DNA from: Symbiodinium sp. CCMP2592
Taxonomy: Eukaryota; Sar; Dinophyceae; Suessiales; Symbiodiniaceae
Length of the DNA stretch: 64,000 bases
NCBI GenBank assembly: GCA_905221615.1
Contig: CAJNDT010003868.1
Location: forward strand, 414,001 to 478,000
Direction: 5' to 3'
Part shown: piece after piece, positions 1 to 64,000 of the stretch
How the letters are laid out: each line of letters begins with the position of its first letter
Numbering within the stretch: position 1 is the first letter of the stretch
The notes under the pieces: generated by a model
Told to the model about the DNA's origin: nothing
The model's database searches: none
The model's input: the letters and a program-made list of their open reading frames with translations, nothing else
Made by a program: the position numbers and the translations under genes

Positions 1-2440
1 GGTTCCTTATTGAGGGTCCCTCCGTTTACCCTTGGACATGGGACTTAGTAAGGGTTCTTAAGGGGCTCCTCTGAAAAGGGATCGAAAGGGTTCCTGAAAG
101 GGATCAACAGGGTTTAGGGTTTAGGGTCTACTTGATTCCGGGGGTTTAGGGGTTCCTTTAAAGGAACCCCCTAGGAGCTCCGTTTTAAAGGAACTCCAAC
201 TGTTGTGCAGTTTGAGGTATCTGAGTTTCTAGAGCTCACTGGACTTTTGGGGTAGGGGTGTACCTGGAGGATCAGGGGTTAGGGTTTAGGGTTTAAGTAG
301 GGTTATAACCCTAGGCATCTAAGGACTCATAAATCAAGGCTTTTGGGCCCAAAGACCATACAATATAAGGCTTTCCGCTATTTTGATTCCCAGGGTAAGT
401 ATTCTAACTGGAGTTATAAGTACCTTTCAGTTTTGCTAACCTAGTTATAACCCTAATTACTAAGTCCCATGATCCTCCAAGTAGGGGGTTTAGAGCTTCC
501 TTTATTTTGGGGGTTTCGGGAGTGAGGGGTTTAGGGTTGAGAGTTTCGAGGGTTTAGGGTGTAGGAGTTTAGGATGGTTTAGGGGTTCAGGGGCTTTGGG
601 TTTAGTGGCTCAGGGTCTACGGTGTCCAGAGACCCCCGGAGCCTCCCACAAAACCCCTTAATTCAGGAATATATACCTGAAGTCATATTAGGCATCCTCT
701 CATCCTTCTGGCTTCCCCTAAAAAAGGGGGCCAAAGGACCCAACAAATTGGGTACTCGGCTCTAGGCCTTTGGGATAGTATAAGTAACTAGTTGTGTAGG
801 GTTGTTGGATATGTAGAGTATATGATCATTGGGTTTAGGGTTTAGGTTTTAGGGTTTAGGGTTTAGGGTATGGTCATTGGGTACTTGCACCGTTGGGGAT
901 AGCACCACACGGACAGCCTTTGCCCGAAGCGTCCATGTGCCCATGTAGTCTGCACTCTGGCCTAAAATAGTCCCTGTGTGCCGACTGCCTTACAGCCAAA
1001 GCATACACTATGGACACGTAGGACAAAGTGCGTGCCGCGAATTAGTATACTTGGAGCCCCAGAAACCAGGCAGGAAGGAAGTACTACTTTCTGAAGGGTT
1101 GAGGATTTCCGTCGTCTGGGGTTATTCCTGCAGGTTCAGGGCGTACACTCCTCCATGAACTGTGACAAAAGTGATTTCTCGAAGACCTTCGGTCACGGTC
1201 TCAGGCTACGCCCTACTTCAGGAGCTTAGTGACCTCCCCTAGGGCTTCGGTTACCTAAATTGTAGGTTGCTAACCATATAACCCAGAGGGTCCATATATA
1301 CTACCATCTTGATTTAGGTCCCCAAATCAGATCCCCCAAAGGCAGATTGCCTACTCTATACTTACATGCTGAGCAGAAAACGATTCAGGTAACCTACCCT
1401 GTGTTCCGGACTTCACACCACGAAGACAACGTGACAAATCTACTGAAGGGTCTAGGTAGAGACTCGAGATATCTTGCTTGAGTTATCAGATGACAGCGGA
1501 TAGATTTTTGGATCCAGAGACTAGGACCCGGAGTAGGCCCTTATTCCCTTTTTTCGGGCTTAGGTTCCCTTATAACCCCCTTTAAACCAAAAAGGGCACC
1601 CTTTTTATTCCTAGGTTACTCTTGGGTCTAGGAGACCCGCATCCTTCTGCAGGTATCAGAAGCTACCTGACTGTAGACCGAAATGCGTGCCTCGGCGGCT
1701 AGTGCTGCCGGATCTGTTGCAGGGTGTACAGCGGACTGCTTAGGGTTGAGACTCGAGGGTTCAGTAGTCCAGGGATCAGGCCTTACTTATTACTTTCTGG
1801 GGTTCATTTAGAGTTTTAGAGTCTGAAGGGTTCAGTATTCAGGGCTTAAGGTGCAGAGGGATTAGGGCTTACTTTCTGGCGTTTACTTAGAGTTTTAAAG
1901 CTCACGTGCGTTGAATGTCCAGAAGATAAATGCTGTGTGCTGCAACCTGCAAGATCGATTCTACAATTCCCGATCCTGTAGGTACTGTCTAACGTACAGG
2001 GTCAAGGCGATAGCCAGAGCTCTTCAAGGAGAGTGGCATGTTCTTGGATGGTTGGGCTTGTTTTGTCGGAGGCAGGGGTTCAGCAATTGTGGGGCCTCAA
2101 CTTATAACTCAGAAATCGTAACCAACTGTGCATGGTTCGTCAGGGGTGAGCCCAATGTGCCAATATGTATAAGTCTAAAAGGAGTCCTGCTGAAAGTCCC
2201 AAAGGGTATCCACCAAACCCGGTCCGAACTGGTGTTCCCAGGCCGGTGAATTGCTCCCACAACTGCTGCCACCATCATCATGCTGTGTACTCTCATAGAC
2301 CCAAGCACCTGCTAATCCTGCCGAAACCCCAAACCCTAAAACCCAAGTGTTCGGAGGAGAAAGGACTAAACCCTAAACCCTAAACCCTGGCATTTCGAAC
2401 CTATTTCGGGTCAGGGCTTTCGGAGTCCTTTTGGGAGGGG
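1..2440. other. Repeat-only stretch
   Basis: Degenerate TTTAGGG/CCCTAAA, GGGTTCCTTTAAAGGGATC-type modules and palindrome copies (254-485, 640-700, 927-1025, 1521-1631). The open frame at 1911-2249 has no splice or composition support. Confidence 0.6.
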
Positions 2441-2451
2441 CTTACCGTGCA

Positions 2452-2510
2452 GGCAGCGCCCGACAGCCAGTTCGACTCCCTGAATGTGCAACGACCTCAG
2501 CGCCCTCTTG
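2452..2510 (+). CDS. Weak exon candidate
   Basis: After acceptor CCGTGCAG the frame reads AAPDSQFDSLNVQRPQRPL. The composition and G/C-rich third positions are exon-like. The donor is uncertain, and a palindromic element begins just after. Confidence 0.3.
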
Positions 2511-2989
2511 GGTTTACCCATAAGCCCCATAGTAGTTCCTTTTTGGGATTACCTTATAGAATTCTACATATGAACCCCAAAAAGGAACTACATATATGGG
2601 GCCTATGGGTAAGGTTCACCAGGAACTCCCAAGTACCCTTCAATAGAGCCCTTATACGGTCCTTAATAGTACGGGGTAGTCGGAGGTCTTGGTGCACATT
2701 TTCCTGGGTCGTCGTTCTTTAGGCACGTGTCTCAAACCCTGAAATTGGAGCCAGGTGAGGCGACCTTTTCGGCTTCGGTGTCGGTTGGTTCGGGTGAAAG
2801 GGGCTGCGGGGGACTGTGTATTTGCTGCAGTGGCCTCCAAGAAAGGCGTGTTGGCATGAGTTGTGTGTTTACCAAGAGGGTCCATATACACTACTATTAT
2901 GGAATTAGGACCCCTGAAACCATAATGAGGATGGTCTTTGGGACCCAATTCCACAATGGTAATGTATATGGACCCTCTGGGTTAGGGAT

Positions 2990-5900
2990 CGTTCTTTCAA
3001 GACTTTCGGGTTTCTGATCTGACCAGAACTAGAACCATCAACCACCCTAACGCCCAAATCCCTAACACCCAACTTCTCGAAACCCACAGCTCGCCCCCCC
3101 CCCCCCGGGCCAAAACTCCGAAAACCGACGTCCCCAAGTCTGGAGACCCTGAGCCAAGCCTGAGCCCCGCCTACCCTAACGCTGCCCCTTTTACCTATCT
3201 CCAAGGCCTGAAAAAACTGCCTCGACCCAGAATTGAAAGGTTTGCCCCCCCTGAATGGTAGTACATTTCTTGATTGCTGCGGCGTCTTATTATGGAATCT
3301 GATAACCATACAGTAGGATATGCAGAAAAAAGGTGCTACCGTCTATTGTCGGGTCTGGCATCGTAGGGTGGGGAAACGGAAGGCCATCCGTTGAACGCTT
3401 AGCCCTTAACAACTCACAGTCGTACCTAACTACCCTTACAGTCTCACCCTCCGGGAAACTGGAAATCCTAAGGCTCAAAAATGCCCAAAAGCTTTATATA
3501 ATATGAAATAACATGGTCTCTAGACCCAAACGCCTTAACATATGAGTCCTTAGAGCCTTCGGGAACTACGCTGAAAGTGCTACAGGGTACCCTCCAAGAG
3601 ACTTGAATGGAACCTGCATAGGCGCCCTTGAAGACTGCTGACCACCCAACAAGGTTTGTTTTGCTCGCAGTGCCCTTCTCCCTAAGGCTCTAAGAACTCA
3701 TATTTTAAGGCTTTTGTGCCTAAAGACCATATTATACAAGGCTTTTGGGCCATTTTGAGCCTTAGGGTCTGGGTTTCAAAGAGGGTTAGTAGGGCTAATC
3801 ATACTTCCCGAACCCCCGCACTAGGCAGCGAACGTCTCCTCTGAGTTAACTGCGAACCCGCAGATCCTAAACCCTTTGCGCGAATCCCAAATCCTAAGCC
3901 CGGAAGTTTGCAAATTCGACGCACTAAAGCCTGAACCCTAAACCCTATAGATCCCTTATAGAACCCCTTTTGGATCTCTTTAAAGGAGCCCCAAAACCCC
4001 AAACCCTATAGATCCCTTATAGAACCCTTATGGATCTCTTTAAAGAAACCCTAAACCCTACAGATCCCTTATAGAACCCCTTTTGGATCTCTGTTACGGA
4101 ACCCTAAGCCCGGAAGTGCTGAAAAAAATCGACGCACCGAAGCTTCAACGTCTGCTATCCTCCCAGGCGGCAGTGTGCGAGGCATTGGGTGTTTAGGGAT
4201 TTAGGGGTTTAGGGGTTTCGGGCCAAGGGGTTTAGGGGTTTAGGGGCTTGGGGGTTTAGGGTTTAGGGCGCCCCAAGGGTCCCTTTAGGGCCCCTTTTTT
4301 GGGTTCATTGAATTAAAGGGATCCATTTAGGGTTGAGGGGTTTAGGGCTGAGGGCACCCCAAGGGTCCAAACTAGCTCAAAATCATATAACCTCCCAAAT
4401 CCTAACCTACGTAGCTATTATCCTAAAACCGAACACCTGATTCCTGGGTCCTTTGAACCCGTAGGGGCAGCTAAACCCTAGATGTTGAACCCGCTTTATT
4501 TCTATGTTCAGGTTAGTTCTGGAGACATAGGACTTTCAGTAGACCCCATAAAGTTGGAAACCTTCCAGGACCCTCCTTGTACCCTCAAATAGGGGTATAT
4601 GGTCCCCAATAAGGGGCATTTCGGGTCTAATAGAGGGTAGACGGAGGGTCTAGGTTGTTAAGGCCAAATAGTGCTGGGGTTCCCTATACATTATACAGTG
4701 GAAGCCTAAAAGTTGGAAGCCCCATAGGCCTCAATAGGATTGAGGCGATGGGGTTTCCAACTTGGGCTTCTACTGTCGATATTTGTTCGGGGGCCCATCG
4801 AAGCAGTTCTGTTCAGGTTTCGAATTGGACCCTAAACCCTAAACCCTAAACCCTAAACCGTATCAATCCCGCACCTGTAAGCCTGGGTCCCCTGCATTTC
4901 GTATAGCAACATTCAACTGAGTAGTCTACAACCCTAAGGGTCCAAGTGCCCAAATAGTAGGGTTTCAAGCTCCAAAAACCACCCAGGGTATGGATTTTGG
5001 GATCTAAAACCCTATTATTTGGGTACTTGGACCCTCTGGGCACACACATCCCAGAGGGTCCACATATACTACCATTATAGGTCCCAAAAGACCATCCTCA
5101 TTATGAATTTTGGGGACCTAATTCCATAATAGTAGTGTATATCGACCCTCTTGGCATGTTTTCCGAGGCCTGTCTAGGGTTGTTTGTTCTTTCTACGTCA
5201 TTCACGCTTCAGGCCTCGGATTCGCTGAATCCTGGGTGCACTCTCCCTCGGCACCATAAGACCCCCCGCCCCCCTGAAAACGATCAGCAACACAACTGTC
5301 ATCAACCATGTTTAGGACACAGGATTTAATTAGCCCCACGCCCATCCCTCCCCGAAAAAGAGCTGTGCAGTTGCGTCGCCGGGGCGGCTTGCAACTGCGT
5401 TCTGAACTGCTTCACAAAAGCCAGTCCCAAACCCAGTGGCAGGAAGCAGATTACTTATTGGCTGTAAACTCAACTTTTCAACTTGTGGGGTTCTTACGAA
5501 GTAATTATTCGACTCGAAGAATTTCAACTTTTGTTTCCTTGGGTGTTGGGCCAGTGAGAGTAGGGCTGGAGGCCTGAGACTTCGCGGCCTTCAGGGTGTG
5601 AGTTTACCCCAAAAGCCCAAAAATAAGTGCACCTAACCCTGGCCATCTAAGGACTGATAAAGGGTTCCTTTAAAAGGGATCTATAAGGGGTCCTTTAAAG
5701 GGATCTATAAGGGGTCCTTTAAGGGGATCTATAACCCTAGGCATCTAAGGACTCATGTATTAAGGCTTTTTGGGCCCAAAGACCATAATATAAGAGGCGT
5801 TTCGGCTCTTTTGATGCCCAGGGTAAGCCCGAAATCCCAGATGCTAAATTTTCAACCCTGTACCAGTATTCGGGCTATGACCCTATCCTAAGGCTCAATA

Positions 5901-6860
5901 TAGCCCAAAAGCCTGATAGAAAAAGGTCTTTAAGCCCCAAAGGCCTTAAACTATGAGTCCTGAGAGCCTTAGAGCTATAGATCGCCTTAAAGGAATCCTC
6001 AAGAACCCCTTATAGATCCTCTCTATGATCGCTTTCAATGAGTCCTTAGAGCCTTAGGGTTCTCCTGGTCTCAACAACACAAGGCCGATGATGTACCGGG
6101 ACCAGTGGCCCTTTCAGTAGGCTTTAAGGGATAAGAATGACAATAAGGATGACAATACTACTAGTAACCATCATCATAATCGTAATAATACATACAACTT
6201 TTAGAGAGAGTGAGAATAAGCATAATAGCAATATGTAGTTGGGCGTTTGGGCTTTAGGTTATAGGTCTTGCGGCAATAGATCCCTTCAGAACGCAGTTCC
6301 TGCGCCAAGGCTCTTCTGGGGCGCGGGAGGGCCCGAAGATGTGCAAATTCATCCCAGGGCCCGGGGACCCAGCAGATGCCCAAAGGGTCCTAGGTTCCTT
6401 TTTGGCATTACCTTATAGGATCCCACATCTAAACCGCAAAAAGGAGCTATAATGGAGCCTATAGGTAATAGGGTCGGGGGCCGAGCAAAAGCAGATTGTC
6501 CTTTGGGATCTTTTCTACTTTCCCCTACTATCCACATACTTTTGGGGCCCAGCAGAAGCCCAAAGGGTCCTAGGGTTTAGGTTTTAGGGGTTTTGGGGTT
6601 TGGGGTCTAGGGGTTAGGAGTTTAGGAAGTATCGTTGTGGTATATTCTACAAGGATTCCGAGTTTGAGGTTTGGGGCCCTCCGGAGGGCACCGCAACATT
6701 CATAGACCCAAAGTCCTAGGTACTGTTATGGGACATACTTGCCCAAAGCAAAATAGTAATTTTTAAACCAGAAACCCTACATTCTACTAAACAGGTACTT
6801 TGGACCCAGCAAAAGCAGATTTAGTGTTCAGGGCTTCGGATTACTGATATACATGTTGAT
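2990..6860. other. Repeat-only stretch
   Basis: Palindromes of families B, C, G, I and M-like hairpins, plus repeated CCCTTATAGAACCCCTTTTGG/GATCTCTTTAAAG modules (3945-4095, 5655-5740). No convincing exon. Confidence 0.55.
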
Positions 6861-6863
6861 ACT

Positions 6864-7085
6864 TTGGTATCCATGGTTACTTCAAAGCCAAGTTCAGGGG
6901 GTCGCGTTAGGTTGCGTGGCCAACACAAGCTACCAAAACGAGATGATGAGCAGCAGACCCTACCACGACGGAAAACGAGCAATGTCCCCAATAACCATAA
7001 GATGTGGCAAAAGACTACATGGGGGTACCAGATGCTACAAGACATAGTTGGTGGCAAACCTTGCCCCGATAACGGCAGTTTTTGA
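6864..7085 (+). CDS. Possible upstream exon (weak)
   Basis: Open frame with RLRGQHKLPKRDDEQQTLPR, then RKTSNVPNNHKMWQ and GKPCPDNGSF, ending in TGA. It precedes the 7364-7522 exon on the same strand, but no splice link is evident. The minus strand is open here too. Confidence 0.25.
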   Translation: MVSMVTSKPSSGGRVRLRGQHKLPKRDDEQQTLPRRKTSNVPNNHKMWQKTTWGYQMLQDIVGGKPCPDNGSF

Positions 7086-7363
7086 CTATAAGAGTCCATG
7101 TTAATATAGTACATGCTTTTGCATCCAAGCAGTGCGTACATAGTATGTACATTTAAACCAAAGTATACACTATATGATGGACTATATGGGTACATGGACC
7201 CTTAAGGACTCAACGTTAGTTTGTGAATGTCTTGGAGCAGTGCTCACGGGTTGGATCGAGGTTCATATATGATCGTGTCTTGCTTCTGAGCTGGTGCACA
7301 ATGCCCTTAACCCTAAACCCTAAATCCTAAGCCTTCATTGTCGTATATACTACCTTACATGAG

Positions 7364-7522
7364 AGCATGTGCATGGATCCGGAGGGGAAGCTTGCAGACG
7401 TCGGGGTACTCTACATGTGCATCCGAGACGCACCCTTCCATTCGTGCGTGGTCGTCTCGGAGCTGGGCTGGCTTGCAGTGGAAACACAGGCCAAAGCCAC
7501 GCCTGGAGTAATCAACCTCTAA
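7364..7522 (+). CDS. Terminal exon, unknown protein
   Basis: Frame reads (S)MCMDPEGKLADVGVLYMCIR, then DAPFHSCVVVSELGWLAVET and QAKATPGVINL, and stops at TAA (7520-7522). Third codon positions are G/C-biased, unlike the surrounding repeats. It may begin at acceptor TACATGAG|AGC (7364) or be read from ATG 7367. Upstream exons were not identified with certainty. A three-copy tandem repeat begins seven bases after the stop. Confidence 0.55.
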   Translation, partial: SMCMDPEGKLADVGVLYMCIRDAPFHSCVVVSELGWLAVETQAKATPGVINL

Positions 7523-7528
7523 GAAGTA

Positions 7529-7745
7529 GGGTATGAACCTAAACAATTGGTATATCTACCGTTTTTAGGTGCCTGGCTTACTCTATGCAAACCCCTGAAA
7601 CAAAGGATATGAGCCTAACATGTACCTGTTTTTGGTAATTACCTTGGTTACTCTATGCAAACCCGTTAAGGAACGGATATGAGCCTATGCAATTGGTACA
7701 TGTACCTTTGTTTAGATACCTTGCTTACTCTAAGCAAGCGGTGTG
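7529..7745 (+). repeat. Three-copy tandem repeat, period about 70-76 bp
   Basis: Copies start with GGTATGAACC or GGATATGAGCC at about 7529, 7605 and 7675. Each contains TTACTCTATGCAAACCC-type sequence and a variable AATTGGTAcATGTACC block. Confidence 0.8.
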
Positions 7746-7749
7746 TATA

Positions 7750-9000
7750 AAATCGTTTTCACATACCTTCTGACTCAGGGAACCACTTTGCACGCAGACC
7801 CGCCAAAAAGATTGTCCACGAGGATTTTTTGTCACGTGTCAAGCACGTGATACTTTAAGGAAGGTTTGCCTTACCCCGGGCTCCAGTCCCCTAACCCCAA
7901 ATCTCCAAGTAGATCATAATCAGATACTTTCCCCAAATCCCAACCTACATAACTACTATCCGAAGACTGGGTCCTTTGGACCCTTAGGGTAACCCCCAAA
8001 ACCCACCGAGTCTCCGAGTAAACGAGGAAGGAGGGTTCTCCAGCCGCGTCGATCTGGGCCGCGGCCTCAATTGCTGAAGTTGAGCGCTCAGGGTTGCAAG
8101 CGCAAAACCCTTTCTGGGTTCTGGCTAAGGGGTTTAAGTTAAATTACCATAATAGGGATCTATAGTAAATATTTGTGGTTTCCTTGTTATGGTAACTTAA
8201 ATTAAATTCCTTACCAAGAACCCAGCTCCCAGCGCCGAGACCTCCACATAACTCCGAGATCTTGGAGGCCCGCTAGAGCCCCCCCCCGAACTACCTGTTG
8301 CTAGCCCAAGCATTCATTGCGAAATGTCCATGTGCCCATGTAGTATATACTTTGGCCCTAAAGTCTTTATATGTAAGGATTACAAGCCCAAAGATGTCAG
8401 AGTAGATACTACATATGTGCATGGACCCTTATACCCTAAACCCTAAACTGTGTTCGACTAGGAAGTCTTCACGAACCCTTTACATGATTATGGAAGTCTG
8501 TTTCTACAACCACAAGGATGGGGTTTTGTGGGACCTAAACCCCAAACCGTAAATCCCCATCAGTACCCTAAACAACCAAACCCTACTTTTTTGTAGGTTC
8601 TTAATAAAACCCCTAGTATGGAATTTATCGGGACCCTACAAAAAGTAGGTTGTGGTGGGTTAAGGTGCATAGGGGAGCATTGCCAGACCCAGCTGGTCGA
8701 AGAGCTAATAAAACCATAAGCAACCCGAACGAGGTTTAGAGTTTGGGGTTTAGGGTGTAGGCTTCAGACTGTGGGATTTAAAGTTTAGGGCTTTGATTGT
8801 GTTTAATATTTCGAGTTCCCCAAGGATCCAAGCGACCTAGTTAATAATGAGTGAGGTGCACGGGCGTACTTTTGTGGTTACTGTTATGACGATTAAGCCA
8901 GGTACTTGGACCCTTATGGTGAATAGAAGGATCCTTGTAATCAGAGCCCCCCCCAACCTCCGATATTCTGCATCTCCAGGCCCCAAACCCCGAAGCTTAG
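7750..9000. other. Repeat-only stretch
   Basis: Contains a decayed family C copy (7900-7992), lone palindromes at 8130-8230 and 8575-8668, a family D copy (8325-8414) and TTTAGGG-like sequence. No gene seen. Confidence 0.55.
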
Positions 9001-9009
9001 ATGGCTGAG

Positions 9010-9640
9010 AGTCTGGAAAGACTTGAGCAAGCAGCGGTCAGATTGCCACAAGGATGCTAAGCGCTTGATTGAATTCTATCTTGCGTCTCTGTCAGGGACA
9101 GGGACGTTTGAAAGATTCATCGGCTGCATTGGCTCCCTCAAGACACCATGCAGGAATACCGTGCATGACAGGAGCTTGGAGGCAAGTCTGAAGCTCCTCC
9201 AACAAGATCTGCACGGCCGCAGGCGGGAGAGACTGTCTCCAAAGTCTCTCTTAAGCAAGGATGCCCCAGCAACAACTTCAGGGGGTGCCACTGCTGCATC
9301 CTGCGACTCCGCAGTTGCTGAAATGCCAGAGGCTGTATTCACAATGGTTTGGGGAGCGTGCCAGTGTTGGTCGAAGCTTGGAAGTGGCTAGCCTGGCTGA
9401 TCTGGACAAGAGCATGGTTCAACAGAACAAGCCACGACTCAAGGCATCGAAAGCTTGCAGCAAGTCGTCTGAGGCCGAGCAGCTGAAGCATACTCGTGCT
9501 TGGCGACGGACTCGGTCGCCTCATGCCGGAGCAGCACCTTCACCGGGAGTTCCTGCACGCTTTCGATGTCGACAACATGGCGCTCCCTTGCGTCTTCCAG
9601 CAACTGCATTTATCAATCGCCGGAAATCCAAATCAACCCA
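9010..9640 (+). pseudogene. Transposase-associated family remnant with two frameshifts
   Basis: Three consecutive frames each look coding: about 9010-9290 (SGTGTFERFIGCIGSLK, then SLKLLQQDLHGRRRERLSP), about 9290-9490 (LLKCQRLYSQWFGERASVG, then KACSKSSEAEQLKH) and 9493-9640 (LGDGLGRLMPEQHLHREF, then HAFDVDNMALPCVFQQL). Each step shifts the frame by one base (near 9290 and near 9490) with no convincing splice sites. A TGTxERFxG motif followed by a GRRR segment recalls a dinoflagellate repeat-encoded family (memory). Probably a decayed copy; an unusual intron at either step would be the alternative. Confidence 0.5.
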
Positions 9641-10140
9641 ACACTCCCTTCACTCAGACCTAAACCCCAAACCCTAAACGGCCCTAAACCGAAACCCTAA
9701 ACCCTAAACCCTAACCCTAAGCCCTAAACCTTCTACTCTCTTCCGAAATACACGTAGCCGCCAGCTGTTTCTCCGAATCCGAAATACCTAGACACTCCGG
9801 ACAGGCTCCCATCCCTTTTCCACCGAGACTCCAAGGGCCCAAAGGAACCAACAATTAGGGCTCCTTTAAAGACTTCTATACGGTTTCTTTTACAGGGTTC
9901 CTCTAAGGGCGACTATAAGGGTTCGATCATATGGGCCATAATAATTAGGAACCTGGGTTTTAGGATATAGTTATGTGGGTAAGAATTTTGGAGAGCGTAT
10001 GATTATTCGATACTTGGATCCTTGGACGTTCTTCGCAACATGCGGTCTCGTGGTGGTTCGAGCCAAACTCGAGCCCTTGGGAATTCGCATAAGGTACGAA
10101 TCCTGCCAACAAAGCGGGGGCCCTGCTCTTAGGATCTTAC

Positions 10141-10275
10141 CAGTCGTTCAATCTAAACCCTAACACCCCAAACCCTGAACCCTAAACCCCTAAACCCTAA
10201 ACCCTAAACCCCAACCCCTGAACTTTAAACCCTAAACCCTAAAACCCCAAACCCTGAACCCTAAACGCCTAAACC
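10141..10275 (+). repeat. Degenerate CCCTAAA array
   Basis: Units of AACCCTAAA, AACCCCTAA and AACCCTGAA. Similar short arrays occur at about 838-870 (opposite strand), 2373-2394, 4838-4860, 9653-9728, 10490-10512, 12272-12356, 34622-34656, 45745-45900 (opposite strand), 47816-47845, 53683-53702 and 55490-55530. Confidence 0.9.
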
Positions 10276-10333
10276 CCTTTGGGTCTCCCAACTTCGGATT
10301 CGGGAAAGCCCTGAACCCTACATCCGGCTACAG

Positions 10334-10386
10334 CGCAGGTGGCCGCAGATGGACATGGGCCGGATGGTGTGCGGGGACCTCAGACG
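10334..10386 (+). CDS. Weak exon candidate
   Basis: G/C-rich stretch after CGGCTACAG reading RRWPQMDMGRMVCGDL. It stands out from the AT-richer repeats around it. No good donor was found. Confidence 0.25.
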
Positions 10387-10640
10387 TTTAGGGTTTCGGG
10401 TACCGAATTACATACGCAACACATATTTCCCAAAGTGTCCGAGTAGTATTTTGGCCCCTAGAATATATACTATACCATTACATGGACCCTAAACCCTAAA
10501 CCCTAAACCCTTTGGGTTTCTTGGGCCTTACAGGGCGAAAGCTTAGACGATATAATGGGTGCATCGAGCCTCAGGGCAGGGTCGTATTTGAGACTGGAAA
10601 GCCCGAACTCCTCATTCGCATAAGTTTCCTGAGATTGGTA

Positions 10641-10750
10641 CCCCAAGGGTCCAAGTACCTAATAATCATACACTCTCCGAAATCCTAACCTACGTAACTA
10701 CTATCCTAAAACCGAGTACCTAATTATTGGGTCCTTTGGACCCTTGGGGG
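10641..10750 (+). mobile_element. Palindromic element, family C
   Basis: CCCCAAGGGTCCAAGTACCT...GTCCTTTGGACCCTTGGGG with the core CCTAACCTACGTAACTACTA. Others: 11704-11812, 45269-45380, 53700-53794, 34660-34746, 39103-39205; decayed at 4374-4470, 7900-7992, 9950-10025 and 48426-48510. Confidence 0.85.
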
Positions 10751-12541
10751 TAGGATAACAGAAGCAAAGGAGAGCATGACCGCAAGTCAGCGCACACGAT
10801 GAAGTCACACCTTTGAAGTTCAGAGGGGAACCGCAATATTGGCAGGTCGTCGTTTGGGCTTTTGGACAGCTTGTTTGGTATCACTTGATGCAGTCGGGCT
10901 TAACTGTTTATCTCCGGAAGAGACAACCTCTTTCAGGACGATGTAAAGACCGGAAAAGAAGGTTTTGTACGGTCCAGGAGGGGCTTATCACGTCTCGCCA
11001 GTTGAAATTCACCACCGTCAGGCAAGGCCTTTCAAGTACTTCCCCAAGCCCTAAACTCTGAAACTCCTGTTTCGCATTGCTCTTTGTCCGGCATAATTAG
11101 AAGACGCCCAGCCAGTGTCCCAAGTGAGAAGTCCCAGCACTAAGGCTCCAATTCACTCGTATTCTCGGGAGGGTGTTTGGGTGGGCCGTGCTAGACTTGA
11201 GACATGATGGATTTCGGCAATGTTGCCCCGAAGGGTTAAGGGTTCAGGTAAGGATCATTTTCCTTGACTAGCACAGGAGCCCTGCGTGAAGCCGTAGCAC
11301 TTGGCCACTTGGCAAAAGTTTCCGCCTCGCACAACGAAAGCCCTATACCTTCGCTCCTAAACACTACCTATAGTCTCCATTGCAGTTCCTTTGTTTCGTT
11401 AACCAAGGTCTTTATTATAGCATCCTAACCATAAAACTGGTTAAGCAAAAAAGGAACTACAAAGGCGACTATAGGCAAGCCCGATAATCCTGAAGGCTGA
11501 GCCCTAAACCCTGATCCCCGAAACCTGAACCCTAAATCGCTATGGATCCCTTTTTGAACCCGTTAAGTAGCCTATTAAGGAACCCTTTAAGGAACCCTGT
11601 GGACCCTAAACCCTAAGCAGGCCTCAGTGCTTACCTCCGATGCGAATCCAGGCCTAGCTGAGTTGACTTGGTTGACGGAAACTTCGGTTTGACCTAGGCC
11701 GTTACCCCAAGGGTCCGAAGGGCCGAATAATTAGGTACTCGGTTCTAGGATGGTAGTTATGTAGGTTAGAATTTGGGAGAGTATATGATTCTTGGGTACT
11801 TGGACCCTTGGGGTTAGGCTTTGGGGTTTAGGGGTTTAGGCTTTTGGGACTGGGTTTAGGGTTTCAGAGTTTAGGGGTCTGAGGGTTTAGGGTTGAAGTA
11901 CCCAACACCTTCGGTGTATTCGGGTTTAGTGCCAGGGAATCCAGAAAAACTGCTGTGTGCTGGGCTATTGAGGCTCCATTGGTCCACCCTGCTTCGGACT
12001 TTTAGCGTCATAAACTCTGGGGTGTTTTGAGTTAGGGTTAGCGTTTGCGGCTGTTGTTGCCTACAGACTCTCTATCAGTGTTGGGATCGTGGCTCGCGCA
12101 GGGCACCTTGCTTGCATGCCGCCTACAGCCCAAAACCCCGAGACCTTCGTTTCAACTGCCCTTCCGAAAAAGCTTAGACTCCCCTAAACCCTTACCCGAA
12201 ACCCTATGCCAATGTGTCTGTTCAGACCTCGCCACAGGGCACCCTACAACTCAGATCCTGCAACGGGCCCTAAGCCCTAAACCCTAAACCTAAGCTCTAA
12301 ACCCTAAACCCTAAAAACCCTAAACCCTAAGCTCTAAACCCTAAACCCAAAAACACTGAACCCGGGTAACCCAGAGACTCCAATACCCCTTAATTTCAGG
12401 AGTATGCCCTTAAGTCCTACCATTATAATTAAAGGTATACTCCTTAATTAAGGGGTTTTGGAGTTTCTGGGCACGCCGAAGCCCTCGGGTCAGTGCAGGT
12501 ACAAGATGCCAGGACGCAGCAGGCCGCGTGAGCTTGGAGGG

Positions 12542-12739
12542 TACTTGGAGGGTCGGGGGGGACTTAGTGACCATAAGGGGTTCCTTAAGGGCCCCTTTAA
12601 AGGGATCTATATATAGGAATTCTATAATTATGGTACAGGGTTTAGGGTTTAGGGAGACTCAGTAACTGGTTGTTTTTAGGGACTTATCAGTACCATAAGT
12701 CTACTTACCTACTTACTAAGTCCCCCGACCCTCCAAGTA
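12542..12739 (+). mobile_element. Palindromic element, family A, carrying a telomere-like insert
   Basis: Begins TACTTGGAGGGTCGGGG and ends CCCCGACCCTCCAAGTA, flanked by TA. Its left arm is split at about 12571-12656 by GGGGTTCCTTAAGGGCCCC...GGGTTTAGGGTTTAGGGA, with GACTTAGT/GACTCAGT on either side of the insert. Confidence 0.8.
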
Positions 12740-13167
12740 ACGGCTTACTCCCTTAAAGGGCTCCTTACAGGAGCCCTTTCAAGGACGCCTTAAAGGAGTT
12801 TTCAAGGACCCCATCAAGGACACCTTGAAGGAGCCCTTCGAGGATTCCTTAAGGGCTTTGGGTTTAGGGTTTAGGGCCTTAAGGGGCTCCTTGAAGGGTT
12901 CTGTTTACGTTCCTTTAAGGGCTTCTTCAAGGGTCCTATTAGCGTGCCCGTTTACGGTTTCGTATGAAGGTTTGTATGGGATTGGGGTTTAAGGGTTTCG
13001 TTGACGGCTTATGTGATTTATGAAAAGTTTCGGATAAAGACTCCTTCGATTTCTATACCCAAACCTTCCGAAGGAGTAAAGCCCTAAACAGGGGCCTATA
13101 ATCCCAAAAGAGTAGGATTCTTATAAGGTAACCCTAATAAAGGCCCAAGGTTTCTTAATCAGGTTCT

Positions 13168-13291
13168 TACTTGGAAGGGCAGGGGACTTAGTAAGTAGGA
13201 TATAAGTAGGGTTATAATTGGGGTAACTCTATTTAGGGTACATATAACTCTACTTATAACCTACTTACTAAGTCCCCTGCCCTTCCAAGTA
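13168..13291 (+). mobile_element. Palindromic element, family A variant (GGCAGGGG)
   Basis: TACTTGGAAGGGCAGGGG...CCCCTGCCCTTCCAAGTA. A near copy at 34746-34869 is flanked by TG instead of TA. Confidence 0.8.
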
Positions 13292-13695
13292 CATTAAACT
13301 CGACCGGGGCAAGGGCTAGAGCCGAAACTTGAGCTTAACTACCCGAAGGGTCCAGGTGGGAGTTTCTAAAAATTAGGGGTACCTTATTTGGGGCTCCTTA
13401 TTATGAGGATCCTACCATTTAGGGTACTAGATTAGGGTCTGCTGGTTTAGGAAACTCCCCCGTATGCGTCAGGTATCTGACATTCTACAAAATCCTTGAA
13501 AATCTACCAAATAATTTCAAAACAGACCCCTTGCACAGCCTTCTTCAAGCCTAGAACAACAGTAAACCCTAAAAGTTGGAAAGCGGAGTAAGGACAGTTA
13601 CTGCTGGCATTCCTTGTCTTGGTCTCTTAAGGATTGAGGCTATTGGGTTTCCAACTTTTAGGCTTCTACTATAAAGCAATCATCGGCTTGCTCAT

Positions 13696-13800
13696 ATGGG
13701 TGGTTGTCAAAATTAAGGTCCCTTTTTGGGTCCCTATTAGAATACGGCACCTAATATTTAGGGTACCCAAAAAGGGACCCTAATTTTGACAACCACCCAT
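13696..13800 (+). mobile_element. Palindromic element, family J
   Basis: ATGGGTGGTTGTCAAAATTA...TAATTTTGACAACCACCCAT; long near-perfect arms. Others: 17087-17192, 40691-40795. Confidence 0.85.
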
Positions 13801-14355
13801 GTGCCATCTCCAGGCTTTGTCACAAATTCGAGGGTCTAGGGTTTACGGTTTAATGTTCATGAGGTTAGGAGTTCAAAAATGGAGTCGAAGAGCTACTAAT
13901 TGTATCGGCTTATAGTTCCCTGAGAATTATGGTACAATAGACTGCCAAAGACGAACTCGAATTGTCAAGGCCCCTGTATGTAGAGTTTAGAGGTACGGGA
14001 GTTCCCGGTTTGAAGGGTTTAGAGCGTAGTGTTTAGTGTTCTCCAATATGGGAGATGCAGATAAAGCGTTTCGGACTTGTAAGGTTTAGAGCTTGGGAGT
14101 TTAGAGTTGTATATTTTATGCAGGTCGTGCGCTCAGGGGCATGCGATTGAGAGTTTAGGGTCTATATAGATTTTGCAAGACTGACGCATGCTTTGGAGTT
14201 TATGAAACTTTGTGCTTTAGGGATGATCTGTGGGGTTTGAGGAGTTCAGGAGTTCAGGGTGTCTAGCATTTTTGCGTGTTGAAGGGCTTTGCGGTTTAGG
14301 GCTTCGGGCTTACATGCTGGATTAAAGGGTTTAGGTCGATTTCGAGGTTGTTCAG

Positions 14356-14477
14356 ATAAGTTTGCTGCTCCACGGCTCGACATACCACAATTGAAGCAGA
14401 CACTAGCGTGCGAAAGCGTCGAGGTGCGAAGCCTTACACCCGAGAAAGTCTTGGCTAATTACTCAGAAAACAGTTGA
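14356..14477 (+). CDS. Possible terminal exon
   Basis: After acceptor GTTGTTCAG the frame reads DKFAAPRLDIPQLKQTLAC, then ESVEVRSLTPEKVLANYSEN, and ends in TGA. Amino-acid composition is protein-like. No family recognised. Confidence 0.4.
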
Positions 14478-14592
14478 ATAATATTCATAACATCGGTACA
14501 TAAGGCCATGAGTTGTAGTCCTACCATAGACTGTCACTGTATCCGGGCAGTACCCACGAGACATCCATCACGTGCCTTGACTTCTCGGCCGC

Positions 14593-14796
14593 TACTTGGA
14601 GGGTCGGGGGGCTTAGTAAGTAAGTAGTAAGTAGACTTCTAAGTACCCTAAAAGGGACCCTAATTGGGGTTCTTGTGCTTATGAGTCCCTAAAATAACCA
14701 GTTACTAAGTCCCCCTAAACCCTAAACCCTATACCCTTATAGAATCCCTATGGATCCCTTTAACGGGGCCCTTAAGGAACCCCGACCCTCCAAGTA
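14593..14796 (-). mobile_element. Palindromic element, family A, same insert, opposite orientation
   Basis: Same termini and TA flanks. The insert (about 14715-14780) is the reverse complement of that at 12571-12656 and sits at the same relative site once the element is turned round. Confidence 0.8.
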
Positions 14797-14877
14797 GATT
14801 GTTGGCTCTGAGCACCACAACCTTGAAGCCCTAGACGGGTCTCGTGCTGAGACTCTATGAGACTCTATGAGACTCTA

Positions 14878-14967
14878 TCCCTAAGGCTCTAAGGACTCAT
14901 ATTTTAAGGCTTTTGTGCCTAAAGACCATATTATACAAGGCTTTTGGGCCATTTTGAGCCTTAGTGT
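14878..14967 (+). mobile_element. Palindromic element, family G
   Basis: CCCTAAGGCTCTAAGGACTC...GGGCCATTTTGAGCCTTAG. Others: 3695-3770, 3460-3560, 5737-5825, 5885-5975, 33863-33960; fragments at 320-385 and 48280-48330. Confidence 0.75.
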
Positions 14968-15372
14968 GTTGTTCAGCAATCGACGAAAGTATAAACCAAT
15001 ACCAAACTTGTGTACATGTATATAACTATATATGTGCGCTTTTAACTTTGTAGCTGAGTGGATACACTTTACACCTTTTGGGATAATCTGACCCACTATA
15101 AAACTGAAAGTGTACACTTTTTGTGGCTTACGAACTCAGCGACTAAGTTAATGATTAACTTCGTTGATGAACGAAAACTAATGATATGTTAACTGGTGGA
15201 CGGATGGATGAACTGATGGATTCATTTGCCTTATTCGGTCATCGCTGTATGTATTTTTATGCTTGCACGTGTATTTGCAGTTGTCGATATTCGTGTGTAT
15301 ATGTACATACATGCACGTATCTCGCATCTTTTTGTTCATGTCTGTACAGATTAGTTGCCCTGCTTTTGCCAG

Positions 15373-15478
15373 CCATTGTCGGACGTCCTCATCCGGGTCT
15401 ACGTGCCCTACAGCGCGGGTGGCGACAGGCACAGGGCCCGGTACCAGCACTGGAGGGCTTGCGGCTGCAGGGTTGTAT
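15373..15478 (+). CDS. Internal exon, unknown protein
   Basis: Acceptor TTTTGCCAG and donor T|GTAAGT bound a frame reading PLSDVLIRVYVPYSAGGDRH, then RARYQHWRACGCRVV. Nearly all third positions are G or C, in sharp contrast to the flanks. A similar TACAGCGCaGGTGGC stretch occurs at about 10329-10343. No family recognised. Confidence 0.5.
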
Positions 15479-15609
15479 GTAAGTAAAGTTAGCCTAACCC
15501 TAAACCGCTCAGAGGTTACTGGGTTTAAGGCTAGATCGAGGGTTACCGTGTAGGGTTGTGGGGTAAGGGCTGTCCAGTTTAGGAGTTCCTGGGCCATAGA
15601 ATTGCATGG

Positions 15610-18100
15610 TTGCCACAGGGTTACATGGCTTGGGATTCCAAGGTTAGGGTTTGGGAATACAGGGTTTGGGATTGGGGGGGGGTAAGCTAAGCTAGGACCT
15701 GCATAATCACGGTATCATCGACCTTTCACCCCATCCCCCAACGTCGCCGACCCATGCCGAAGACAACGCATTTTCTGCGTACTTCTATTATGTCTAGGAT
15801 GCCCAGTAGTGCCCTTATTCCCTTTTCGTAGTCCTAGGTTCCCTATATAAAGTTACCCAGTACCAAAAAGGGAGCCCTTTCTATTCCTAGGTTACTGGGC
15901 ATCCTAGATGTAGACCCAGCGATCCCTAACTTCTAGCCGGACCAGACAAGTAGAGCCTTTTTGGGGGTAAGTATTCTGTTTAAGGGTTCTGCAACCTGAT
16001 CGTATTTGAAGGAAACCAAACATGATCTACAACAACTTGAACGATATGAGCTCGATGCTCTACCCTTCTACTGTGCTAACAGACGCATGAGATGCTGAGA
16101 TATCCAGTGCACAAAGAGGGCATTTTGCTGGTCGGTGGTCACAAAGGGTACCGACCTGCCACAAAAGGAGTGAATCTGAGTCGGTGATGGATTCAAAGCC
16201 CCGTGCGGCGAGTTTGTCACAAACGGAGAGGCCTTGTATTTTGGGCTCCCGTAAACCCTAAACCAACCCCTAGACCCTAAACCCTAACCCCCAGGGCCTC
16301 CTATTATGGAATCAGGCCCCCAAAGCCCATCCTCATTTTGGTTTTGGGGGACCTAATTCCACCATAGTAGTAGTGTATATGGACCCTCTGGGTCCTTATG
16401 GGAATCTCAAAAACAAAGAACAACTAGAAGGGTTGCAGTTCTAACACGCTGCCATCGTTCAGAAACCCAGACCCAGTACCTATATTGTAGAATTTTTAGG
16501 GTTTCTATAATCGGAATTACTCTTAAATGATGATATAGGGAAGTGTACCTCATAACAGTACCTCGGATCCTTTGAAAGAAGATGTAGCCGGGACTGGATG
16601 AAGCCCCTAACCCTCGACCCCTAAAGGCCCTAAGCCCCAAAATAGACCCTATAAACCCTAAACCTCTAAACTTCTAAGCCATAAACCCTAAACCCCTAAA
16701 CGCTAAACCCTCTTCCCTAAGCCTCTAAACCCCTGAGCCCCTAAACCCTGAACCCTCTTCAAACCGGAGACCCCGTCTCTTGCTTATAGTATAGGGGCCT
16801 TGATAGTTACCTATACCATTTTCTGGGTTCCTTATTTACAGCTACAGTGTAAAGGGCCCAATACCCCATTTTAATTGTTAAGGCCCCTGTACCCCAGAGG
16901 GTCCATATACACTATTATTATGGAATTAGGTCCCCTAAAACCATAATGAGGATGGTCTTTGGGGACCTACTTCCATAGTAGTGTATATGGACCCTCTGGG
17001 GTATAAGCCCTAAACTCGGAATGCATCGAGGCCCGATCCGAACTTGGCTCTTAGTCATTAGAATCGGCTCTTGAATATGTGTACATATGTGGGTAGTTGT
17101 CAAAATTAGGGTCCCTTTTTGGTACCCGAAATACTAGGTGCCGTACTATAATAAGGATCCAAAAGGGACCATGGTTTTGATAACCACCCATATGTATGTG
17201 TATAGATCTATGCTTGTGTAATGTGTGAGGTAAGTGTTTAGCTATACCTATACGTACAATCTGCATATGTGTATCTATATACATACCTATACAACCCTGC
17301 GGCCGTAATTTCGGCCACTTCCTGAAGCGGCTGAAATTTCAGCAACTGATAAACATAACAGCAACATAAAAGCAAAACGGCAACAGAAAAGACAAAGTAG
17401 CCGCACACTGGTTGGGCTTGAACTGATCTGGGGTGTTAAGGTTGCTTTCAGGTGATAATTTGTCGGGACCTATTATGCTTTACTATTGAATATTTCCTTG
17501 GCATCGAAAACGAAATCACCATGAGCCATCAACATGTATAATATCATCTTCACTTACACCATCATGGCCACCAACATGAACATCAGCATCATCTTTGGCA
17601 TAACCTTGATAGGTCTTCGATACTGCTAGGGTGGATTTAGAACTTAGGGGTGTAAGGTTTAGGGCAGGCTTCAGAGTGTGCAGGTTCAGAGTCTCTGGGA
17701 TGTGCATAGTTAAGAAGATGTTCGATTCGGGCGGGGTGGAAGTAGGACTTAGGGGTGTAAGGTTTAGGCTTCGGAGCCAAAGTCAAGAGGGTGTTCGATA
17801 CTGGTGGGGTGGATGTAAGACTTAAGGGTGAAGGGATTAGGGAAGGCCTGGGAATCTCGGGGTTTAGGACTTGTAAGCAAGGTTATTGAGGTGCTTCTGA
17901 AATCACTTTGGCTCGTGGAACTCCTTCAAAATCCAAACTCGAACACTGAAGCTCTGAAGCCACACCCCCGCCTTTAAGAAATTAAGCAAGCCCAAGCTGG
18001 TTCTGCAATGGCACCATTGCTCGATTGGCTTGGAAGTCGCCCCTGGGATTTACAGTATTTCTAAAGGGTCAGAAAGGCAAGGGGAGAGGAGAGCAACCAG
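15610..18100. other. Repeat-dominated stretch
   Basis: Families F, B, E, S and J palindromes, then at 17640-17860 three loose copies of a GGTGTAAGGTTTAGGG...GGTGGA module of about 110 bp. A short coding-like frame (GRNFGHFLKRLKFQQL, about 17303-17350) is too short to call. Confidence 0.5.
16894..17001 (+). mobile_element. Palindromic element, family B
   Basis: CCCCAGAGGGTCCATATACA...TATGGACCCTCTGGGG with inner arms TATTATGGAATTAGGTCCCC / GGGGACCTacTTCCATA. Other copies: 2872-2981, 5052-5154, 16286-16394, 40978-41092, 46581-46684, 56748-56851, 57067-57174, and a decayed one at 55333-55420. Confidence 0.85.
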
Positions 18101-18119
18101 AAGCCCAACCCACTTTTGC

Positions 18120-19877
18120 TCACAGACCCTTCTTGCTTCGTTCCTGTCTGTGTCGACGAATAACAGCCGATTTCTTGAGAAAGTGCCTTTGAATAACTCG
18201 GCGAGTCAGAGTGCGGACAGATACTTTCAATGTCAATGAACATACCTTTCCGATGGCATCCTCGTTCATCTCATTGCCCCAGCATATCGGATTTAAAACC
18301 AGCGGTGTAGAAGTCTTGAGTGCCTTCTTCAAATCATAGGCTAAATGATGAAGCCCATGAAACTTCGGCTTTAACCCATAAAATGTGAGGTCCATGGTGA
18401 GGCAACGAGCCGCCAAAGTTTGATACCCTGATAACATACTCATCAAGTGAACATAAAGGCTTTGACCGCACTTCCGTGCCAACCAGAGGCCGTGGGTATA
18501 CATTATGTGCATAGCTTCCTGTGCATGCATAATGGTCTTGTTGAGCAATACAAGAAGACGTCGATGTGGATCGTGCAGAGTCCTGGTAGCCACAAGCAAG
18601 CCTGCATACCAACGGATGTATCGCATAAAAACCATCGTATCGGAGCCCTTGACATTTGCCCAAGCGTAGTCGCTCTGCCTCTTGATGTTGAACAGGGCCG
18701 GGGAAAAGTACTTGCAAGCCACCGTCTGCTTCGCTGTCACCCGCCAAAGCATAAAATGTTTCCAGGCACGGTTCAGTCGCTGCTTGAGTTCCGTAGATTC
18801 CCCCGGCGAAAAGTCGTAAAAGCCCAAGCGTGCAAACAGAACAATTGTCCCAACAAGATCCCTTCCAAGTCCAACTTTAAACAGATGAAAGGCATCCAAT
18901 TTGAGGGCAGCCTCTGGCTTGGCAGAGTCGAATGGTATGGAGCAAAACACTGGCGGCTCGTCCCAGGGTCTCGAAGCAAACTCAGAGCCAGCCCAAGCTG
19001 GATCGTGGGTTGCCTGGTCCCATGGCAAGTCCGGCCTGGTGCCGGCCAGGCAATGGGAACACATCCCCAAATAATTCACTTTCCCCAGATGGGAATAAGA
19101 ACGTGTCAGCTCGCCATATTTCTCGGCCATGTGCTTGAAATCGCCTTTCAGGCCAGTCAGGATTGCAAAGTACCTTTTGCCGGCGATCATTGCTCCCTGT
19201 GTAAACAGCTTGGACATATCTTCGGCCACGAGCTCCATCATTTTCTGTAGCACCGAATCATGATGCTTGTATACCCAATCTGGCAGCCCAAACAGATAAT
19301 GCCTTGTCAAGAAGGAAGCCCCTTGAAGATTCGTAGTTTGCTTTGCAGCCTCTTTGGCGGCATCGCACATTTCGGTCACGGTATCACAGCCAGGCACGAA
19401 CTGAGACGGCGTGTGCGACACGTGTGAAGAGCAAGAACAAGCGAAGTCTTCTGGCATCTCTGACAAACCAATTGGTGATTCCATACATGTCATCAAATAA
19501 TTGCCCCTCTTGGGGCCTTTCCCTTCATCTGAAAACAGGCACAGGGGAATAGCAGTAGCAGGAGTGATATGCTCTGCACTGAAGATGGCGTGCTCGGGGT
19601 GGTGGTTCTGATACATCTTCCAGAAAGCTTCGAGTTGAACCTCTAGTGTGTTCCGCCCACCAGCCAGCAAGCAAGGCATTTGCCGAACGAGGTATCGTAG
19701 CCAGCTAGACACCAGCACATATGATGTAGAAATGATTTCTTCATTCTCTACACAGTGGTCGTGGGTCTGTATCGGTACTGGCAAAGATAGACCCATTCTG
19801 TTGAACTTAGCATGGCAATCCCGTTCAGCATTGCTCACTTCTCGTTTTTCGCTCTCCGGCAGACCAGGGTTCGCCAT
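18120..19877 (-). CDS. Transposase-like protein of a dinoflagellate multicopy family (585 aa, start uncertain)
   Basis: Long intact ORF with no frameshift. Candidate acidic residues are D117 (LFSDEGKGPKRG), D246 (GLKGDFKH) and E536/E539 (GNEMNEDAIGK). A C-x-x-C (C273, C276) follows the second D, and KPKFHGLHH precedes the final acid. This D...D...K-x-H-x-x-H...E layout loosely resembles KDZ/Zisupton-type transposases (inference). LDAFHLFKVGLGRDLVGT (about 327-344) matches a family I remember as abundant in Symbiodinium-type genomes. The frame remains open upstream of the ATG (CLKE, TAIDTKR) until the (CT)n tract at about 19938, so the real protein probably starts further up and the tract may serve as a pyrimidine-rich acceptor region. 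The C-terminus is basic. No TIRs were identified. Confidence 0.6.
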   Translation of the reverse strand: MANPGLPESEKREVSNAERDCHAKFNRMGLSLPVPIQTHDHCVENEEIISTSYVLVSSWLRYLVRQMPCLLAGGRNTLEVQLEAFWKMYQNHHPEHAIFSAEHITPATAIPLCLFSDEGKGPKRGNYLMTCMESPIGLSEMPEDFACSCSSHVSHTPSQFVPGCDTVTEMCDAAKEAAKQTTNLQGASFLTRHYLFGLPDWVYKHHDSVLQKMMELVAEDMSKLFTQGAMIAGKRYFAILTGLKGDFKHMAEKYGELTRSYSHLGKVNYLGMCSHCLAGTRPDLPWDQATHDPAWAGSEFASRPWDEPPVFCSIPFDSAKPEAALKLDAFHLFKVGLGRDLVGTIVLFARLGFYDFSPGESTELKQRLNRAWKHFMLWRVTAKQTVACKYFSPALFNIKRQSDYAWANVKGSDTMVFMRYIRWYAGLLVATRTLHDPHRRLLVLLNKTIMHAQEAMHIMYTHGLWLARKCGQSLYVHLMSMLSGYQTLAARCLTMDLTFYGLKPKFHGLHHLAYDLKKALKTSTPLVLNPICWGNEMNEDAIGKVCSLTLKVSVRTLTRRVIQRHFLKKSAVIRRHRQERSKKGL

Positions 19878-19935
19878 CTCCTTGAGACACCTTTTCGTGT
19901 CTATCGCTGTGGCCTGGGCGGGCTGGAACTTGTCC

Positions 19936-20260
<325 letters not shown>

Positions 20261-21339
20261 GTCTTCTGATTTCTCAGGGTTCGGTGTTTGCTTTCAAGGG
20301 GTGTCTTCTACGGATGCTGGGGCAGCAGAATACCGTTTCATATTGCTGTCGGCAGAGATTCGGAGAACTGGGTTGTTGCCCGAGTCCTGATAATAGACCC
20401 AAGCCCCCAAGCAAAAGATTCTCAGTCAGCTAATCCTTTGTGTTTTAAAGGTATTCAATAGTCGCTTAGTCTTGGCTAGGGTTTGCGACTAGCGGGATAG
20501 GGTACTCCTTTCAATCGAATCTCAAGTGCTGCTTTCGTAGCGAACAGGGCCGAGCCCAATCCCAGACCCGATTACAGTCCTAAATGCATTTCGCACCGAG
20601 GAAGCTGCACCATCTCCCAGCATCTCTGCATACAGCTGCACCCGGCCGTCGTGGCCCGGCTCATCCTCTGAAGAACCTGGCTTGATAGGGAGGTATGCTG
20701 GCTTTGGGTACGAGGGCTTTGAGCAAAGGGCTGGGAAGTGAACGGGTTTGTGAAAAGAGGAGTAGTCTAGCACTAGATCAATAGAAGCAAATGCGTTGGT
20801 GTTTTGTGATTTGTTGACTGCAGAAAGCTCGCGAACCTCAGCCCCCCTAAACCCTGAAACCTAAAACCCTTAACCGTAAACCCTGAACCCCGAACCCTAG
20901 TTTTCTGGGCTTCGGGAAGGTTTTGTTGAAGGCTTTGCTCAGGTTGGCTATTCAGTCAAAGCTTCACTTAGGGTTTAGGGTGTAGGGCACGGCGTGAATC
21001 TTAAGCACAAAAGCACTTAAAAACCTATGCAACCCAAGCCTCAAATTCGAGCCTGCACCACGAAACACTTGGCCCAAGACCCTACACAAAAACAAACCCA
21101 CACACACACACACACCTAAAACATAAACCCTTAAACCCTAAACCCTCTGCCCCCAGTGTGCACAGAGACAACAGTTTGGCACGATCGCAGGCCGGCGATC
21201 CAGCACGGTGCAGCAGCTATTCCAAGCCACTTTGTAAAATCATACCCACACAGCCCAGCAGCTCCGATATTACTTAGGTTAGCACGGTTGGGATCGATAC
21301 TGCGACTGGGGTGTGCATCTGGCTGCATGCAGCTAGCCT

Positions 21340-24300
21340 TTACTTCTTGGCCCTTTTGGCCGGCTTTTGCTGCTCCTCGTCATCCTCCTCTTCCTGCTTT
21401 GCTGCCTTCGCCTTTGCACCCTGCTTACTTTTAGGCTTGGCTTTCACTTTCGGCGCTTCAGCCTTTTCCATCTTTGCGGCAGGCAACCTTGGTGCAGTAT
21501 GTGCAATGCAGAATTCGAGAATAACAGCAGGCATGCACCACAACACATGCACGAAGCCAGTAAGGCAAGCAGCTTGTAGGACTTCGAGCGATCGAACAGC
21601 AACTCTGCCTCCACGGCCCTCGGTATTGTTAACCCCCACAAAAAGTCAAGTAGTCAAGCTGCAATACCTACGGTGATTTGCGAACCGAGTTGCACCCTCT
21701 TCGCTTCCTGGAAAAACGTGCGGAGGCTCTTCTGGTCCCTGGGCAAGATTTGCGGGCTGATTCTAGGGTTGCCGATAAGGTTTTGAGCATCATACCCCGA
21801 GAGTACGATGTATCGATCTATCTACGATTTGTCTATGTGTAACATAATATTAGAACTCTACAGTGTTTTACTTCCCAGACAGCCAATCAACCTACCTACC
21901 TACATAGTCTATGTATGCAACTATCTATGCATCGATCTATCCCACCCAAATCTACAGGACAGTATTCCCTGTCGAGGCTCACTTTTGTGAACCCAGCAGC
22001 CACACCCTGGCTGTAGAGGGCCATCATCTTATCGTCCAACTCGTTCACCCTGGTGATCATGCTCTCGAGGCTGGCTTTATACCTCAGCTAGGAGGAGGCT
22101 TTGTGTTAGGAAGACGTAGAATTGGAACTCGGTTGACCCGTAGCGAGCGAATTATTAGCCAAGGATCTTTTGGTGGGCCTTGTTGGCATCTTTGATCTCC
22201 CCCAACTTTAGCACGATCGGCTCGATTCGCATAACCCGTTTTTGAAGGCAGGCAGACACTAGGGAGCAACAGTCCTGAGGTTTCTTCGTCAGCTCCGGGA
22301 AGCTGATTTTTTTGAGCACCCGGGCGGCCTCTTCTCCGTCGTCGCTGCTGTCATCGGAGCTTTTCTCCCCATCACCTGGCTGCACTTGATCGGGGGCTTA
22401 CAGGGTTGCAGCTTTAGGGTTTAGGGTTATCATTTTGGGGTTTAGGGTTGATGGCACGAAGGCTTTTGGGATGCTTGCTGTCTTCCCAGAGCTCTATGGT
22501 TTCAGGGTTTAAGGGGTCATAGCTTCATAGGGTTTAGGGTTACGGTTTTGGGGTTTAGGGTTTATGATACGAAGGCCTTTGCATGCTTGTTGTTTCCTAG
22601 AACTTTATGGTTTCAGCGTTTGTAGGGATACGGCCTTAGGGTTCAGGGTTATGGTTTTGGGTTCATGGTACGAAAACCTTTGGGATGCCTGCGTTTTTTC
22701 CCGGAGCTTTATGGGTTTAGGGTTTGTAGGGTTATAGCTTTAAGGTTCAGGGTTGTGGTTTGGGGTTTTGGATTAATGCACGGTACGAAGGTCTTTGAAG
22801 TGCTTGCTGCCTCGCCTTGCATGCTGCAGGCTCTCAGGGCCACATACTTATTAGTTTAGAGCTTAAAGCTTTTAGGGTGGTTTAGGGTGTTAGGGGTTGT
22901 GGCTGTTAGGGTTGAGCTGCTCGGTGAAGCAGCAGCTGAACACACGGCTTCATTGCTTGGTACTGCCAACCTTGAATCCTGGCCCACCCCAAAACTAAAC
23001 CTAGTGATAGGGGATATATTATATATAGGTATACCACTTGACCCAGACTGCAACCCCGTACAGAAGTGCACCTGAGACCCTGCCCCAAAGCTCACCATCA
23101 GACCTGTGTCGAATTCAGGTTTTGGGCTTTCGGTTTACTAGTCACACATGCAAATCGCGAGACACTATGGCTCCTGATGTTTTGGTTTCGCACACGTCCC
23201 AAAAAAAGGTGCTTCAGCTAAGCGAGGCTTAAGCTTTCGAGGTTTTGGGGCTTCGGGTTTACCGTCTACGGGTTCAGGGCTTATAGGGGCTTGGGGGTTT
23301 AATCGCACATGCATAATATGGCCTTCCTCCTTGGCGGCCTCCCCATCTCCCTCCAAGGCAAAGGGGAAATCCTGCATGGCTTCGTCTGGGTCCTCCATCG
23401 GCTCGTTGTCGCCGCCTTCCAGGATCTCGGCGACGGTGTTGCGTTTGGTCTTCCTGGGCGGGGGTTTGGATTTTCGGACGAACACAGTAGCAACGAAAGT
23501 GTGCTGCAAAACATACTTTATAGCCACGGAACTTGTTCGACCCCTTTACCTTCACGGCCACCCAGTACATCCATTCGTCACAGTACTCGGACTTCCTTTT
23601 GACAAGGTCAGCACACATATGCGACACGACATGCATATCATGCGGAACAAGCTAGCATCTCCTCTTGTAGCCAGGACGTCGCTCACAGCTTTTCTTGGCC
23701 CCTTTGATCTTTTTCCTCGTCTGAAGACATGGGCTGACATTAGAAGTAATTTCAAAACACAATGAACTCAGCATGGCAACCTGAAGCCTCCAAATAGTTA
23801 AATAGTCTCAGCGACTCAGACCAGCCTTTATCCTCCATCTCCTGTTCAGTCAAGAACTCGTATTCGGTTTCCACCGACTTCTCATTGATCTCTTCGTACT
23901 TCCGATTCACTCGCTTCGTGAACAGGACCTGGCTAAAGAAGTTAGACCCACCCGAACAAACAGTCTACATTGATCGATCTCCTAAGCGAGCCAGCTGTGC
24001 GGGGTCACATCCACATTTCTCGAATGCCCGATACACTTCATCCCGTGTCTCAAGATTCTTGTGGGTGTTGATGATCTCCATCGGCACTTTGTAGGTTCCG
24101 TCAGCTTTCGGGGTGCATATGCGAGCCAACCTTTTCATCAGAGTCGCCTTGGTGACTTGCATGGGTGGCGGGGTGGCCTTTGCTGGCTCCTCATATTCTT
24201 CTTCATCTGGGTTTGGCCTGGCTTTCTTGTCGGATGGGCCTCGCTTGTTTGCGGGGTCCTTGGTTTCCTTGGGTTGCTGCTGCGGCTGCTCCGGGTGCTT

Positions 24301-26268
24301 TGCTTTGCTCGGCATTTGCGGGGCACGGGCTGGGGGCTCTTGCTGGTCCTTGGTTTTGTCGGGTTGCTGATGCTGCTGCGGCTGCTCTGCTTTGCTGGGC
24401 ATCTGCGGGGCCTTGGAAGGGGCCATCTTGGGGCTTGGGGTAACAGCCTGGGTGTCTTGGAGTTCTGAGCCTTCAAGTGGTGCATGCTTCGTGCTCGGGG
24501 TTATCTTGGGGCTTGGGGTAGCAGCCTGGGTGTCTTGGATTCCTGAGCCTGGTGCATGCTTCGTGCTCGCGGTTCCAGGTGAACCAACGGATTGGCTGGC
24601 AGGGGGTTCCGGCGAGCCTGTTTGCGAACCTGTTTGTGAGGAATGCCATGATGCCCGGGACCGAAAACTTGGCTCTTCCTGTTTTCTGCAACAGCAGAGT
24701 GCCTAGACACGTAAACATGAAAGTCATCAGCAAGTTTGCTGCCCGAACAAACAGCTCCTCCTTGGGCTTCCACCCGGCAAGCTTGAGTTGCTCCTCAGAA
24801 AGAGCTTTGTAGATCGCAAACTAGAGAAACAAATTATTCCGTCAGGTCACCATCACAGCTGCTCGTTTAGCTATGAGATCCGAGCATTCGGGATCAGCCT
24901 CCATGGCTCTGCCAGGAGGACTTCTGGTGTGGCTGGAGCCCAAAACAATCCTGGAGTCGGCGATCAGAAAGTGCATCTGAGAGCAGCTGGGCTGCTTTGG
25001 GGCCGTCCCGCGTAATCCCGCTACAATCCCGCGTATTCCCGCTACAATCCCGCGTATTCCCGCCGCCGGTTTGTCAGCCCAAACTCAAGCAAAACCCCTA
25101 ATTTCGCGATAAATGCTTGCAAAAGTGATTGGAACCTGAAGAAAAGCTCTATGGGATTGCAAAAGCCTGCTTGCACCTCACTTGGTAAGACCCCAGGACC
25201 TTCGGTTGCTATTCGGGCTGCCCACCCTCTCAAGTTTATGCAAATCATGAAGAAGAGGCCTCAGAAATAGCCGGTTAGACAAAAGGGTTTAGGGTTTAGG
25301 CTATATATAATATATATTAAGTGGTAGTAGCTCCACTTAGCCAGGCCAGATGTGTTTTGGTATTTTACTTAAACAACACAAAAAAGAGTGGCTCCAATTT
25401 TGTCTCAAACTCGGTTTGAGACAAAATTGGAGCCCCTCTTTTTTCTGTTGTTTGTAAAATAGTATATCTTTATGTCGCTTAGGGAGACAGAGGTAGGGCT
25501 TCACAGCACAAGCGGGGAGATTACGTATCATTTCAACGGGTGCCTCCTAGATCCCAGGAAACACCTATTATTTTGGGAAGAGAGCGAATGGGCCAGACCC
25601 CAAAACATGAACCCTGCAACACCAGCCAGAAAGTTGCCCACCCCAATCCATAACCACAGCAAGCCCTCTAAACCCCAAACTGGCAGAGGATGGTGCCTCT
25701 CCTCGGCATCGTCGACGTGGCAGTAGGGTACTAGTTGTGAAAGAGTACCACTGGAATTCTGGTCTGGCGAACAATTCCTTAAATCATAGAAACATAAACG
25801 GGTGCAGCTAGCAACACAAGTAATAGTACCAGCAGGAGTAGCAGCCGTAAGAAGCAGCAAAAGCAGTATCAGCATCAGCAGCGGCAGCAGGAGTAGAAGT
25901 AGGAGTGGGGGTGGTAGTATTAGTGTTAGTAGCAGCAGCAGCAGAAGTACCACTACTGTAATTAGGGCTAGGGCTACGGGTTTAGGGATTAGGGTTAGGG
26001 GCTCGAATCAAAGCACAGGGCCATGTCGCTAGCGATTGTTTTGTTATTCATATGAAGGCAACCTCACTCAGCCTTGAAGTGCAAGGATCCCCACGACGAC
26101 TCAAACCACAGTCGGCTATCGTAAATAACACAAACAAAGGAGAAGCCAGGCAACCCGACAACCCTATGCCCTAATCTAAGAGTAACCGAAACCCAGCAAC
26201 AGAATCGAGGCAGCTCCACTTACTTCGGCGAGGCCGTGCTGCAGATAGCCGTGGAAGGTCGGCGGCAT
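21340..26268 (-). CDS. Multi-exon protein with basic C-terminus, dinoflagellate-type family
   Basis: Exons with consistent phases: 26268-26224 (ATG, MPPTFHGYLQHGLAE, donor GTAAGT), 24820-24717, 24685-23969, 23932-23761, 23720 to about 23650. Then come an exon ending at 23550 (KSEYCDEWMYWVAVK), 23503-23309, one starting at 22379, one starting at 22082, one ending at 21672, and the last at 21471-21340 (ends KPAKRAKK, TAA). Exon 3 is Ser/Pro/Gln-rich, with a repeated QDTQA(A/V)TPSPK motif. It ends in DGTYKVPMEIINTHKN, and exon 4 has EYEFLTEQEMEDKGWSE. Both motifs recall a large protein family in Symbiodinium-type genomes (memory, unverified). Function is unknown. Three splice junctions (near 23650, 22165 and 21990) are unresolved and may use GA or GC donors. 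The tail from residue KVKAKPKSK onward is lysine-rich, then acidic, then basic. Confidence 0.6.
23969..24685 (-). CDS. Ser/Pro/Gln-rich exon of the second minus-strand gene
   Basis: Carries 239 codons between acceptor TTGCAG and donor AT|GTAGAC. It contains two copies of a STKHAP...QDTQA.TPSPK block, showing an internal duplication. Two PQMPSKA(E/K) blocks with poly-Gln follow, then a charged EEEYEEPAKATPPP stretch and the folded-looking segment TLMKRLARICTPKADGTYKV. Joins upstream across 31 bp and downstream across 36 bp. Confidence 0.6.
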
Positions 26269-26357
26269 CGTACCTGTGGATCCCCGGCGGGCAAAGCTTT
26301 ATTTTGAGAGAGCAAGCGTGAGAACCACTGGTTGTCATGAGCACACAGCAGCAAGCA

Positions 26358-26541
26358 TCAACAATGATTTGTCAGTCGTCTTTCCTGTGTGACATCTGCA
26401 CTCTGTGCCACGATCATGCTTCCTCTATGAGGCAGTGTGTTGCACCCACAATTGCAAGATGTTGTCGGGACATACATGCACTCTTTCACTTGAAACTGTC
26501 CGACCAAGCTCACACTCGTCCCCTCGGAAGCTAACTCGTGG
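26358..26541 (-). other. Unassigned open segment behind a strong acceptor
   Basis: TGCCTGCTCTCTTTAG on the minus strand precedes two open frames (HHELASEGTSVSLVG..., or RVSFRGDECELGRTVSSER). Lies between the two large minus-strand genes; could be an extra exon of either or UTR. Confidence 0.25.
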
Positions 26542-26577
26542 TGTCTAAAGAGAGCAGGCATCAGAACTCGCGAACAA

Positions 26578-26646
26578 AAGCCCAAGCCATAGGCGACTCA
26601 GGATCTTTCAAAAGCCCAAGCCATAGGCGACTCAGGATCTTTCAGG
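26578..26646 (+). repeat. Exact tandem duplication of about 33 bp
   Basis: AAGCCCAAGCCATAGGCGAC plus TCAGGATCTTTCA occurs twice in a row, directly after the stop codon of the lysine-rich gene (probable 3' UTR). Confidence 0.95.
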
Positions 26647-27550
26647 ACTGCTCGTACGGCAGCTCAGCAACCACAGCCTCGGGTGGGTGGGGTGTAGTTG
26701 ATTTCTAGATATGCCACAGCACCAGCACAACCACGACCTGTTCAATGCAACCGAAGGACCCTTCGGCCGTGCCAGACATTGTCACCGTCTCCAAAGATAT
26801 CCTGGGCGGAGGAGCAGTTGTGCTTAATTGCTGTCTTACCGAAGGGACAGTGCTCTCGTTTCAGTCGGGGCACTTCTGTGGTCAGCACAGAACCGTGCCA
26901 AAGCACGATCAGTGTCAAAGTGAATGAGGATAACCTGAGTGGAGCTACTGATTAAATAGTCGCCATCGTGTTTTGTGGGGTGCCCGAATGAGTGTAGGGA
27001 CTTCTGTTGCCAAGACACTTCGGCCAGGACGATGCGTGCATGCTTCTTGGCATACTCAGACAAGATAGCCTCATGGAGAGACTCGTAGGGTAAGGCTTAT
27101 AGATAGGGTTTAGGGTTCAGGGCTTAGGGATGTGGGTTTAGGGTTTAGGGTTGCGTGACAATTGTAGTCGGGGCTCCCTGGTTTCCAGGGTCTTCCAGCC
27201 ATTCCATAGCACAGGCATGGGCGATGGAAGTGTAGTTGTCAAGCTCGGCTTCCAAGAGTTGAGGGCGGCACAGGCTGTAGAAGGGGTACTGCACAGGCAG
27301 ATCGTTTACGATGGACACTCGAACCCCGGGCTGAAGCTACCTTCAAGCTTGGCTGGTTGTAGCATCGACAAAAGTTTAGGGGGTGAGGAGGTTTCTGGTT
27401 TGGGCAACACTACAAGACATACCTATACACCCTAAGGTTTAAAGCCCCTGAAGCCGAAATCAATGACCTTACAACCTATGCTCTACTACTGTTTGTGCAC
27501 CCCATGAACAACAACAACTACAACTACAACTACAACTACTACTACTAAGT

Positions 27551-27636
<86 letters not shown>

Positions 27637-30600
27637 CTACTACAACTACAATATCATACTGCGATAGCTGCTACTACAACGACGACTACCAATACCGGAT
27701 CTTGAAGTGCAGCAACTCCTCCAACACTGATATGTTGCAAAACCGCTTTCTACTGGCAGTGGTCGTGGTGGTGGTGATGGTGGTGGTGGTGGTGGTGGTG
27801 GTGGTGGTGGTGGTGGTGCTGGCGGTGGCGGTGGTGGTGGTGGTGGTGGTGGTGGTGGTGGTGGTGGTGGTGGCTTGTATTGTTGTCGGCAACACACGGC
27901 ATCCCCAGCAGCCAGGAGCAGTCCTCCAAAGCCGAAGGCTTGCAAACTTTGTGGGCGATGTTCTTGTCGAAGCTCGTTTTAATCACCTGCCAAATCGAGC
28001 GACTGGGCTCGTTCGGAGGTTGCCATCGCCTGGCAAACGTGAGCCGATCTTCGTGGGCTTGCTGGCCCTTGCCTTTCCCTTTGCCCTTGCCTTTCTTCGC
28101 CGGCTCAGCATCCTTTTTCGGCTTCTTGCATTTACCCGCTTCCTCGCAATCCTCGGCATCCTCCACTGACTGCTTTCCTCGCTTTTTGGGCTTATCGGCG
28201 GGTGGCGGCGAGGTCTTCATTGCATCCTTGTCGGCCTTGGAGGGTCTGCCTTTTTTCTTTGGAACCGGAGCCTCGGCAATATCGGCATCGGGTCGCTTCT
28301 TGCTCTCCTTGTCCTCGTCAGCCTCGCCACTCGCCGGCTTGGCTGTCGCTTTCGCCTTGGCTTTCGCCTTTCCTTTCGGCTGTGCTTTCGCTTTCGCCTT
28401 TCCTTTCGGCTGTGCTTTCGCCTTTGCTTTCGCCTTTCCTTTCGGCTGTGCTTTCGCCTTTCCTTTCGCCTTTGCTTTGCCCTTCGGCTTGGGCGGTGCG
28501 AGCTCACCCTTAAGCTCCGTTTGTGCCTGCCTCGACGTGATTTCCTGGTCGAGTGTACAAACTGACAATCTATGCGAGCTGATGACAAAAACTGAGGCTA
28601 CACTATTCTTAGGTTCTTATCTCAAGAAATTGTTTTACGGGTTGGTGATATGCAATTATGGGATTTGAAACTTCAGAGGCCTTAAAACTACTTTCAGGGT
28701 TTAGGGTTTAGGGCTAGGGTTTCGGCGCTGACACGTGGGGGTGTAGGGTTTAGGGTTTAGGTGAAGCTTTAGCTGGATTTTTGTAATTTGGGCATAAGAT
28801 AGAAGGTCGAAGCCACCTTGCACTCCAGAAGATCAGGCGACCCGACTTCGCTGGGCACGGTGGCGGCCTTCCTGGAGCCTCCTGTCTTAGGGGAATCCTT
28901 GGCGAGGTCTGGAACATCCTTCAAAGGTTCGGGGCTTCTTGCTTCAGCGGAGTCAACGGCGGGAGCTGCAGGTGCATCTGTTGCAACATCCAGGGCCTCA
29001 TTCGAGATCGGGGCAGCTAGGGCTACGGCATCATTCGGGGTCTCGGTGGCTCGGGTATTGATCGGGATATCCTTGGCTAGGGGATCGCTCGTGGTCTGCA
29101 CGGCTTCGGCATCACTCGGGGTCTCGGCGGGGGCACTGGCCTCATCCGAGGCAATGGCCCCGTGTGCATGCTCGCTCTCCGGCAAGCGGCTGGCTGCATT
29201 CAGTCTCTGCAAACCCGGCTTTGCATCTGCGATGTCCTGCAGCTCCTGTGGGGCTGGGTCTGCCTGTGCATCGAAACTTTCATCAGGATGCCGATTCCAC
29301 TCTATCGTCTGCTGCGTGTCCATATGAGCAACACCTAAGCTGATTGAATATTGCCTGTGCTTGGGTCTTTATGAACCATGAGTCATGATAAGAGAACTCT
29401 GCAACTGAGGCACTGTTCCATCGCTGCACAGTCAGCTGGCCGTTCAAGGCAGCTCTGCGATGGGCCAGTCTTTGACTCGGCTGCTTGGCATAATTCGCTG
29501 GGCAAATCATAGATCGATTTGAAAGACAACAACATCAATGCACATGTGTGCTCCTATAGACACTCTGATGTATTACGACAAGATGCTCAATCTCAGCCAG
29601 CTGTTTCAGCAAGTCGACTTGGGGGTTCGAGGAGCTGCTTGGCTCGTTATGCGTAGCTTGCAGGTTGAAGGGCTCGGGCAATCCATTCTCATTCAAGTCA
29701 TAAGCAACAGTGCCCACATAAGCAGATGCAGGCTCGGGTGAGTTGACACCCAAGTCCTCAGCCAGATAAGGATCAACCGGCTGCAGCCGATCCTCATCTT
29801 CATCCGGCTCGGTCATCGCATCTTCGTCTTCATCCTCCTGAACATAAAACCCAACCTCAGAATACCCTCTACTCTAGACCCTGAAACCCTATGCGTGAAG
29901 CCCTCCCGGTCCCTATCGATATCTCGTTCAGCTCCTCACCCTTCTCCAGAACACAAAACTCCTAAAGAATAGTACACCCCTAACCCCTTAATGAACTTGC
30001 TTAACTGTTGCACCCGAAATGATCGCGAAACCAAAGCCGTATGCGTGAACATTCTGTGCCTCGAGCTTGTCCTGTCTAGCTAATAATTTCTGTCTTCATT
30101 AATAACCGAATCCCAAGCCCTCCCCAACCCCCAACCCTAAACCCTTTACCTAAACCTAAACACTAGAAAACCCTGTCACTTTATTTGCTGCAGAAATCCA
30201 GTCCAGAACCTGACCCCCTCACCCCACAAACTTCTTCATCAAAGAATCCGAATCCCAAGCCCTGCCCAACCCCCGACCCTAAAACCCTTGACCTAAACCC
30301 AAGCACTAGAATCCCTTTCATATTCTCTGCGGAAACCCAGCACCTGACTTCCTCATCCCACCTACCAAACCCAAACCTGTGCCTCTACATCAGCTTCTGC
30401 ATCATCGTCCGAAGCTTCCTCTTCATCCGGAACCAAGTTTTTCTTAATTCGGGGCTTAGGCGGCCAATACTTCGTGAGCTCGTCGAACAGTGCTCGGAGG
30501 CGATTGTCCTGAGAAGTGATAAGTCGACTTTGGTTCGGGTCTAATGCACCATACAAAGCTTCATTCAGTGCTGTACAATGCAGAAAAGAATCCTTGCGGG

Positions 30601-31097
30601 TGCTGCCATCATGCCGGCGGTTCATAAAGGTAAGGAACATCTTCAGCGAATGGCTCTCACAGTGAACAAGGCCCGATTTGGGGGTCACTTCAATCTCCTC
30701 GTAGAACTTCTGAACCTAGAAAGTTCAGGGGTTATGAGGGTGCTGCAATGTTCCACGGCAATACTTCACCCGAATCAGCAAAGAACAAGCCCGATGTGTG
30801 CACCCAAGCAGCCTCGGGCTTCACGTCGTCGACTGGAACTGTCTTGCTCGGCGGCGAGTCGGGACAGTAAATATTGATCAAATGAAGAATAACCTTCCAG
30901 TTTTCCTTCAAGCTGTTGAACCCTATCAGACCAACCTTGGTAGGGTCCTTCCACTGAAGCAAACACTTCCTCTTCCTCGATCCCTTTCTCACATCCTTCT
31001 CATTCTCCCAGGCCTGTGCTAACCCCGAAAGATCAGCAACCCTCCTCCTCCTACTTCTCTTCGGAGGCGGCGTCGTCGGCACGTGGTTGTCAGCCAT
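26642..31097 (-). CDS. Lysine/alanine-rich, probably nuclear protein, ten exons (901 aa model)
   Basis: Model exons: 31097-30765, 30715-30377, 29837-29564, 29497-29335, 29276-28817, 28544-27948, 27330-27160, 27081-26840, 26801-26738, 26704-26642. Phases agree at every join, total 2706 nt including TGA. The start ATG (MADNHV) has an in-frame TGA three codons upstream. The N-terminus is basic (PPPKRSRRRR). Exon 2 is followed by a DEEEASDDDAE-type acidic run, exon 3 is acidic, exon 5 is Ala/Pro/Glu-rich, and exon 6 contains repeated (P)KGKAKAKAK blocks (about residues 540-590) that suggest nucleic-acid binding. Exons 7-10 are less biased and contain DLPVQYPFYSLC and LSEYAKKHARIV. Several introns are 33-66 bp; that between exons 6 and 7 is full of CAC and TAG microsatellite. 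I recall similar proteins in dinoflagellates, but no function is known to me. The exon 5 acceptor is weak. Confidence 0.65.
27488..27640 (+). repeat. (ACT)n / (CAACTA)n microsatellite
   Basis: Mostly (CTA)n, beginning with CAACTA units. Lies inside the intron between exons 6 and 7 of the lysine-rich gene. Confidence 0.97.
27763..27875 (+). repeat. (GTG)n microsatellite
   Basis: Near-perfect GTG repeat in the same intron, (CAC)n on the gene strand. It produces poly-His, poly-Pro, poly-Thr or poly-Val ORFs that are not genes. Confidence 0.97.
27948..28544 (-). CDS. KGKAKA-repeat exon of the lysine-rich protein
   Basis: About 199 codons. The first third is a tandem run of KGKAKAKAKAQP-type blocks; then comes an acidic/basic region with further K-rich clusters, then RLTFARRWQPPNEPSRSIW near the end. 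Acceptor GACCAG|GAAATC, donor CACAAA|GTTTGC. The open frame continues past the donor into a poly-His run encoded by (CAC)n, which is intron microsatellite and not protein. Confidence 0.65.
30765..31097 (-). CDS. First exon of the lysine-rich protein
   Basis: Carries 111 codons from an ATG preceded in frame by TGA (TGACACGTCATGG). It has a basic nuclear-localisation-like cluster at residues 12-19. It ends at donor GAA|GTATTG and joins in phase 0 across a 49-bp intron to VQKFYEEIE at 30715. Confidence 0.7.
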
Positions 31098-31399
31098 GAC
31101 GTGTCAGTCCTACTTGAGACTGCTTCAGCAGAAAAAGCCTGCCGAGGTTGCATCTGCTTCATGCACAATTGCAATAATGCGACTCCCAAAACCCTTCAGC
31201 CCTAAGCCCTGTGCCTATAAAACATCTATTAACTTAGCCCGTAAGTTTTAGAACCTCAGCGAATGTAACGAGCTACTAAAATCTCAATCCCAAGCCCCCC
31301 TAAACCTCGGAACTCAAACCCTGCATAAGAGCACAGAGGGGCGGCTGCATGCGGGGCACTAGCTGATCTTGCCCTCGCCGAGCCACCTGTCCGGAGAAC

Positions 31400-31590
31400 A
31401 AACAAAGGAAATATTCTATGCCTAGAAGAAAGGCCTTGTGGAATCCAGTGTGCAACAATCCAGCATCGTGAACCTCACGAGAATCAAAAAAGTTCTCATG
31501 GATCTAGCTGAAGCCGTGATGGGGCACCAACCAATGGCATCGCGGATCCAAGTGCTTCTGGCACCACATAGCAGCCCACCTGGGCGACGA
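31400..31590 (-). pseudogene. Coding-like patch with an in-frame TAG
   Basis: After acceptor CGCCCAG the minus strand reads WAAMWCQKHLDPRCHWLVPH, then a TAG about three codons later, then IHENFFDSREVHDAGLLHT and FHKAFLL in the same frame. Both halves look like protein. Either this is a decayed gene fragment, or an exon boundary near the TAG is missed. It lies between two genes on the same strand. Confidence 0.35.
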
Positions 31591-31656
31591 TGATTAGGAA
31601 AACCAACCCGAAAGAACCCATCAACCCACAGTGTCCCGGGATTCTGCATGCTCAGT

Positions 31657-32693
31657 TCACCGCCCTTCTAAATGCACATGGGAGGACACCGCCGCCACAT
31701 CGCTAGGAGCCTGTCCCCAGAAAGAGTCCAGGCAAACTGCCACCATAAGACAGCTCGAAGAAATAATTGATTGGAAACGGATCTTTTTATCCAGGCAGCC
31801 ATTCTTGGAATCCACAGCCGGGCACAGCACAGCTAGAACATTTCTGGCTGATCGGATACTAGCAGCTCCTACATGATCCTATTGTGTTGTAGCTCGGTTT
31901 GCAGTTGTCATACGACACGATCCTGATCAGCACAAAAGCCTTTCCCTAGCCCTCAGCTTCAGAATTCTTCACCTTGTCCGGTGTCTGCACTTCTCCACTG
32001 ATTCCTGAGTCTAGTGGCCATCTCAAGATTGAAACGTAGCCCACAATCGAAATACCCAAACCCGTATGGAAGCCCAGGGTCTGACCGCTGCTTGGGCTTC
32101 CCAAAATTTCTTGGCCAACTCTCGCACCGAACCACCCCTGCGGTAGTTTTCACAGATCACGGACACCTCCTCGCTCGTGAGAATGTCCTCAACAGCATTG
32201 GGTTAGTCATGAGCAACAGTGTTGTCTAGTGCATGGAAGCGGCATGCGGGGTGGCTTTCTCGGGCCAAAGGACACACTGCACCTGGTGGAACCAGGGCAA
32301 GGGCATCTCGTGAAGTCCTAAGCCACAAGGGAAGCAGAATGAATCTGAACAGGATCATGGTTTTATGCATTCGGAAATGAACTTGATTTGTGGCTGGGTC
32401 CTGCTGACTTCAACTCATCGAATGCTTCCAACGGCAATGGAAGCTCCGACATGAGCTCAGAAAATCTTCTTTCAAACTTGAGCCCAAACTCTAATTGATC
32501 GTTCAAACCTCGAGCTCAACCCAGCAGCACCAAGCACAGTGCTTCAATGCACAACTCAATGCAAAATGGCGGGGGTCGCACCTCTCGACGATGTCCAAGA
32601 GCCGTCAAGGCTCGGATTGTGATCATGAAACAGCTGCAAACACGGATTTGTACAAATCAGCCTCCGAATATACACTCCCGCCGTTGCCTGCAT
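31657..32693 (-). CDS. Small six-exon gene (211 aa model), function unknown
   Basis: Exons: 32693-32582, 32508-32383, 32317-32283, 32187-32086, 32021-31973, 31868-31657. All have GT-AG boundaries and matching phases; 636 nt including TGA. Introns are 73, 65, 95, 64 and 104 bp, and the third has CTAAC upstream of its acceptor. Landmarks are LFHDHNPSLDGSW, FERRFSELMSELPLPLEAF, LHEMPLPWFHQ, ILTSEEVSVICENYRRGG, MATRLRNQWRSADTGQ and VLCPAVDSKNGCLDKK. Codon third positions are mixed. No domain recognised. The frame stays open above the chosen ATG, so the true start may lie upstream. The 5' side runs into a (TA)n/(TACA)n tract. Confidence 0.5.
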
Positions 32694-33102
32694 AAACCCG
32701 CCTGAGCTCAAGCAGAAACCCCTTTGGCCGGATGCGGCCGAAATTCTGGACACAAGGGTTTTACAGGTATATACATATATATATATATATGTACACATCC
32801 GTACATGTTTACATACGTGCATACATTCATACATCCGCATGTACATGTACATGTACATATACATATTGGTACCATAGAACCGTATGTCCTAGGCCCCCTG
32901 TAGTTCCTCTCGAACTTCACTCCCACGAAACTTAGTTTTCAGGTCCGGGTTCTTCTAGGATGCCCAGTAGTACCCTTATTCCCTTTTTGTAGTCTTGGGT
33001 TCCTTATAAAGTTACCCAATACCAAAAAGAGAGGCCTTTTTATTCTTAGGTTACTGGGTATCCTAGTCTTCTAGAAGGATGTTCCAACTGCAAGTGATTG
33101 AC

Positions 33103-33216
33103 TACTTGGAGGATCATGGGACTTAGTAAGTGAGGTTATACGTACCCTAAGTGGCGTTATCAGTATAGTTACCTTATTTATAACCCTAGTTACTAAGTCC
33201 CATGATCCTCCAAGTA
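33103..33216 (+). mobile_element. Palindromic element, family A variant (GATCATGGG)
   Basis: TACTTGGAGGATCATGGGAC...GTCCCATGATCCTCCAAGTA. A second copy lies at about 48676-48797. A broken one at about 254-485 has a family G fragment inside. Confidence 0.8.
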
Positions 33217-33219
33217 GGA

Positions 33220-36000
33220 TCATTCTAATAAGAACCACCTACTTATAGCAAACTTACGAAGTTCACCTGGAACCCCGTAACACTAAAACCCCAAGCCCCG
33301 CACTCTAAACTCTAAACCCGCTCTTACGCGCCCAGGCTCCGTGAGATCCAGGTGCTGAACACCAAGGATTCCCCAGTGTCGGACTTCTCGGTGGAGCTCT
33401 CGAGCCATGTTTTGGGGCTTGAGGGTTTAGGGTTTATAGGGCCTATAGGGCTTATGGGGCTTATAGGGTTTATAGGCTTTAGGGTGTAGGGTTTAGGGTT
33501 TGGGGTCAGGGTTGTGTGTTCAGGTTTGGGCGTTTTTGGTCTACACCGGCTCCGGAGGGGTGCTCGCTATATCAACCCCTCAGGCCCCGAAACCCCGAAC
33601 CGTAAACCCAAAACCCCGAAACCCCGAACCTTAAACCCAAAACCCCGAAACCCCGAACCTTAAACACCAAAACCCCGAAACCCCGAACCTTAAGCCCCAA
33701 AACCCCCAAGGCCCTGAAAACAATGAAGCCCTCAATCTCCCCCAAAGGCCCAAAATGGCCCGAAAGCTTCATATAAGGATCCTACTAGTTAGGGTACTAT
33801 ATCAGGGTGGTCATACCCTACCCCTGTTTTTTAGGGTACCTAGTTATATGGTTAGGTTCCTTATATAGCAAAGTAAGGCTCAAAATGGCCCGAACGCCTC
33901 GTGTAATATGGTCTTTAGGCCCCAAAGCCTTAAAATATGAGTCCTTAGCGCCTTAGAGTTATAGATCCCCTTAACGGAACCCTTAAGAATCCCTGTAAGA
34001 TCCCTTTAAATGAGTCCTTAGAGCCTTAGAGTTGTAGATCCCCTTAAAGGAACCCTTAAGAACCCCTTTAAGATCCCTTTAAATGAGTCCTAAGAGCCTT
34101 GGTTCAAAAGCTCGAGCCAGGTTCTCCAGTGAAGCTCGTGATCTGACGGTGAAGATCGAGAAAGACGGGTGGGCCGCTTCAGGTCTTTACGGTCACGCGG
34201 TTCAGGGTTTATAGGGTTTATAGGGTTTAGGCTTTACAGGGTTTAGGGTGTAGGATTTCGGGTCGTGAAACTAGAAACTTTGGGAGAATAACAGGTGCAA
34301 TTGCAGATTCCGGAGAAGATGATGCCGTTGAGCCGGCTTGTCCCACGAAGGTTATTCTCGTTATCGAACTCATGTACAACTACATAACACAGCTTTTCAC
34401 AAAACACAGGCCCCGGAGCGGTTCTGTAGGGATGCCGTATACCACAGAAACGCTACGTTCTACAAAATAGGTTCTTGAGACGGCTGGTCCGAAGTATTAC
34501 CTTCCTAAAAAAGGTAGGTTCTTCAGGGTTAAGGTAGATCTCGCTATAGGCCAAGTTGGCGTCGCCAACGGGATGCGACTAGCACCCAAGGCAGCTCAAA
34601 GGTACTTTGGACCCTGTCACCAGGGTTTAGGGTTTAGGGGTTTAGGGTTTAGGGAAGGGTCCAAGCTCCTTTACTCTCCCAAATATGAACCTACATAACT
34701 ACCATCCTAAACCCAAGTACCTTGTTATCGGGTCCTTTGGGCCCTTGCTTGGAGGGGCAGGGGACTTAGTAAGTAGGTTATAAGTAGGGTTATAATTGGG
34801 GTAACTCTATTTAGGGTACTTATAACTTTACTTATAACCTACTTACTAAGTCCCCTGCCCTTCCAAGTGGGGTTTGGGCAGGTACACCACCATCAACCGG
34901 AAGTTGGACAGAGCCAAGAACTGCAAGGACTGGCATCCTCGGGCTCCTTGATCCCTCTAAGTCTAAGGGGAGTCTGCTAAATGGGGTTCTTTTAAAAGCT
35001 CCCTTACCAAGAGGGTTTATATATCTATATATATATATGCAGATATATATATGCATATATATATATATATGCATACTACGACGACGACGACTACTACTAC
35101 TACCACCACTACTCTAGAATCAGGCCCCCCCAAAGCCACGGGGCCTGATTCCACACTGGCAGGTTTTATGGATGGACTCTCTTTGATCTGTTACGGGCAC
35201 TATAAGGGTTCGGGGTTCAGGGCAGAAGGGTCCACGTACTCATATATACATGGACTAATAAGGGACGCCCTAGAATTAAGCGGCTCTACTTAAAGTACAG
35301 TATATATTTCGAGTTTCTGGGTCGCAGGGCAGGTTTTATAGGGTTTAGCGGGCTCGGGGCTTAAGGGCTGTGGAGTTGAGGGGTAGGGTTTAGGGTAGTT
35401 GAAGCATGTCTGAATTCGGTGCACGATCGCAAGCAGAGCGGAATTTGGGCATGCTATGTCAGTGGCACGCGCGTGTCTTGAGGAAGCGCTCTCGTGGTGA
35501 TAAACAAAGCCCGCCTGATAAACCCCATCAGCCGTAAGAAAAGAAGAACACAATAGTCTAAACCCGAAACTCCGAAGCCCCCCCGACTACCAAACGACTT
35601 CCAAGCAAGCTTACTCAAGCAAGGTTCCTTGAAGACTTTCAGAGAGATGCTCAACGTGAGGTAGAGCATTGGGATCTCTGAGTTACCGTGTATTATAGTG
35701 GTATGCTAACAACCCAAAATGACGGTGGGCATGGCAACACCGACACACAAAGCCGTCATGCCAAAGCAGCCTATACAATTGGATACCATACATTATAGCA
35801 TCCTAATTTAAACCTTTAGAAATAGTAACACCTTCTACATCCCTAAACCCGAAGCCCCAGACCAGAAACCCTAAACCTAAAAACAAAACAATTCTGAATC
35901 ACAAGACTATTCAAGTCGAAGGATGCGTTTACATGCAAGCCGTTTAATGATCTATGAAACAAAAGCCTTGACCCCTTAATCTAAACCTAAACCCACAGCT
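33220..36000. other. Repeat-dominated stretch
   Basis: Three- to four-copy AAACCCAAAACCCCGAAACC module (33590-33700), family G and L-like palindromes, TTTAGGG and TA tracts, and a near-exact 42-bp inverted pair at 35111-35152. No exon supported. Confidence 0.5.
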
Positions 36001-36115
36001 CCAAAGGGTCTTGAGTACCTATAGGGCAGAATGCAGCGTTTCTATATTGGAAATCATTGCTATCATGTGGGTAAGTATCTCCCATACCAGTGCCTCGGAC
36101 CCTTTGGGAACAGTC

Positions 36116-36230
36116 CTTTCGAAGGACGCCTTCAAGTGCAGATTCCAGTTCTCCTTGTCTGAGAAGTTGGCCGGTGGCGTACTCTATCCGGAAGGCGCCA
36201 ACGTACCAGAAGGATGGGTCAGCATAAGGG
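36116..36230 (+). CDS. Exon candidate, strand uncertain
   Basis: The + frame reads LSKDAFKCRFQFSLSEKLAG, then GVLYPEGANVPEGW, before a GTCAGC donor. The minus frame (ADPSFWYVGAFRIEYATGQL, then LRQGELESALEGVLRKD) is equally protein-like. It directly abuts a palindromic element at 36001-36110. Confidence 0.35.
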
Positions 36231-37108
36231 CTTGTATAAGTTTTGGGACTGTGCATGATTCTATAGGGGTCAGCATAAGGGGTTTTATACGGGTTAGTGT
36301 AGTGTCCAGCATTGGTTTAGGATTTAGGCTTAGGGTGGTTGAATCCCAACAGGCACCTGAAAAACAACTGATTTCTTCAAGGTAACTTGTAGGTATCGGG
36401 ACTGATAGGGGACTCAATCATTACCGAAGTTATTCTGCGGTTCCGTACTATAACTATGGCATAATTTACCTCAAACTCCTACTGTAATGTGAATGCCCTA
36501 TATTGGATAAACCCTGAACCCTCTAAAGTCAACTTTCCGTCCTACCACAAAACTAGACAATAAACCGGGGTTTGCGGGTTTAGGAGTTCCGAGTTTACCG
36601 CATTATTGTGGCTTAGCCGTGAAGCAAGTCCCGTGCTTAATTATGCTTCGTTTCGATTCAAGGTAGGTTTTTGTGGCTTCAGGAAGGGTTTAGGGTCAGG
36701 GTCAGGGCAGTTAGGACTGTTGATCGCGTGTCGTTTTCGGTTTACAGCCCAGTCTCCCGATAACAGTACTAGGACCCTTTGGGACTGTATCTAGGGGGCC
36801 TCTGCGTGGTTTGCGTCCCACGTGTCCCAGTCAAATCTCTTTGGTGGAGGAGACCGGACCTGGGTCTGTTTTAGGTTATGCGGGAGTTTCACCTAATCCC
36901 TAAAGTTCGTTGGTTTACGGGTGAGGGTTTAGTTTAGTTTAACTATGATTGAAGGCTTATGGTTTTAAGCCCCGAGTAGGGTTTAGAGTTTGGGGTTAAC
37001 CCCGAACTCCCTGTTCCCTAAATAGGGTCTTTTCCACTCTTCTGGTATATGAGGGTTTCAGGTTTTTTCGGGAACCCAGCCTCAGGGCTTGAGTGTTTAG
37101 AGCATTCT

Positions 37109-37158
37109 CCCTTGCATACATATATATATATATGAGCATATGCATATATATATAATAT

Positions 37159-37205
<47 letters not shown>

Positions 37206-37223
37206 TGTATACCTATCCCGGTG

Positions 37224-37262
<39 letters not shown>
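37109..37262 (+). repeat. (TA)n microsatellite region
   Basis: Several TA runs with short interruptions; similar TA/TACA tracts at 32768-32870, 35015-35072, 40645-40670 and 43230-43560. Confidence 0.95.
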
Positions 37263-37264
<2 letters not shown>

Positions 37265-37544
37265 GTACACAATGCGTTTATCTGTTTATATTTTTATGTG
37301 TACTCCTCTGAATAGTCTTTCAAATGCCGAGAGATCCCTATAACATGACTTGGCTTACCGAAAGCTCTGTAAATAAATAGAGGCTGCTTCATCGTTGGGG
37401 AGCCGACTACAATGCAGTGGGACATGCGTGCCGTGCTCGAGTGGGTCGGCTGCTCAGGTGCCCAACACGTTTGTCAGCCTGGTCAGCCAGTCTATCTGTG
37501 TGTCTGTCGGGGCAGGCAGGTACCTGGGTAGGAAGACAAGGAAG

Positions 37545-37995
37545 CAAGCACATATGTATGTATGCTTGCATGGATGTATGTGTGTCTGTATGTAGCATGC
37601 ATGTATATACCCGCCTTTGTTACTATTTGCATGTACGTAAGTGGGTGGCTGGGCGGCTGGGTGGCTGTGTAGGTAGGTAGGTCGGTGGGTAGGCGGGCGG
37701 GCAGGCAAGTGGGCAGGTAGATGGTAGTTAGGTCGGTAGGGGCAGGTATTCTTGTATGGCTTCATTCTATTGCATGCTTGCATTCTGCATGCATGCATGT
37801 CTGTGCATATGTACGTACGTACGCATCTGCGCATGTATGTTTGCACCACCTGCGCATGTGTGCCTGTATGCATGCATGCATGCATGCATGTGTTGTCATG
37901 GCAATGACATGTGCTTAGTTTAATAGGCGTGCATGCATGCCTGCCTGCATGCATTTGTGTAAATCAACGGAGCTGCAGCTCGTGCACACACGCAC
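37545..37995 (+). repeat. Low-complexity GTAT/GCAT/GGTGGGTAGGC region
   Basis: Mixed tetranucleotide-like sequence (TGCATGCATGCATG, GTACGTACGTACG, TAGGTAGGTCGGTGGG). No gene supported. Confidence 0.85.
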
Positions 37996-38075
37996 ACACA
38001 CACAGACAAAGTGACGCATGCGTTTGTCAATCGGCAACGTCTCTTGCGTCACGATATGAACATCTGCCACCCCAG

Positions 38076-38132
38076 GACGAAAAACCCGGCGACCTGGACA
38101 TCTGGGCCCGCAACTGGAATTGCTACCGGCAG
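38076..38132 (+). CDS. Internal exon of 57 bp
   Basis: CACCCCAG|GAC...CAG|GTGCGC encloses 19 codons, DEKPGDLDIWARNWNCYRQ, with strongly G/C third positions. A second coding-like segment (APSNRKERHYHEFRPTEYYF) follows at about 38183-38260, but the join is out of phase with simple GT-AG choices, so the link is unresolved. Confidence 0.5.
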
Positions 38133-38182
38133 GTGCGCAAAGATCAGTTTGGCTGAATTCATCATGACGTGGACATAAGTGG

Positions 38183-38262
38183 CCCCCAGCAACCGCAAGG
38201 AGCGTCATTACCATGAATTCAGGCCCACTGAGTATTACTTTTCCGGGCTTCCGTCTTTCAGA
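38183..38262 (+). CDS. Probable exon following 38076-38132
   Basis: Frame APSNRKERHYHEFRPTEYYF then SGLP. Composition is exon-like; boundaries not resolved. Confidence 0.35.
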
Positions 38263-39581
38263 GGTCTGCTTTCAGCTCCGGGCATAGAGGCCTTGTCATT
38301 GCTGAGAACAAGCCCGGTGCGCCAGCCTAAGCCCAAAGCGGTGAGCCCTCAGCTGCAGCTTGCAAGGACCGAAAGCAACGCATCGGGACTCCAGGGAAGC
38401 CTACACCCTGAACCCGAAACCCCGAAAACCCAAAGCCCCGAACCCTACTATAACACTGAAAGCCGAAACCATCCTAAAACCCTAAAGCCCTCAAACCCTG
38501 GGATGACGACATGTAGGGACCTGTAGAAACTGCTAAGCAGGGGAGGGGGGGGGGGCAGGGCCACGGTCAAGGTTAAGCCCCAATCCTGAACGGTGATTTG
38601 GGAGTTTAAGAAAATAGGGGACCCCAATATAGCAGCAAGGACCGCAAAATCGTGTACCCCTAATTTTCGGAGACTCCCATTTAGGGTCTGTTTTTTTTTG
38701 GGGGGGGGGTTCAGGGTTCGGGGGTCCCGACTCTGAACCCCAAAAGTCTTGTCTAGGATGCCCAGGAGTACCCTTATTCCCTTTTTGTAGTCCTAGGTTC
38801 CTTATAAAGTTACCCAATACAAAAAAGAGAGGCCTTTTTATTCTTAGGTTACTGGGTATCCTAGTTGTGTTGAACCCTACCTATACAGGGAACTTCAGAA
38901 AGTTGGAATATGGATTAATGGTAGGATCCCCTATAATTTACCATAGAAGGGTTAGGATAATGATATTCCAACTTTCTGGCTTTTACCTTAAGTCACCTGT
39001 GGCCCTTATAACTTATAATCAGGGTCCAAAGGACCCAGCAACTAGGTAGTTGAGTGTAGCATCCTGATAACGTAGGTGATCGTGGTTTGTCAATACAAGG
39101 GTACTTACACCGTTGAACTCGTCATATGCTCTTCAAAATCCTAACCGACATAACCACTATCCTAAAACCGGGTACCTAATTATTGGGTCATTTGGACCCT
39201 TGGGCTATAATATGTCTCGTCCCCAACTGTCCCTTATCCCGGAGCTCGGTGCTCCCATCCTTCGACCCCAACTTGCTACGTACTAAGAAGATCCTGATAG
39301 CATCAATGCCTGGACCCTAACGAACCTAGTTGTTAAGGACGTACAAGGAGATCACACCAGGGAGCCCTAAAAAGCCGGGTCTCATAGGGTCCAGGTAATC
39401 CTGACCGAACCTCGAGACTGGCTCTGATCCCGAAATGGACCTCCTCAACGCTAAGAAGGTCTCTACACCCTAAACAGCAGGTAGAGGAAGCCTATCACTG
39501 CACCGGCTGGGTGCCCGGTTTGGGGTTTGGGGGGATAGTTCTGGGAGTTCGTGTCGCTGCTTCGTTGGAATGGTTTTCTAG

Positions 39582-39584
<3 letters not shown>

Positions 39585-39660
<76 letters not shown>

Positions 39661-39740
39661 CGAGAGAGCGAGAGAGCGAGAGAGCGAGAGAGCGAGAGAG
39701 CGAGAGAGCGAGAGCGAGACAGAGAGAGAGAGAGAGAGGG
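39585..39740 (+). repeat. (GA)n with a (GAGAGAGC)n part
   Basis: GA repeat whose second half is a regular eight-base GAGAGAGC array. Confidence 0.97.
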
Positions 39741-39807
39741 ATGCAGATATGCATGTATATATATATACATATGTATATGTATGTAGGATAGTGTGTTCGC
39801 TTTGAAT

Positions 39808-39998
39808 ACTTCATTCATTCAACCATATATTCAGTCATTCATTCAATCATCCATGACTCCATTCATTCATTCATTCATTCATTTATTCATTCGACCATTG
39901 TTTCATCTGTTCAACCACTCACTCATTCAACGATTCATTCATCAATTCACTCATTCATTCAGTCATTCGTTCATTCATTTCATGCATCCCTTCATTCT
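39808..39998 (+). repeat. (CATT)n degenerate tetranucleotide repeat
   Basis: ATTCATTC units with drift, ending just before the acceptor of the exon at 40014. Confidence 0.95.
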
Positions 39999-40013
39999 TT
40001 CTTTAATTCGCAG

Positions 40014-40175
40014 GCGCCTCAAGAAATAATTACTGGGGTCAAAGTGCCCAGATCAAAGAAGGCTCATGATCGTGTACGCTTCAGCACCAGGTGCCCAACT
40101 CATGGAAGAATGGGTGCCACGAACCATTTTGTGGGCAGTATTTGGGCGGTGCAAGATACCGCTGGCTGTTGTTTG
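40014..40175 (+). CDS. Internal exon of 162 bp
   Basis: A pyrimidine-rich acceptor (TTTCTTTAATTCGCAG) and donor GTAAGG enclose exactly 54 codons, reading APQEIITGVKVPRSKKAHDR, then VRFSTRCPTHGRMGATNHFV, then GSIWAVQDTAGCCL. Clean phase 0 at both ends. Family not recognised. It lies just after a (CATT)n tract. Confidence 0.65.
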
Positions 40176-40201
40176 GTAAGGTTGTTATGGGATCTTAAAG
40201 G

Positions 40202-40311
40202 TCCCAGACCTTCCAAAATCCCTTAATTAAGGAATACACCTTAAATCATATTAGGGATCCTATTATAATTTAAGGTATATTCCTTAATTAAGGGGTTTTG
40301 GAGGGTCTGGG
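40202..40311 (+). mobile_element. Palindromic element, family H
   Basis: CCCAGACCTTCCAAAATCCC...GGGTTTTGGAGGGTCTGGG, with arms CCTTAATTAAGGAATACACC and GGTATATTCCTTAATTAAGG. Others: 12370-12472, 44953-45065, 52432-52546, 63256-63350; fragment at 640-700. Confidence 0.85.
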
Positions 40312-40880
40312 AGGGCTTCATGGCGCTTCTGGTTGTTGCAAGAGTGTTCCAGGGAACTTAGTTTTGAGTTGACGGACAGAACAGCTCACATTTATTTTGC
40401 GTCCTTCTTATGGCTTGACCAGAGCCCAGAGCGGTTTCGATTTCGAGGTTTGTATTCCCAAAGGGTCCTGGTAGTGTTACGGAGGATACTTCCCTAAATC
40501 AGAATAGTAATTCCTAGTATAGACACGCTACATTCTACTATGTAGGTACTTTGGACTCTTTGGGTTATTATGGCTCCTACTTCAATCACGTCCCACCCCC
40601 CTTGAACTTCTCGAAACCCTATATGTAGTAGTTCCTAATATGTATGTGTATATATATATATATATATGTACAGACCCTACATTCTACTATATGGGTAGTT
40701 GTCAAAACTATGGTCTCTGTTGGGGTACCCTAAATATTTGGTGCCGTGATATAATCAGGATTCAAAAAGGGACCCTAATTTTGACAACCACCCATATAGG
40801 TATTTGGGACCCGTTGGGATTTTTCGAGGGTTTAGTCGTTCGCCAGCTCGGAGCAGCCTCAACAGCCAGCAGCTCATCTT

Positions 40881-41182
40881 AATATAGGGGCCTTAATAAT
40901 TACCTATAGGGTTCCTAGGGTTCCTTTAAAGGGGTCTAAGGGCTATTATAAGGGTAGTATAATATATGGGCCTTCTCCCAGAGGGTCCATATACACTATA
41001 TACCTATTATGGAATTCGGTACCGAAAGACTATCCCTATTATGGTTTTGGAGACCTAATTCCATAATGGTAGCATGTATGGACCCTCTCGGTAATAATTA
41101 CCTGGGCTATTTTGGGGGTTCTTTACTATATTTAGTGTACACTGGGCCCATAAACCCTATTCTAATTTTTAAGGCCCCTATA
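40881..41182 (+). mobile_element. Compound palindromic region, family S with nested family B
   Basis: Left AATATAGGGGCCTTAATAAT and right TTTTTAAGGCCCCTATATTA form the outer arms; the B element 40978-41092 lies within. A simpler S copy is at 16795-16890. Confidence 0.6.
40978..41092 (+). mobile_element. Palindromic element, family B, nested in family S
   Basis: CCCAGAGGGTCCATATACAC...GGACCCTCTCGG interrupts a GGGCCTT|AATAATTACC sequence that is continuous in the related copy at 40885-40905. Confidence 0.7.
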
Positions 41183-42053
41183 TTAGACGCAACAGCCAAG
41201 CCCGTAATCCTGCAATACAAGGCTCAATACAGTAAGTTCGAACCCTAAACCTTTATATTGAAGCCTGAATCTCTCCACCCTGAACGGCCCTAAACCTTGA
41301 GACTCCTAAATCCTAAACCCGACAAACTCTAAACCGCATAAACCCTATAAACCCTACAAACCCAAAACCGCCTAAACCCTATAAACCCCTAAGCCGCCTA
41401 AAGCCTATAAACCGCCTCATTTCAAAGGCAAAAAGCCACATACCTTGGACCCGACGGACACATCGATGTTTTCTAGGCCTCGGTTGGATTCAGGGTTTAT
41501 AGGGGTTTGGGATTAGGGTTCGGCGGGCTTTGGAGGTTTCGGGTTTGGGGCCCTAGGGGTTTAGGGTTCCGGGGCTCTGGGGGTTTAGGGTTTATAGGGG
41601 TTCAGAGTTTAAGGCCTGGGGGGGCCGAGGGGTTCAGGGTTTATGGGTTCATGGTCTAAGGTTCAGGGGTCTCACAAGTTGGTACCGGCCGATTCTAGAC
41701 CTTCCTTCAACTGTAGACGTGCCCAGCCTGAGGGGTCGAAGTATCCAAGGGTTCTAGGGTTTAGGGTTTAGGGGAGATATTGAGAAAGCCAGGACGGTGC
41801 GAAATTTGCCCAAAACCTAGGTAACGATTTGGGATAATGTTGAATGTCACTTGTTTTACAAAGAGCCCTATTAACACAAGATTTTGGTAACTGTTGAAAA
41901 CAACACCTAGTATGCCCTTGTCGGGCACGTGGTTGGGCCGAGTCAATCTGTCCGTAGAAAGCACCTCAGATGCCCTGTAAGGCAGCGTTTTAGGGTTTAG
42001 GGTCCAAGAACCCTACACCCTGAACCGTAAACCCCACCGCGGCCATTCACAAG

Positions 42054-42176
42054 AGCATCGACCTGCAAACGGGCCAAGAGTGCGCAGGGTGGAGGAAATT
42101 CGGGGCCATAACTGGTGAGTCGTTCTGGGTCAACAAGAAGGGGAGGGTCACGACGAATACCAAACCCAACTTGTTC
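42054..42176 (+). CDS. Exon candidate
   Basis: The + frame reads SIDLQTGQECAGWRKFGAIT, then GESFWVNKKGRVTTNTKPNL, before a GTGCTC donor. Third positions favour + over the minus frame. A conflicting minus-strand exon with a perfect GTAAGT donor lies only 32 bp downstream, so strand assignment is unsettled. Confidence 0.4.
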
Positions 42177-42207
42177 GTGCTCTTTCAAACCCTAAACCCT
42201 AAACTTA

Positions 42208-42287
42208 CCTTTGACTGTTGTCGACAATCACGGCGGCCCTGGAAGACGCTGGGTACAAGTCGACAAGCATGAGCTTCCACACACTTT
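42208..42287 (-). CDS. Exon candidate on the opposite strand
   Basis: The minus frame reads SVWKLMLVDLYPASSRAAVI, then VDNSQ, and ends at AAAG|GTAAGT. The following intron sequence would begin with TTTAGGG units. This conflicts with the + candidate at 42054-42176. Confidence 0.35.
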
Positions 42288-42999
42288 CTATCAGCGGCGG
42301 GTCCAAGCCATTAGAATCACAAGAACATGGTTTTGAGATATACTTTACGCTAGGCATGTATGAACTATAAAGGCGATCTCAGCTTCACTTTTTCACGGTT
42401 TTCTATCACGAAAAATTTACCCGAAACCCCACATCCCCGAATCCCGTGGACCACCTCAGGCCCTGAACCTTGACAAACCTGACACCCCATAAGCTGCACA
42501 GTACCCTTCTATAGAGGAACCTCTGGGGGAGCCCTAAACCTTATGTAAACTCGGTGAACAGGCGCCGCACACTTTGCAAGCGCACACTCTTCACGCAAGA
42601 CAACGTCAGAGACAACGAGTACAAGGCCAGCTGTGTGATTTTGTGAGATGGTTGTAGCCCCAAGGGTCCACGTATTAAGTTCTTTGGCTTGGAAGGAGTT
42701 CTTACAGGTTTGTGCTCGAGGCTGCAGGGCTTCCGGGTTTACTTGCTTGAGGTGGTGCCTTTGGCCACAGCAAATCAGATTTCGCTATTGGAGCGCACGT
42801 TACTGTAGAAGCTTAAAAAAGTAACAATACATGTTTGGGAGTTCCTTATTGTGACTATAGTACAATATACCGCCGAACCCTATTCTAATTATTAAGACCT
42901 CAATATGAATGTGTAGACTGTCGTCGGAAGGGAGGTACGACTCTGAGGTGCAGGGCCTTCCTTCTCCAAGGTTTGCCCTAAGCCTAGTAAATATCCCTA

Positions 43000-43090
43000 A
43001 GGGTCCATGTAGCCAAACAGTATGTACTTTGGCCCTAAAGTACTCCCTATATAAGTCCCACAGTATATACTATTTGGGTACCTGGACATT
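43000..43090 (+). mobile_element. Palindromic element, family D
   Basis: AAGGGTCCATGTAGCC...TATACTATTTGGGTACCTGG with inner TACTTTGGCCCTAAAGTAC. Others: 927-1025, 7095-7200, 8325-8414, 44645-44725, 49360-49452, 50006-50096, 62850-62950. Confidence 0.75.
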
Positions 43091-43485
43091 TCGGGTATGG
43101 TGTCCTAAACCCGATTTCCGAAGCCAGGATAGTGTTAGGACGTCGGACTTCAGACTCGTTGAGGATTATTCTGCTTGCCGCCTTTGGGGGCGCTCCAAAT
43201 AAACCGAAGCCCGAAGGCACCACGTATATATGTATCACTTATATATATATATACACACACACATGCATACCTGCGTGAACACACACATACATCTATACTA
43301 CATACACCATACGTACATGTGTACCTACCTACCCACGTACCTACATACATCATACACACATACACATCTATACGTATACCTGGGCATATACACACACACA
43401 CAAGTATGCGTATGCATTTATGCATATCCTATAAACACGAACGGTTACGTAGGGTCGCATGGGTATATACCTATGTATATGTGTG

Positions 43486-43519
<34 letters not shown>

Positions 43520-43926
43520 GATGTACATATACATGTGTATATATATATATATATATATATTACCGCCATGGCCATCGTGTATTCACGCTCAGTGATAATC
43601 GAACGGAAGCTTGCGGTCAACCCAAGGCTCCACGCACCCATGTAGTATATGCTGAGGCATTAAAGGAGTTCCTATGCAGGTACTTGAACGCCTATAAGCC
43701 TTTACACATATACACAAACATACATTATATCTGTTGTGTCCGTGTATATACATATGTATACCTACACTCATACTTTAAGGCCTTACCCAGGTGCTTTGCA
43801 TCCCTAGGACACCGTACCACCCTGAAGCCTTAACCTTCAACCCTACAAGCCTGCAGCCCGGAACGCTTCGCTGGCATCTCCAAGCCGACTCCCCAAGGGT
43901 CCTAGGTAACTGTAAGCTAGAGTGTA

Positions 43927-44039
43927 CTTGGAGGTTCATTGGGTGGTTATAAGTAGGGTTATAAGTCCCCTAATATGGTTTATATCTATAGTTATCCCAC
44001 TTATAACCCCACTTTTAACTACCCATGAACCTCCAAGTG
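43927..44039 (+). mobile_element. Palindromic element, family A variant, nested in family E
   Basis: TACTTGGAGGTTCATTGGG...GAACCTCCAAGTG. The flanks (GGTCCTAGGTAACTGTAAGC before, GGAATCATTGTTATGATTTG after) look like the two halves of a family E element. Confidence 0.7.
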
Positions 44040-44125
44040 GGGTGTCTGTTTTCTGCTTTAGGAATCATTGTTATGATTTGGGGAAGTATTCACTATGGAC
44101 ACTTTCGGAATAGCTTTACTTCCAG

Positions 44126-44194
44126 GTCTGCGGCGCCGGCATCTGCATGGAGCTGAAGAGCGGACCGACCGCATTCACCCGCCGGCGCAATTCG
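44126..44194 (+). CDS. Internal exon of 69 bp
   Basis: TTCCAG|GTC...TCG|GTGCTA encloses 23 codons, VCGAGICMELKSGPTAFTRR then RNS, in G/C-rich codons. Sits between two palindromic elements. Confidence 0.5.
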
Positions 44195-45079
44195 GTGCTA
44201 CTTGGAAAGAAGAACATTCCCTGAGGCTCCATGTACCTACATGGCATATGCCTAGGCCCCAAAATCGTACTTTTAATCAGGCCTCGGGCCTAAGTATATA
44301 GGAGCATTAGAGTTTAAGACTTGGATTCCTTTGTCACTGTTGGGTAACATTTTACATTTTTATGGGTACTTAAACCCAATAAGGAATAAAAATGTACATT
44401 TTTAATCCTATCCCAACAATGAACTAGATTCCCTGAAGAGAAACTTGTGGGCCGCATTTCCTGCCAAGAGCAGGATCTCCTAACTGAGAAAAACCGAATC
44501 CCCTTAGAAGTGTCGATGCACCCACATACCCAAATAGGGTCCTAAGTACCTTTATGGTAGAATGTAGGGTTTCTGTATTAGGGATCATTATTAAAAAAAA
44601 TTGGGTAAGTATCCCCCATAGCAGTACCTAGGACCCTCTGGGATAGTATATGCTTTGGCCTGAAAGTAGTCCCGATAAAGTTATGGAGCCACAGCACATG
44701 CTACATGAGTATATGGACCCTTAGGAACTGCCAACCGGCGAGGCCTCGCATGACCCTAGAATTCATGCTCGTAGGTGCTGGCCCCTAATCTTGGGCCATG
44801 TATGTGTAGCATGTTTTGCTTTAGGGTTTGGAGTTCGAGTCTAGTCGGAATGTAGTATGAAGCCCTAAGGAATGGGATCGATGCTTAATCAGGCTTCTGT
44901 ATTGTCCCACAGGCCCATGGAGACAATAAACATGTAGTGCTAACCCATGCTTACCCAGAGACTCCAAAACAGCTTAGTGAAGGAATAAACGTCACATCTT
45001 CATGGGATCCCCAATATGATTTAAGGTATATTCCTTAATTAAGGGGTTTGGGGAGTTCCTCGGTACTACCTGTAGGCTC

Positions 45080-45182
45080 ATACCCCACCCCTGTTTTTAG
45101 GGTATCTACTTTTTGTATACAACAGATCCCAACCACAAGAGTAGGTATCCCAAAAACAGGGGCTGTGGGGGGTATGAGCCTC
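45080..45182 (+). mobile_element. Other single or low-copy palindromes
   Basis: CTCATACCCCACCCCTGTTT...AACAGGGGCTGTGGGGGGTATGAG. Comparable lone hairpins: 2531-2605, 6388-6462, 8130-8230, 8575-8668, 11360-11472, 38600-38690, 44340-44420, 48950-49040, 54225-54325. Confidence 0.7.
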
Positions 45183-46218
45183 TAGGCACGGAGGAGGAGT
45201 CAGGGGGACCCTTAGGGCTACGGGGAGGAGGACCTTTAGGGTAGGGTTTAGGGGTGTTCTATGCGACCCCAGAGGTCCCAAGGACCCAATAGTTAGGTAC
45301 TCGGTTTTAGGGTATAGTAGTCATGTAGGTTTTCGGGTTTTGGGAGAGTGTATGATTATGAGCCTTGGACCCTTTGGGGGGCTAGGGATGAGGCTTGCAG
45401 GGTTGGTTTTGGGGAGCTTTGCCCTAAACGTTAAACATTTGGCCCTGGAGCCCTTGAACGCTTACGCTCCTGGAGCCTTCAAACCCTAAACCCTATAGAA
45501 CTTATAAACCTTACACCCTGTGTAGGCCGAATCTCGGCCGGACATTTCTGCAGAAAAAGGCCCCATTTCACTTTAAAAAAAATTAACTAAAACCAATTAA
45601 AGGGAAACCCTAAACCTTATCAGCCCTAAACCCAGACGGAAACCCTATACCCTAAAACACTCCGGTCCCTGTGCAATCTCCCAGGGCCGATTGCTTTACG
45701 ATGGCTCACAACCAGTACCCGAAGTGGGCTGGGACCCGAGACGACCGTTCAGGTTTAGGGCTTTAGGGCTTTAGGGTTTTAGGGTTTTAGGGCTGAGGGT
45801 TTAGGTTTCAGGGTTTAGGGTTTTAGGGCTTTAGGGCTTTTTCAGGGTTTAGGGTTTACGGTTTCAGGGTTTAGGGTTTACGGTTTCAGGGTTTTAGGCT
45901 TTCAGGTTCAGGGTTTATGATTTCGGTTCTGAGGTGATCATTGGTTGGGTTCGGGTTTGGTCTCTGGGGTTAAGAGCTGTTGAGAGTCGACGCCTTAGGA
46001 TTTCGGGCCTTAGGGTTTAGGTTTCGGGCTTTAGGGGTGCAGGGTGAAACTCTTCCAGCTCTTGCTGTTTAGGGAGGCATCAGGGTGCCAACATCCAACC
46101 CCCTAAACCCTAAACCCTGAACCCTAAACCCTATAAAGGAATCCAACCTGAAATTCAGAAGGCCAGGTTCCTCTCTGGCCTTTCGGCGCGTGCATGCAGG
46201 AATCCCTAGAAGCATTGG

Positions 46219-46301
46219 CGAGTGTGTGTGTGTGTGTGTGTGTGTGTCTGTGTGTGTGTGTGTGTGTCTGTGTGTGTGTGTGTGTGTCTGTGTGTGTGTG
46301 T

Positions 46302-46333
<32 letters not shown>

Positions 46334-46362
46334 CTGTGTGTGTGTGTGTGTGTCTGTGTGCG
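46219..46362 (+). repeat. (TG)n with periodic CTG interruptions
   Basis: TG repeat broken by TCTG at spacings of about 16-30 bp. Cys/Val and His/Thr ORFs across it are artefacts. Confidence 0.97.
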
Positions 46363-46794
46363 CGTGTGTTGGCTGCCAGTATAGGGATCTTCGTCGCCCA
46401 TGACTCACAGGCCGTCCGAATTAAAAGCCCTGCCTCACATCTGAGCTGATGGCAGAGATTAGCTGTGCGTTCACGGGTTTCGGGCTTGAAGGGTTCAGGG
46501 CCTATAGGGGTTTTCAGAACGTGGTGTAGACATTAAACGGAGGGTGGGAAGTGTTGAAAGTGCCATAATGGCTATAGTACCCAGAGGGTCCGTGTATACT
46601 ACTATTCTCGAATAAGGCCTCAAAGGACCTCCCTCACTATGGTTTGGGGGACCCGATTCCATAATAGTAGTCTATATGGACGAACTACTATCCTGTGTCT
46701 CCAAGGGTGCATTAAGCCGTTCAGCGTTTGTTTGGACAGACAAACCGTGAGCCATCCAGGCGGAGGTCGAACCTTGAACGAACTGCTCCGGTCA

Positions 46795-46932
46795 CGCCCA
46801 ACAGTGGTGTAATCACCAAGTAGAAACCCATCCAGAATCGCAAAACAAGTACGACATCGTAGGATCTATGGAGGGTCCAGGTGCATTCTCAAGACATGTG
46901 CCGAGGTCTTCTGGTCTGTTCGACATATGAAG
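46795..46932 (-). CDS. Weak coding candidate
   Basis: From an ATG the minus strand reads MSNRPEDLGTCLENAPGPSI, then DPTMSYLFCDSGWVSTW, then TGA. Not recognised; could be chance. Confidence 0.25.
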
Positions 46933-47129
46933 AATCTGCAGCTGCCTCAGACATAGGTATATTGCAATAGCATCACCTTACAACAAGACAAGCCAGCCCG
47001 TAAGCTTTGAACCCACTCCGTAAACAACCAGCATCGGGTTTCTGCTGCCACAGGTGGCTTCATTCTTCAGCAGGGGGGAATTGGCAGGATTTGGATGTCA
47101 ACTTCCGGATTGTTATTCTTTCTTCCACA

Positions 47130-47343
47130 GAAGTCTGACCTTGCAAGAGTCGCGATGAGTGCAGTTTCCTACATATTCACGCTTTGGCTGTTCAAATGTG
47201 TTCTGGGTTTGTTTGTTGTTGCTGCTGCCAGTACTCGTTGGTTCATCGTCGTGCTGATTCCTAAAACACCCCAGAGATACCGCAACCATAAAGCCAATCA
47301 TACTAAGACCATAAACTCTGGATTTGTGCCAACCGGCTCATAG
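47130..47343 (+). CDS. Possible exon after a strong acceptor
   Basis: TTGTTATTCTTTCTTCCACAG is an excellent acceptor. The frame behind it reads KSDLARVAMSAVSYIFTLWL, then a hydrophobic stretch (KCVLGLFVVAAAS). It could be one membrane segment or chance T-rich sequence. Confidence 0.3.
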
Positions 47344-47398
47344 GCTTGGTGTTCAGGGTTTACAAGGATTAGGATGCAGGGTTTACGGTCTCATAGCC

Positions 47399-47550
47399 CC
47401 CTAAACCCTAAACCCTAAAACCCTAAACCCTAAAACCCTAAACCCTAAACCCTAAACCCTAAACCCTAAAACCCTAAACCCTAAACCCTAAAACCCTAAA
47501 CCCTAAACCCTAAACCCTAAACCCTAAACCCTAAAACCCTAAACCCTAAC
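47399..47550 (+). repeat. Longest uninterrupted interstitial telomere-like array
   Basis: About 150 bp of CCCTAAA mixed with CCCTAAAA units, C-rich on the + strand. The register slips between 7- and 8-base units. Confidence 0.97.
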
Positions 47551-48185
47551 TTATGGTCTCTTAGTCTTGGACCCAAGGGCCTGTCCACTTCAGCAGGGCC
47601 AACGGGTTCCTGAAAGCGTTCCTTCAAGGTTACTTTACAAGACCCAGAGTAGGCCCTTATTCCCTTTTTTAGAGGTTATAGGTTCCCTTATTTCCCCCAT
47701 TTAAGCCCAAAAGGGCACCCTTTTTTATGCCTAGGCTACTCTTAGGTCTAGTTGCTTTACAGAATGTATCCGGGAGTTCAGCGGGGTTCAGGTTTTTAAG
47801 GTATGGAGCATCGGTTTAGGGTTTAGGGTTTAGGGTTTAGGGTTTATGGTTTCTCGACGAGTGTTGGTAGGGCTGTTTGAGTGCAGATTTGGGGTCTTGC
47901 AGTGAGGGTACCAGTAGTGAGCATCTGTCATGGGCTAAAAAGCCAGAGTGACACTGAAACAGAACTGGGTTTAGGGTTAGGACATCTACGAAAGACGATG
48001 CGCCCTAAAGGCAGCGGGACAGCGACATTTGGGAGAACTCTCCCGACCGCAGAATTTGATACAATCCCTCAGCTCCCAAGATGCCCAAACCACGGTTACG
48101 GGTTAAGAGTGTAGGGTTTAGGGATTAGGGTTTATCTTTGCCACTATGCAAGCAAAGCCCTTCACCAATCCCTTCTTTGGAACAG

Positions 48186-48260
48186 GCACTTGCGATGGAG
48201 GAGAAAACACATTCTGGAGCAGTACCTCCCCGACATGACGTACGTTCCGGCAAGATTAAG
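48186..48260 (+). CDS. Internal exon of 75 bp
   Basis: Acceptor CCTTCTTTGGAACAG and donor AAG|GTTCTT bound a frame reading HLRWRRKHILEQYLPDMTYV, then PARL. Followed by a truncated palindromic element. Confidence 0.45.
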
Positions 48261-49552
48261 GTTCTTTTGCCCCAAAGGTTACCCTAAGGCTCTAAGGACT
48301 CATATTTTAAGGCTTTTGGGCCAAGGGACCCTAATAGAGCACCCTAAATCGTAGGATCCTGACTATAAAGGATTTCAGATTGAGGGTTCCCTACTTTTCG
48401 GAAAATCTCCTGTTTCCCTTAGGGCCCAAAGGACCCAGTAGTTAGTTACCCGGTTTTTGGATAGTAGGTTGGGATTTTGGGGAGACGTATATGATTTAGG
48501 ATCCTAAACAGCGGAGAGTATCGGATTGCTCTGAATGGTATTTAGTACTGTAGCCAGAGAGCTACTTCCTGGGCATATGAATCCTGATTCTTTCCAAATG
48601 TTCGCCCCGCTGCTTAACTGTATGGGGCTTTGGGTTTAGGATCGTATACCACTAAAGGCCTTAACCCTAGAAAACTCCTTGGCCATGGGGGATCATGGGA
48701 CATAGTAACTATGGTTATACATAAGGTATCTATACTTGTAATTCCAATTGGGGTACTTATAACCTTACTTACTAAGTCCCATGATCCTCCAAGTAAGCCC
48801 TCAGAGCAAAGCGCAATATTCTGGTGGACCAGGGTCTGCAAGGCTCAGCTTTCCTCACCTCTTTGCGTGTGGAACACCCTAAGTCCTGAACCCTTAGCCC
48901 GAAGGAGCAAGGACCGCCAGATCTTATACAGGAGCTCTGGCTCTATGGGAGTGTCCGAAAATTACGGGTATCTCATTTTGCGGTCCTTGTAATAAGGAAC
49001 CTACTATTAGGGTCCCCTGTTTTCGGAAATCGCCCATATGTGCAGCCACTCATGGCTGAAGGGCTTTTAGGGCTTCCGGGTTAAGGCTTATCTTAGGGAT
49101 CTACAAGGACCAGCAGGCTCCACAAATTCCCTGACGATGGCTTGTATTCAGTGGAACTCATTGATTTCTTTTCCCCAGGGTCCATGCATTCATAATATCG
49201 TATGTATCATGCCCTCAGGGCCAGGGGATTTACTAGAGGCGCACATTTACCCTTGTAACCTGAAACCCCTGTGAACGGAGCGCCGTGTAGATGTCGTGCC
49301 GTGTCCAATCGCGTCTTCAGCGGTCCTTGACTCCAACCCGACGGCCCTGCTTTATTAAAAGCTCCATGGTACCTGCATGATAGATACTTAGGCCTTAAAG
49401 GGGTCCCCATATAGGTACTTTAAGGCCTAACTATACACTCTATGGGTACATGGAGCCTTAGGCTTCGCGAGCTGTACCCGACTTGGGAATTTTTCGTCAG
49501 CATGAGCTGCGGAATAATGTTTGCTCGGGGCCCGTTCATAGCACCCTTATAG

Positions 49553-49710
49553 AACGCCTTCTTGGGAAAGCTTGCGAAACTGTCTCAGCTGGAATTCTTG
49601 CGCCGCCTGAACTTCGATGTGATCGTGTTGGATCTATGCTTCGCGCAGGAGGCTTTGGATGAAACATTGCTGAAGTACCTGCCCGAGTACAAGGTTGTTT
49701 TCATGCGCAG
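49553..49710 (+). CDS. Internal exon of 158 bp
   Basis: CTTATAG|AAC...CGCAG|GTATTC encloses NAFLGKLAKLSQLEFLRRLN, then FDVIVLDLCFAQEALDETLL, then KYLPEYKVVFMR. It reads as a well-folded alpha/beta protein (hydrophobic FDVIVLDL strand after an amphipathic helix). It might belong to a glycosyltransferase-like fold, but that is only an impression. Confidence 0.6.
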
Positions 49711-50162
49711 GTATTCAACACGACAGCTTGGCAGCACAGTCCTGAATACTAAACCGTGCTGAATCCAGAACCTGTGGCTGCGTGCAGGTGGCTGGATTGA
49801 GTGGCTGTGTGGCTGGATGGAGGGATGGAGAGTATCGTCCGCCCCCACACTCCTGACGTCCTCAAGGAACCCTTAAAGGAACCCTCATAGAACCCCTAGT
49901 GTTTAGGATCACCAGTACGATTTTGCTATGCTCGCAAGAGTGCTTGAGCTCCCGGAATGTTTCCACACTTCTTTCGTTGCTTGATAGAACCTACCTGAAG
50001 GCTCAGGGGCCCAAACAGGATATACTTTGGCCGTCAAGTACTTCCTATATAGGTACATTGGCCCAAAGTATATACTAATTTGGATACATGGACCCTTAAA
50101 CCCTAAACCCTAAACTCCTATAGGAATCCTTATAGGATCCCTGAAAGGAACCCCTATTTGGG

Positions 50163-50298
50163 TACTTGGACGGTCGGGGGACTTAGTAGCTGTTTATTTT
50201 AGGGACTTATAAGTACCATAACCCCAATTAGGGTCCCTTTTAGGGTACTTATAAGTCTACTTACTACCTACTTACTAAGTCCCCCGACCCTCCAAGTA
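50163..50298 (+). mobile_element. Palindromic element, family A, no insert
   Basis: TACTTGGAcGGTCGGGGGAC to CCCCGACCCTCCAAGTA. About 136 bp, inverted arms around AATTAGGGTCCCTTTTAGGG. Confidence 0.85.
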
Positions 50299-50482
50299 CC
50301 CAAAGGGGACCCTTTAGGCCATGAATCAGCATTAGGGTGTAGAATTGTGGGTTTAAGGTTCAAGGATTTGGGTTCAGGGTTTAAGGTTTAGGGTTTAGGG
50401 GAACTGTGGGTTTCAGGTTGAAGGGTTTGGGTTCAGGGTTTCTGTTCCCTTCCCTATGCTAAAACCGATGCCTGTTACAACA

Positions 50483-51178
50483 GCCCTAAGCCCCTCAAAA
50501 CCTAAGCCAACCCCTAAACCCCTCAAAACCTAAGCCAACCCCTAAACTCCTCAAAACCTAAGCCAACCCCTAAACTCCTCAAAACCTAAGCCAACCCCTA
50601 AACCCCTCAAAACCTAAGCCAACCCCTAAACTCCTCAAAACCTAAGCCAACCCCTAAACCCCTCAAAACCTAAGCCAACCCCTAAACCCCTCAAAACCTA
50701 AGCCAACCCCTAAACCCCTCAAAACCTAAGCCAACCCCTAAACCCCTCAAAATCTAAGCCAACCCCTAAACCCCTCAAAACCTAAGCCAACCCCTAAACC
50801 CCTCAAAACCTAAGCCAACCCCTAAACCCCTCAAAACCTAAGCCAACCCCTAAACTCCTCAAAACCTAAGCCAACCCCTAAACCCCTCAAAACCTAAGCC
50901 AACCCCTAAACCCCTCAAAACCTAAGCCAACCCCTAAACCCCTCAAAACCTAAGCCAACCCCTAAACTCCTCAAAACCTAAGCCAACCCCTAAACCCCTC
51001 AAAACCTAAGCCAACCCCTAAACCCCTCAAAACCTAAGCCAACCCCTAAACCCCTCAAAACCTAAGCCAACCCCTAAACCCCTCAAAACCTAAGCCAACC
51101 CCTAAACTCCTCAAAACCTAAGCCAACCCCTAAACCCCTCAAAACCTAAGCCAACCCCGAAACCCCTCAACACTTAAG
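50483..51178 (+). repeat. 28-bp minisatellite, about 25 units
   Basis: The unit is CCAACCCCTAAACCCCTCAA plus AACCTAAG. Units are almost identical except for a C/T site (AAACCCCTC or AAACTCCTC). The T form occurs at units 3, 4, 6, 14, 18 and 23. The unit contains CCTAAAC, so it may have grown from telomere-like sequence. Confidence 0.97.
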
Positions 51179-52635
51179 CCCCGCAACACCTCGACGCCAG
51201 GTGGATAGGTTCTCCCAGGCACAAGGATTACCATGGCAAGGCTCGGATATCTGGGGTTTCGGGTTGCGTTTTTTGTTTTTCGGGCTTCGGGCTCAGGGTT
51301 TAGAGATTTAGGGTTCAGGGTTTCGGGTTTAGGGTTTTAGGGTTTTTAGGGTTTTTTAGGGTTTCGGGTTCAGGATTTAGGGTTTAGGGGTTTAGAGTTT
51401 TAGGGTTCAGGGTTTCGGGTTCAGGGTTTAGGGGTTTACGGTTTTTTCGGGCTTCGGGTTCAGGTGTATAGGGCTATAGGGCTCAGATTAAGGGTTTGGG
51501 GTTTAGGGGGTATCTCGGATTAACTGGCTTTTATGCAGTTCTGTGGTCTTTTCATAGGGTTAATGTCCAGTGTATCGAAAAATCGTGTAATGTCTCCAGG
51601 TGTAAGGTAGTAGATATTGCAGGTTGTACTTGTCGGAGAAAATGCCGCTCATAATAGGGCAGCGGTTCGGGGTACGGTAAAGCTAGCTGCAGCTAGCTGA
51701 CAGCAGCACAAATCGCACGCTCTCGCTCCTTGGCCTATAGTGATTCAAAGTGCATCTTAATGCTGCGTTCCTCTGTCTTCTTCAGGTCTTCAGAACGATT
51801 GTAACCCTAACCGAGTTCCTGCGTCAGTTCTTCACAACTATCAGAACCATACCCTTAAACTCCTTAACCCCTGGTCCTGAACTGTAAACTAAAGCCTTGA
51901 CCCTACAACCCTGAGGCACTAAACCCTGAAACGCTAATGTAGGGAACCTGGAGTGTTAATCCTTGGGGCTCCTAATGGCAAGTTTAAATGGGTTTCGGGT
52001 TGAGGTCTAAGCATTTACGGAAGGTTTAGGTTTTAGATACTCGGCTCTCTGGATTCTGGTACCTTGAACACTACCGTTTGGGCACTTGGATGCTTAGGGT
52101 AGCGGGTCGCGTTTGGTGTCTAGGAAAACACTTTGGCCTGGTAGCATTTCCCTTCTCCCTACGCCCAAATGCTGCCCTGAACCCTTTGCCTAGCCACTTA
52201 CTATGCACTCGGCACTTCGGGGGTGGGAAATGCAGCAGGAATGTGCTGCCTGCTACGACGGAGGAATTCACAGAAGCTTCGCTACTACGGCTGAGAGATA
52301 CATTCCCCCTGTGCTAGACCTCTTCATTTGATTCCCGGGGACCCCTTATGCCTGGAACCTCGCCCTGCACCGAAAAGACTTCCACTCAACACCACAATCA
52401 AAAGACGAACTCAGCGTAAATAAAGATCCTTAGACCCAGACCATCAAAAATCTCTTAATTAAGGCATATGCCTTAAATCATATTAGGGACCCTATGATAA
52501 TTTAAGGTATATTCCTTAATTAAGGGGTTTATGGAAGGTCTGGGGACTTACAAGTGGCCAAGTTGCCTGCATGAAGGGTCCCTCCTTTTCCCCTTGAACT
52601 TACCCTAAACACTAAACCCTAAACCGTGCCTGCAG

Positions 52636-52696
52636 GCGTGGACTAAAAACCATTACATGCTCTTGGACATTGACAAGCGCCTTTGGCTCGGCTGCC
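52636..52696 (+). CDS. Internal exon of 61 bp
   Basis: GCCTGCAG|GCG...TGCC|GTGAGT with strong signals on both sides. It reads AWTKNHYMLLDIDKRLWLGC. Neighbours are a palindromic element (52432-52546) upstream and another (52740-52843) downstream. Confidence 0.55.
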
Positions 52697-53862
52697 GTGA
52701 GTAGCTGCAGCACTGCTAAACCCAAAGGGCCCAAGCCCAACGGTTGATGATATAAATCCTGCATTACCTTATAATGACCCTAAACTATGGGAACTATGGT
52801 ATATTCCTTATTATGGGTCATGCAGGATTTATATCATCAACCGAAGTATCATTATGGTATATACTCATAGGGTATTTTGCGGGTCTAAGTATATGCCATA
52901 AATGACACTTGGACCCTTTGGGAAAGGTCAGGGGCGCCCAGCCCGGCCGGGTCACGACGTGATATCGGAGATTGAACGATTCCAGAAAGCTTCCGTGCAT
53001 CGTTGTACTTAATTTCCAACCTGATATCGAGGCATGATGAGATTGGACCACAGTTGCGTCGTTGTTACGATCAAGCTGTACTGCGCTGCATAGGAGCAGT
53101 ATTGGAATTGTTGAGACTGCTGCCATATATTCCCTGACACTCAACGCACCGAAACTATTAACCCGAACTGCAGAGTTACTTTCACCTTCTTGTTTGCCTT
53201 GTTCATATGCTAAGCGTCTCCTCATGCGCGTTCAGGCTATTCATGCCCAGCGCGAAGCCCTGAACCCTAAACCGCCCCAGGCACCGGCTTTGGGCCAGAG
53301 ACCATGACCTTCAAGAATGTACCTCCAGGTCGGTGTTATCAGAGCGGTTTGCAGTCGGGCGTTGAGGGCTTAGAGTCTAGAGGCCTCAGCCTTTAAACCA
53401 GGCCCCGCAACCGTATAGTTTAAACCCTAAAGGCTTTAAGCGGTGGTTTTGGGTTTTATGGTCTTTTGACGTGGGGGACGTTCCTGGTATATGTATGCAA
53501 AGGGACTTCCACAGTTCGTGCCAGAATCTCATGAGCTACCGTTTAGGGACCATGGGTGCGGGGTTTTGGGTTCTATGCCCCTGCCCCCTACGTGTCGGAG
53601 CATCGTCATTCCGCTGGTGGTTGGTGCTTGTTTGTTGGTATTCGGCGGCCTTGGCTTGTCATTAGGCCGGTAACCCCAGGCGTTAGGGTTTAGGGTTTAG
53701 GGTATAGGCCTAAACCACTAGGTACCTAATATCCAGACACTCTTTTCATCCTCACACCAAGTACCTACTTATTGGGTCCTTTGGACCCTTGGGGTAATCT
53801 AGAACCCGGAGAATGGTCAATGTTTTTTTTTGTTGGTCTCGGCTTTTTGTTGTTATAGATAT

Positions 53863-53974
53863 CTAGGATGCCCAGTAGTACCCTTATTCCTTTTTTGTAG
53901 TCCTAGGTTCCTTATAAAGTTACCCAATACCAAAAAGAGAGGCCTTTTTATTCTTAGGTTACTGGGAATCCTAG
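53863..53974 (+). mobile_element. Palindromic element, family F
   Basis: CTAGGATGCCCAGTAGTACC...GGTTACTGGGAATCCTAG with arms CCTTATTCC(C/T)TTTTTGTAG and CCTTTTTATTC. Others: 15794-15906, 32955-33066, 38753-38864; an older subtype at 1521-1631 and 47641-47751. Confidence 0.85.
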
Positions 53975-54014
53975 TTATTGCAAAAGAAAGCCCGAAGCAT
54001 CCTCAGGGGGCCCT

Positions 54015-54132
54015 ATAGTAGGAGCCAGAAAGTTGGAACATGGCTTTAGGAGGATTAGTGCTGGGATCCCATCTACTTTACCTTAAAGGCATGAGGACAA
54101 TGATGTTCCAACTTTCTGGCCTCTACTATATA
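54015..54132 (+). mobile_element. Palindromic element, family I
   Basis: TAGTAGGAGCCAGAAAGTTGGAA in the left arm pairs with TTCCAACTTTCTGGCCTCTACTA. Others: 4672-4780, 13562-13672, 38880-38997. Confidence 0.8.
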
Positions 54133-54457
54133 TAAGGCGTGTTACAATCTACAGAATACGGTGCAAATCGTGCGAGTTACGCTCTTCTAGGACGTTGAAA
54201 CCTTTAAGCATACACTCACAGGGACCCTTAGGCGGTAGGGGGAGAGGGGGTAGGGGGCCTTAATACCCAAACTAAGGACATAATAAGGCCCAGTTAAGGA
54301 AGTATAGTCCCTACCCCCCTCCTAAGGGTCCTTATGACAGAGTTGACTTGAGTTTAGGGTTGAGGGTTTAGGGACACCCAGAGGGTCCAAGCACTCCCTG
54401 TTATAGGACTTTCGCGCTTTTTGAGGGTGCCAAAGAACCATAACGAAGGACTAATTG

Positions 54458-54573
54458 GATCCTAACGGTTGATGATATAAATCCTGCATTACCTTAAGGA
54501 CCCTAAACTATGGGAATTATGGTATATTCCTTCTTATGGGTAATGCAGGATTTATGTCATCAACCGTTGGATC
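54458..54573 (+). mobile_element. Palindromic element, family K
   Basis: AACGGTTGATGATATAAATC...GATTTATGTCATCAACCGTT. Second copy at 52740-52843. Confidence 0.85.
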
Positions 54574-54869
54574 CTAAGGCCCTATGCCCCTATGGGTCCC
54601 TATGATTCAAGCATACACTCCTCAGAGAGGCGATTCTTCAGATGGCGAGTTCGTAATGATCCCGAAGGGTCTGCTTACGGGGGAGACTTCCCTAAAGCAT
54701 GTATGAGTAATTCCTAATATGGACACCCTACATTCTACAATAGAGGTACTGAGGACTTTTTGACCATCGTTCTCTAAGGCTCCATGTACCTATGTGGTAT
54801 ATACTTGGGCCTCGAAGTAACTATATAGGCACCCCTGCACGTATGGGCTTATGGTTCAATCCGTAGGTT

Positions 54870-54980
54870 GGACTCAAACCACAGTGGCAGGCGTCTACCA
54901 GGTGGTGGTCAATCAGTTTTCCTCCACTGGCACATGCCTCAGTGTTTATCCGACCCCGCGATGTGTTTCAGGGTGCAGTG
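54870..54980 (+). CDS. Weak exon candidate
   Basis: Frame DSNHSGRRLPGGGQSVFLHW then HMPQCLSDPAMCF before a GGTGCAG. No clear acceptor. Could be chance. Confidence 0.25.
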
Positions 54981-55578
54981 TTCTAGAATGAAAGACACGC
55001 TCAGTGCCATGTGCAGCAGGGTTCGGGGACTTAGTGCATAGGTAGCATGTGTATGATATACCAATACCCCCCAGTGATGCTATCCTAATTATGCACCTTC
55101 AAAGCCGCAAGTTGCAAGGTCTGAAGGCTAAAACCTTACATTACATACATAGCTTCAGGAGTGGCCCACTGGTTTCGCTGGCCTTGAGATAAAGATTATA
55201 TTCTCAAGTTCCTGAATGCTCGAAATCTATTTGGCATGAGTCACAATTAAGTGGCTTCTGCAAGTGAAAGTCCGCACCACGCTAACGGTCAACCGTCAAT
55301 CCTAAACTCGAACTCCGAATAGCCAGACGACCCAAGAGGGTTCATATATACCCATGATACGGACTTAAACCCCCAAATCCGTAATAAGAATGGTGTTTAG
55401 GGGCCTAATCCCTAGACCCTCAAACCGTGCAGCTCTAATCTCAAACTCGAAATCCGGAACCCTGGTGAGCATGTTCTCCTTGGGACTTAATTCCCTAAAC
55501 CCTAAACCCTAAACCCTGAACCCCTAAAGCCCTGAACCCTGAGTTCCAGAATCACAACCCAAGGCTCCAAGTATCCAA

Positions 55579-55714
55579 TACTTGGAGGGTCGCGGGACTT
55601 AGTAAGTAGGTAGTAAGTAGACTTATAAGTACCCTAAAAGGGACCCTAATTGGGGTTATGGTACTTATAAGTCCCTAAAATAACCAGTTACTAAGTCCCC
55701 CGACCCTCCAAGTA
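55579..55714 (-). mobile_element. Palindromic element, family A, nested in a family C element
   Basis: Intact A copy with TA flanks. It interrupts CCAAGTATCCAATA / TCATACACTCTCCAAA, which is continuous in family C copies such as 10641-10750. Confidence 0.8.
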
Positions 55715-56241
55715 GTCATACACTCTCCAAAACCCTACATCACTCTCCTATAACCGAGCGCCCTCGGAGCACCCTTATAGAACTCTTAAAGAACCCTTCA
55801 AGAGACCCCTATAGTACCCTTATAGTACCCTTATAGAACTCTTAAAAGACCCTTGAAAGACATGAAGGCTTCGATTGTTCAGTTTTTGTGGCTTAGGGTG
55901 TTTAGGGTTTAGGGTTTAGGGTTTGGTGGTTCAAGGTTTAGGGTTTTGGGGTTTAAGGGTTTAGGCTTTAGGGGTTCAGGGTTTAGGGTTTTGTGGTTTG
56001 GGGTTTGGGGTTTTGTAGTCTAGGGTTTGGGGTATTCGGGTTCAAGGCTTGGGGTTTACGGTTTAGTTTATATTTTTATAGGGCTTTCCTAGGGATCCAA
56101 GTGCCCGTATAGGATATCCTTTGGTCTAGAAGTAGTCCCCTTTTTTTTCGGGCCAATGTATCTAATACTGGGTGCAGGGACGGACCATCGGGGTCAAGTC
56201 TCTGCATTCAAACCACGTCAGAAACGCCCTGAAGCCCCGGC

Positions 56242-56377
56242 TACTTGGAGGGTCGGGGGACTTAGTAACTGGTTATTTTCCGGACTTATACGTACCATAA
56301 CCCCAATTAGGGTCCTTTTTAGGGTACTTATAAGTCTACTTACTACCTACTTACTAAGTCCCCCGACCCTCCAAGTA
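56242..56377 (+). mobile_element. Palindromic element, family A, no insert
   Basis: TACTTGGAGGGTCGGGGGAC to CCCCGACCCTCCAAGTA, very close to 50163-50298. Confidence 0.85.
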
Positions 56378-57188
56378 GGCAGTAGTACTCAGGAAACGCA
56401 GACTCGCCCTAAAGGCACACCCGCGAAACAACAAAACCATCCATCTACACACAACTCAACCAAGCTCAAAGCACAAATCCCTAAAGCCTCAAAGCCGAGG
56501 TGTCAAGCCGGAGTTAGAGAAAATCGCGAAAGCGTGGGCTGTGGCTGGTTTTCCGGGCAGCCGGTGGGTGAACAGCTTGTGATTTTTGCTTAAAGCTTTC
56601 ATTCAGATTTCAGGCATGAGGTAGGGTTTGACATGCTGTTCTTTTAAAGCCCTAACCCCTGAACCTCTAAGCCCTAAACCTTAAGCCCCAAAGCGTAAAC
56701 CCTACGTCTTTGCTATGTTTTATTGTCCTTTAGATTGCTTTACAGCCCAGAGGGTCCATGCACACCACCATTGTGGAATCAGGTCCCTAAAACCGTAATA
56801 GGGATGGCTTTTGGGGGACCGAATTCCATGATGGTAGTATATGAGGAGCCCTCTACCCTAAACCCTAAACCCATGTAGAGCTCTTGCGCTCCCAAATAGT
56901 AACCTACATAACTACCATCCCCCTAGGGGTCCATGCACCCGAATAATATGTACTTTGGGCCCAATGTGCCTACGGGTATTCGTAATATCCCTTTATAGCA
57001 CTGTACCCTTGCAGAGCCCTTCTTGCGGGTATTATAAGAGCTGTATATGGGTTTAGGGTTTAGGGGAGAAGGCTCCTCATACACTGCCATTATGGAATTA
57101 GGTCCCCCAAGAGACCATCTCTATTGTGGGTTTAGGGACCCGATTCCATAATGGTAGTACATGAAGATCCTCTAATATAGATACTTAA

Positions 57189-57257
57189 TTGAAACGCTGC
57201 GCGTCGTCCGCCTCGGCCCGGCTGTACGCGCATGCGGCGAGTGGCTACTATCTGCAG
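57189..57257 (+). CDS. Exon-like block, first copy of an exact 69-bp duplication
   Basis: The + frame reads LKRCASSASARLYAHAASGY then YLQ in G/C-rich codons, ending CTGCAG. An identical 69-bp copy lies at 57627-57695. The minus frame is also open (RMRVQPGRGGRRAAFQ), so strand is not proven. Confidence 0.4.
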
Positions 57258-57299
57258 TAGGGTCAGAATTTCAGAGCCCCAACACAAAAAGATGCTACA

Positions 57300-57420
57300 T
57301 TGCAGTCCCGTGTCGTCGAAAACTCCACAAAACTCGCACCTGTCAGCGAGCGAGGAGGGGCGGGAGGGAAGGGGGGAGGGGGGGGGGGGGGGGAGGGGGA
57401 GGGGTCGGGGTGGGGGGGAA
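57300..57420 (+). repeat. G-rich tract, first copy
   Basis: The sequence CTCGCACCTGTCAGCGAGCG followed by GAGGGGCGGGAGGGAAG and a long G-run also occurs at 58010-58140. Many G-runs of three or more make G-quadruplex formation on the + strand likely. Confidence 0.8.
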
Positions 57421-57626
57421 GCGAAGAAAATTGGGTGGGACTGCCTACAGAGATCCAAAATCCGTTGGAGGCAGCGAGAATTCACCGCCGGACCTTGGGG
57501 CTCATCGACGGGTTTCCATTTTTTTTTTTGGGGGGGGGGGTGGCACACTTTTTTGGGGGTGGGGTCACTGGGGAGGGGATTAAGAGGTGGGGAATAGAGG
57601 AAATCCGAATAGGAACCTCTGACCGC

Positions 57627-57695
57627 TTGAAACGCTGCGCGTCGTCCGCCTCGGCCCGGCTGTACGCGCATGCGGCGAGTGGCTACTATCTGCAG
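57627..57695 (+). CDS. Exon-like block, second copy
   Basis: Identical to 57189-57257; here the frame continues QALVGKK to a stop. Between the copies lie a G-rich tract and a segment whose minus frame reads PVDEPQGPAVNSRCLQRILD. Confidence 0.4.
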
Positions 57696-57805
57696 CAAGC
57701 TCTTGTAGGAAAAAAGTAACAGTTGGAATCGCACTTATGGTAAAAGTAATGTTCATAGCAACACGAAGCGGGGGTCGTGCTTTCGGGTGCAGGTGTTGTC
57801 CGGGC

Positions 57806-57975
57806 TTTGAAAGTTTTTCAGGCTGGGGTTAGGCTGTAGGGTTAGGAATTCAGGTTTGGAACTCCCTTGGTACTGCAGCCTTACAAGCGAGCCCCAATTT
57901 TTCAGGCTGGGGTTCGGGTGTAGGGTTGGAGTTCAGGTTTGAAACTCCCTTAGTACTGCAGCCTTAAAGGCGCGC
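57806..57975 (+). repeat. Tandem duplication of about 90 bp
   Basis: Two copies of TTTTCAGGCTGGGGTT...CTCCCTTgGTACTGCAGCC (about 57806-57882 and 57899-57968) differ by a few substitutions. Confidence 0.85.
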
Positions 57976-58009
57976 CCTAAGAGATAAACATGCTGCATTA
58001 CAGTCCAGA

Positions 58010-58105
58010 GAGCTCGCACCTGTCAGCGAGCGGAGGAGGGGCGGGAGGGAAGAGGGGAGGCGAGGGGGGGGGAGGGGCGGGAGGGGGAGGAAGGGGGAGG
58101 GGGTG

Positions 58106-58139
<34 letters not shown>

Positions 58140-58145
58140 CGGGGG
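58010..58145 (+). repeat. G-rich tract, second copy, next to the left TIR
   Basis: Near-duplicate of 57330-57420, extended into a run of more than 30 G. It directly precedes the Mutator-like element. Pro- or Gly-rich ORFs across it are artefacts. Confidence 0.8.
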
Positions 58146-58154
58146 CGACCGGGT

Positions 58155-58257
58155 CGAAGTACAACCAAACGGGTGAAATTACAACCACACGGGGGAAAAC
58201 ACAACTGCATCATGCTTGTGGGCTTGCCCAAACGGGAGAAATTACAACTGGCTATTG
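58155..58257 (+). repeat. Left candidate TIR of the Mutator-like element
   Basis: Tandem degenerate units of about 19-20 bp with core TACAACC-n-n-AYGGGTGAAA, starting right after a poly-G tract. It matches the reverse complement of 62147-62262 in unit order and spacing. Confidence 0.55.
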
Positions 58258-58388
58258 CGGTGCCTTTCTAAGTTTGGACATTCTCGGCGCAAAACCCATG
58301 GTACAGCCTTAAGGCCTCAAGACTATTTTTGGAGAACGGTGGTTGTGATTCGCCCCTTCTCTTCGCGCCCAAGCACCGTTGGTGTCCA

Positions 58389-58755
58389 GGGCATGTAAGC
58401 AATACTTAACATGATTAACCCGGTTTGTATGCTTTCGGGCTTGTAAAGGAGAAGGGCATGTAAGCAATACTGAACATGATTATTTCGGTTTGTATCCTTT
58501 CGTGCATGTAAGTGAGAAAGGCATGCAAGCAATACTTAACATGATTATCCCGGTTTGTATGCTTGCGGGCATGTTAAGGAGAAGGGCATGTAAGCAATAC
58601 TCAACATGATTGCTTCGGTATGCCTTCGTGCATGTAAGTGAGAAAGACATGCAGGCAATACTTAACATGATTATCCGGGTTTGTATGCTTTTCCAAGTGC
58701 TAAAGTCCTGTAGACATTACTTTAGTGATTATTTCGGCTTGTATGGTTTTCGGTT
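58389..58755 (+). repeat. 65-bp tandem repeat with alternating unit types
   Basis: Five full units and a decayed sixth start at about 58389, 58454, 58519, 58584 and 58645 (spacing 65, 65, 65, 61). Each contains GCATGTAAGCAATACTTAAC. Units alternate between a type ending in CGGGCnTGTwAAGGAGAAGG and one ending in CGTGCATGTAAGTGAGAAA, so the higher-order period is about 130 bp. It lies between the left TIR and the 3' end of the transposase gene. Confidence 0.85.
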
Positions 58756-58810
58756 CTGTTAATACTACAGACCTCCAAGGAAAACCGTGATGACCAGGAT
58801 CTGTTTCCAC

Positions 58811-61648
58811 TCAACCGCCTTTGCGCTGCAAAAGAACGGTGTCGGAAATGCTCAGCACATCACGCACAGCTTGGTTCGCATACACATCTGTGGTTTCGAG
58901 CTTACCGTCGGGCAGGAAAGAACATGCCTTCAGCATATGATCCTGCACAGCAGCAGCTGGAGCACCGAAAGACTGGAAAAGCCTGGAAAGCTCCGTCCCC
59001 AAGGTTACACTAACATCTTCTACGACGATCTTGTTGACGGGATCTGTGGTTTTCAAAACTGGGTTCCCATCCGCTGAAACACTGTACAGAACACGCACGT
59101 TCAACACGGCCGCTGTCTGGGACCCTTCTGCATCTATGTCGCTAGGCACTATCTGTGGTGCGGCATTCCATGTCGTTTTGCGACGACAACGTCGCAGGTC
59201 GTGCAACACGGGAGGCGCCGATGTTTTGTGGCCTGCTGCCTTCACAGTGGTTTCCTGACCCATTGCCTTGTTCTTGGCCTTGGCCTTGCGAAGCTGCTCG
59301 CGCAAACTGGTGATGAGGAGATCCTTGTCATCTGCTTTCAGCGGCACGGATCCGCGGCCAGGTGCCTTGGGCTTGTTACCCCGGCCGAAGGCGCCCAATG
59401 GAGTAGAGTCCAACTCATCTGGCACCTTGCATTTTCCCAAGTGCATGTTCAAGGCCAGCACGTGGAAGCACCGCTTGGCAGCTGGGAACGCCGGACATGT
59501 GCAAAAGGCCTGGTCTCCTCGAAGCCTTGGGTTCTTTATATAGAATGTTTAGACAAGCAGGCCTCACATGCGTTGTAATTAGGGTTAAGGGTTGAGGATT
59601 TAAGGTCAGCCAACCATCTTATTGTATCATAGATGGCCAAGAGACCCAAAGATGCGGTGTCCCGACCCGCCATGGAATGTAAGCAAAATCTCCACAGTGG
59701 TTTCCTGCCCGCCTTCCTGCGCCACGAAGGCACGAACAACCCGTTCAGCTTGGCGTTGACTCAGCGGTCCACGGTGGCAGACACCAGAGTCGTCCCCATC
59801 AGGGTCTTCCCCACGTGGTAGGCAGATGTAGAACCTACGGCGCCAGCTGCTCGAGTACTTCCCAAGTCCCAACCCTCGGCCCTATAAACGCCTAAAGGTC
59901 TCAAGCCCCCAAAAAAGAACGACATGGAACTTGCACCAAACCCCCAAAATCTTGACTTGCACAGGTACAAGGAGCTTTCGAGTGTCAAGAGTGACGGATC
60001 GGATCTTGTCCGTGCCAAAAAGACTTTGAAATGAGGCCGCCTTCTGCCAAAGCTGAGCGTCCACATGCCGGGGAGCCGTCGGATCAAAATGAGCCTTTGT
60101 GGCCACCTCCACTTGCTCCAGCATGAAGTTGAGCGTCTCGCCCACACTGCCGACTACGTTGCCAGCGTCCTGCCGGGTGTACTTGATGGTGCTCTCTGCA
60201 GCGTTGTTCGTGGAAGGCGCAGATGCAAGATCTGCAGCGACAGCCAAATGCCAATCACCCACTTTGTCCAGCCATTGCCGAAAGAAGCTGCTCACCCAGT
60301 TGTAGTTGCGACCAAGCTTGTCCTTCCACGCAGTCTTGCCTTCCAAACCATCTTGACACCACTTCGCCTTGACCGCATTGGCCCTAGAAACGAAATCCTC
60401 CTGAGATTGTGCCTGTCTCATGAGGTCAATGTGCAGGCTGATCTCCGACCATGCCACTTCTTTCTCATCTTTGCTGCCTGCGACAAGTGTACACTATGCT
60501 GAGCGTCCTCAGAAACCTTGCTCGATCCCAGTAATCCGAAAGACCGAAACCGCTAACACCTCGCAACGAAAGTCTTATAGGGTTTCGGGATGTTTAGGGC
60601 TTAGGGTTCAGGGTTTCAGGCTTCGGGTTTGGGTTGGCTCGCCTTTGAAGCGCTTGTAAAAGCTGTCTCGTGCTGCGTGCTTGACATGGAAGTAGCACAT
60701 GAGATTCGTGGCATCAAAAGCTGACTTGAGCGCAGAACGGTAGGCTGGCTCCGCATCACTCATCGAAAAGGGTGCCGACACTTTGCTCTGCGCAAGTCTC
60801 GCAGTTGACTGAGCAAATGCTGTCAGTGTGGACACCATCCGTTCGGATTCCATGTCCGACGTCAAGGCAAGGGCGCAGAGCCCGAACTCCCCAGCGGGGT
60901 TCAAGCAACCCAGCACTGTCAAGGGCCAGCCCAGCAGATTGAATTTGAACCCGCCATCAGCTGCCACGACACACCCTGCAGCACAAGCTCGAGCAAAGCG
61001 GCGCTGCAATGCCGGAGTGGTTGCAAGGATGCTGATCTCGGACTTGGGGCCCTTCCTGACGATGCTGCTGTGGCACCAGTAAGCCTGCGATTCTACTTCG
61101 GGAAGCTTGTCGCACTGCTGGACTGCTCGGCGCAAGTCTCCGACTGTGCGTCTTCCATACCAGGAAGCACAGAGCCCCTTGCGCAAGTTCTGCACTTGCT
61201 TCAGCTGCGCCTTCTGCACGGGTTGTTGTTTGTTCGTACGCCCTGACCTCAAGGCCAAACGCGGCCGCGAAGTGGCTTTCTGCGCAAGAGCCGCCTCCAG
61301 CACCTTCCGCTCTGCAAGGCTTTCGAAACCACGTGTCCCAGTTGTCTTTGCACCAGCTATGTGAGATCTCCAAAGCGATGCATGCTGGTAGAGCTCTGCT
61401 GTCCCATCCGCCTGTTCCTTCAACACTGCCCTCCACGTGCAAGGTGGTGTACTCTGAGCCAGCCTGCACGCCAGAAAAGTAATCTTGCCATCCTTCTTGA
61501 TGGCACGACCACAGTGTGAGCGACAGTGCTTTCCTGAGCCCAGGTCTTGTAAACCCGCAGATCTGCTGGCATAGCTGCCTACAAAGCTATCATACAATGC
61601 CGCTTGGAAGGAACCTGGTGCAGCTGCTCGCCCTGCTGGGCGTTTCAT
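58811..61648 (-). CDS. Mutator-like (MULE) transposase, four exons, SWIM zinc finger
   Basis: Cut-and-paste DNA transposase of the Mutator-like superfamily. Exons by splice signals: 61648-60643, 60477-59937, 59834-59646, 59525-58811. All phases agree and give 816 codons before the stop. The N-terminus has a Cys-rich stretch (C42, C46, C61, C70), perhaps a DNA-binding zinc module. The acidic triad is inferred as D231 (in VVAADGGFKFN), D298 (in FSMSDAEPAY, followed by CYFHVKH) and E430 (in STNNAAEST). A SWIM finger follows at C587-x-C589...C598-x-H600. The C-terminal region after the SWIM finger is unassigned. Introns are 165 bp (GC donor), 102 and 120 bp; the first and third contain CCCTAAA-like sequence. 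The ATG at 61648 gives MKRPAGRAA. Mutator-type D-D-E, CxxH and SWIM motifs are established for the superfamily; residue assignments are by eye. No frame-breaking lesion was seen, so the gene may be young. Confidence 0.82.
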
Positions 61649-61784
61649 GGCAGCTATTTCTGATGAACCTGTAGCCCGAAAAGGTCACAGCGAAGTTGTC
61701 AAGGAATCCTTTGGCATCCCACCTTCAAAATCCGACGCCCGAGCCACTCAACAAAACCCAAAACATCCCCAAAACCCTTAGCCC

Positions 61785-62140
61785 CTTTACATCTACTCAA
61801 AAAAAGCCTCAAAGACCCTTTACATCTACTCAAAAAAAGCCTCAAAGACCCTTTACATCTACTCAAAAAAAGCCTCAAAGACCCTTTACATCTACTCAAA
61901 TATAGCCCTCAAAGACCCTTTACATCTACTCAAATAAAGCCTCAAAGACCCTTTACATCTAGCCTCAAAGACCCTTTACATCTACTCAAATAAAGCCTCA
62001 AAGACCCTTTACATCTACTCAAATAAAGCCTCAAAGACCCTTTACATCTACTCAAATAAAGCCTCAAAGACCCTTTACATCTACTCAAATAATCAATAAA
62101 GCCTCAAAGACCCTTTACATCTACTCAAACAAAGCCTGAA
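61785..62140 (+). repeat. 33-34 bp minisatellite
   Basis: About ten copies of a unit with core GCCTCAAAGACCCTTTACAT followed by CTACTCAAA(A/T)AAA, with one truncated and one slightly expanded copy. It lies between the transposase start and the right TIR, so it is probably part of the element. Confidence 0.9.
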
Positions 62141-62146
62141 AGACAC

Positions 62147-62262
62147 CAGTTGTATTATGACCCATCTGGTTGTATTTTCCCCTATCTGAACCAATTTTTA
62201 AAGATTTCAGTTGTATTATTACCCATCCGGTTGTATTTTCACCCATCTAGTTGTATTTCGCC
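62147..62262 (-). repeat. Right candidate TIR of the Mutator-like element
   Basis: Read on the + strand it contains repeated GGTTGTATTTTCACCCATCT-like units. The reverse complement aligns with 58155-58257. It ends at a C10/G-rich homopolymer block (62270-62330). Confidence 0.55.
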
Positions 62263-62682
62263 TTATTCTCCCCCCCCCCGGGGGCAGGGGGGGGGGGGGG
62301 GGGGGCGGGGGGAGGGACTCGGGGGGGCCGCACCAGCGGTTAAGAGGTGAAGATGGATATTTAAAGGTATAGTACAGGGTAGTTGGGATTCAAGGTGAAA
62401 CCCTAGCAACATATGTCAGAAGGACATCCTCCAAAGGAGCCCAAGATGCATCGTTAAACCCTAAACCCTAAACCCCTTAGCCCTAACCCCTAAACCCTTA
62501 AGCCCTAAACCTTAAGTTTTAAGGTGTGGCTTGAATCTTGGGATGTAGTGTTTGATGCACTAGGGTTGGATGAGGGGTTCAAGAACCCACCTACACATGG
62601 ACGCTTCGGGTAAAGTCTGTCTGTTTGGTGCTCAAGGGTCCAAGTGCCCAAGTACCCAAGAATCATATACTCTCCAAAACCC

Positions 62683-62790
62683 AAAGGGTCCAAATTACCT
62701 ATACAGTAGAGTCTAGGGTTTCTATATTAGGAGTTACTATTTTGATTTAGGGAAGTACCCCCCGTAACAGTACCTCGGACCCTTTGGGTT
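62683..62790 (+). mobile_element. Palindromic element, family E
   Basis: CCCAAAGGGTCCAAATTACC...GTACCTCGGACCCTTTGGG. Others: 6705-6810, 16480-16575, 36001-36110, 40456-40562, 44537-44642, 54660-54765. Confidence 0.85.
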
Positions 62791-62954
62791 ACAATCTTGA
62801 AGCTTTGCCTAGCCCCTCCTAGTTGCCTCCTTCAGATTCCAAGCATAACGCTCCATGCACCTGTATAGTATCTACTCGGTTTACAAGGGGTACCTAGATT
62901 TGTATTTTAAGATTTACATAAGTCTATACTACAGAGGGACATGGAGTCCCATTG

Positions 62955-63090
62955 TTCCGGACCGGCAAGCGCTCTTGCCAGGAACCCAAGGGTGAATCTG
63001 TACATCGGCGGCAACAGTGCCGGCTTCCCAGACACCGCCGTTGAAGGTAGCATTAAGTCGCTGTACATCGGAAAGCTCCGCGTGGCGTAG
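62955..63090 (+). CDS. Terminal exon, possible concanavalin/laminin-G-like domain end
   Basis: Frame ASALARNPRVNLYIGGNSAG, then FPDTAVEGSIKSLYIGKLRV, then A and TAG (63088-63090). The pattern LYIGGN...GxIxxLYIGxLRV resembles the final strands of LamG/ConA-like beta-sandwich domains (family knowledge; assignment inferred). The acceptor is upstream and not fixed. Confidence 0.55.
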
Positions 63091-63704
63091 TCATCAATCT
63101 TTTTCGCTGCTTATCTAGGGCTTAAGTTCGAGTTTAAGTTATGCACGTGACACCAGTTTGGGCCTTCACCTTTACAAGACCTGATCATCTACCCGACACA
63201 TGTAGAGTGTTGCACTCTGTATGGCCATGTACATCTCAGTTCATGTCGCCCCCCATGGAGCTTTCCATTAAGGAATATCGCTTAAACCATAAGGGGATTC
63301 ATATTATGATTTAAGGTATATTCCTGAATTAAGGGTATTGGGCTCTGTGGGAACCTGCATCCGTACCCCAAAAGGCAGCGTACAACAATTCTTTGAGCAG
63401 CCCAAGAGACGAAACGATGCATAGCTCAAGGTTGCCTTTGCCCAAGGCCCTTTGTCCACTAAACCCGTACACATCTAAACCGATCTGAGTTACAAGCCGC
63501 TAAACCTTCGAAGCCGTAAGCTGTTAAGGGTTTTGGGTTAACAACCCTAAACCTAAACCCTATAAGCCCAAAACCCCAGACCAACAAGACGACGCAACAG
63601 CAGAACAAAACACGCATTGAACCTGCAGTGCCCAGTTTCCTGAAACGGAATCCCAAAGTGCCCCTAAACCCTCAACCCTGCACCCCAAGCCCTAAAGTGC
63701 CCAG

Positions 63705-63776
63705 ATTGCCTTCGAGTGCATGATTCCCGTGGAGTGCCGGCACCCCTCACGGGTATGGAATGTGGTGAACATCCAG
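63705..63776 (+). CDS. Internal exon of 72 bp
   Basis: GTGCCCAG|ATT...ATCCAG|GC encloses IAFECMIPVECRHPSRVWNV then VNIQ, 24 codons in G/C-rich usage. It ends at a GC donor, or earlier at CGG|GTATGG. It belongs to a gene that continues beyond, or within, the last 220 bases, which are otherwise CCCTAAA-type repeat. Confidence 0.55.
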
Positions 63777-63789
63777 GCTCTCCACCCTG

Positions 63790-64000
63790 CACCAAACGCT
63801 AAGTCCCTGACCCCCTACACCCCGAATCCCTGAACCCCAAAACCCTATAACCCTAAACTCCCTAAACCCTAAAACCCTAAACCCCAACCCCAAAACCCTA
63901 AATGCCTCAACCCTAAACCCTGAACCGTAAAACCCTCAACCCTGGATCTCCCCCGAAACCCTAAAACGACAGATCCTTCAACCTAAACCCCCCAAACCTC
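63790..64000 (+). repeat. Degenerate CCCTAAA array at the window end
   Basis: Irregular ACCCTAAA/ACCCTGAA units run into the end of the window, broken by short unique segments. Not a clean telomere. Confidence 0.8.

Follow-up and report, generated by a model that had tools for sequence, protein, structure and literature searches.

Short palindromic elements with shared 12-bp ends in a Symbiodinium genome are very probably MITEs, mostly of one ~109-bp lineage

Numerous short palindromes with nearly identical ends occur in a 64,000-nucleotide stretch of the Symbiodinium sp. CCMP2592 genome (hereafter the window). Do these ends belong to unrelated elements served by one enzyme, or do they reflect common descent? 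The original prediction held that the ends recur dozens of times in 64 kb, and this was borne out. We find 30 occurrences of CCCMRAGGGTCC in the window, counting two strands together, and none of its reversed-motif control (strict left motif, 17; strict right motif, 13; the same motifs reversed, 0 and 0). Across the 1.1-Gb genome (1,098 Mb), the strict motif occurs 21,029 times (10,460 + 10,569), against 779 (392 + 387) for the reversed control. Motif density in the window is thus ~24 times the genome mean (30 per 64 kb versus 21,029 per 1,098 Mb).

Two ends spaced 70 to 100 bp apart were found at 2,595 genomic loci (control, 0), giving 2,595 elements flanked on both sides by 12-bp terminal inverted repeats (TIRs). 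Length was exactly 109 bp in 27 of 50 two-ended genomic elements among the matches listed. The elements are ~109 bp long, lack coding capacity, and are dispersed in thousands of copies. The genome also contains 429 exact copies of the spliced leader, which identifies it as that of a dinoflagellate. The exact end strings were searched against the open-access literature, where none of the matches listed concerned transposons, as judged from titles and the starts of abstracts. A shorter pattern was detected elsewhere in 5 viral and 78 prokaryotic stretches, and none of these 83 loci resembled any family consensus (E ≤ 0.01).

Family letters B to H were assigned in this analysis, and the previously described families B to E were matched to them through their end sequences. 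Similarity to seven family seeds identified 52 copies or fragments, which occupy 4,354 bp (6.8%) of the window. Identities (percentages) and consensus positions come from the same comparison. Entries that mention duplications or flanks rest on seed similarity and flanks, unless another basis is given in brackets.

635..698, + strand: family H fragment, 81% identity, consensus 1-59
727..834, - strand: family C, decayed, 69%, consensus 17-103
869..898, - strand: family C fragment, 87%, consensus 1-30
1282..1326, - strand: family B half element, CCCAGAGGGTCC end (motif and seed similarity)
2872..2981, - strand: family B, full length, 3-bp duplication TTA
4357..4466, + strand: family C, full length, 3-bp duplication GCA
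4932..5040, + strand: family E, full length, seed of family E, no exact duplication
5050..5154, + strand: family B, full length, 3-bp duplication CAT
6707..6807, - strand: family D, nearly full length, 86%
7895..7989, + strand: family C, decayed full length, 3-bp duplication TAA
8327..8372, - strand: family G fragment, 80%
9831..9859, - strand: family C fragment, 90%
9940..10025, - strand: family C, partial, 86%
10641..10749, + strand: family C, full length, 3-bp duplication GTA
11705..11813, - strand: family C, full length, 3-bp duplication TTA
12370..12471, + strand: family H, full length, no exact duplication
16298..16392, + strand: family B, partial, 88%
16475..16574, + strand: family D, nearly full length, 81%
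16893..17000, - strand: family B, full length, flanks GTAC/GTAT, no exact duplication at assumed boundary (seed similarity)
34672..34747, + strand: family C, partial, 86%
36000..36108, + strand: family D, full length, no exact duplication
36756..36783, + strand: family D right-end fragment, 93%
39021..39048, - strand: family C fragment, 89%
39122..39204, + strand: family C, partial, 93%
40203..40311, + strand: family H, full-length palindrome, no exact duplication
40457..40564, - strand: family D, full length, flanks match over 2 bp only
40666..40700, - strand: family D fragment, 86%
40977..41091, + strand: family B, full length, no exact duplication
42995..43086, + strand: family G, decayed, 72%
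43621..43694, + strand: family G, partial, 78%
44050..44089, + strand: family D fragment, 80%
44529..44642, + strand: family D, full length, 3-bp duplication ATA; host repeat has uninterrupted copy in L013
44954..45051, - strand: family H, nearly full length, 85%
45267..45378, - strand: family C, full length, no exact duplication
46580..46681, + strand: family B, nearly full length (seed similarity)
48421..48496, - strand: family C, partial, 77%
49357..49462, + strand: family G, nearly full length (seed similarity)
49998..50098, + strand: family G, decayed, 75%
52050..52099, - strand: family E fragment, 80%
52435..52544, + strand: family H, full length, 2-bp duplication GA
52844..52922, + strand: family F, main part; left end at 52,721, family M palindrome (52,741-52,843) in between (seed similarity)
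53748..53794, + strand: family C, partial, 91%
54675..54762, - strand: family D, partial, 83%
54774..54836, - strand: family G, partial, 83%
55332..55412, - strand: family B, decayed partial, 74%
56746..56857, - strand: family B, full length, no exact duplication
56889..56920, + strand: family C fragment, 88%
57070..57158, + strand: family B, partial, 81%
62640..62685, + strand: family C, left part, 89%
62680..62788, + strand: family D, full length, no exact duplication
62847..62946, + strand: family G, decayed, 70%
63267..63351, - strand: family H, partial, 85%

The flanks of these elements carry the signature of transposition. After removal of identical flanks, 47 of the 74 element pairs showed an exact 3-bp target duplication (mean 4.6, maximum 12, in 2,000 shuffles). 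The remaining 27 pairs lack an exact 3-bp repeat, owing to decay or misplaced ends. By family, duplications were found in 27/35 (B), 7/18 (C), 5/8 (D), 6/14 (G), 1/4 (E), and 1/1 (F), in total 47/80. Across the genome, the TAA/TTA flanks of 431 elements (216 + 215) are direct and those of 9 are inverted. The target motif is TWA: counting both strands of the 47 sites, T occupies the first position in 55/94, A or T the second in 84/94, and A the third in 55/94. Of 59 insertions, 4 have a precise, uninterrupted paralogous (empty) site; no such site for the remaining 55 passed the filter in the sequence examined. While duplication, target motif, and precise empty sites are direct observations, the transposase is something we infer. 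Families with GGGTCC- and GGCTCC-type ends leave duplications of the same length and prefer the same targets, as would fit a single type of transposase. The shared ends do not stem from tandem or segmental duplication, since among 18 family-B copies compared only two (L029 and L030) have flanks in common. The elements thus have the features of MITEs: TIRs, duplications of fixed length (family H differs), short non-coding sequence at high copy number, and precise insertion.

The original prediction described the interiors as different and the cores as unrelated. Consensus lengths are 110 bp for B and 109 bp for C, D, E, G, and H; family F has a consensus of 90 bp, from one copy, and that of family E derives from 5 copies. 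Past the shared 12-bp end, in-register matches reach 29/40 for B-E, 27/40 for G-E, and 24/40 for both B-G and G-F, each best at offset 0. Family H matches the right arm of D at 22/40 positions, again best at offset 0. Ungapped arm comparisons exceeded z = 3 in 14 of 60 cases within the superfamily and in 0 of 216 against other palindromes (control without F), with only 23 of 84 arm pairs overall being best at offset 0. Gapped alignment links the left arm of C to E and that of D to G, weakly, against a simple-shuffle null under which one other family also reached z = 4.0; we therefore rely on the ungapped test and its control. Different interiors are thus retained for C and D, which show little in-register similarity to B, and not for B, E, G, and F, or for H relative to the right arm of D. 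Unrelated cores are not supported. Drift of cores from a common ancestor is evident in register for B, E, and G, while C and D appear weakly tied to the rest of the superfamily. Since several of the families are related in register, descent from a common ancestor accounts for much of the terminal similarity.

It is unlikely, in our assessment, that MITE families without a common origin each acquired, by capture or by convergence, the same ends recognised by a transposase, such that one enzyme serves many cores. The 12-bp ends are near-identical even where C and D have little in common with B, and the 3-bp duplication is common to those GGGTCC/GGCTCC families that have sufficient copies (B, C, D, and G); both observations favour this alternative. 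However, it is at odds with the relatedness of B, E, G, and F well past the ends, with the gapped links of C to E and D to G (weak null), and with the 109- to 110-bp length common to six of the seven consensuses. Elements with the same ends need not be unrelated and served by one enzyme, and a register-aware comparison of the cores alters the reading.

We find it very probable that these elements are dinoflagellate MITEs, mostly of one ~109-bp lineage, moved in trans into T-W-A targets with 3-bp duplication. A transposase supplied in trans would cut at the outer CCC/GGG ends, and the excised element would be pasted into a short T-W-A target, generating the duplication. Families B, E, G, and F would be diverged descendants that kept the end and mostly kept the length; the same would apply, less clearly, to C and D. 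Such a well-delimited lineage, with measured duplication and target and a near-fixed length, offers a clean case of how palindromic MITEs stay palindromic, and the arms that evolve together in several families are part of that case.

The arms of several families are more similar to each other than to those of any other family. Within-family arm mismatches (of 40) are 6 for B, 6 for E, 7 for G, and 3 for H, against 11 to 20 between B, E, and G. This indicates, at the level of consensuses, that B, E, G, and H regained arm symmetry once the families had separated, possibly through inverted copying of one arm or because a hairpin was selected for in the source element. Renewed symmetry is not valid for every family, D, F, and C being exceptions. 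The right arm of D has 18/40 mismatches to H versus 26 to its own left arm, the right arm of F has 16 to 17 to G versus 21 to its own left arm, and the arms of C differ at 34/40 positions. C and D lack palindromic form (identity between the arms, 0.38 and 0.54 across 50 nt), and they fold much more poorly than B, H, and G (consensus hairpin stability versus dinucleotide shuffles: B z = -17.4, H -16.5, G -12.0, C -7.0, D -5.3). Median divergence of copies from their consensus is ~8 to 11% (B, H, C, G, and D). Mirrored mutations per copy showed no clear excess in B (7 versus 6.3 expected), H (7 versus 3.3), or G (4 versus 5.9). Altogether, 18 mirrored double changes were counted versus ~15.4 expected, in a set that includes duplicates of two B copies and one H copy (41 and 20 rows versus 39 and 19 distinct); 15 of the 18 are complementary, which subfamilies could cause.

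Family H, with CCCAGAG ends, has a 2-bp duplication in 13 of 16 cases and a 3-bp duplication in none. This makes a single machinery for all families doubtful. The original prediction of one trans-acting machinery mobilising many non-autonomous hairpins thus holds in part: duplications and empty sites indicate that the elements are mobile and non-autonomous, and several are hairpins, whereas family H departs from the common duplication length. More tentatively, and with the balance against it, one lineage might keep regenerating ~109-bp near-perfect palindromes, with the H branch having gone from 3-bp to 2-bp duplication. Both arms would then change together as families diverge, and inserted copies would decay independently; a new source would be re-symmetrised by inverted arm copying during repair, or only hairpin-competent elements would be mobilised. 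If the shift in H is real, the same ends could be served by transposases that differ in stagger and belong to a class that current protein profiles would miss in dinoflagellates.

A 3-bp TWA duplication is the hallmark of PIF/Harbinger elements. The window's elements resemble PIF/Harbinger (Tourist-like) MITEs in being ~100-bp non-coding TIR elements with a 3-bp duplication and TWA preference. They differ in that the Harbinger DDE profile PF13359 (DDE_Tnp_4) is without a match in the genome. From duplication length and target, a PIF/Harbinger-like enzyme is the foremost candidate, with a chance of being correct that we put at about even. PF13359 gave 0 matches and 0 first-look candidates in the genome, with its control positive in 1 of 14 genomes; the same profile method does detect PF10551 in this genome. 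The IS4/IS5-like profile PF01609 had no match, nor did the CACTA profile PF02992, for which no control gave a signal either, making that result uninformative. No coding element with these ends was found in a genome search confined to three protein families, and Pfam searches of ten of 335 ORFs, two of them in the window, returned no transposase. In the sequence examined, two long end pairs have a 3-bp match (window positions 1282-7989, 6.7 kb, and 43891-44726, 0.8 kb); we judge both to be chance, without a computed null. A MULE in the window was rejected as partner, because inspection of its surroundings by eye showed poly-G/poly-C tracts (~58.1 and ~62.2 kb) rather than the shared ends. Both ends could serve as bait for the transposase.

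Short TIR elements of dinoflagellates are treated mainly as introns or Introners in the available text of Introner- and transposon-focused literature (PMC9860276, PMC7789003). As there described, Introners of Symbiodinium microadriaticum have TIRs and 4-bp duplications, and other Introners recruit splice sites from their flanks (Gozashti 2022, PMC9860276), while putative MITE families make up 10% and 31% of introners in two Amoebophrya strains (Farhat 2021, PMC7789003). Dinoflagellate Introners and MITE-like introns are also the subject of Roy 2023 (Curr Biol), as cited in PMC11453091. Our elements, from the same algal group, are likewise short and non-autonomous, with TIRs and short direct repeats. 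That they are intron-creating transposons of this kind is nevertheless improbable. Their consensus boundaries start with C and finish with GGG, neither GY nor AG, so the elements carry no splice sites, and their duplications are 3 bp (2 bp in family H) rather than the 4 bp of the Symbiodinium example. Copies are also unevenly spread: none starts between 16,894 and 34,671, and the largest gap between starts, 17,779 bp, was reached in 0 of 20,000 random placements. This copy-free stretch holds 9 of the 16 window ORFs of at least 150 aa (several overlapping or low-complexity; ORFs, not gene models). That the elements are structured regulatory or RNA hairpins (e.g., small-RNA precursors) under selection, as stable consensus folds might suggest, is highly implausible given their 3-bp duplications, empty sites, thousands of dispersed and diverged copies, and the much poorer folding of C and D.

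The window also contains other palindromes, namely a TA-flanked CTTGGAGGGTC type and a GGTTGATGATAT type, which differ from the MITEs in their ends and flank patterns and have no in-register similarity to them. A TA duplication in the TA-flanked family is a guess, TA being part of the searched pattern. In size and hairpin form, both types resemble the MITEs described here.

The superfamily signal is real and strong. In the window, positions 414,001 to 478,000 of contig C3868, the strict end motif CCCMRAGGGTCC occurs 17 times and its mirror GGACCCTYKGGG 13 times as exact matches, against 0 and 0 occurrences for the two motifs reversed. The original prediction of near-identical ends recurring dozens of times is thus borne out. 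Throughout the assembly (1.098 Gb, 5,383 contigs), the strict end motif is found 21,029 times on both strands, compared with 779 for the reversed control, and the two-ended pattern with 70- to 100-bp spacing occurs at 2,595 genomic places, compared with 0 in the control. End-motif density in the window is ~24 times the genome average. Similarity to seven family seeds identifies 52 copies or fragments in the window, amounting to 4,354 bp; the families are lettered according to the present analysis. A 21-nt stretch of the dinoflagellate spliced leader has 429 exact copies in the assembly, and its reversed control has none, which identifies the host as a dinoflagellate.

No superfamily copy starts between window positions 16,894 and 34,671 in the seven-seed search, and a gap as large between starts arose in 0 of 20,000 random placements. 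All 52 copies or fragments lie outside the 17.7 kb from 17001 to 34671; this superfamily-free stretch carries 9 of 16 ORFs of at least 150 amino acids, several of them overlapping or of low complexity.

Superfamily copies are inserted elements. We examined 74 two-ended elements with distinct flanks from 357 kb of DNA that includes 30 loci picked for family B similarity. An exact 3-bp direct repeat borders 47 of the 74 elements, while shuffled flanks gave a mean of 4.6 such elements and a maximum of 12 (2,000 shuffles). The longest exact border repeat peaks at 3 bp (46/74), and a second, alignment-based set of families B to G has a 3-bp duplication in 47 of 80. Genome-wide, the direct flanks TAA/TAA and TTA/TTA accompany 216 and 215 elements, respectively, whereas only 9 pair a left-hand TAA with a right-hand TTA. 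As a triplet, the duplication reads T-W-A (T, 55/94; W, 84/94; A, 55/94). Furthermore, an uninterrupted paralogous site was recovered for 4 of 59 insertions carrying a duplication (3 bp; 2 bp for family H), requiring at least 75% ungapped identity within 12 bp of the junction and excluding simple and telomere-like repeats; the other 55 had no empty site passing this filter in the limited DNA examined. The four sites are:

Family B insertion in sampled stretch L033; the target is a family H copy
Family G insertion in sampled stretch L002
Family D insertion in sampled stretch L043; the target is another palindrome
Family D insertion at window 44,529

The superfamily is a lineage of MITEs (non-autonomous cut-and-paste elements) that may be new, its ends having been compared with open-access papers. 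A TWA triplet is a hallmark of PIF/Harbinger, and, judged from the target duplication, a PIF/Harbinger-like affiliation is the likeliest, at about even odds. Profile searches of the genome gave no match to PF13359 or PF01609, whose controls matched in 1 and 9 of 14 genomes, respectively, and none to PF02992, but its control matched nowhere. PF10551 gave 11 genome matches, including the MULE in the window, so the profile method works in this genome. In the parts of the literature consulted, short TIR elements of dinoflagellates are treated mainly as Introners (PMC7789003, PMC9860276, PMC11114475, PMC11453091, PMC10666404), with a minority of Amoebophrya introners placed in putative MITE families (PMC7789003). 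The Symbiodinium microadriaticum Introner example has 4-bp duplications (PMC9860276), whereas those of the superfamily are 3 bp (2 bp in H). By title and start of abstract, no transposon paper was among the listed open-access matches to the exact end strings.

The aspects most worth following are the co-evolving arms and the sister family with 2-bp duplications. Consensus lengths are 110 bp for B, 109 bp for C, D, E, G, and H, and 90 bp for F (a single copy), and 27 of the first 50 genomic elements listed are exactly 109 bp. We compared 40 nt past the 12-bp end in each arm, ungapped. Agreement reaches 29/40 for B-E, 27 for G-E, and 24 for both B-G and G-F, each best at offset 0, as is H against the D right arm (22/40). 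Overall, 23 of 84 arm pairs are best at offset 0 (mean z, 1.7). Among the arms of B, C, D, E, G, and H, z exceeds 3 in 14 of 60 comparisons and 4 in 11 of 60; nine other window palindromes exceed 3 in 0 of 216 comparisons with superfamily arms, and among themselves exceed 3 in 3 of 136 and 4 in 0 of 136. A gapped test, with a loose null, links the C left arm to E and the D left arm to G, and C and D are only weakly tied to the remaining families. Judged by these alignments, the cores are not all unrelated, and the superfamily's families largely share a common ancestry. The original prediction of unrelated cores is therefore not supported for B, E, G, and F, which agree in register beyond their ends, and holds better for the weakly linked C and D.

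Within families, left and right arms differ at 6 of 40 positions in B, 6 in E, 7 in G, and 3 in H; between B, E, and G, arms differ at 11 to 20. Where two families diverge in one arm or the other, the palindrome of each is preserved at 12 of 19 positions for B/G, 9 of 17 for B/E, and 9 of 19 for E/G, but at just 3 of 14 for G/F. Thus, on the consensuses, arms change together between several families, and symmetry was renewed after the split in B, E, G, and H. By arm mismatch, this renewal does not extend to F, C, or D: the F right arm has 16 to 17 mismatches to G versus 21 to its own left arm, the D right arm has 18 to H versus 26 to its own left arm, and C arms are mismatched at 34 of 40. Mirrored changes among individual copies show no clear excess (observed/expected: B, 7/6.3; H, 7/3.3; G, 4/5.9). 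Inserted copies therefore seem to decay independently, and renewal must then take place in source elements, where symmetry might be restored by inverted copying of one arm or by hairpin selection.

Family H, a 109-bp palindrome with the end CCCAGAGACTCC, carries 2-bp duplications in 13 of 16 copies and 3-bp duplications in 0 of 16. H shares CCCAGAG with B, and its arms resemble those of D. The 2-bp duplication is thus evidence against identical machinery for all CCCAGAG-ended elements; either similar ends are read by two transposases, or the stagger changed in a related enzyme. The single machinery originally proposed consequently narrows to the families with GGGTCC/GGCTCC-type ends, for which one transposase type is likely.

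The window holds other elements:

58100-62200, MULE transposase ORFs (PF10551 match at 60,608-61,648, minus strand)
13168-13291, 33103-33216, 55579-55714, 56242-56377, and others, palindromes of the type TA-CTTGGAGGGTC...GACCCTCCAAG-TA
52741-52843 and 54464-54568, palindrome GGTTGATGATATAAATCCTGC

Five of the 11 PF10551 matches, including that in the window, each lie within a 358-aa open frame, which suggests recent copies. The MULE surroundings end in poly-G/poly-C tracts, without CCC..AGGGTCC ends. The TA-flanked palindromes are a second abundant type (~114 to 136 bp), and TA on both flanks hints at a Tc1/mariner-like MITE. The GGTTGATGATATAAATCCTGC copy at 54,464 has GGATCCT on each side (~7 bp), and that at 52,741 is nested in a family F element. 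TTTAGGG/CCCTAAA occurs in 301 scattered copies in the 64-kb window, with peak density at 44 to 52 kb; these interspersed telomere-like repeats lie well inside the 678-kb contig. Sampled stretch L018 (G000:C500:1-10000; GC 0.356), one of whose ORFs weakly matches recombination endonuclease VII, is possibly foreign or viral. It is unlike the other sampled stretches, yet contains a single strict motif as well as a C-type element flanked by a 3-bp duplication.
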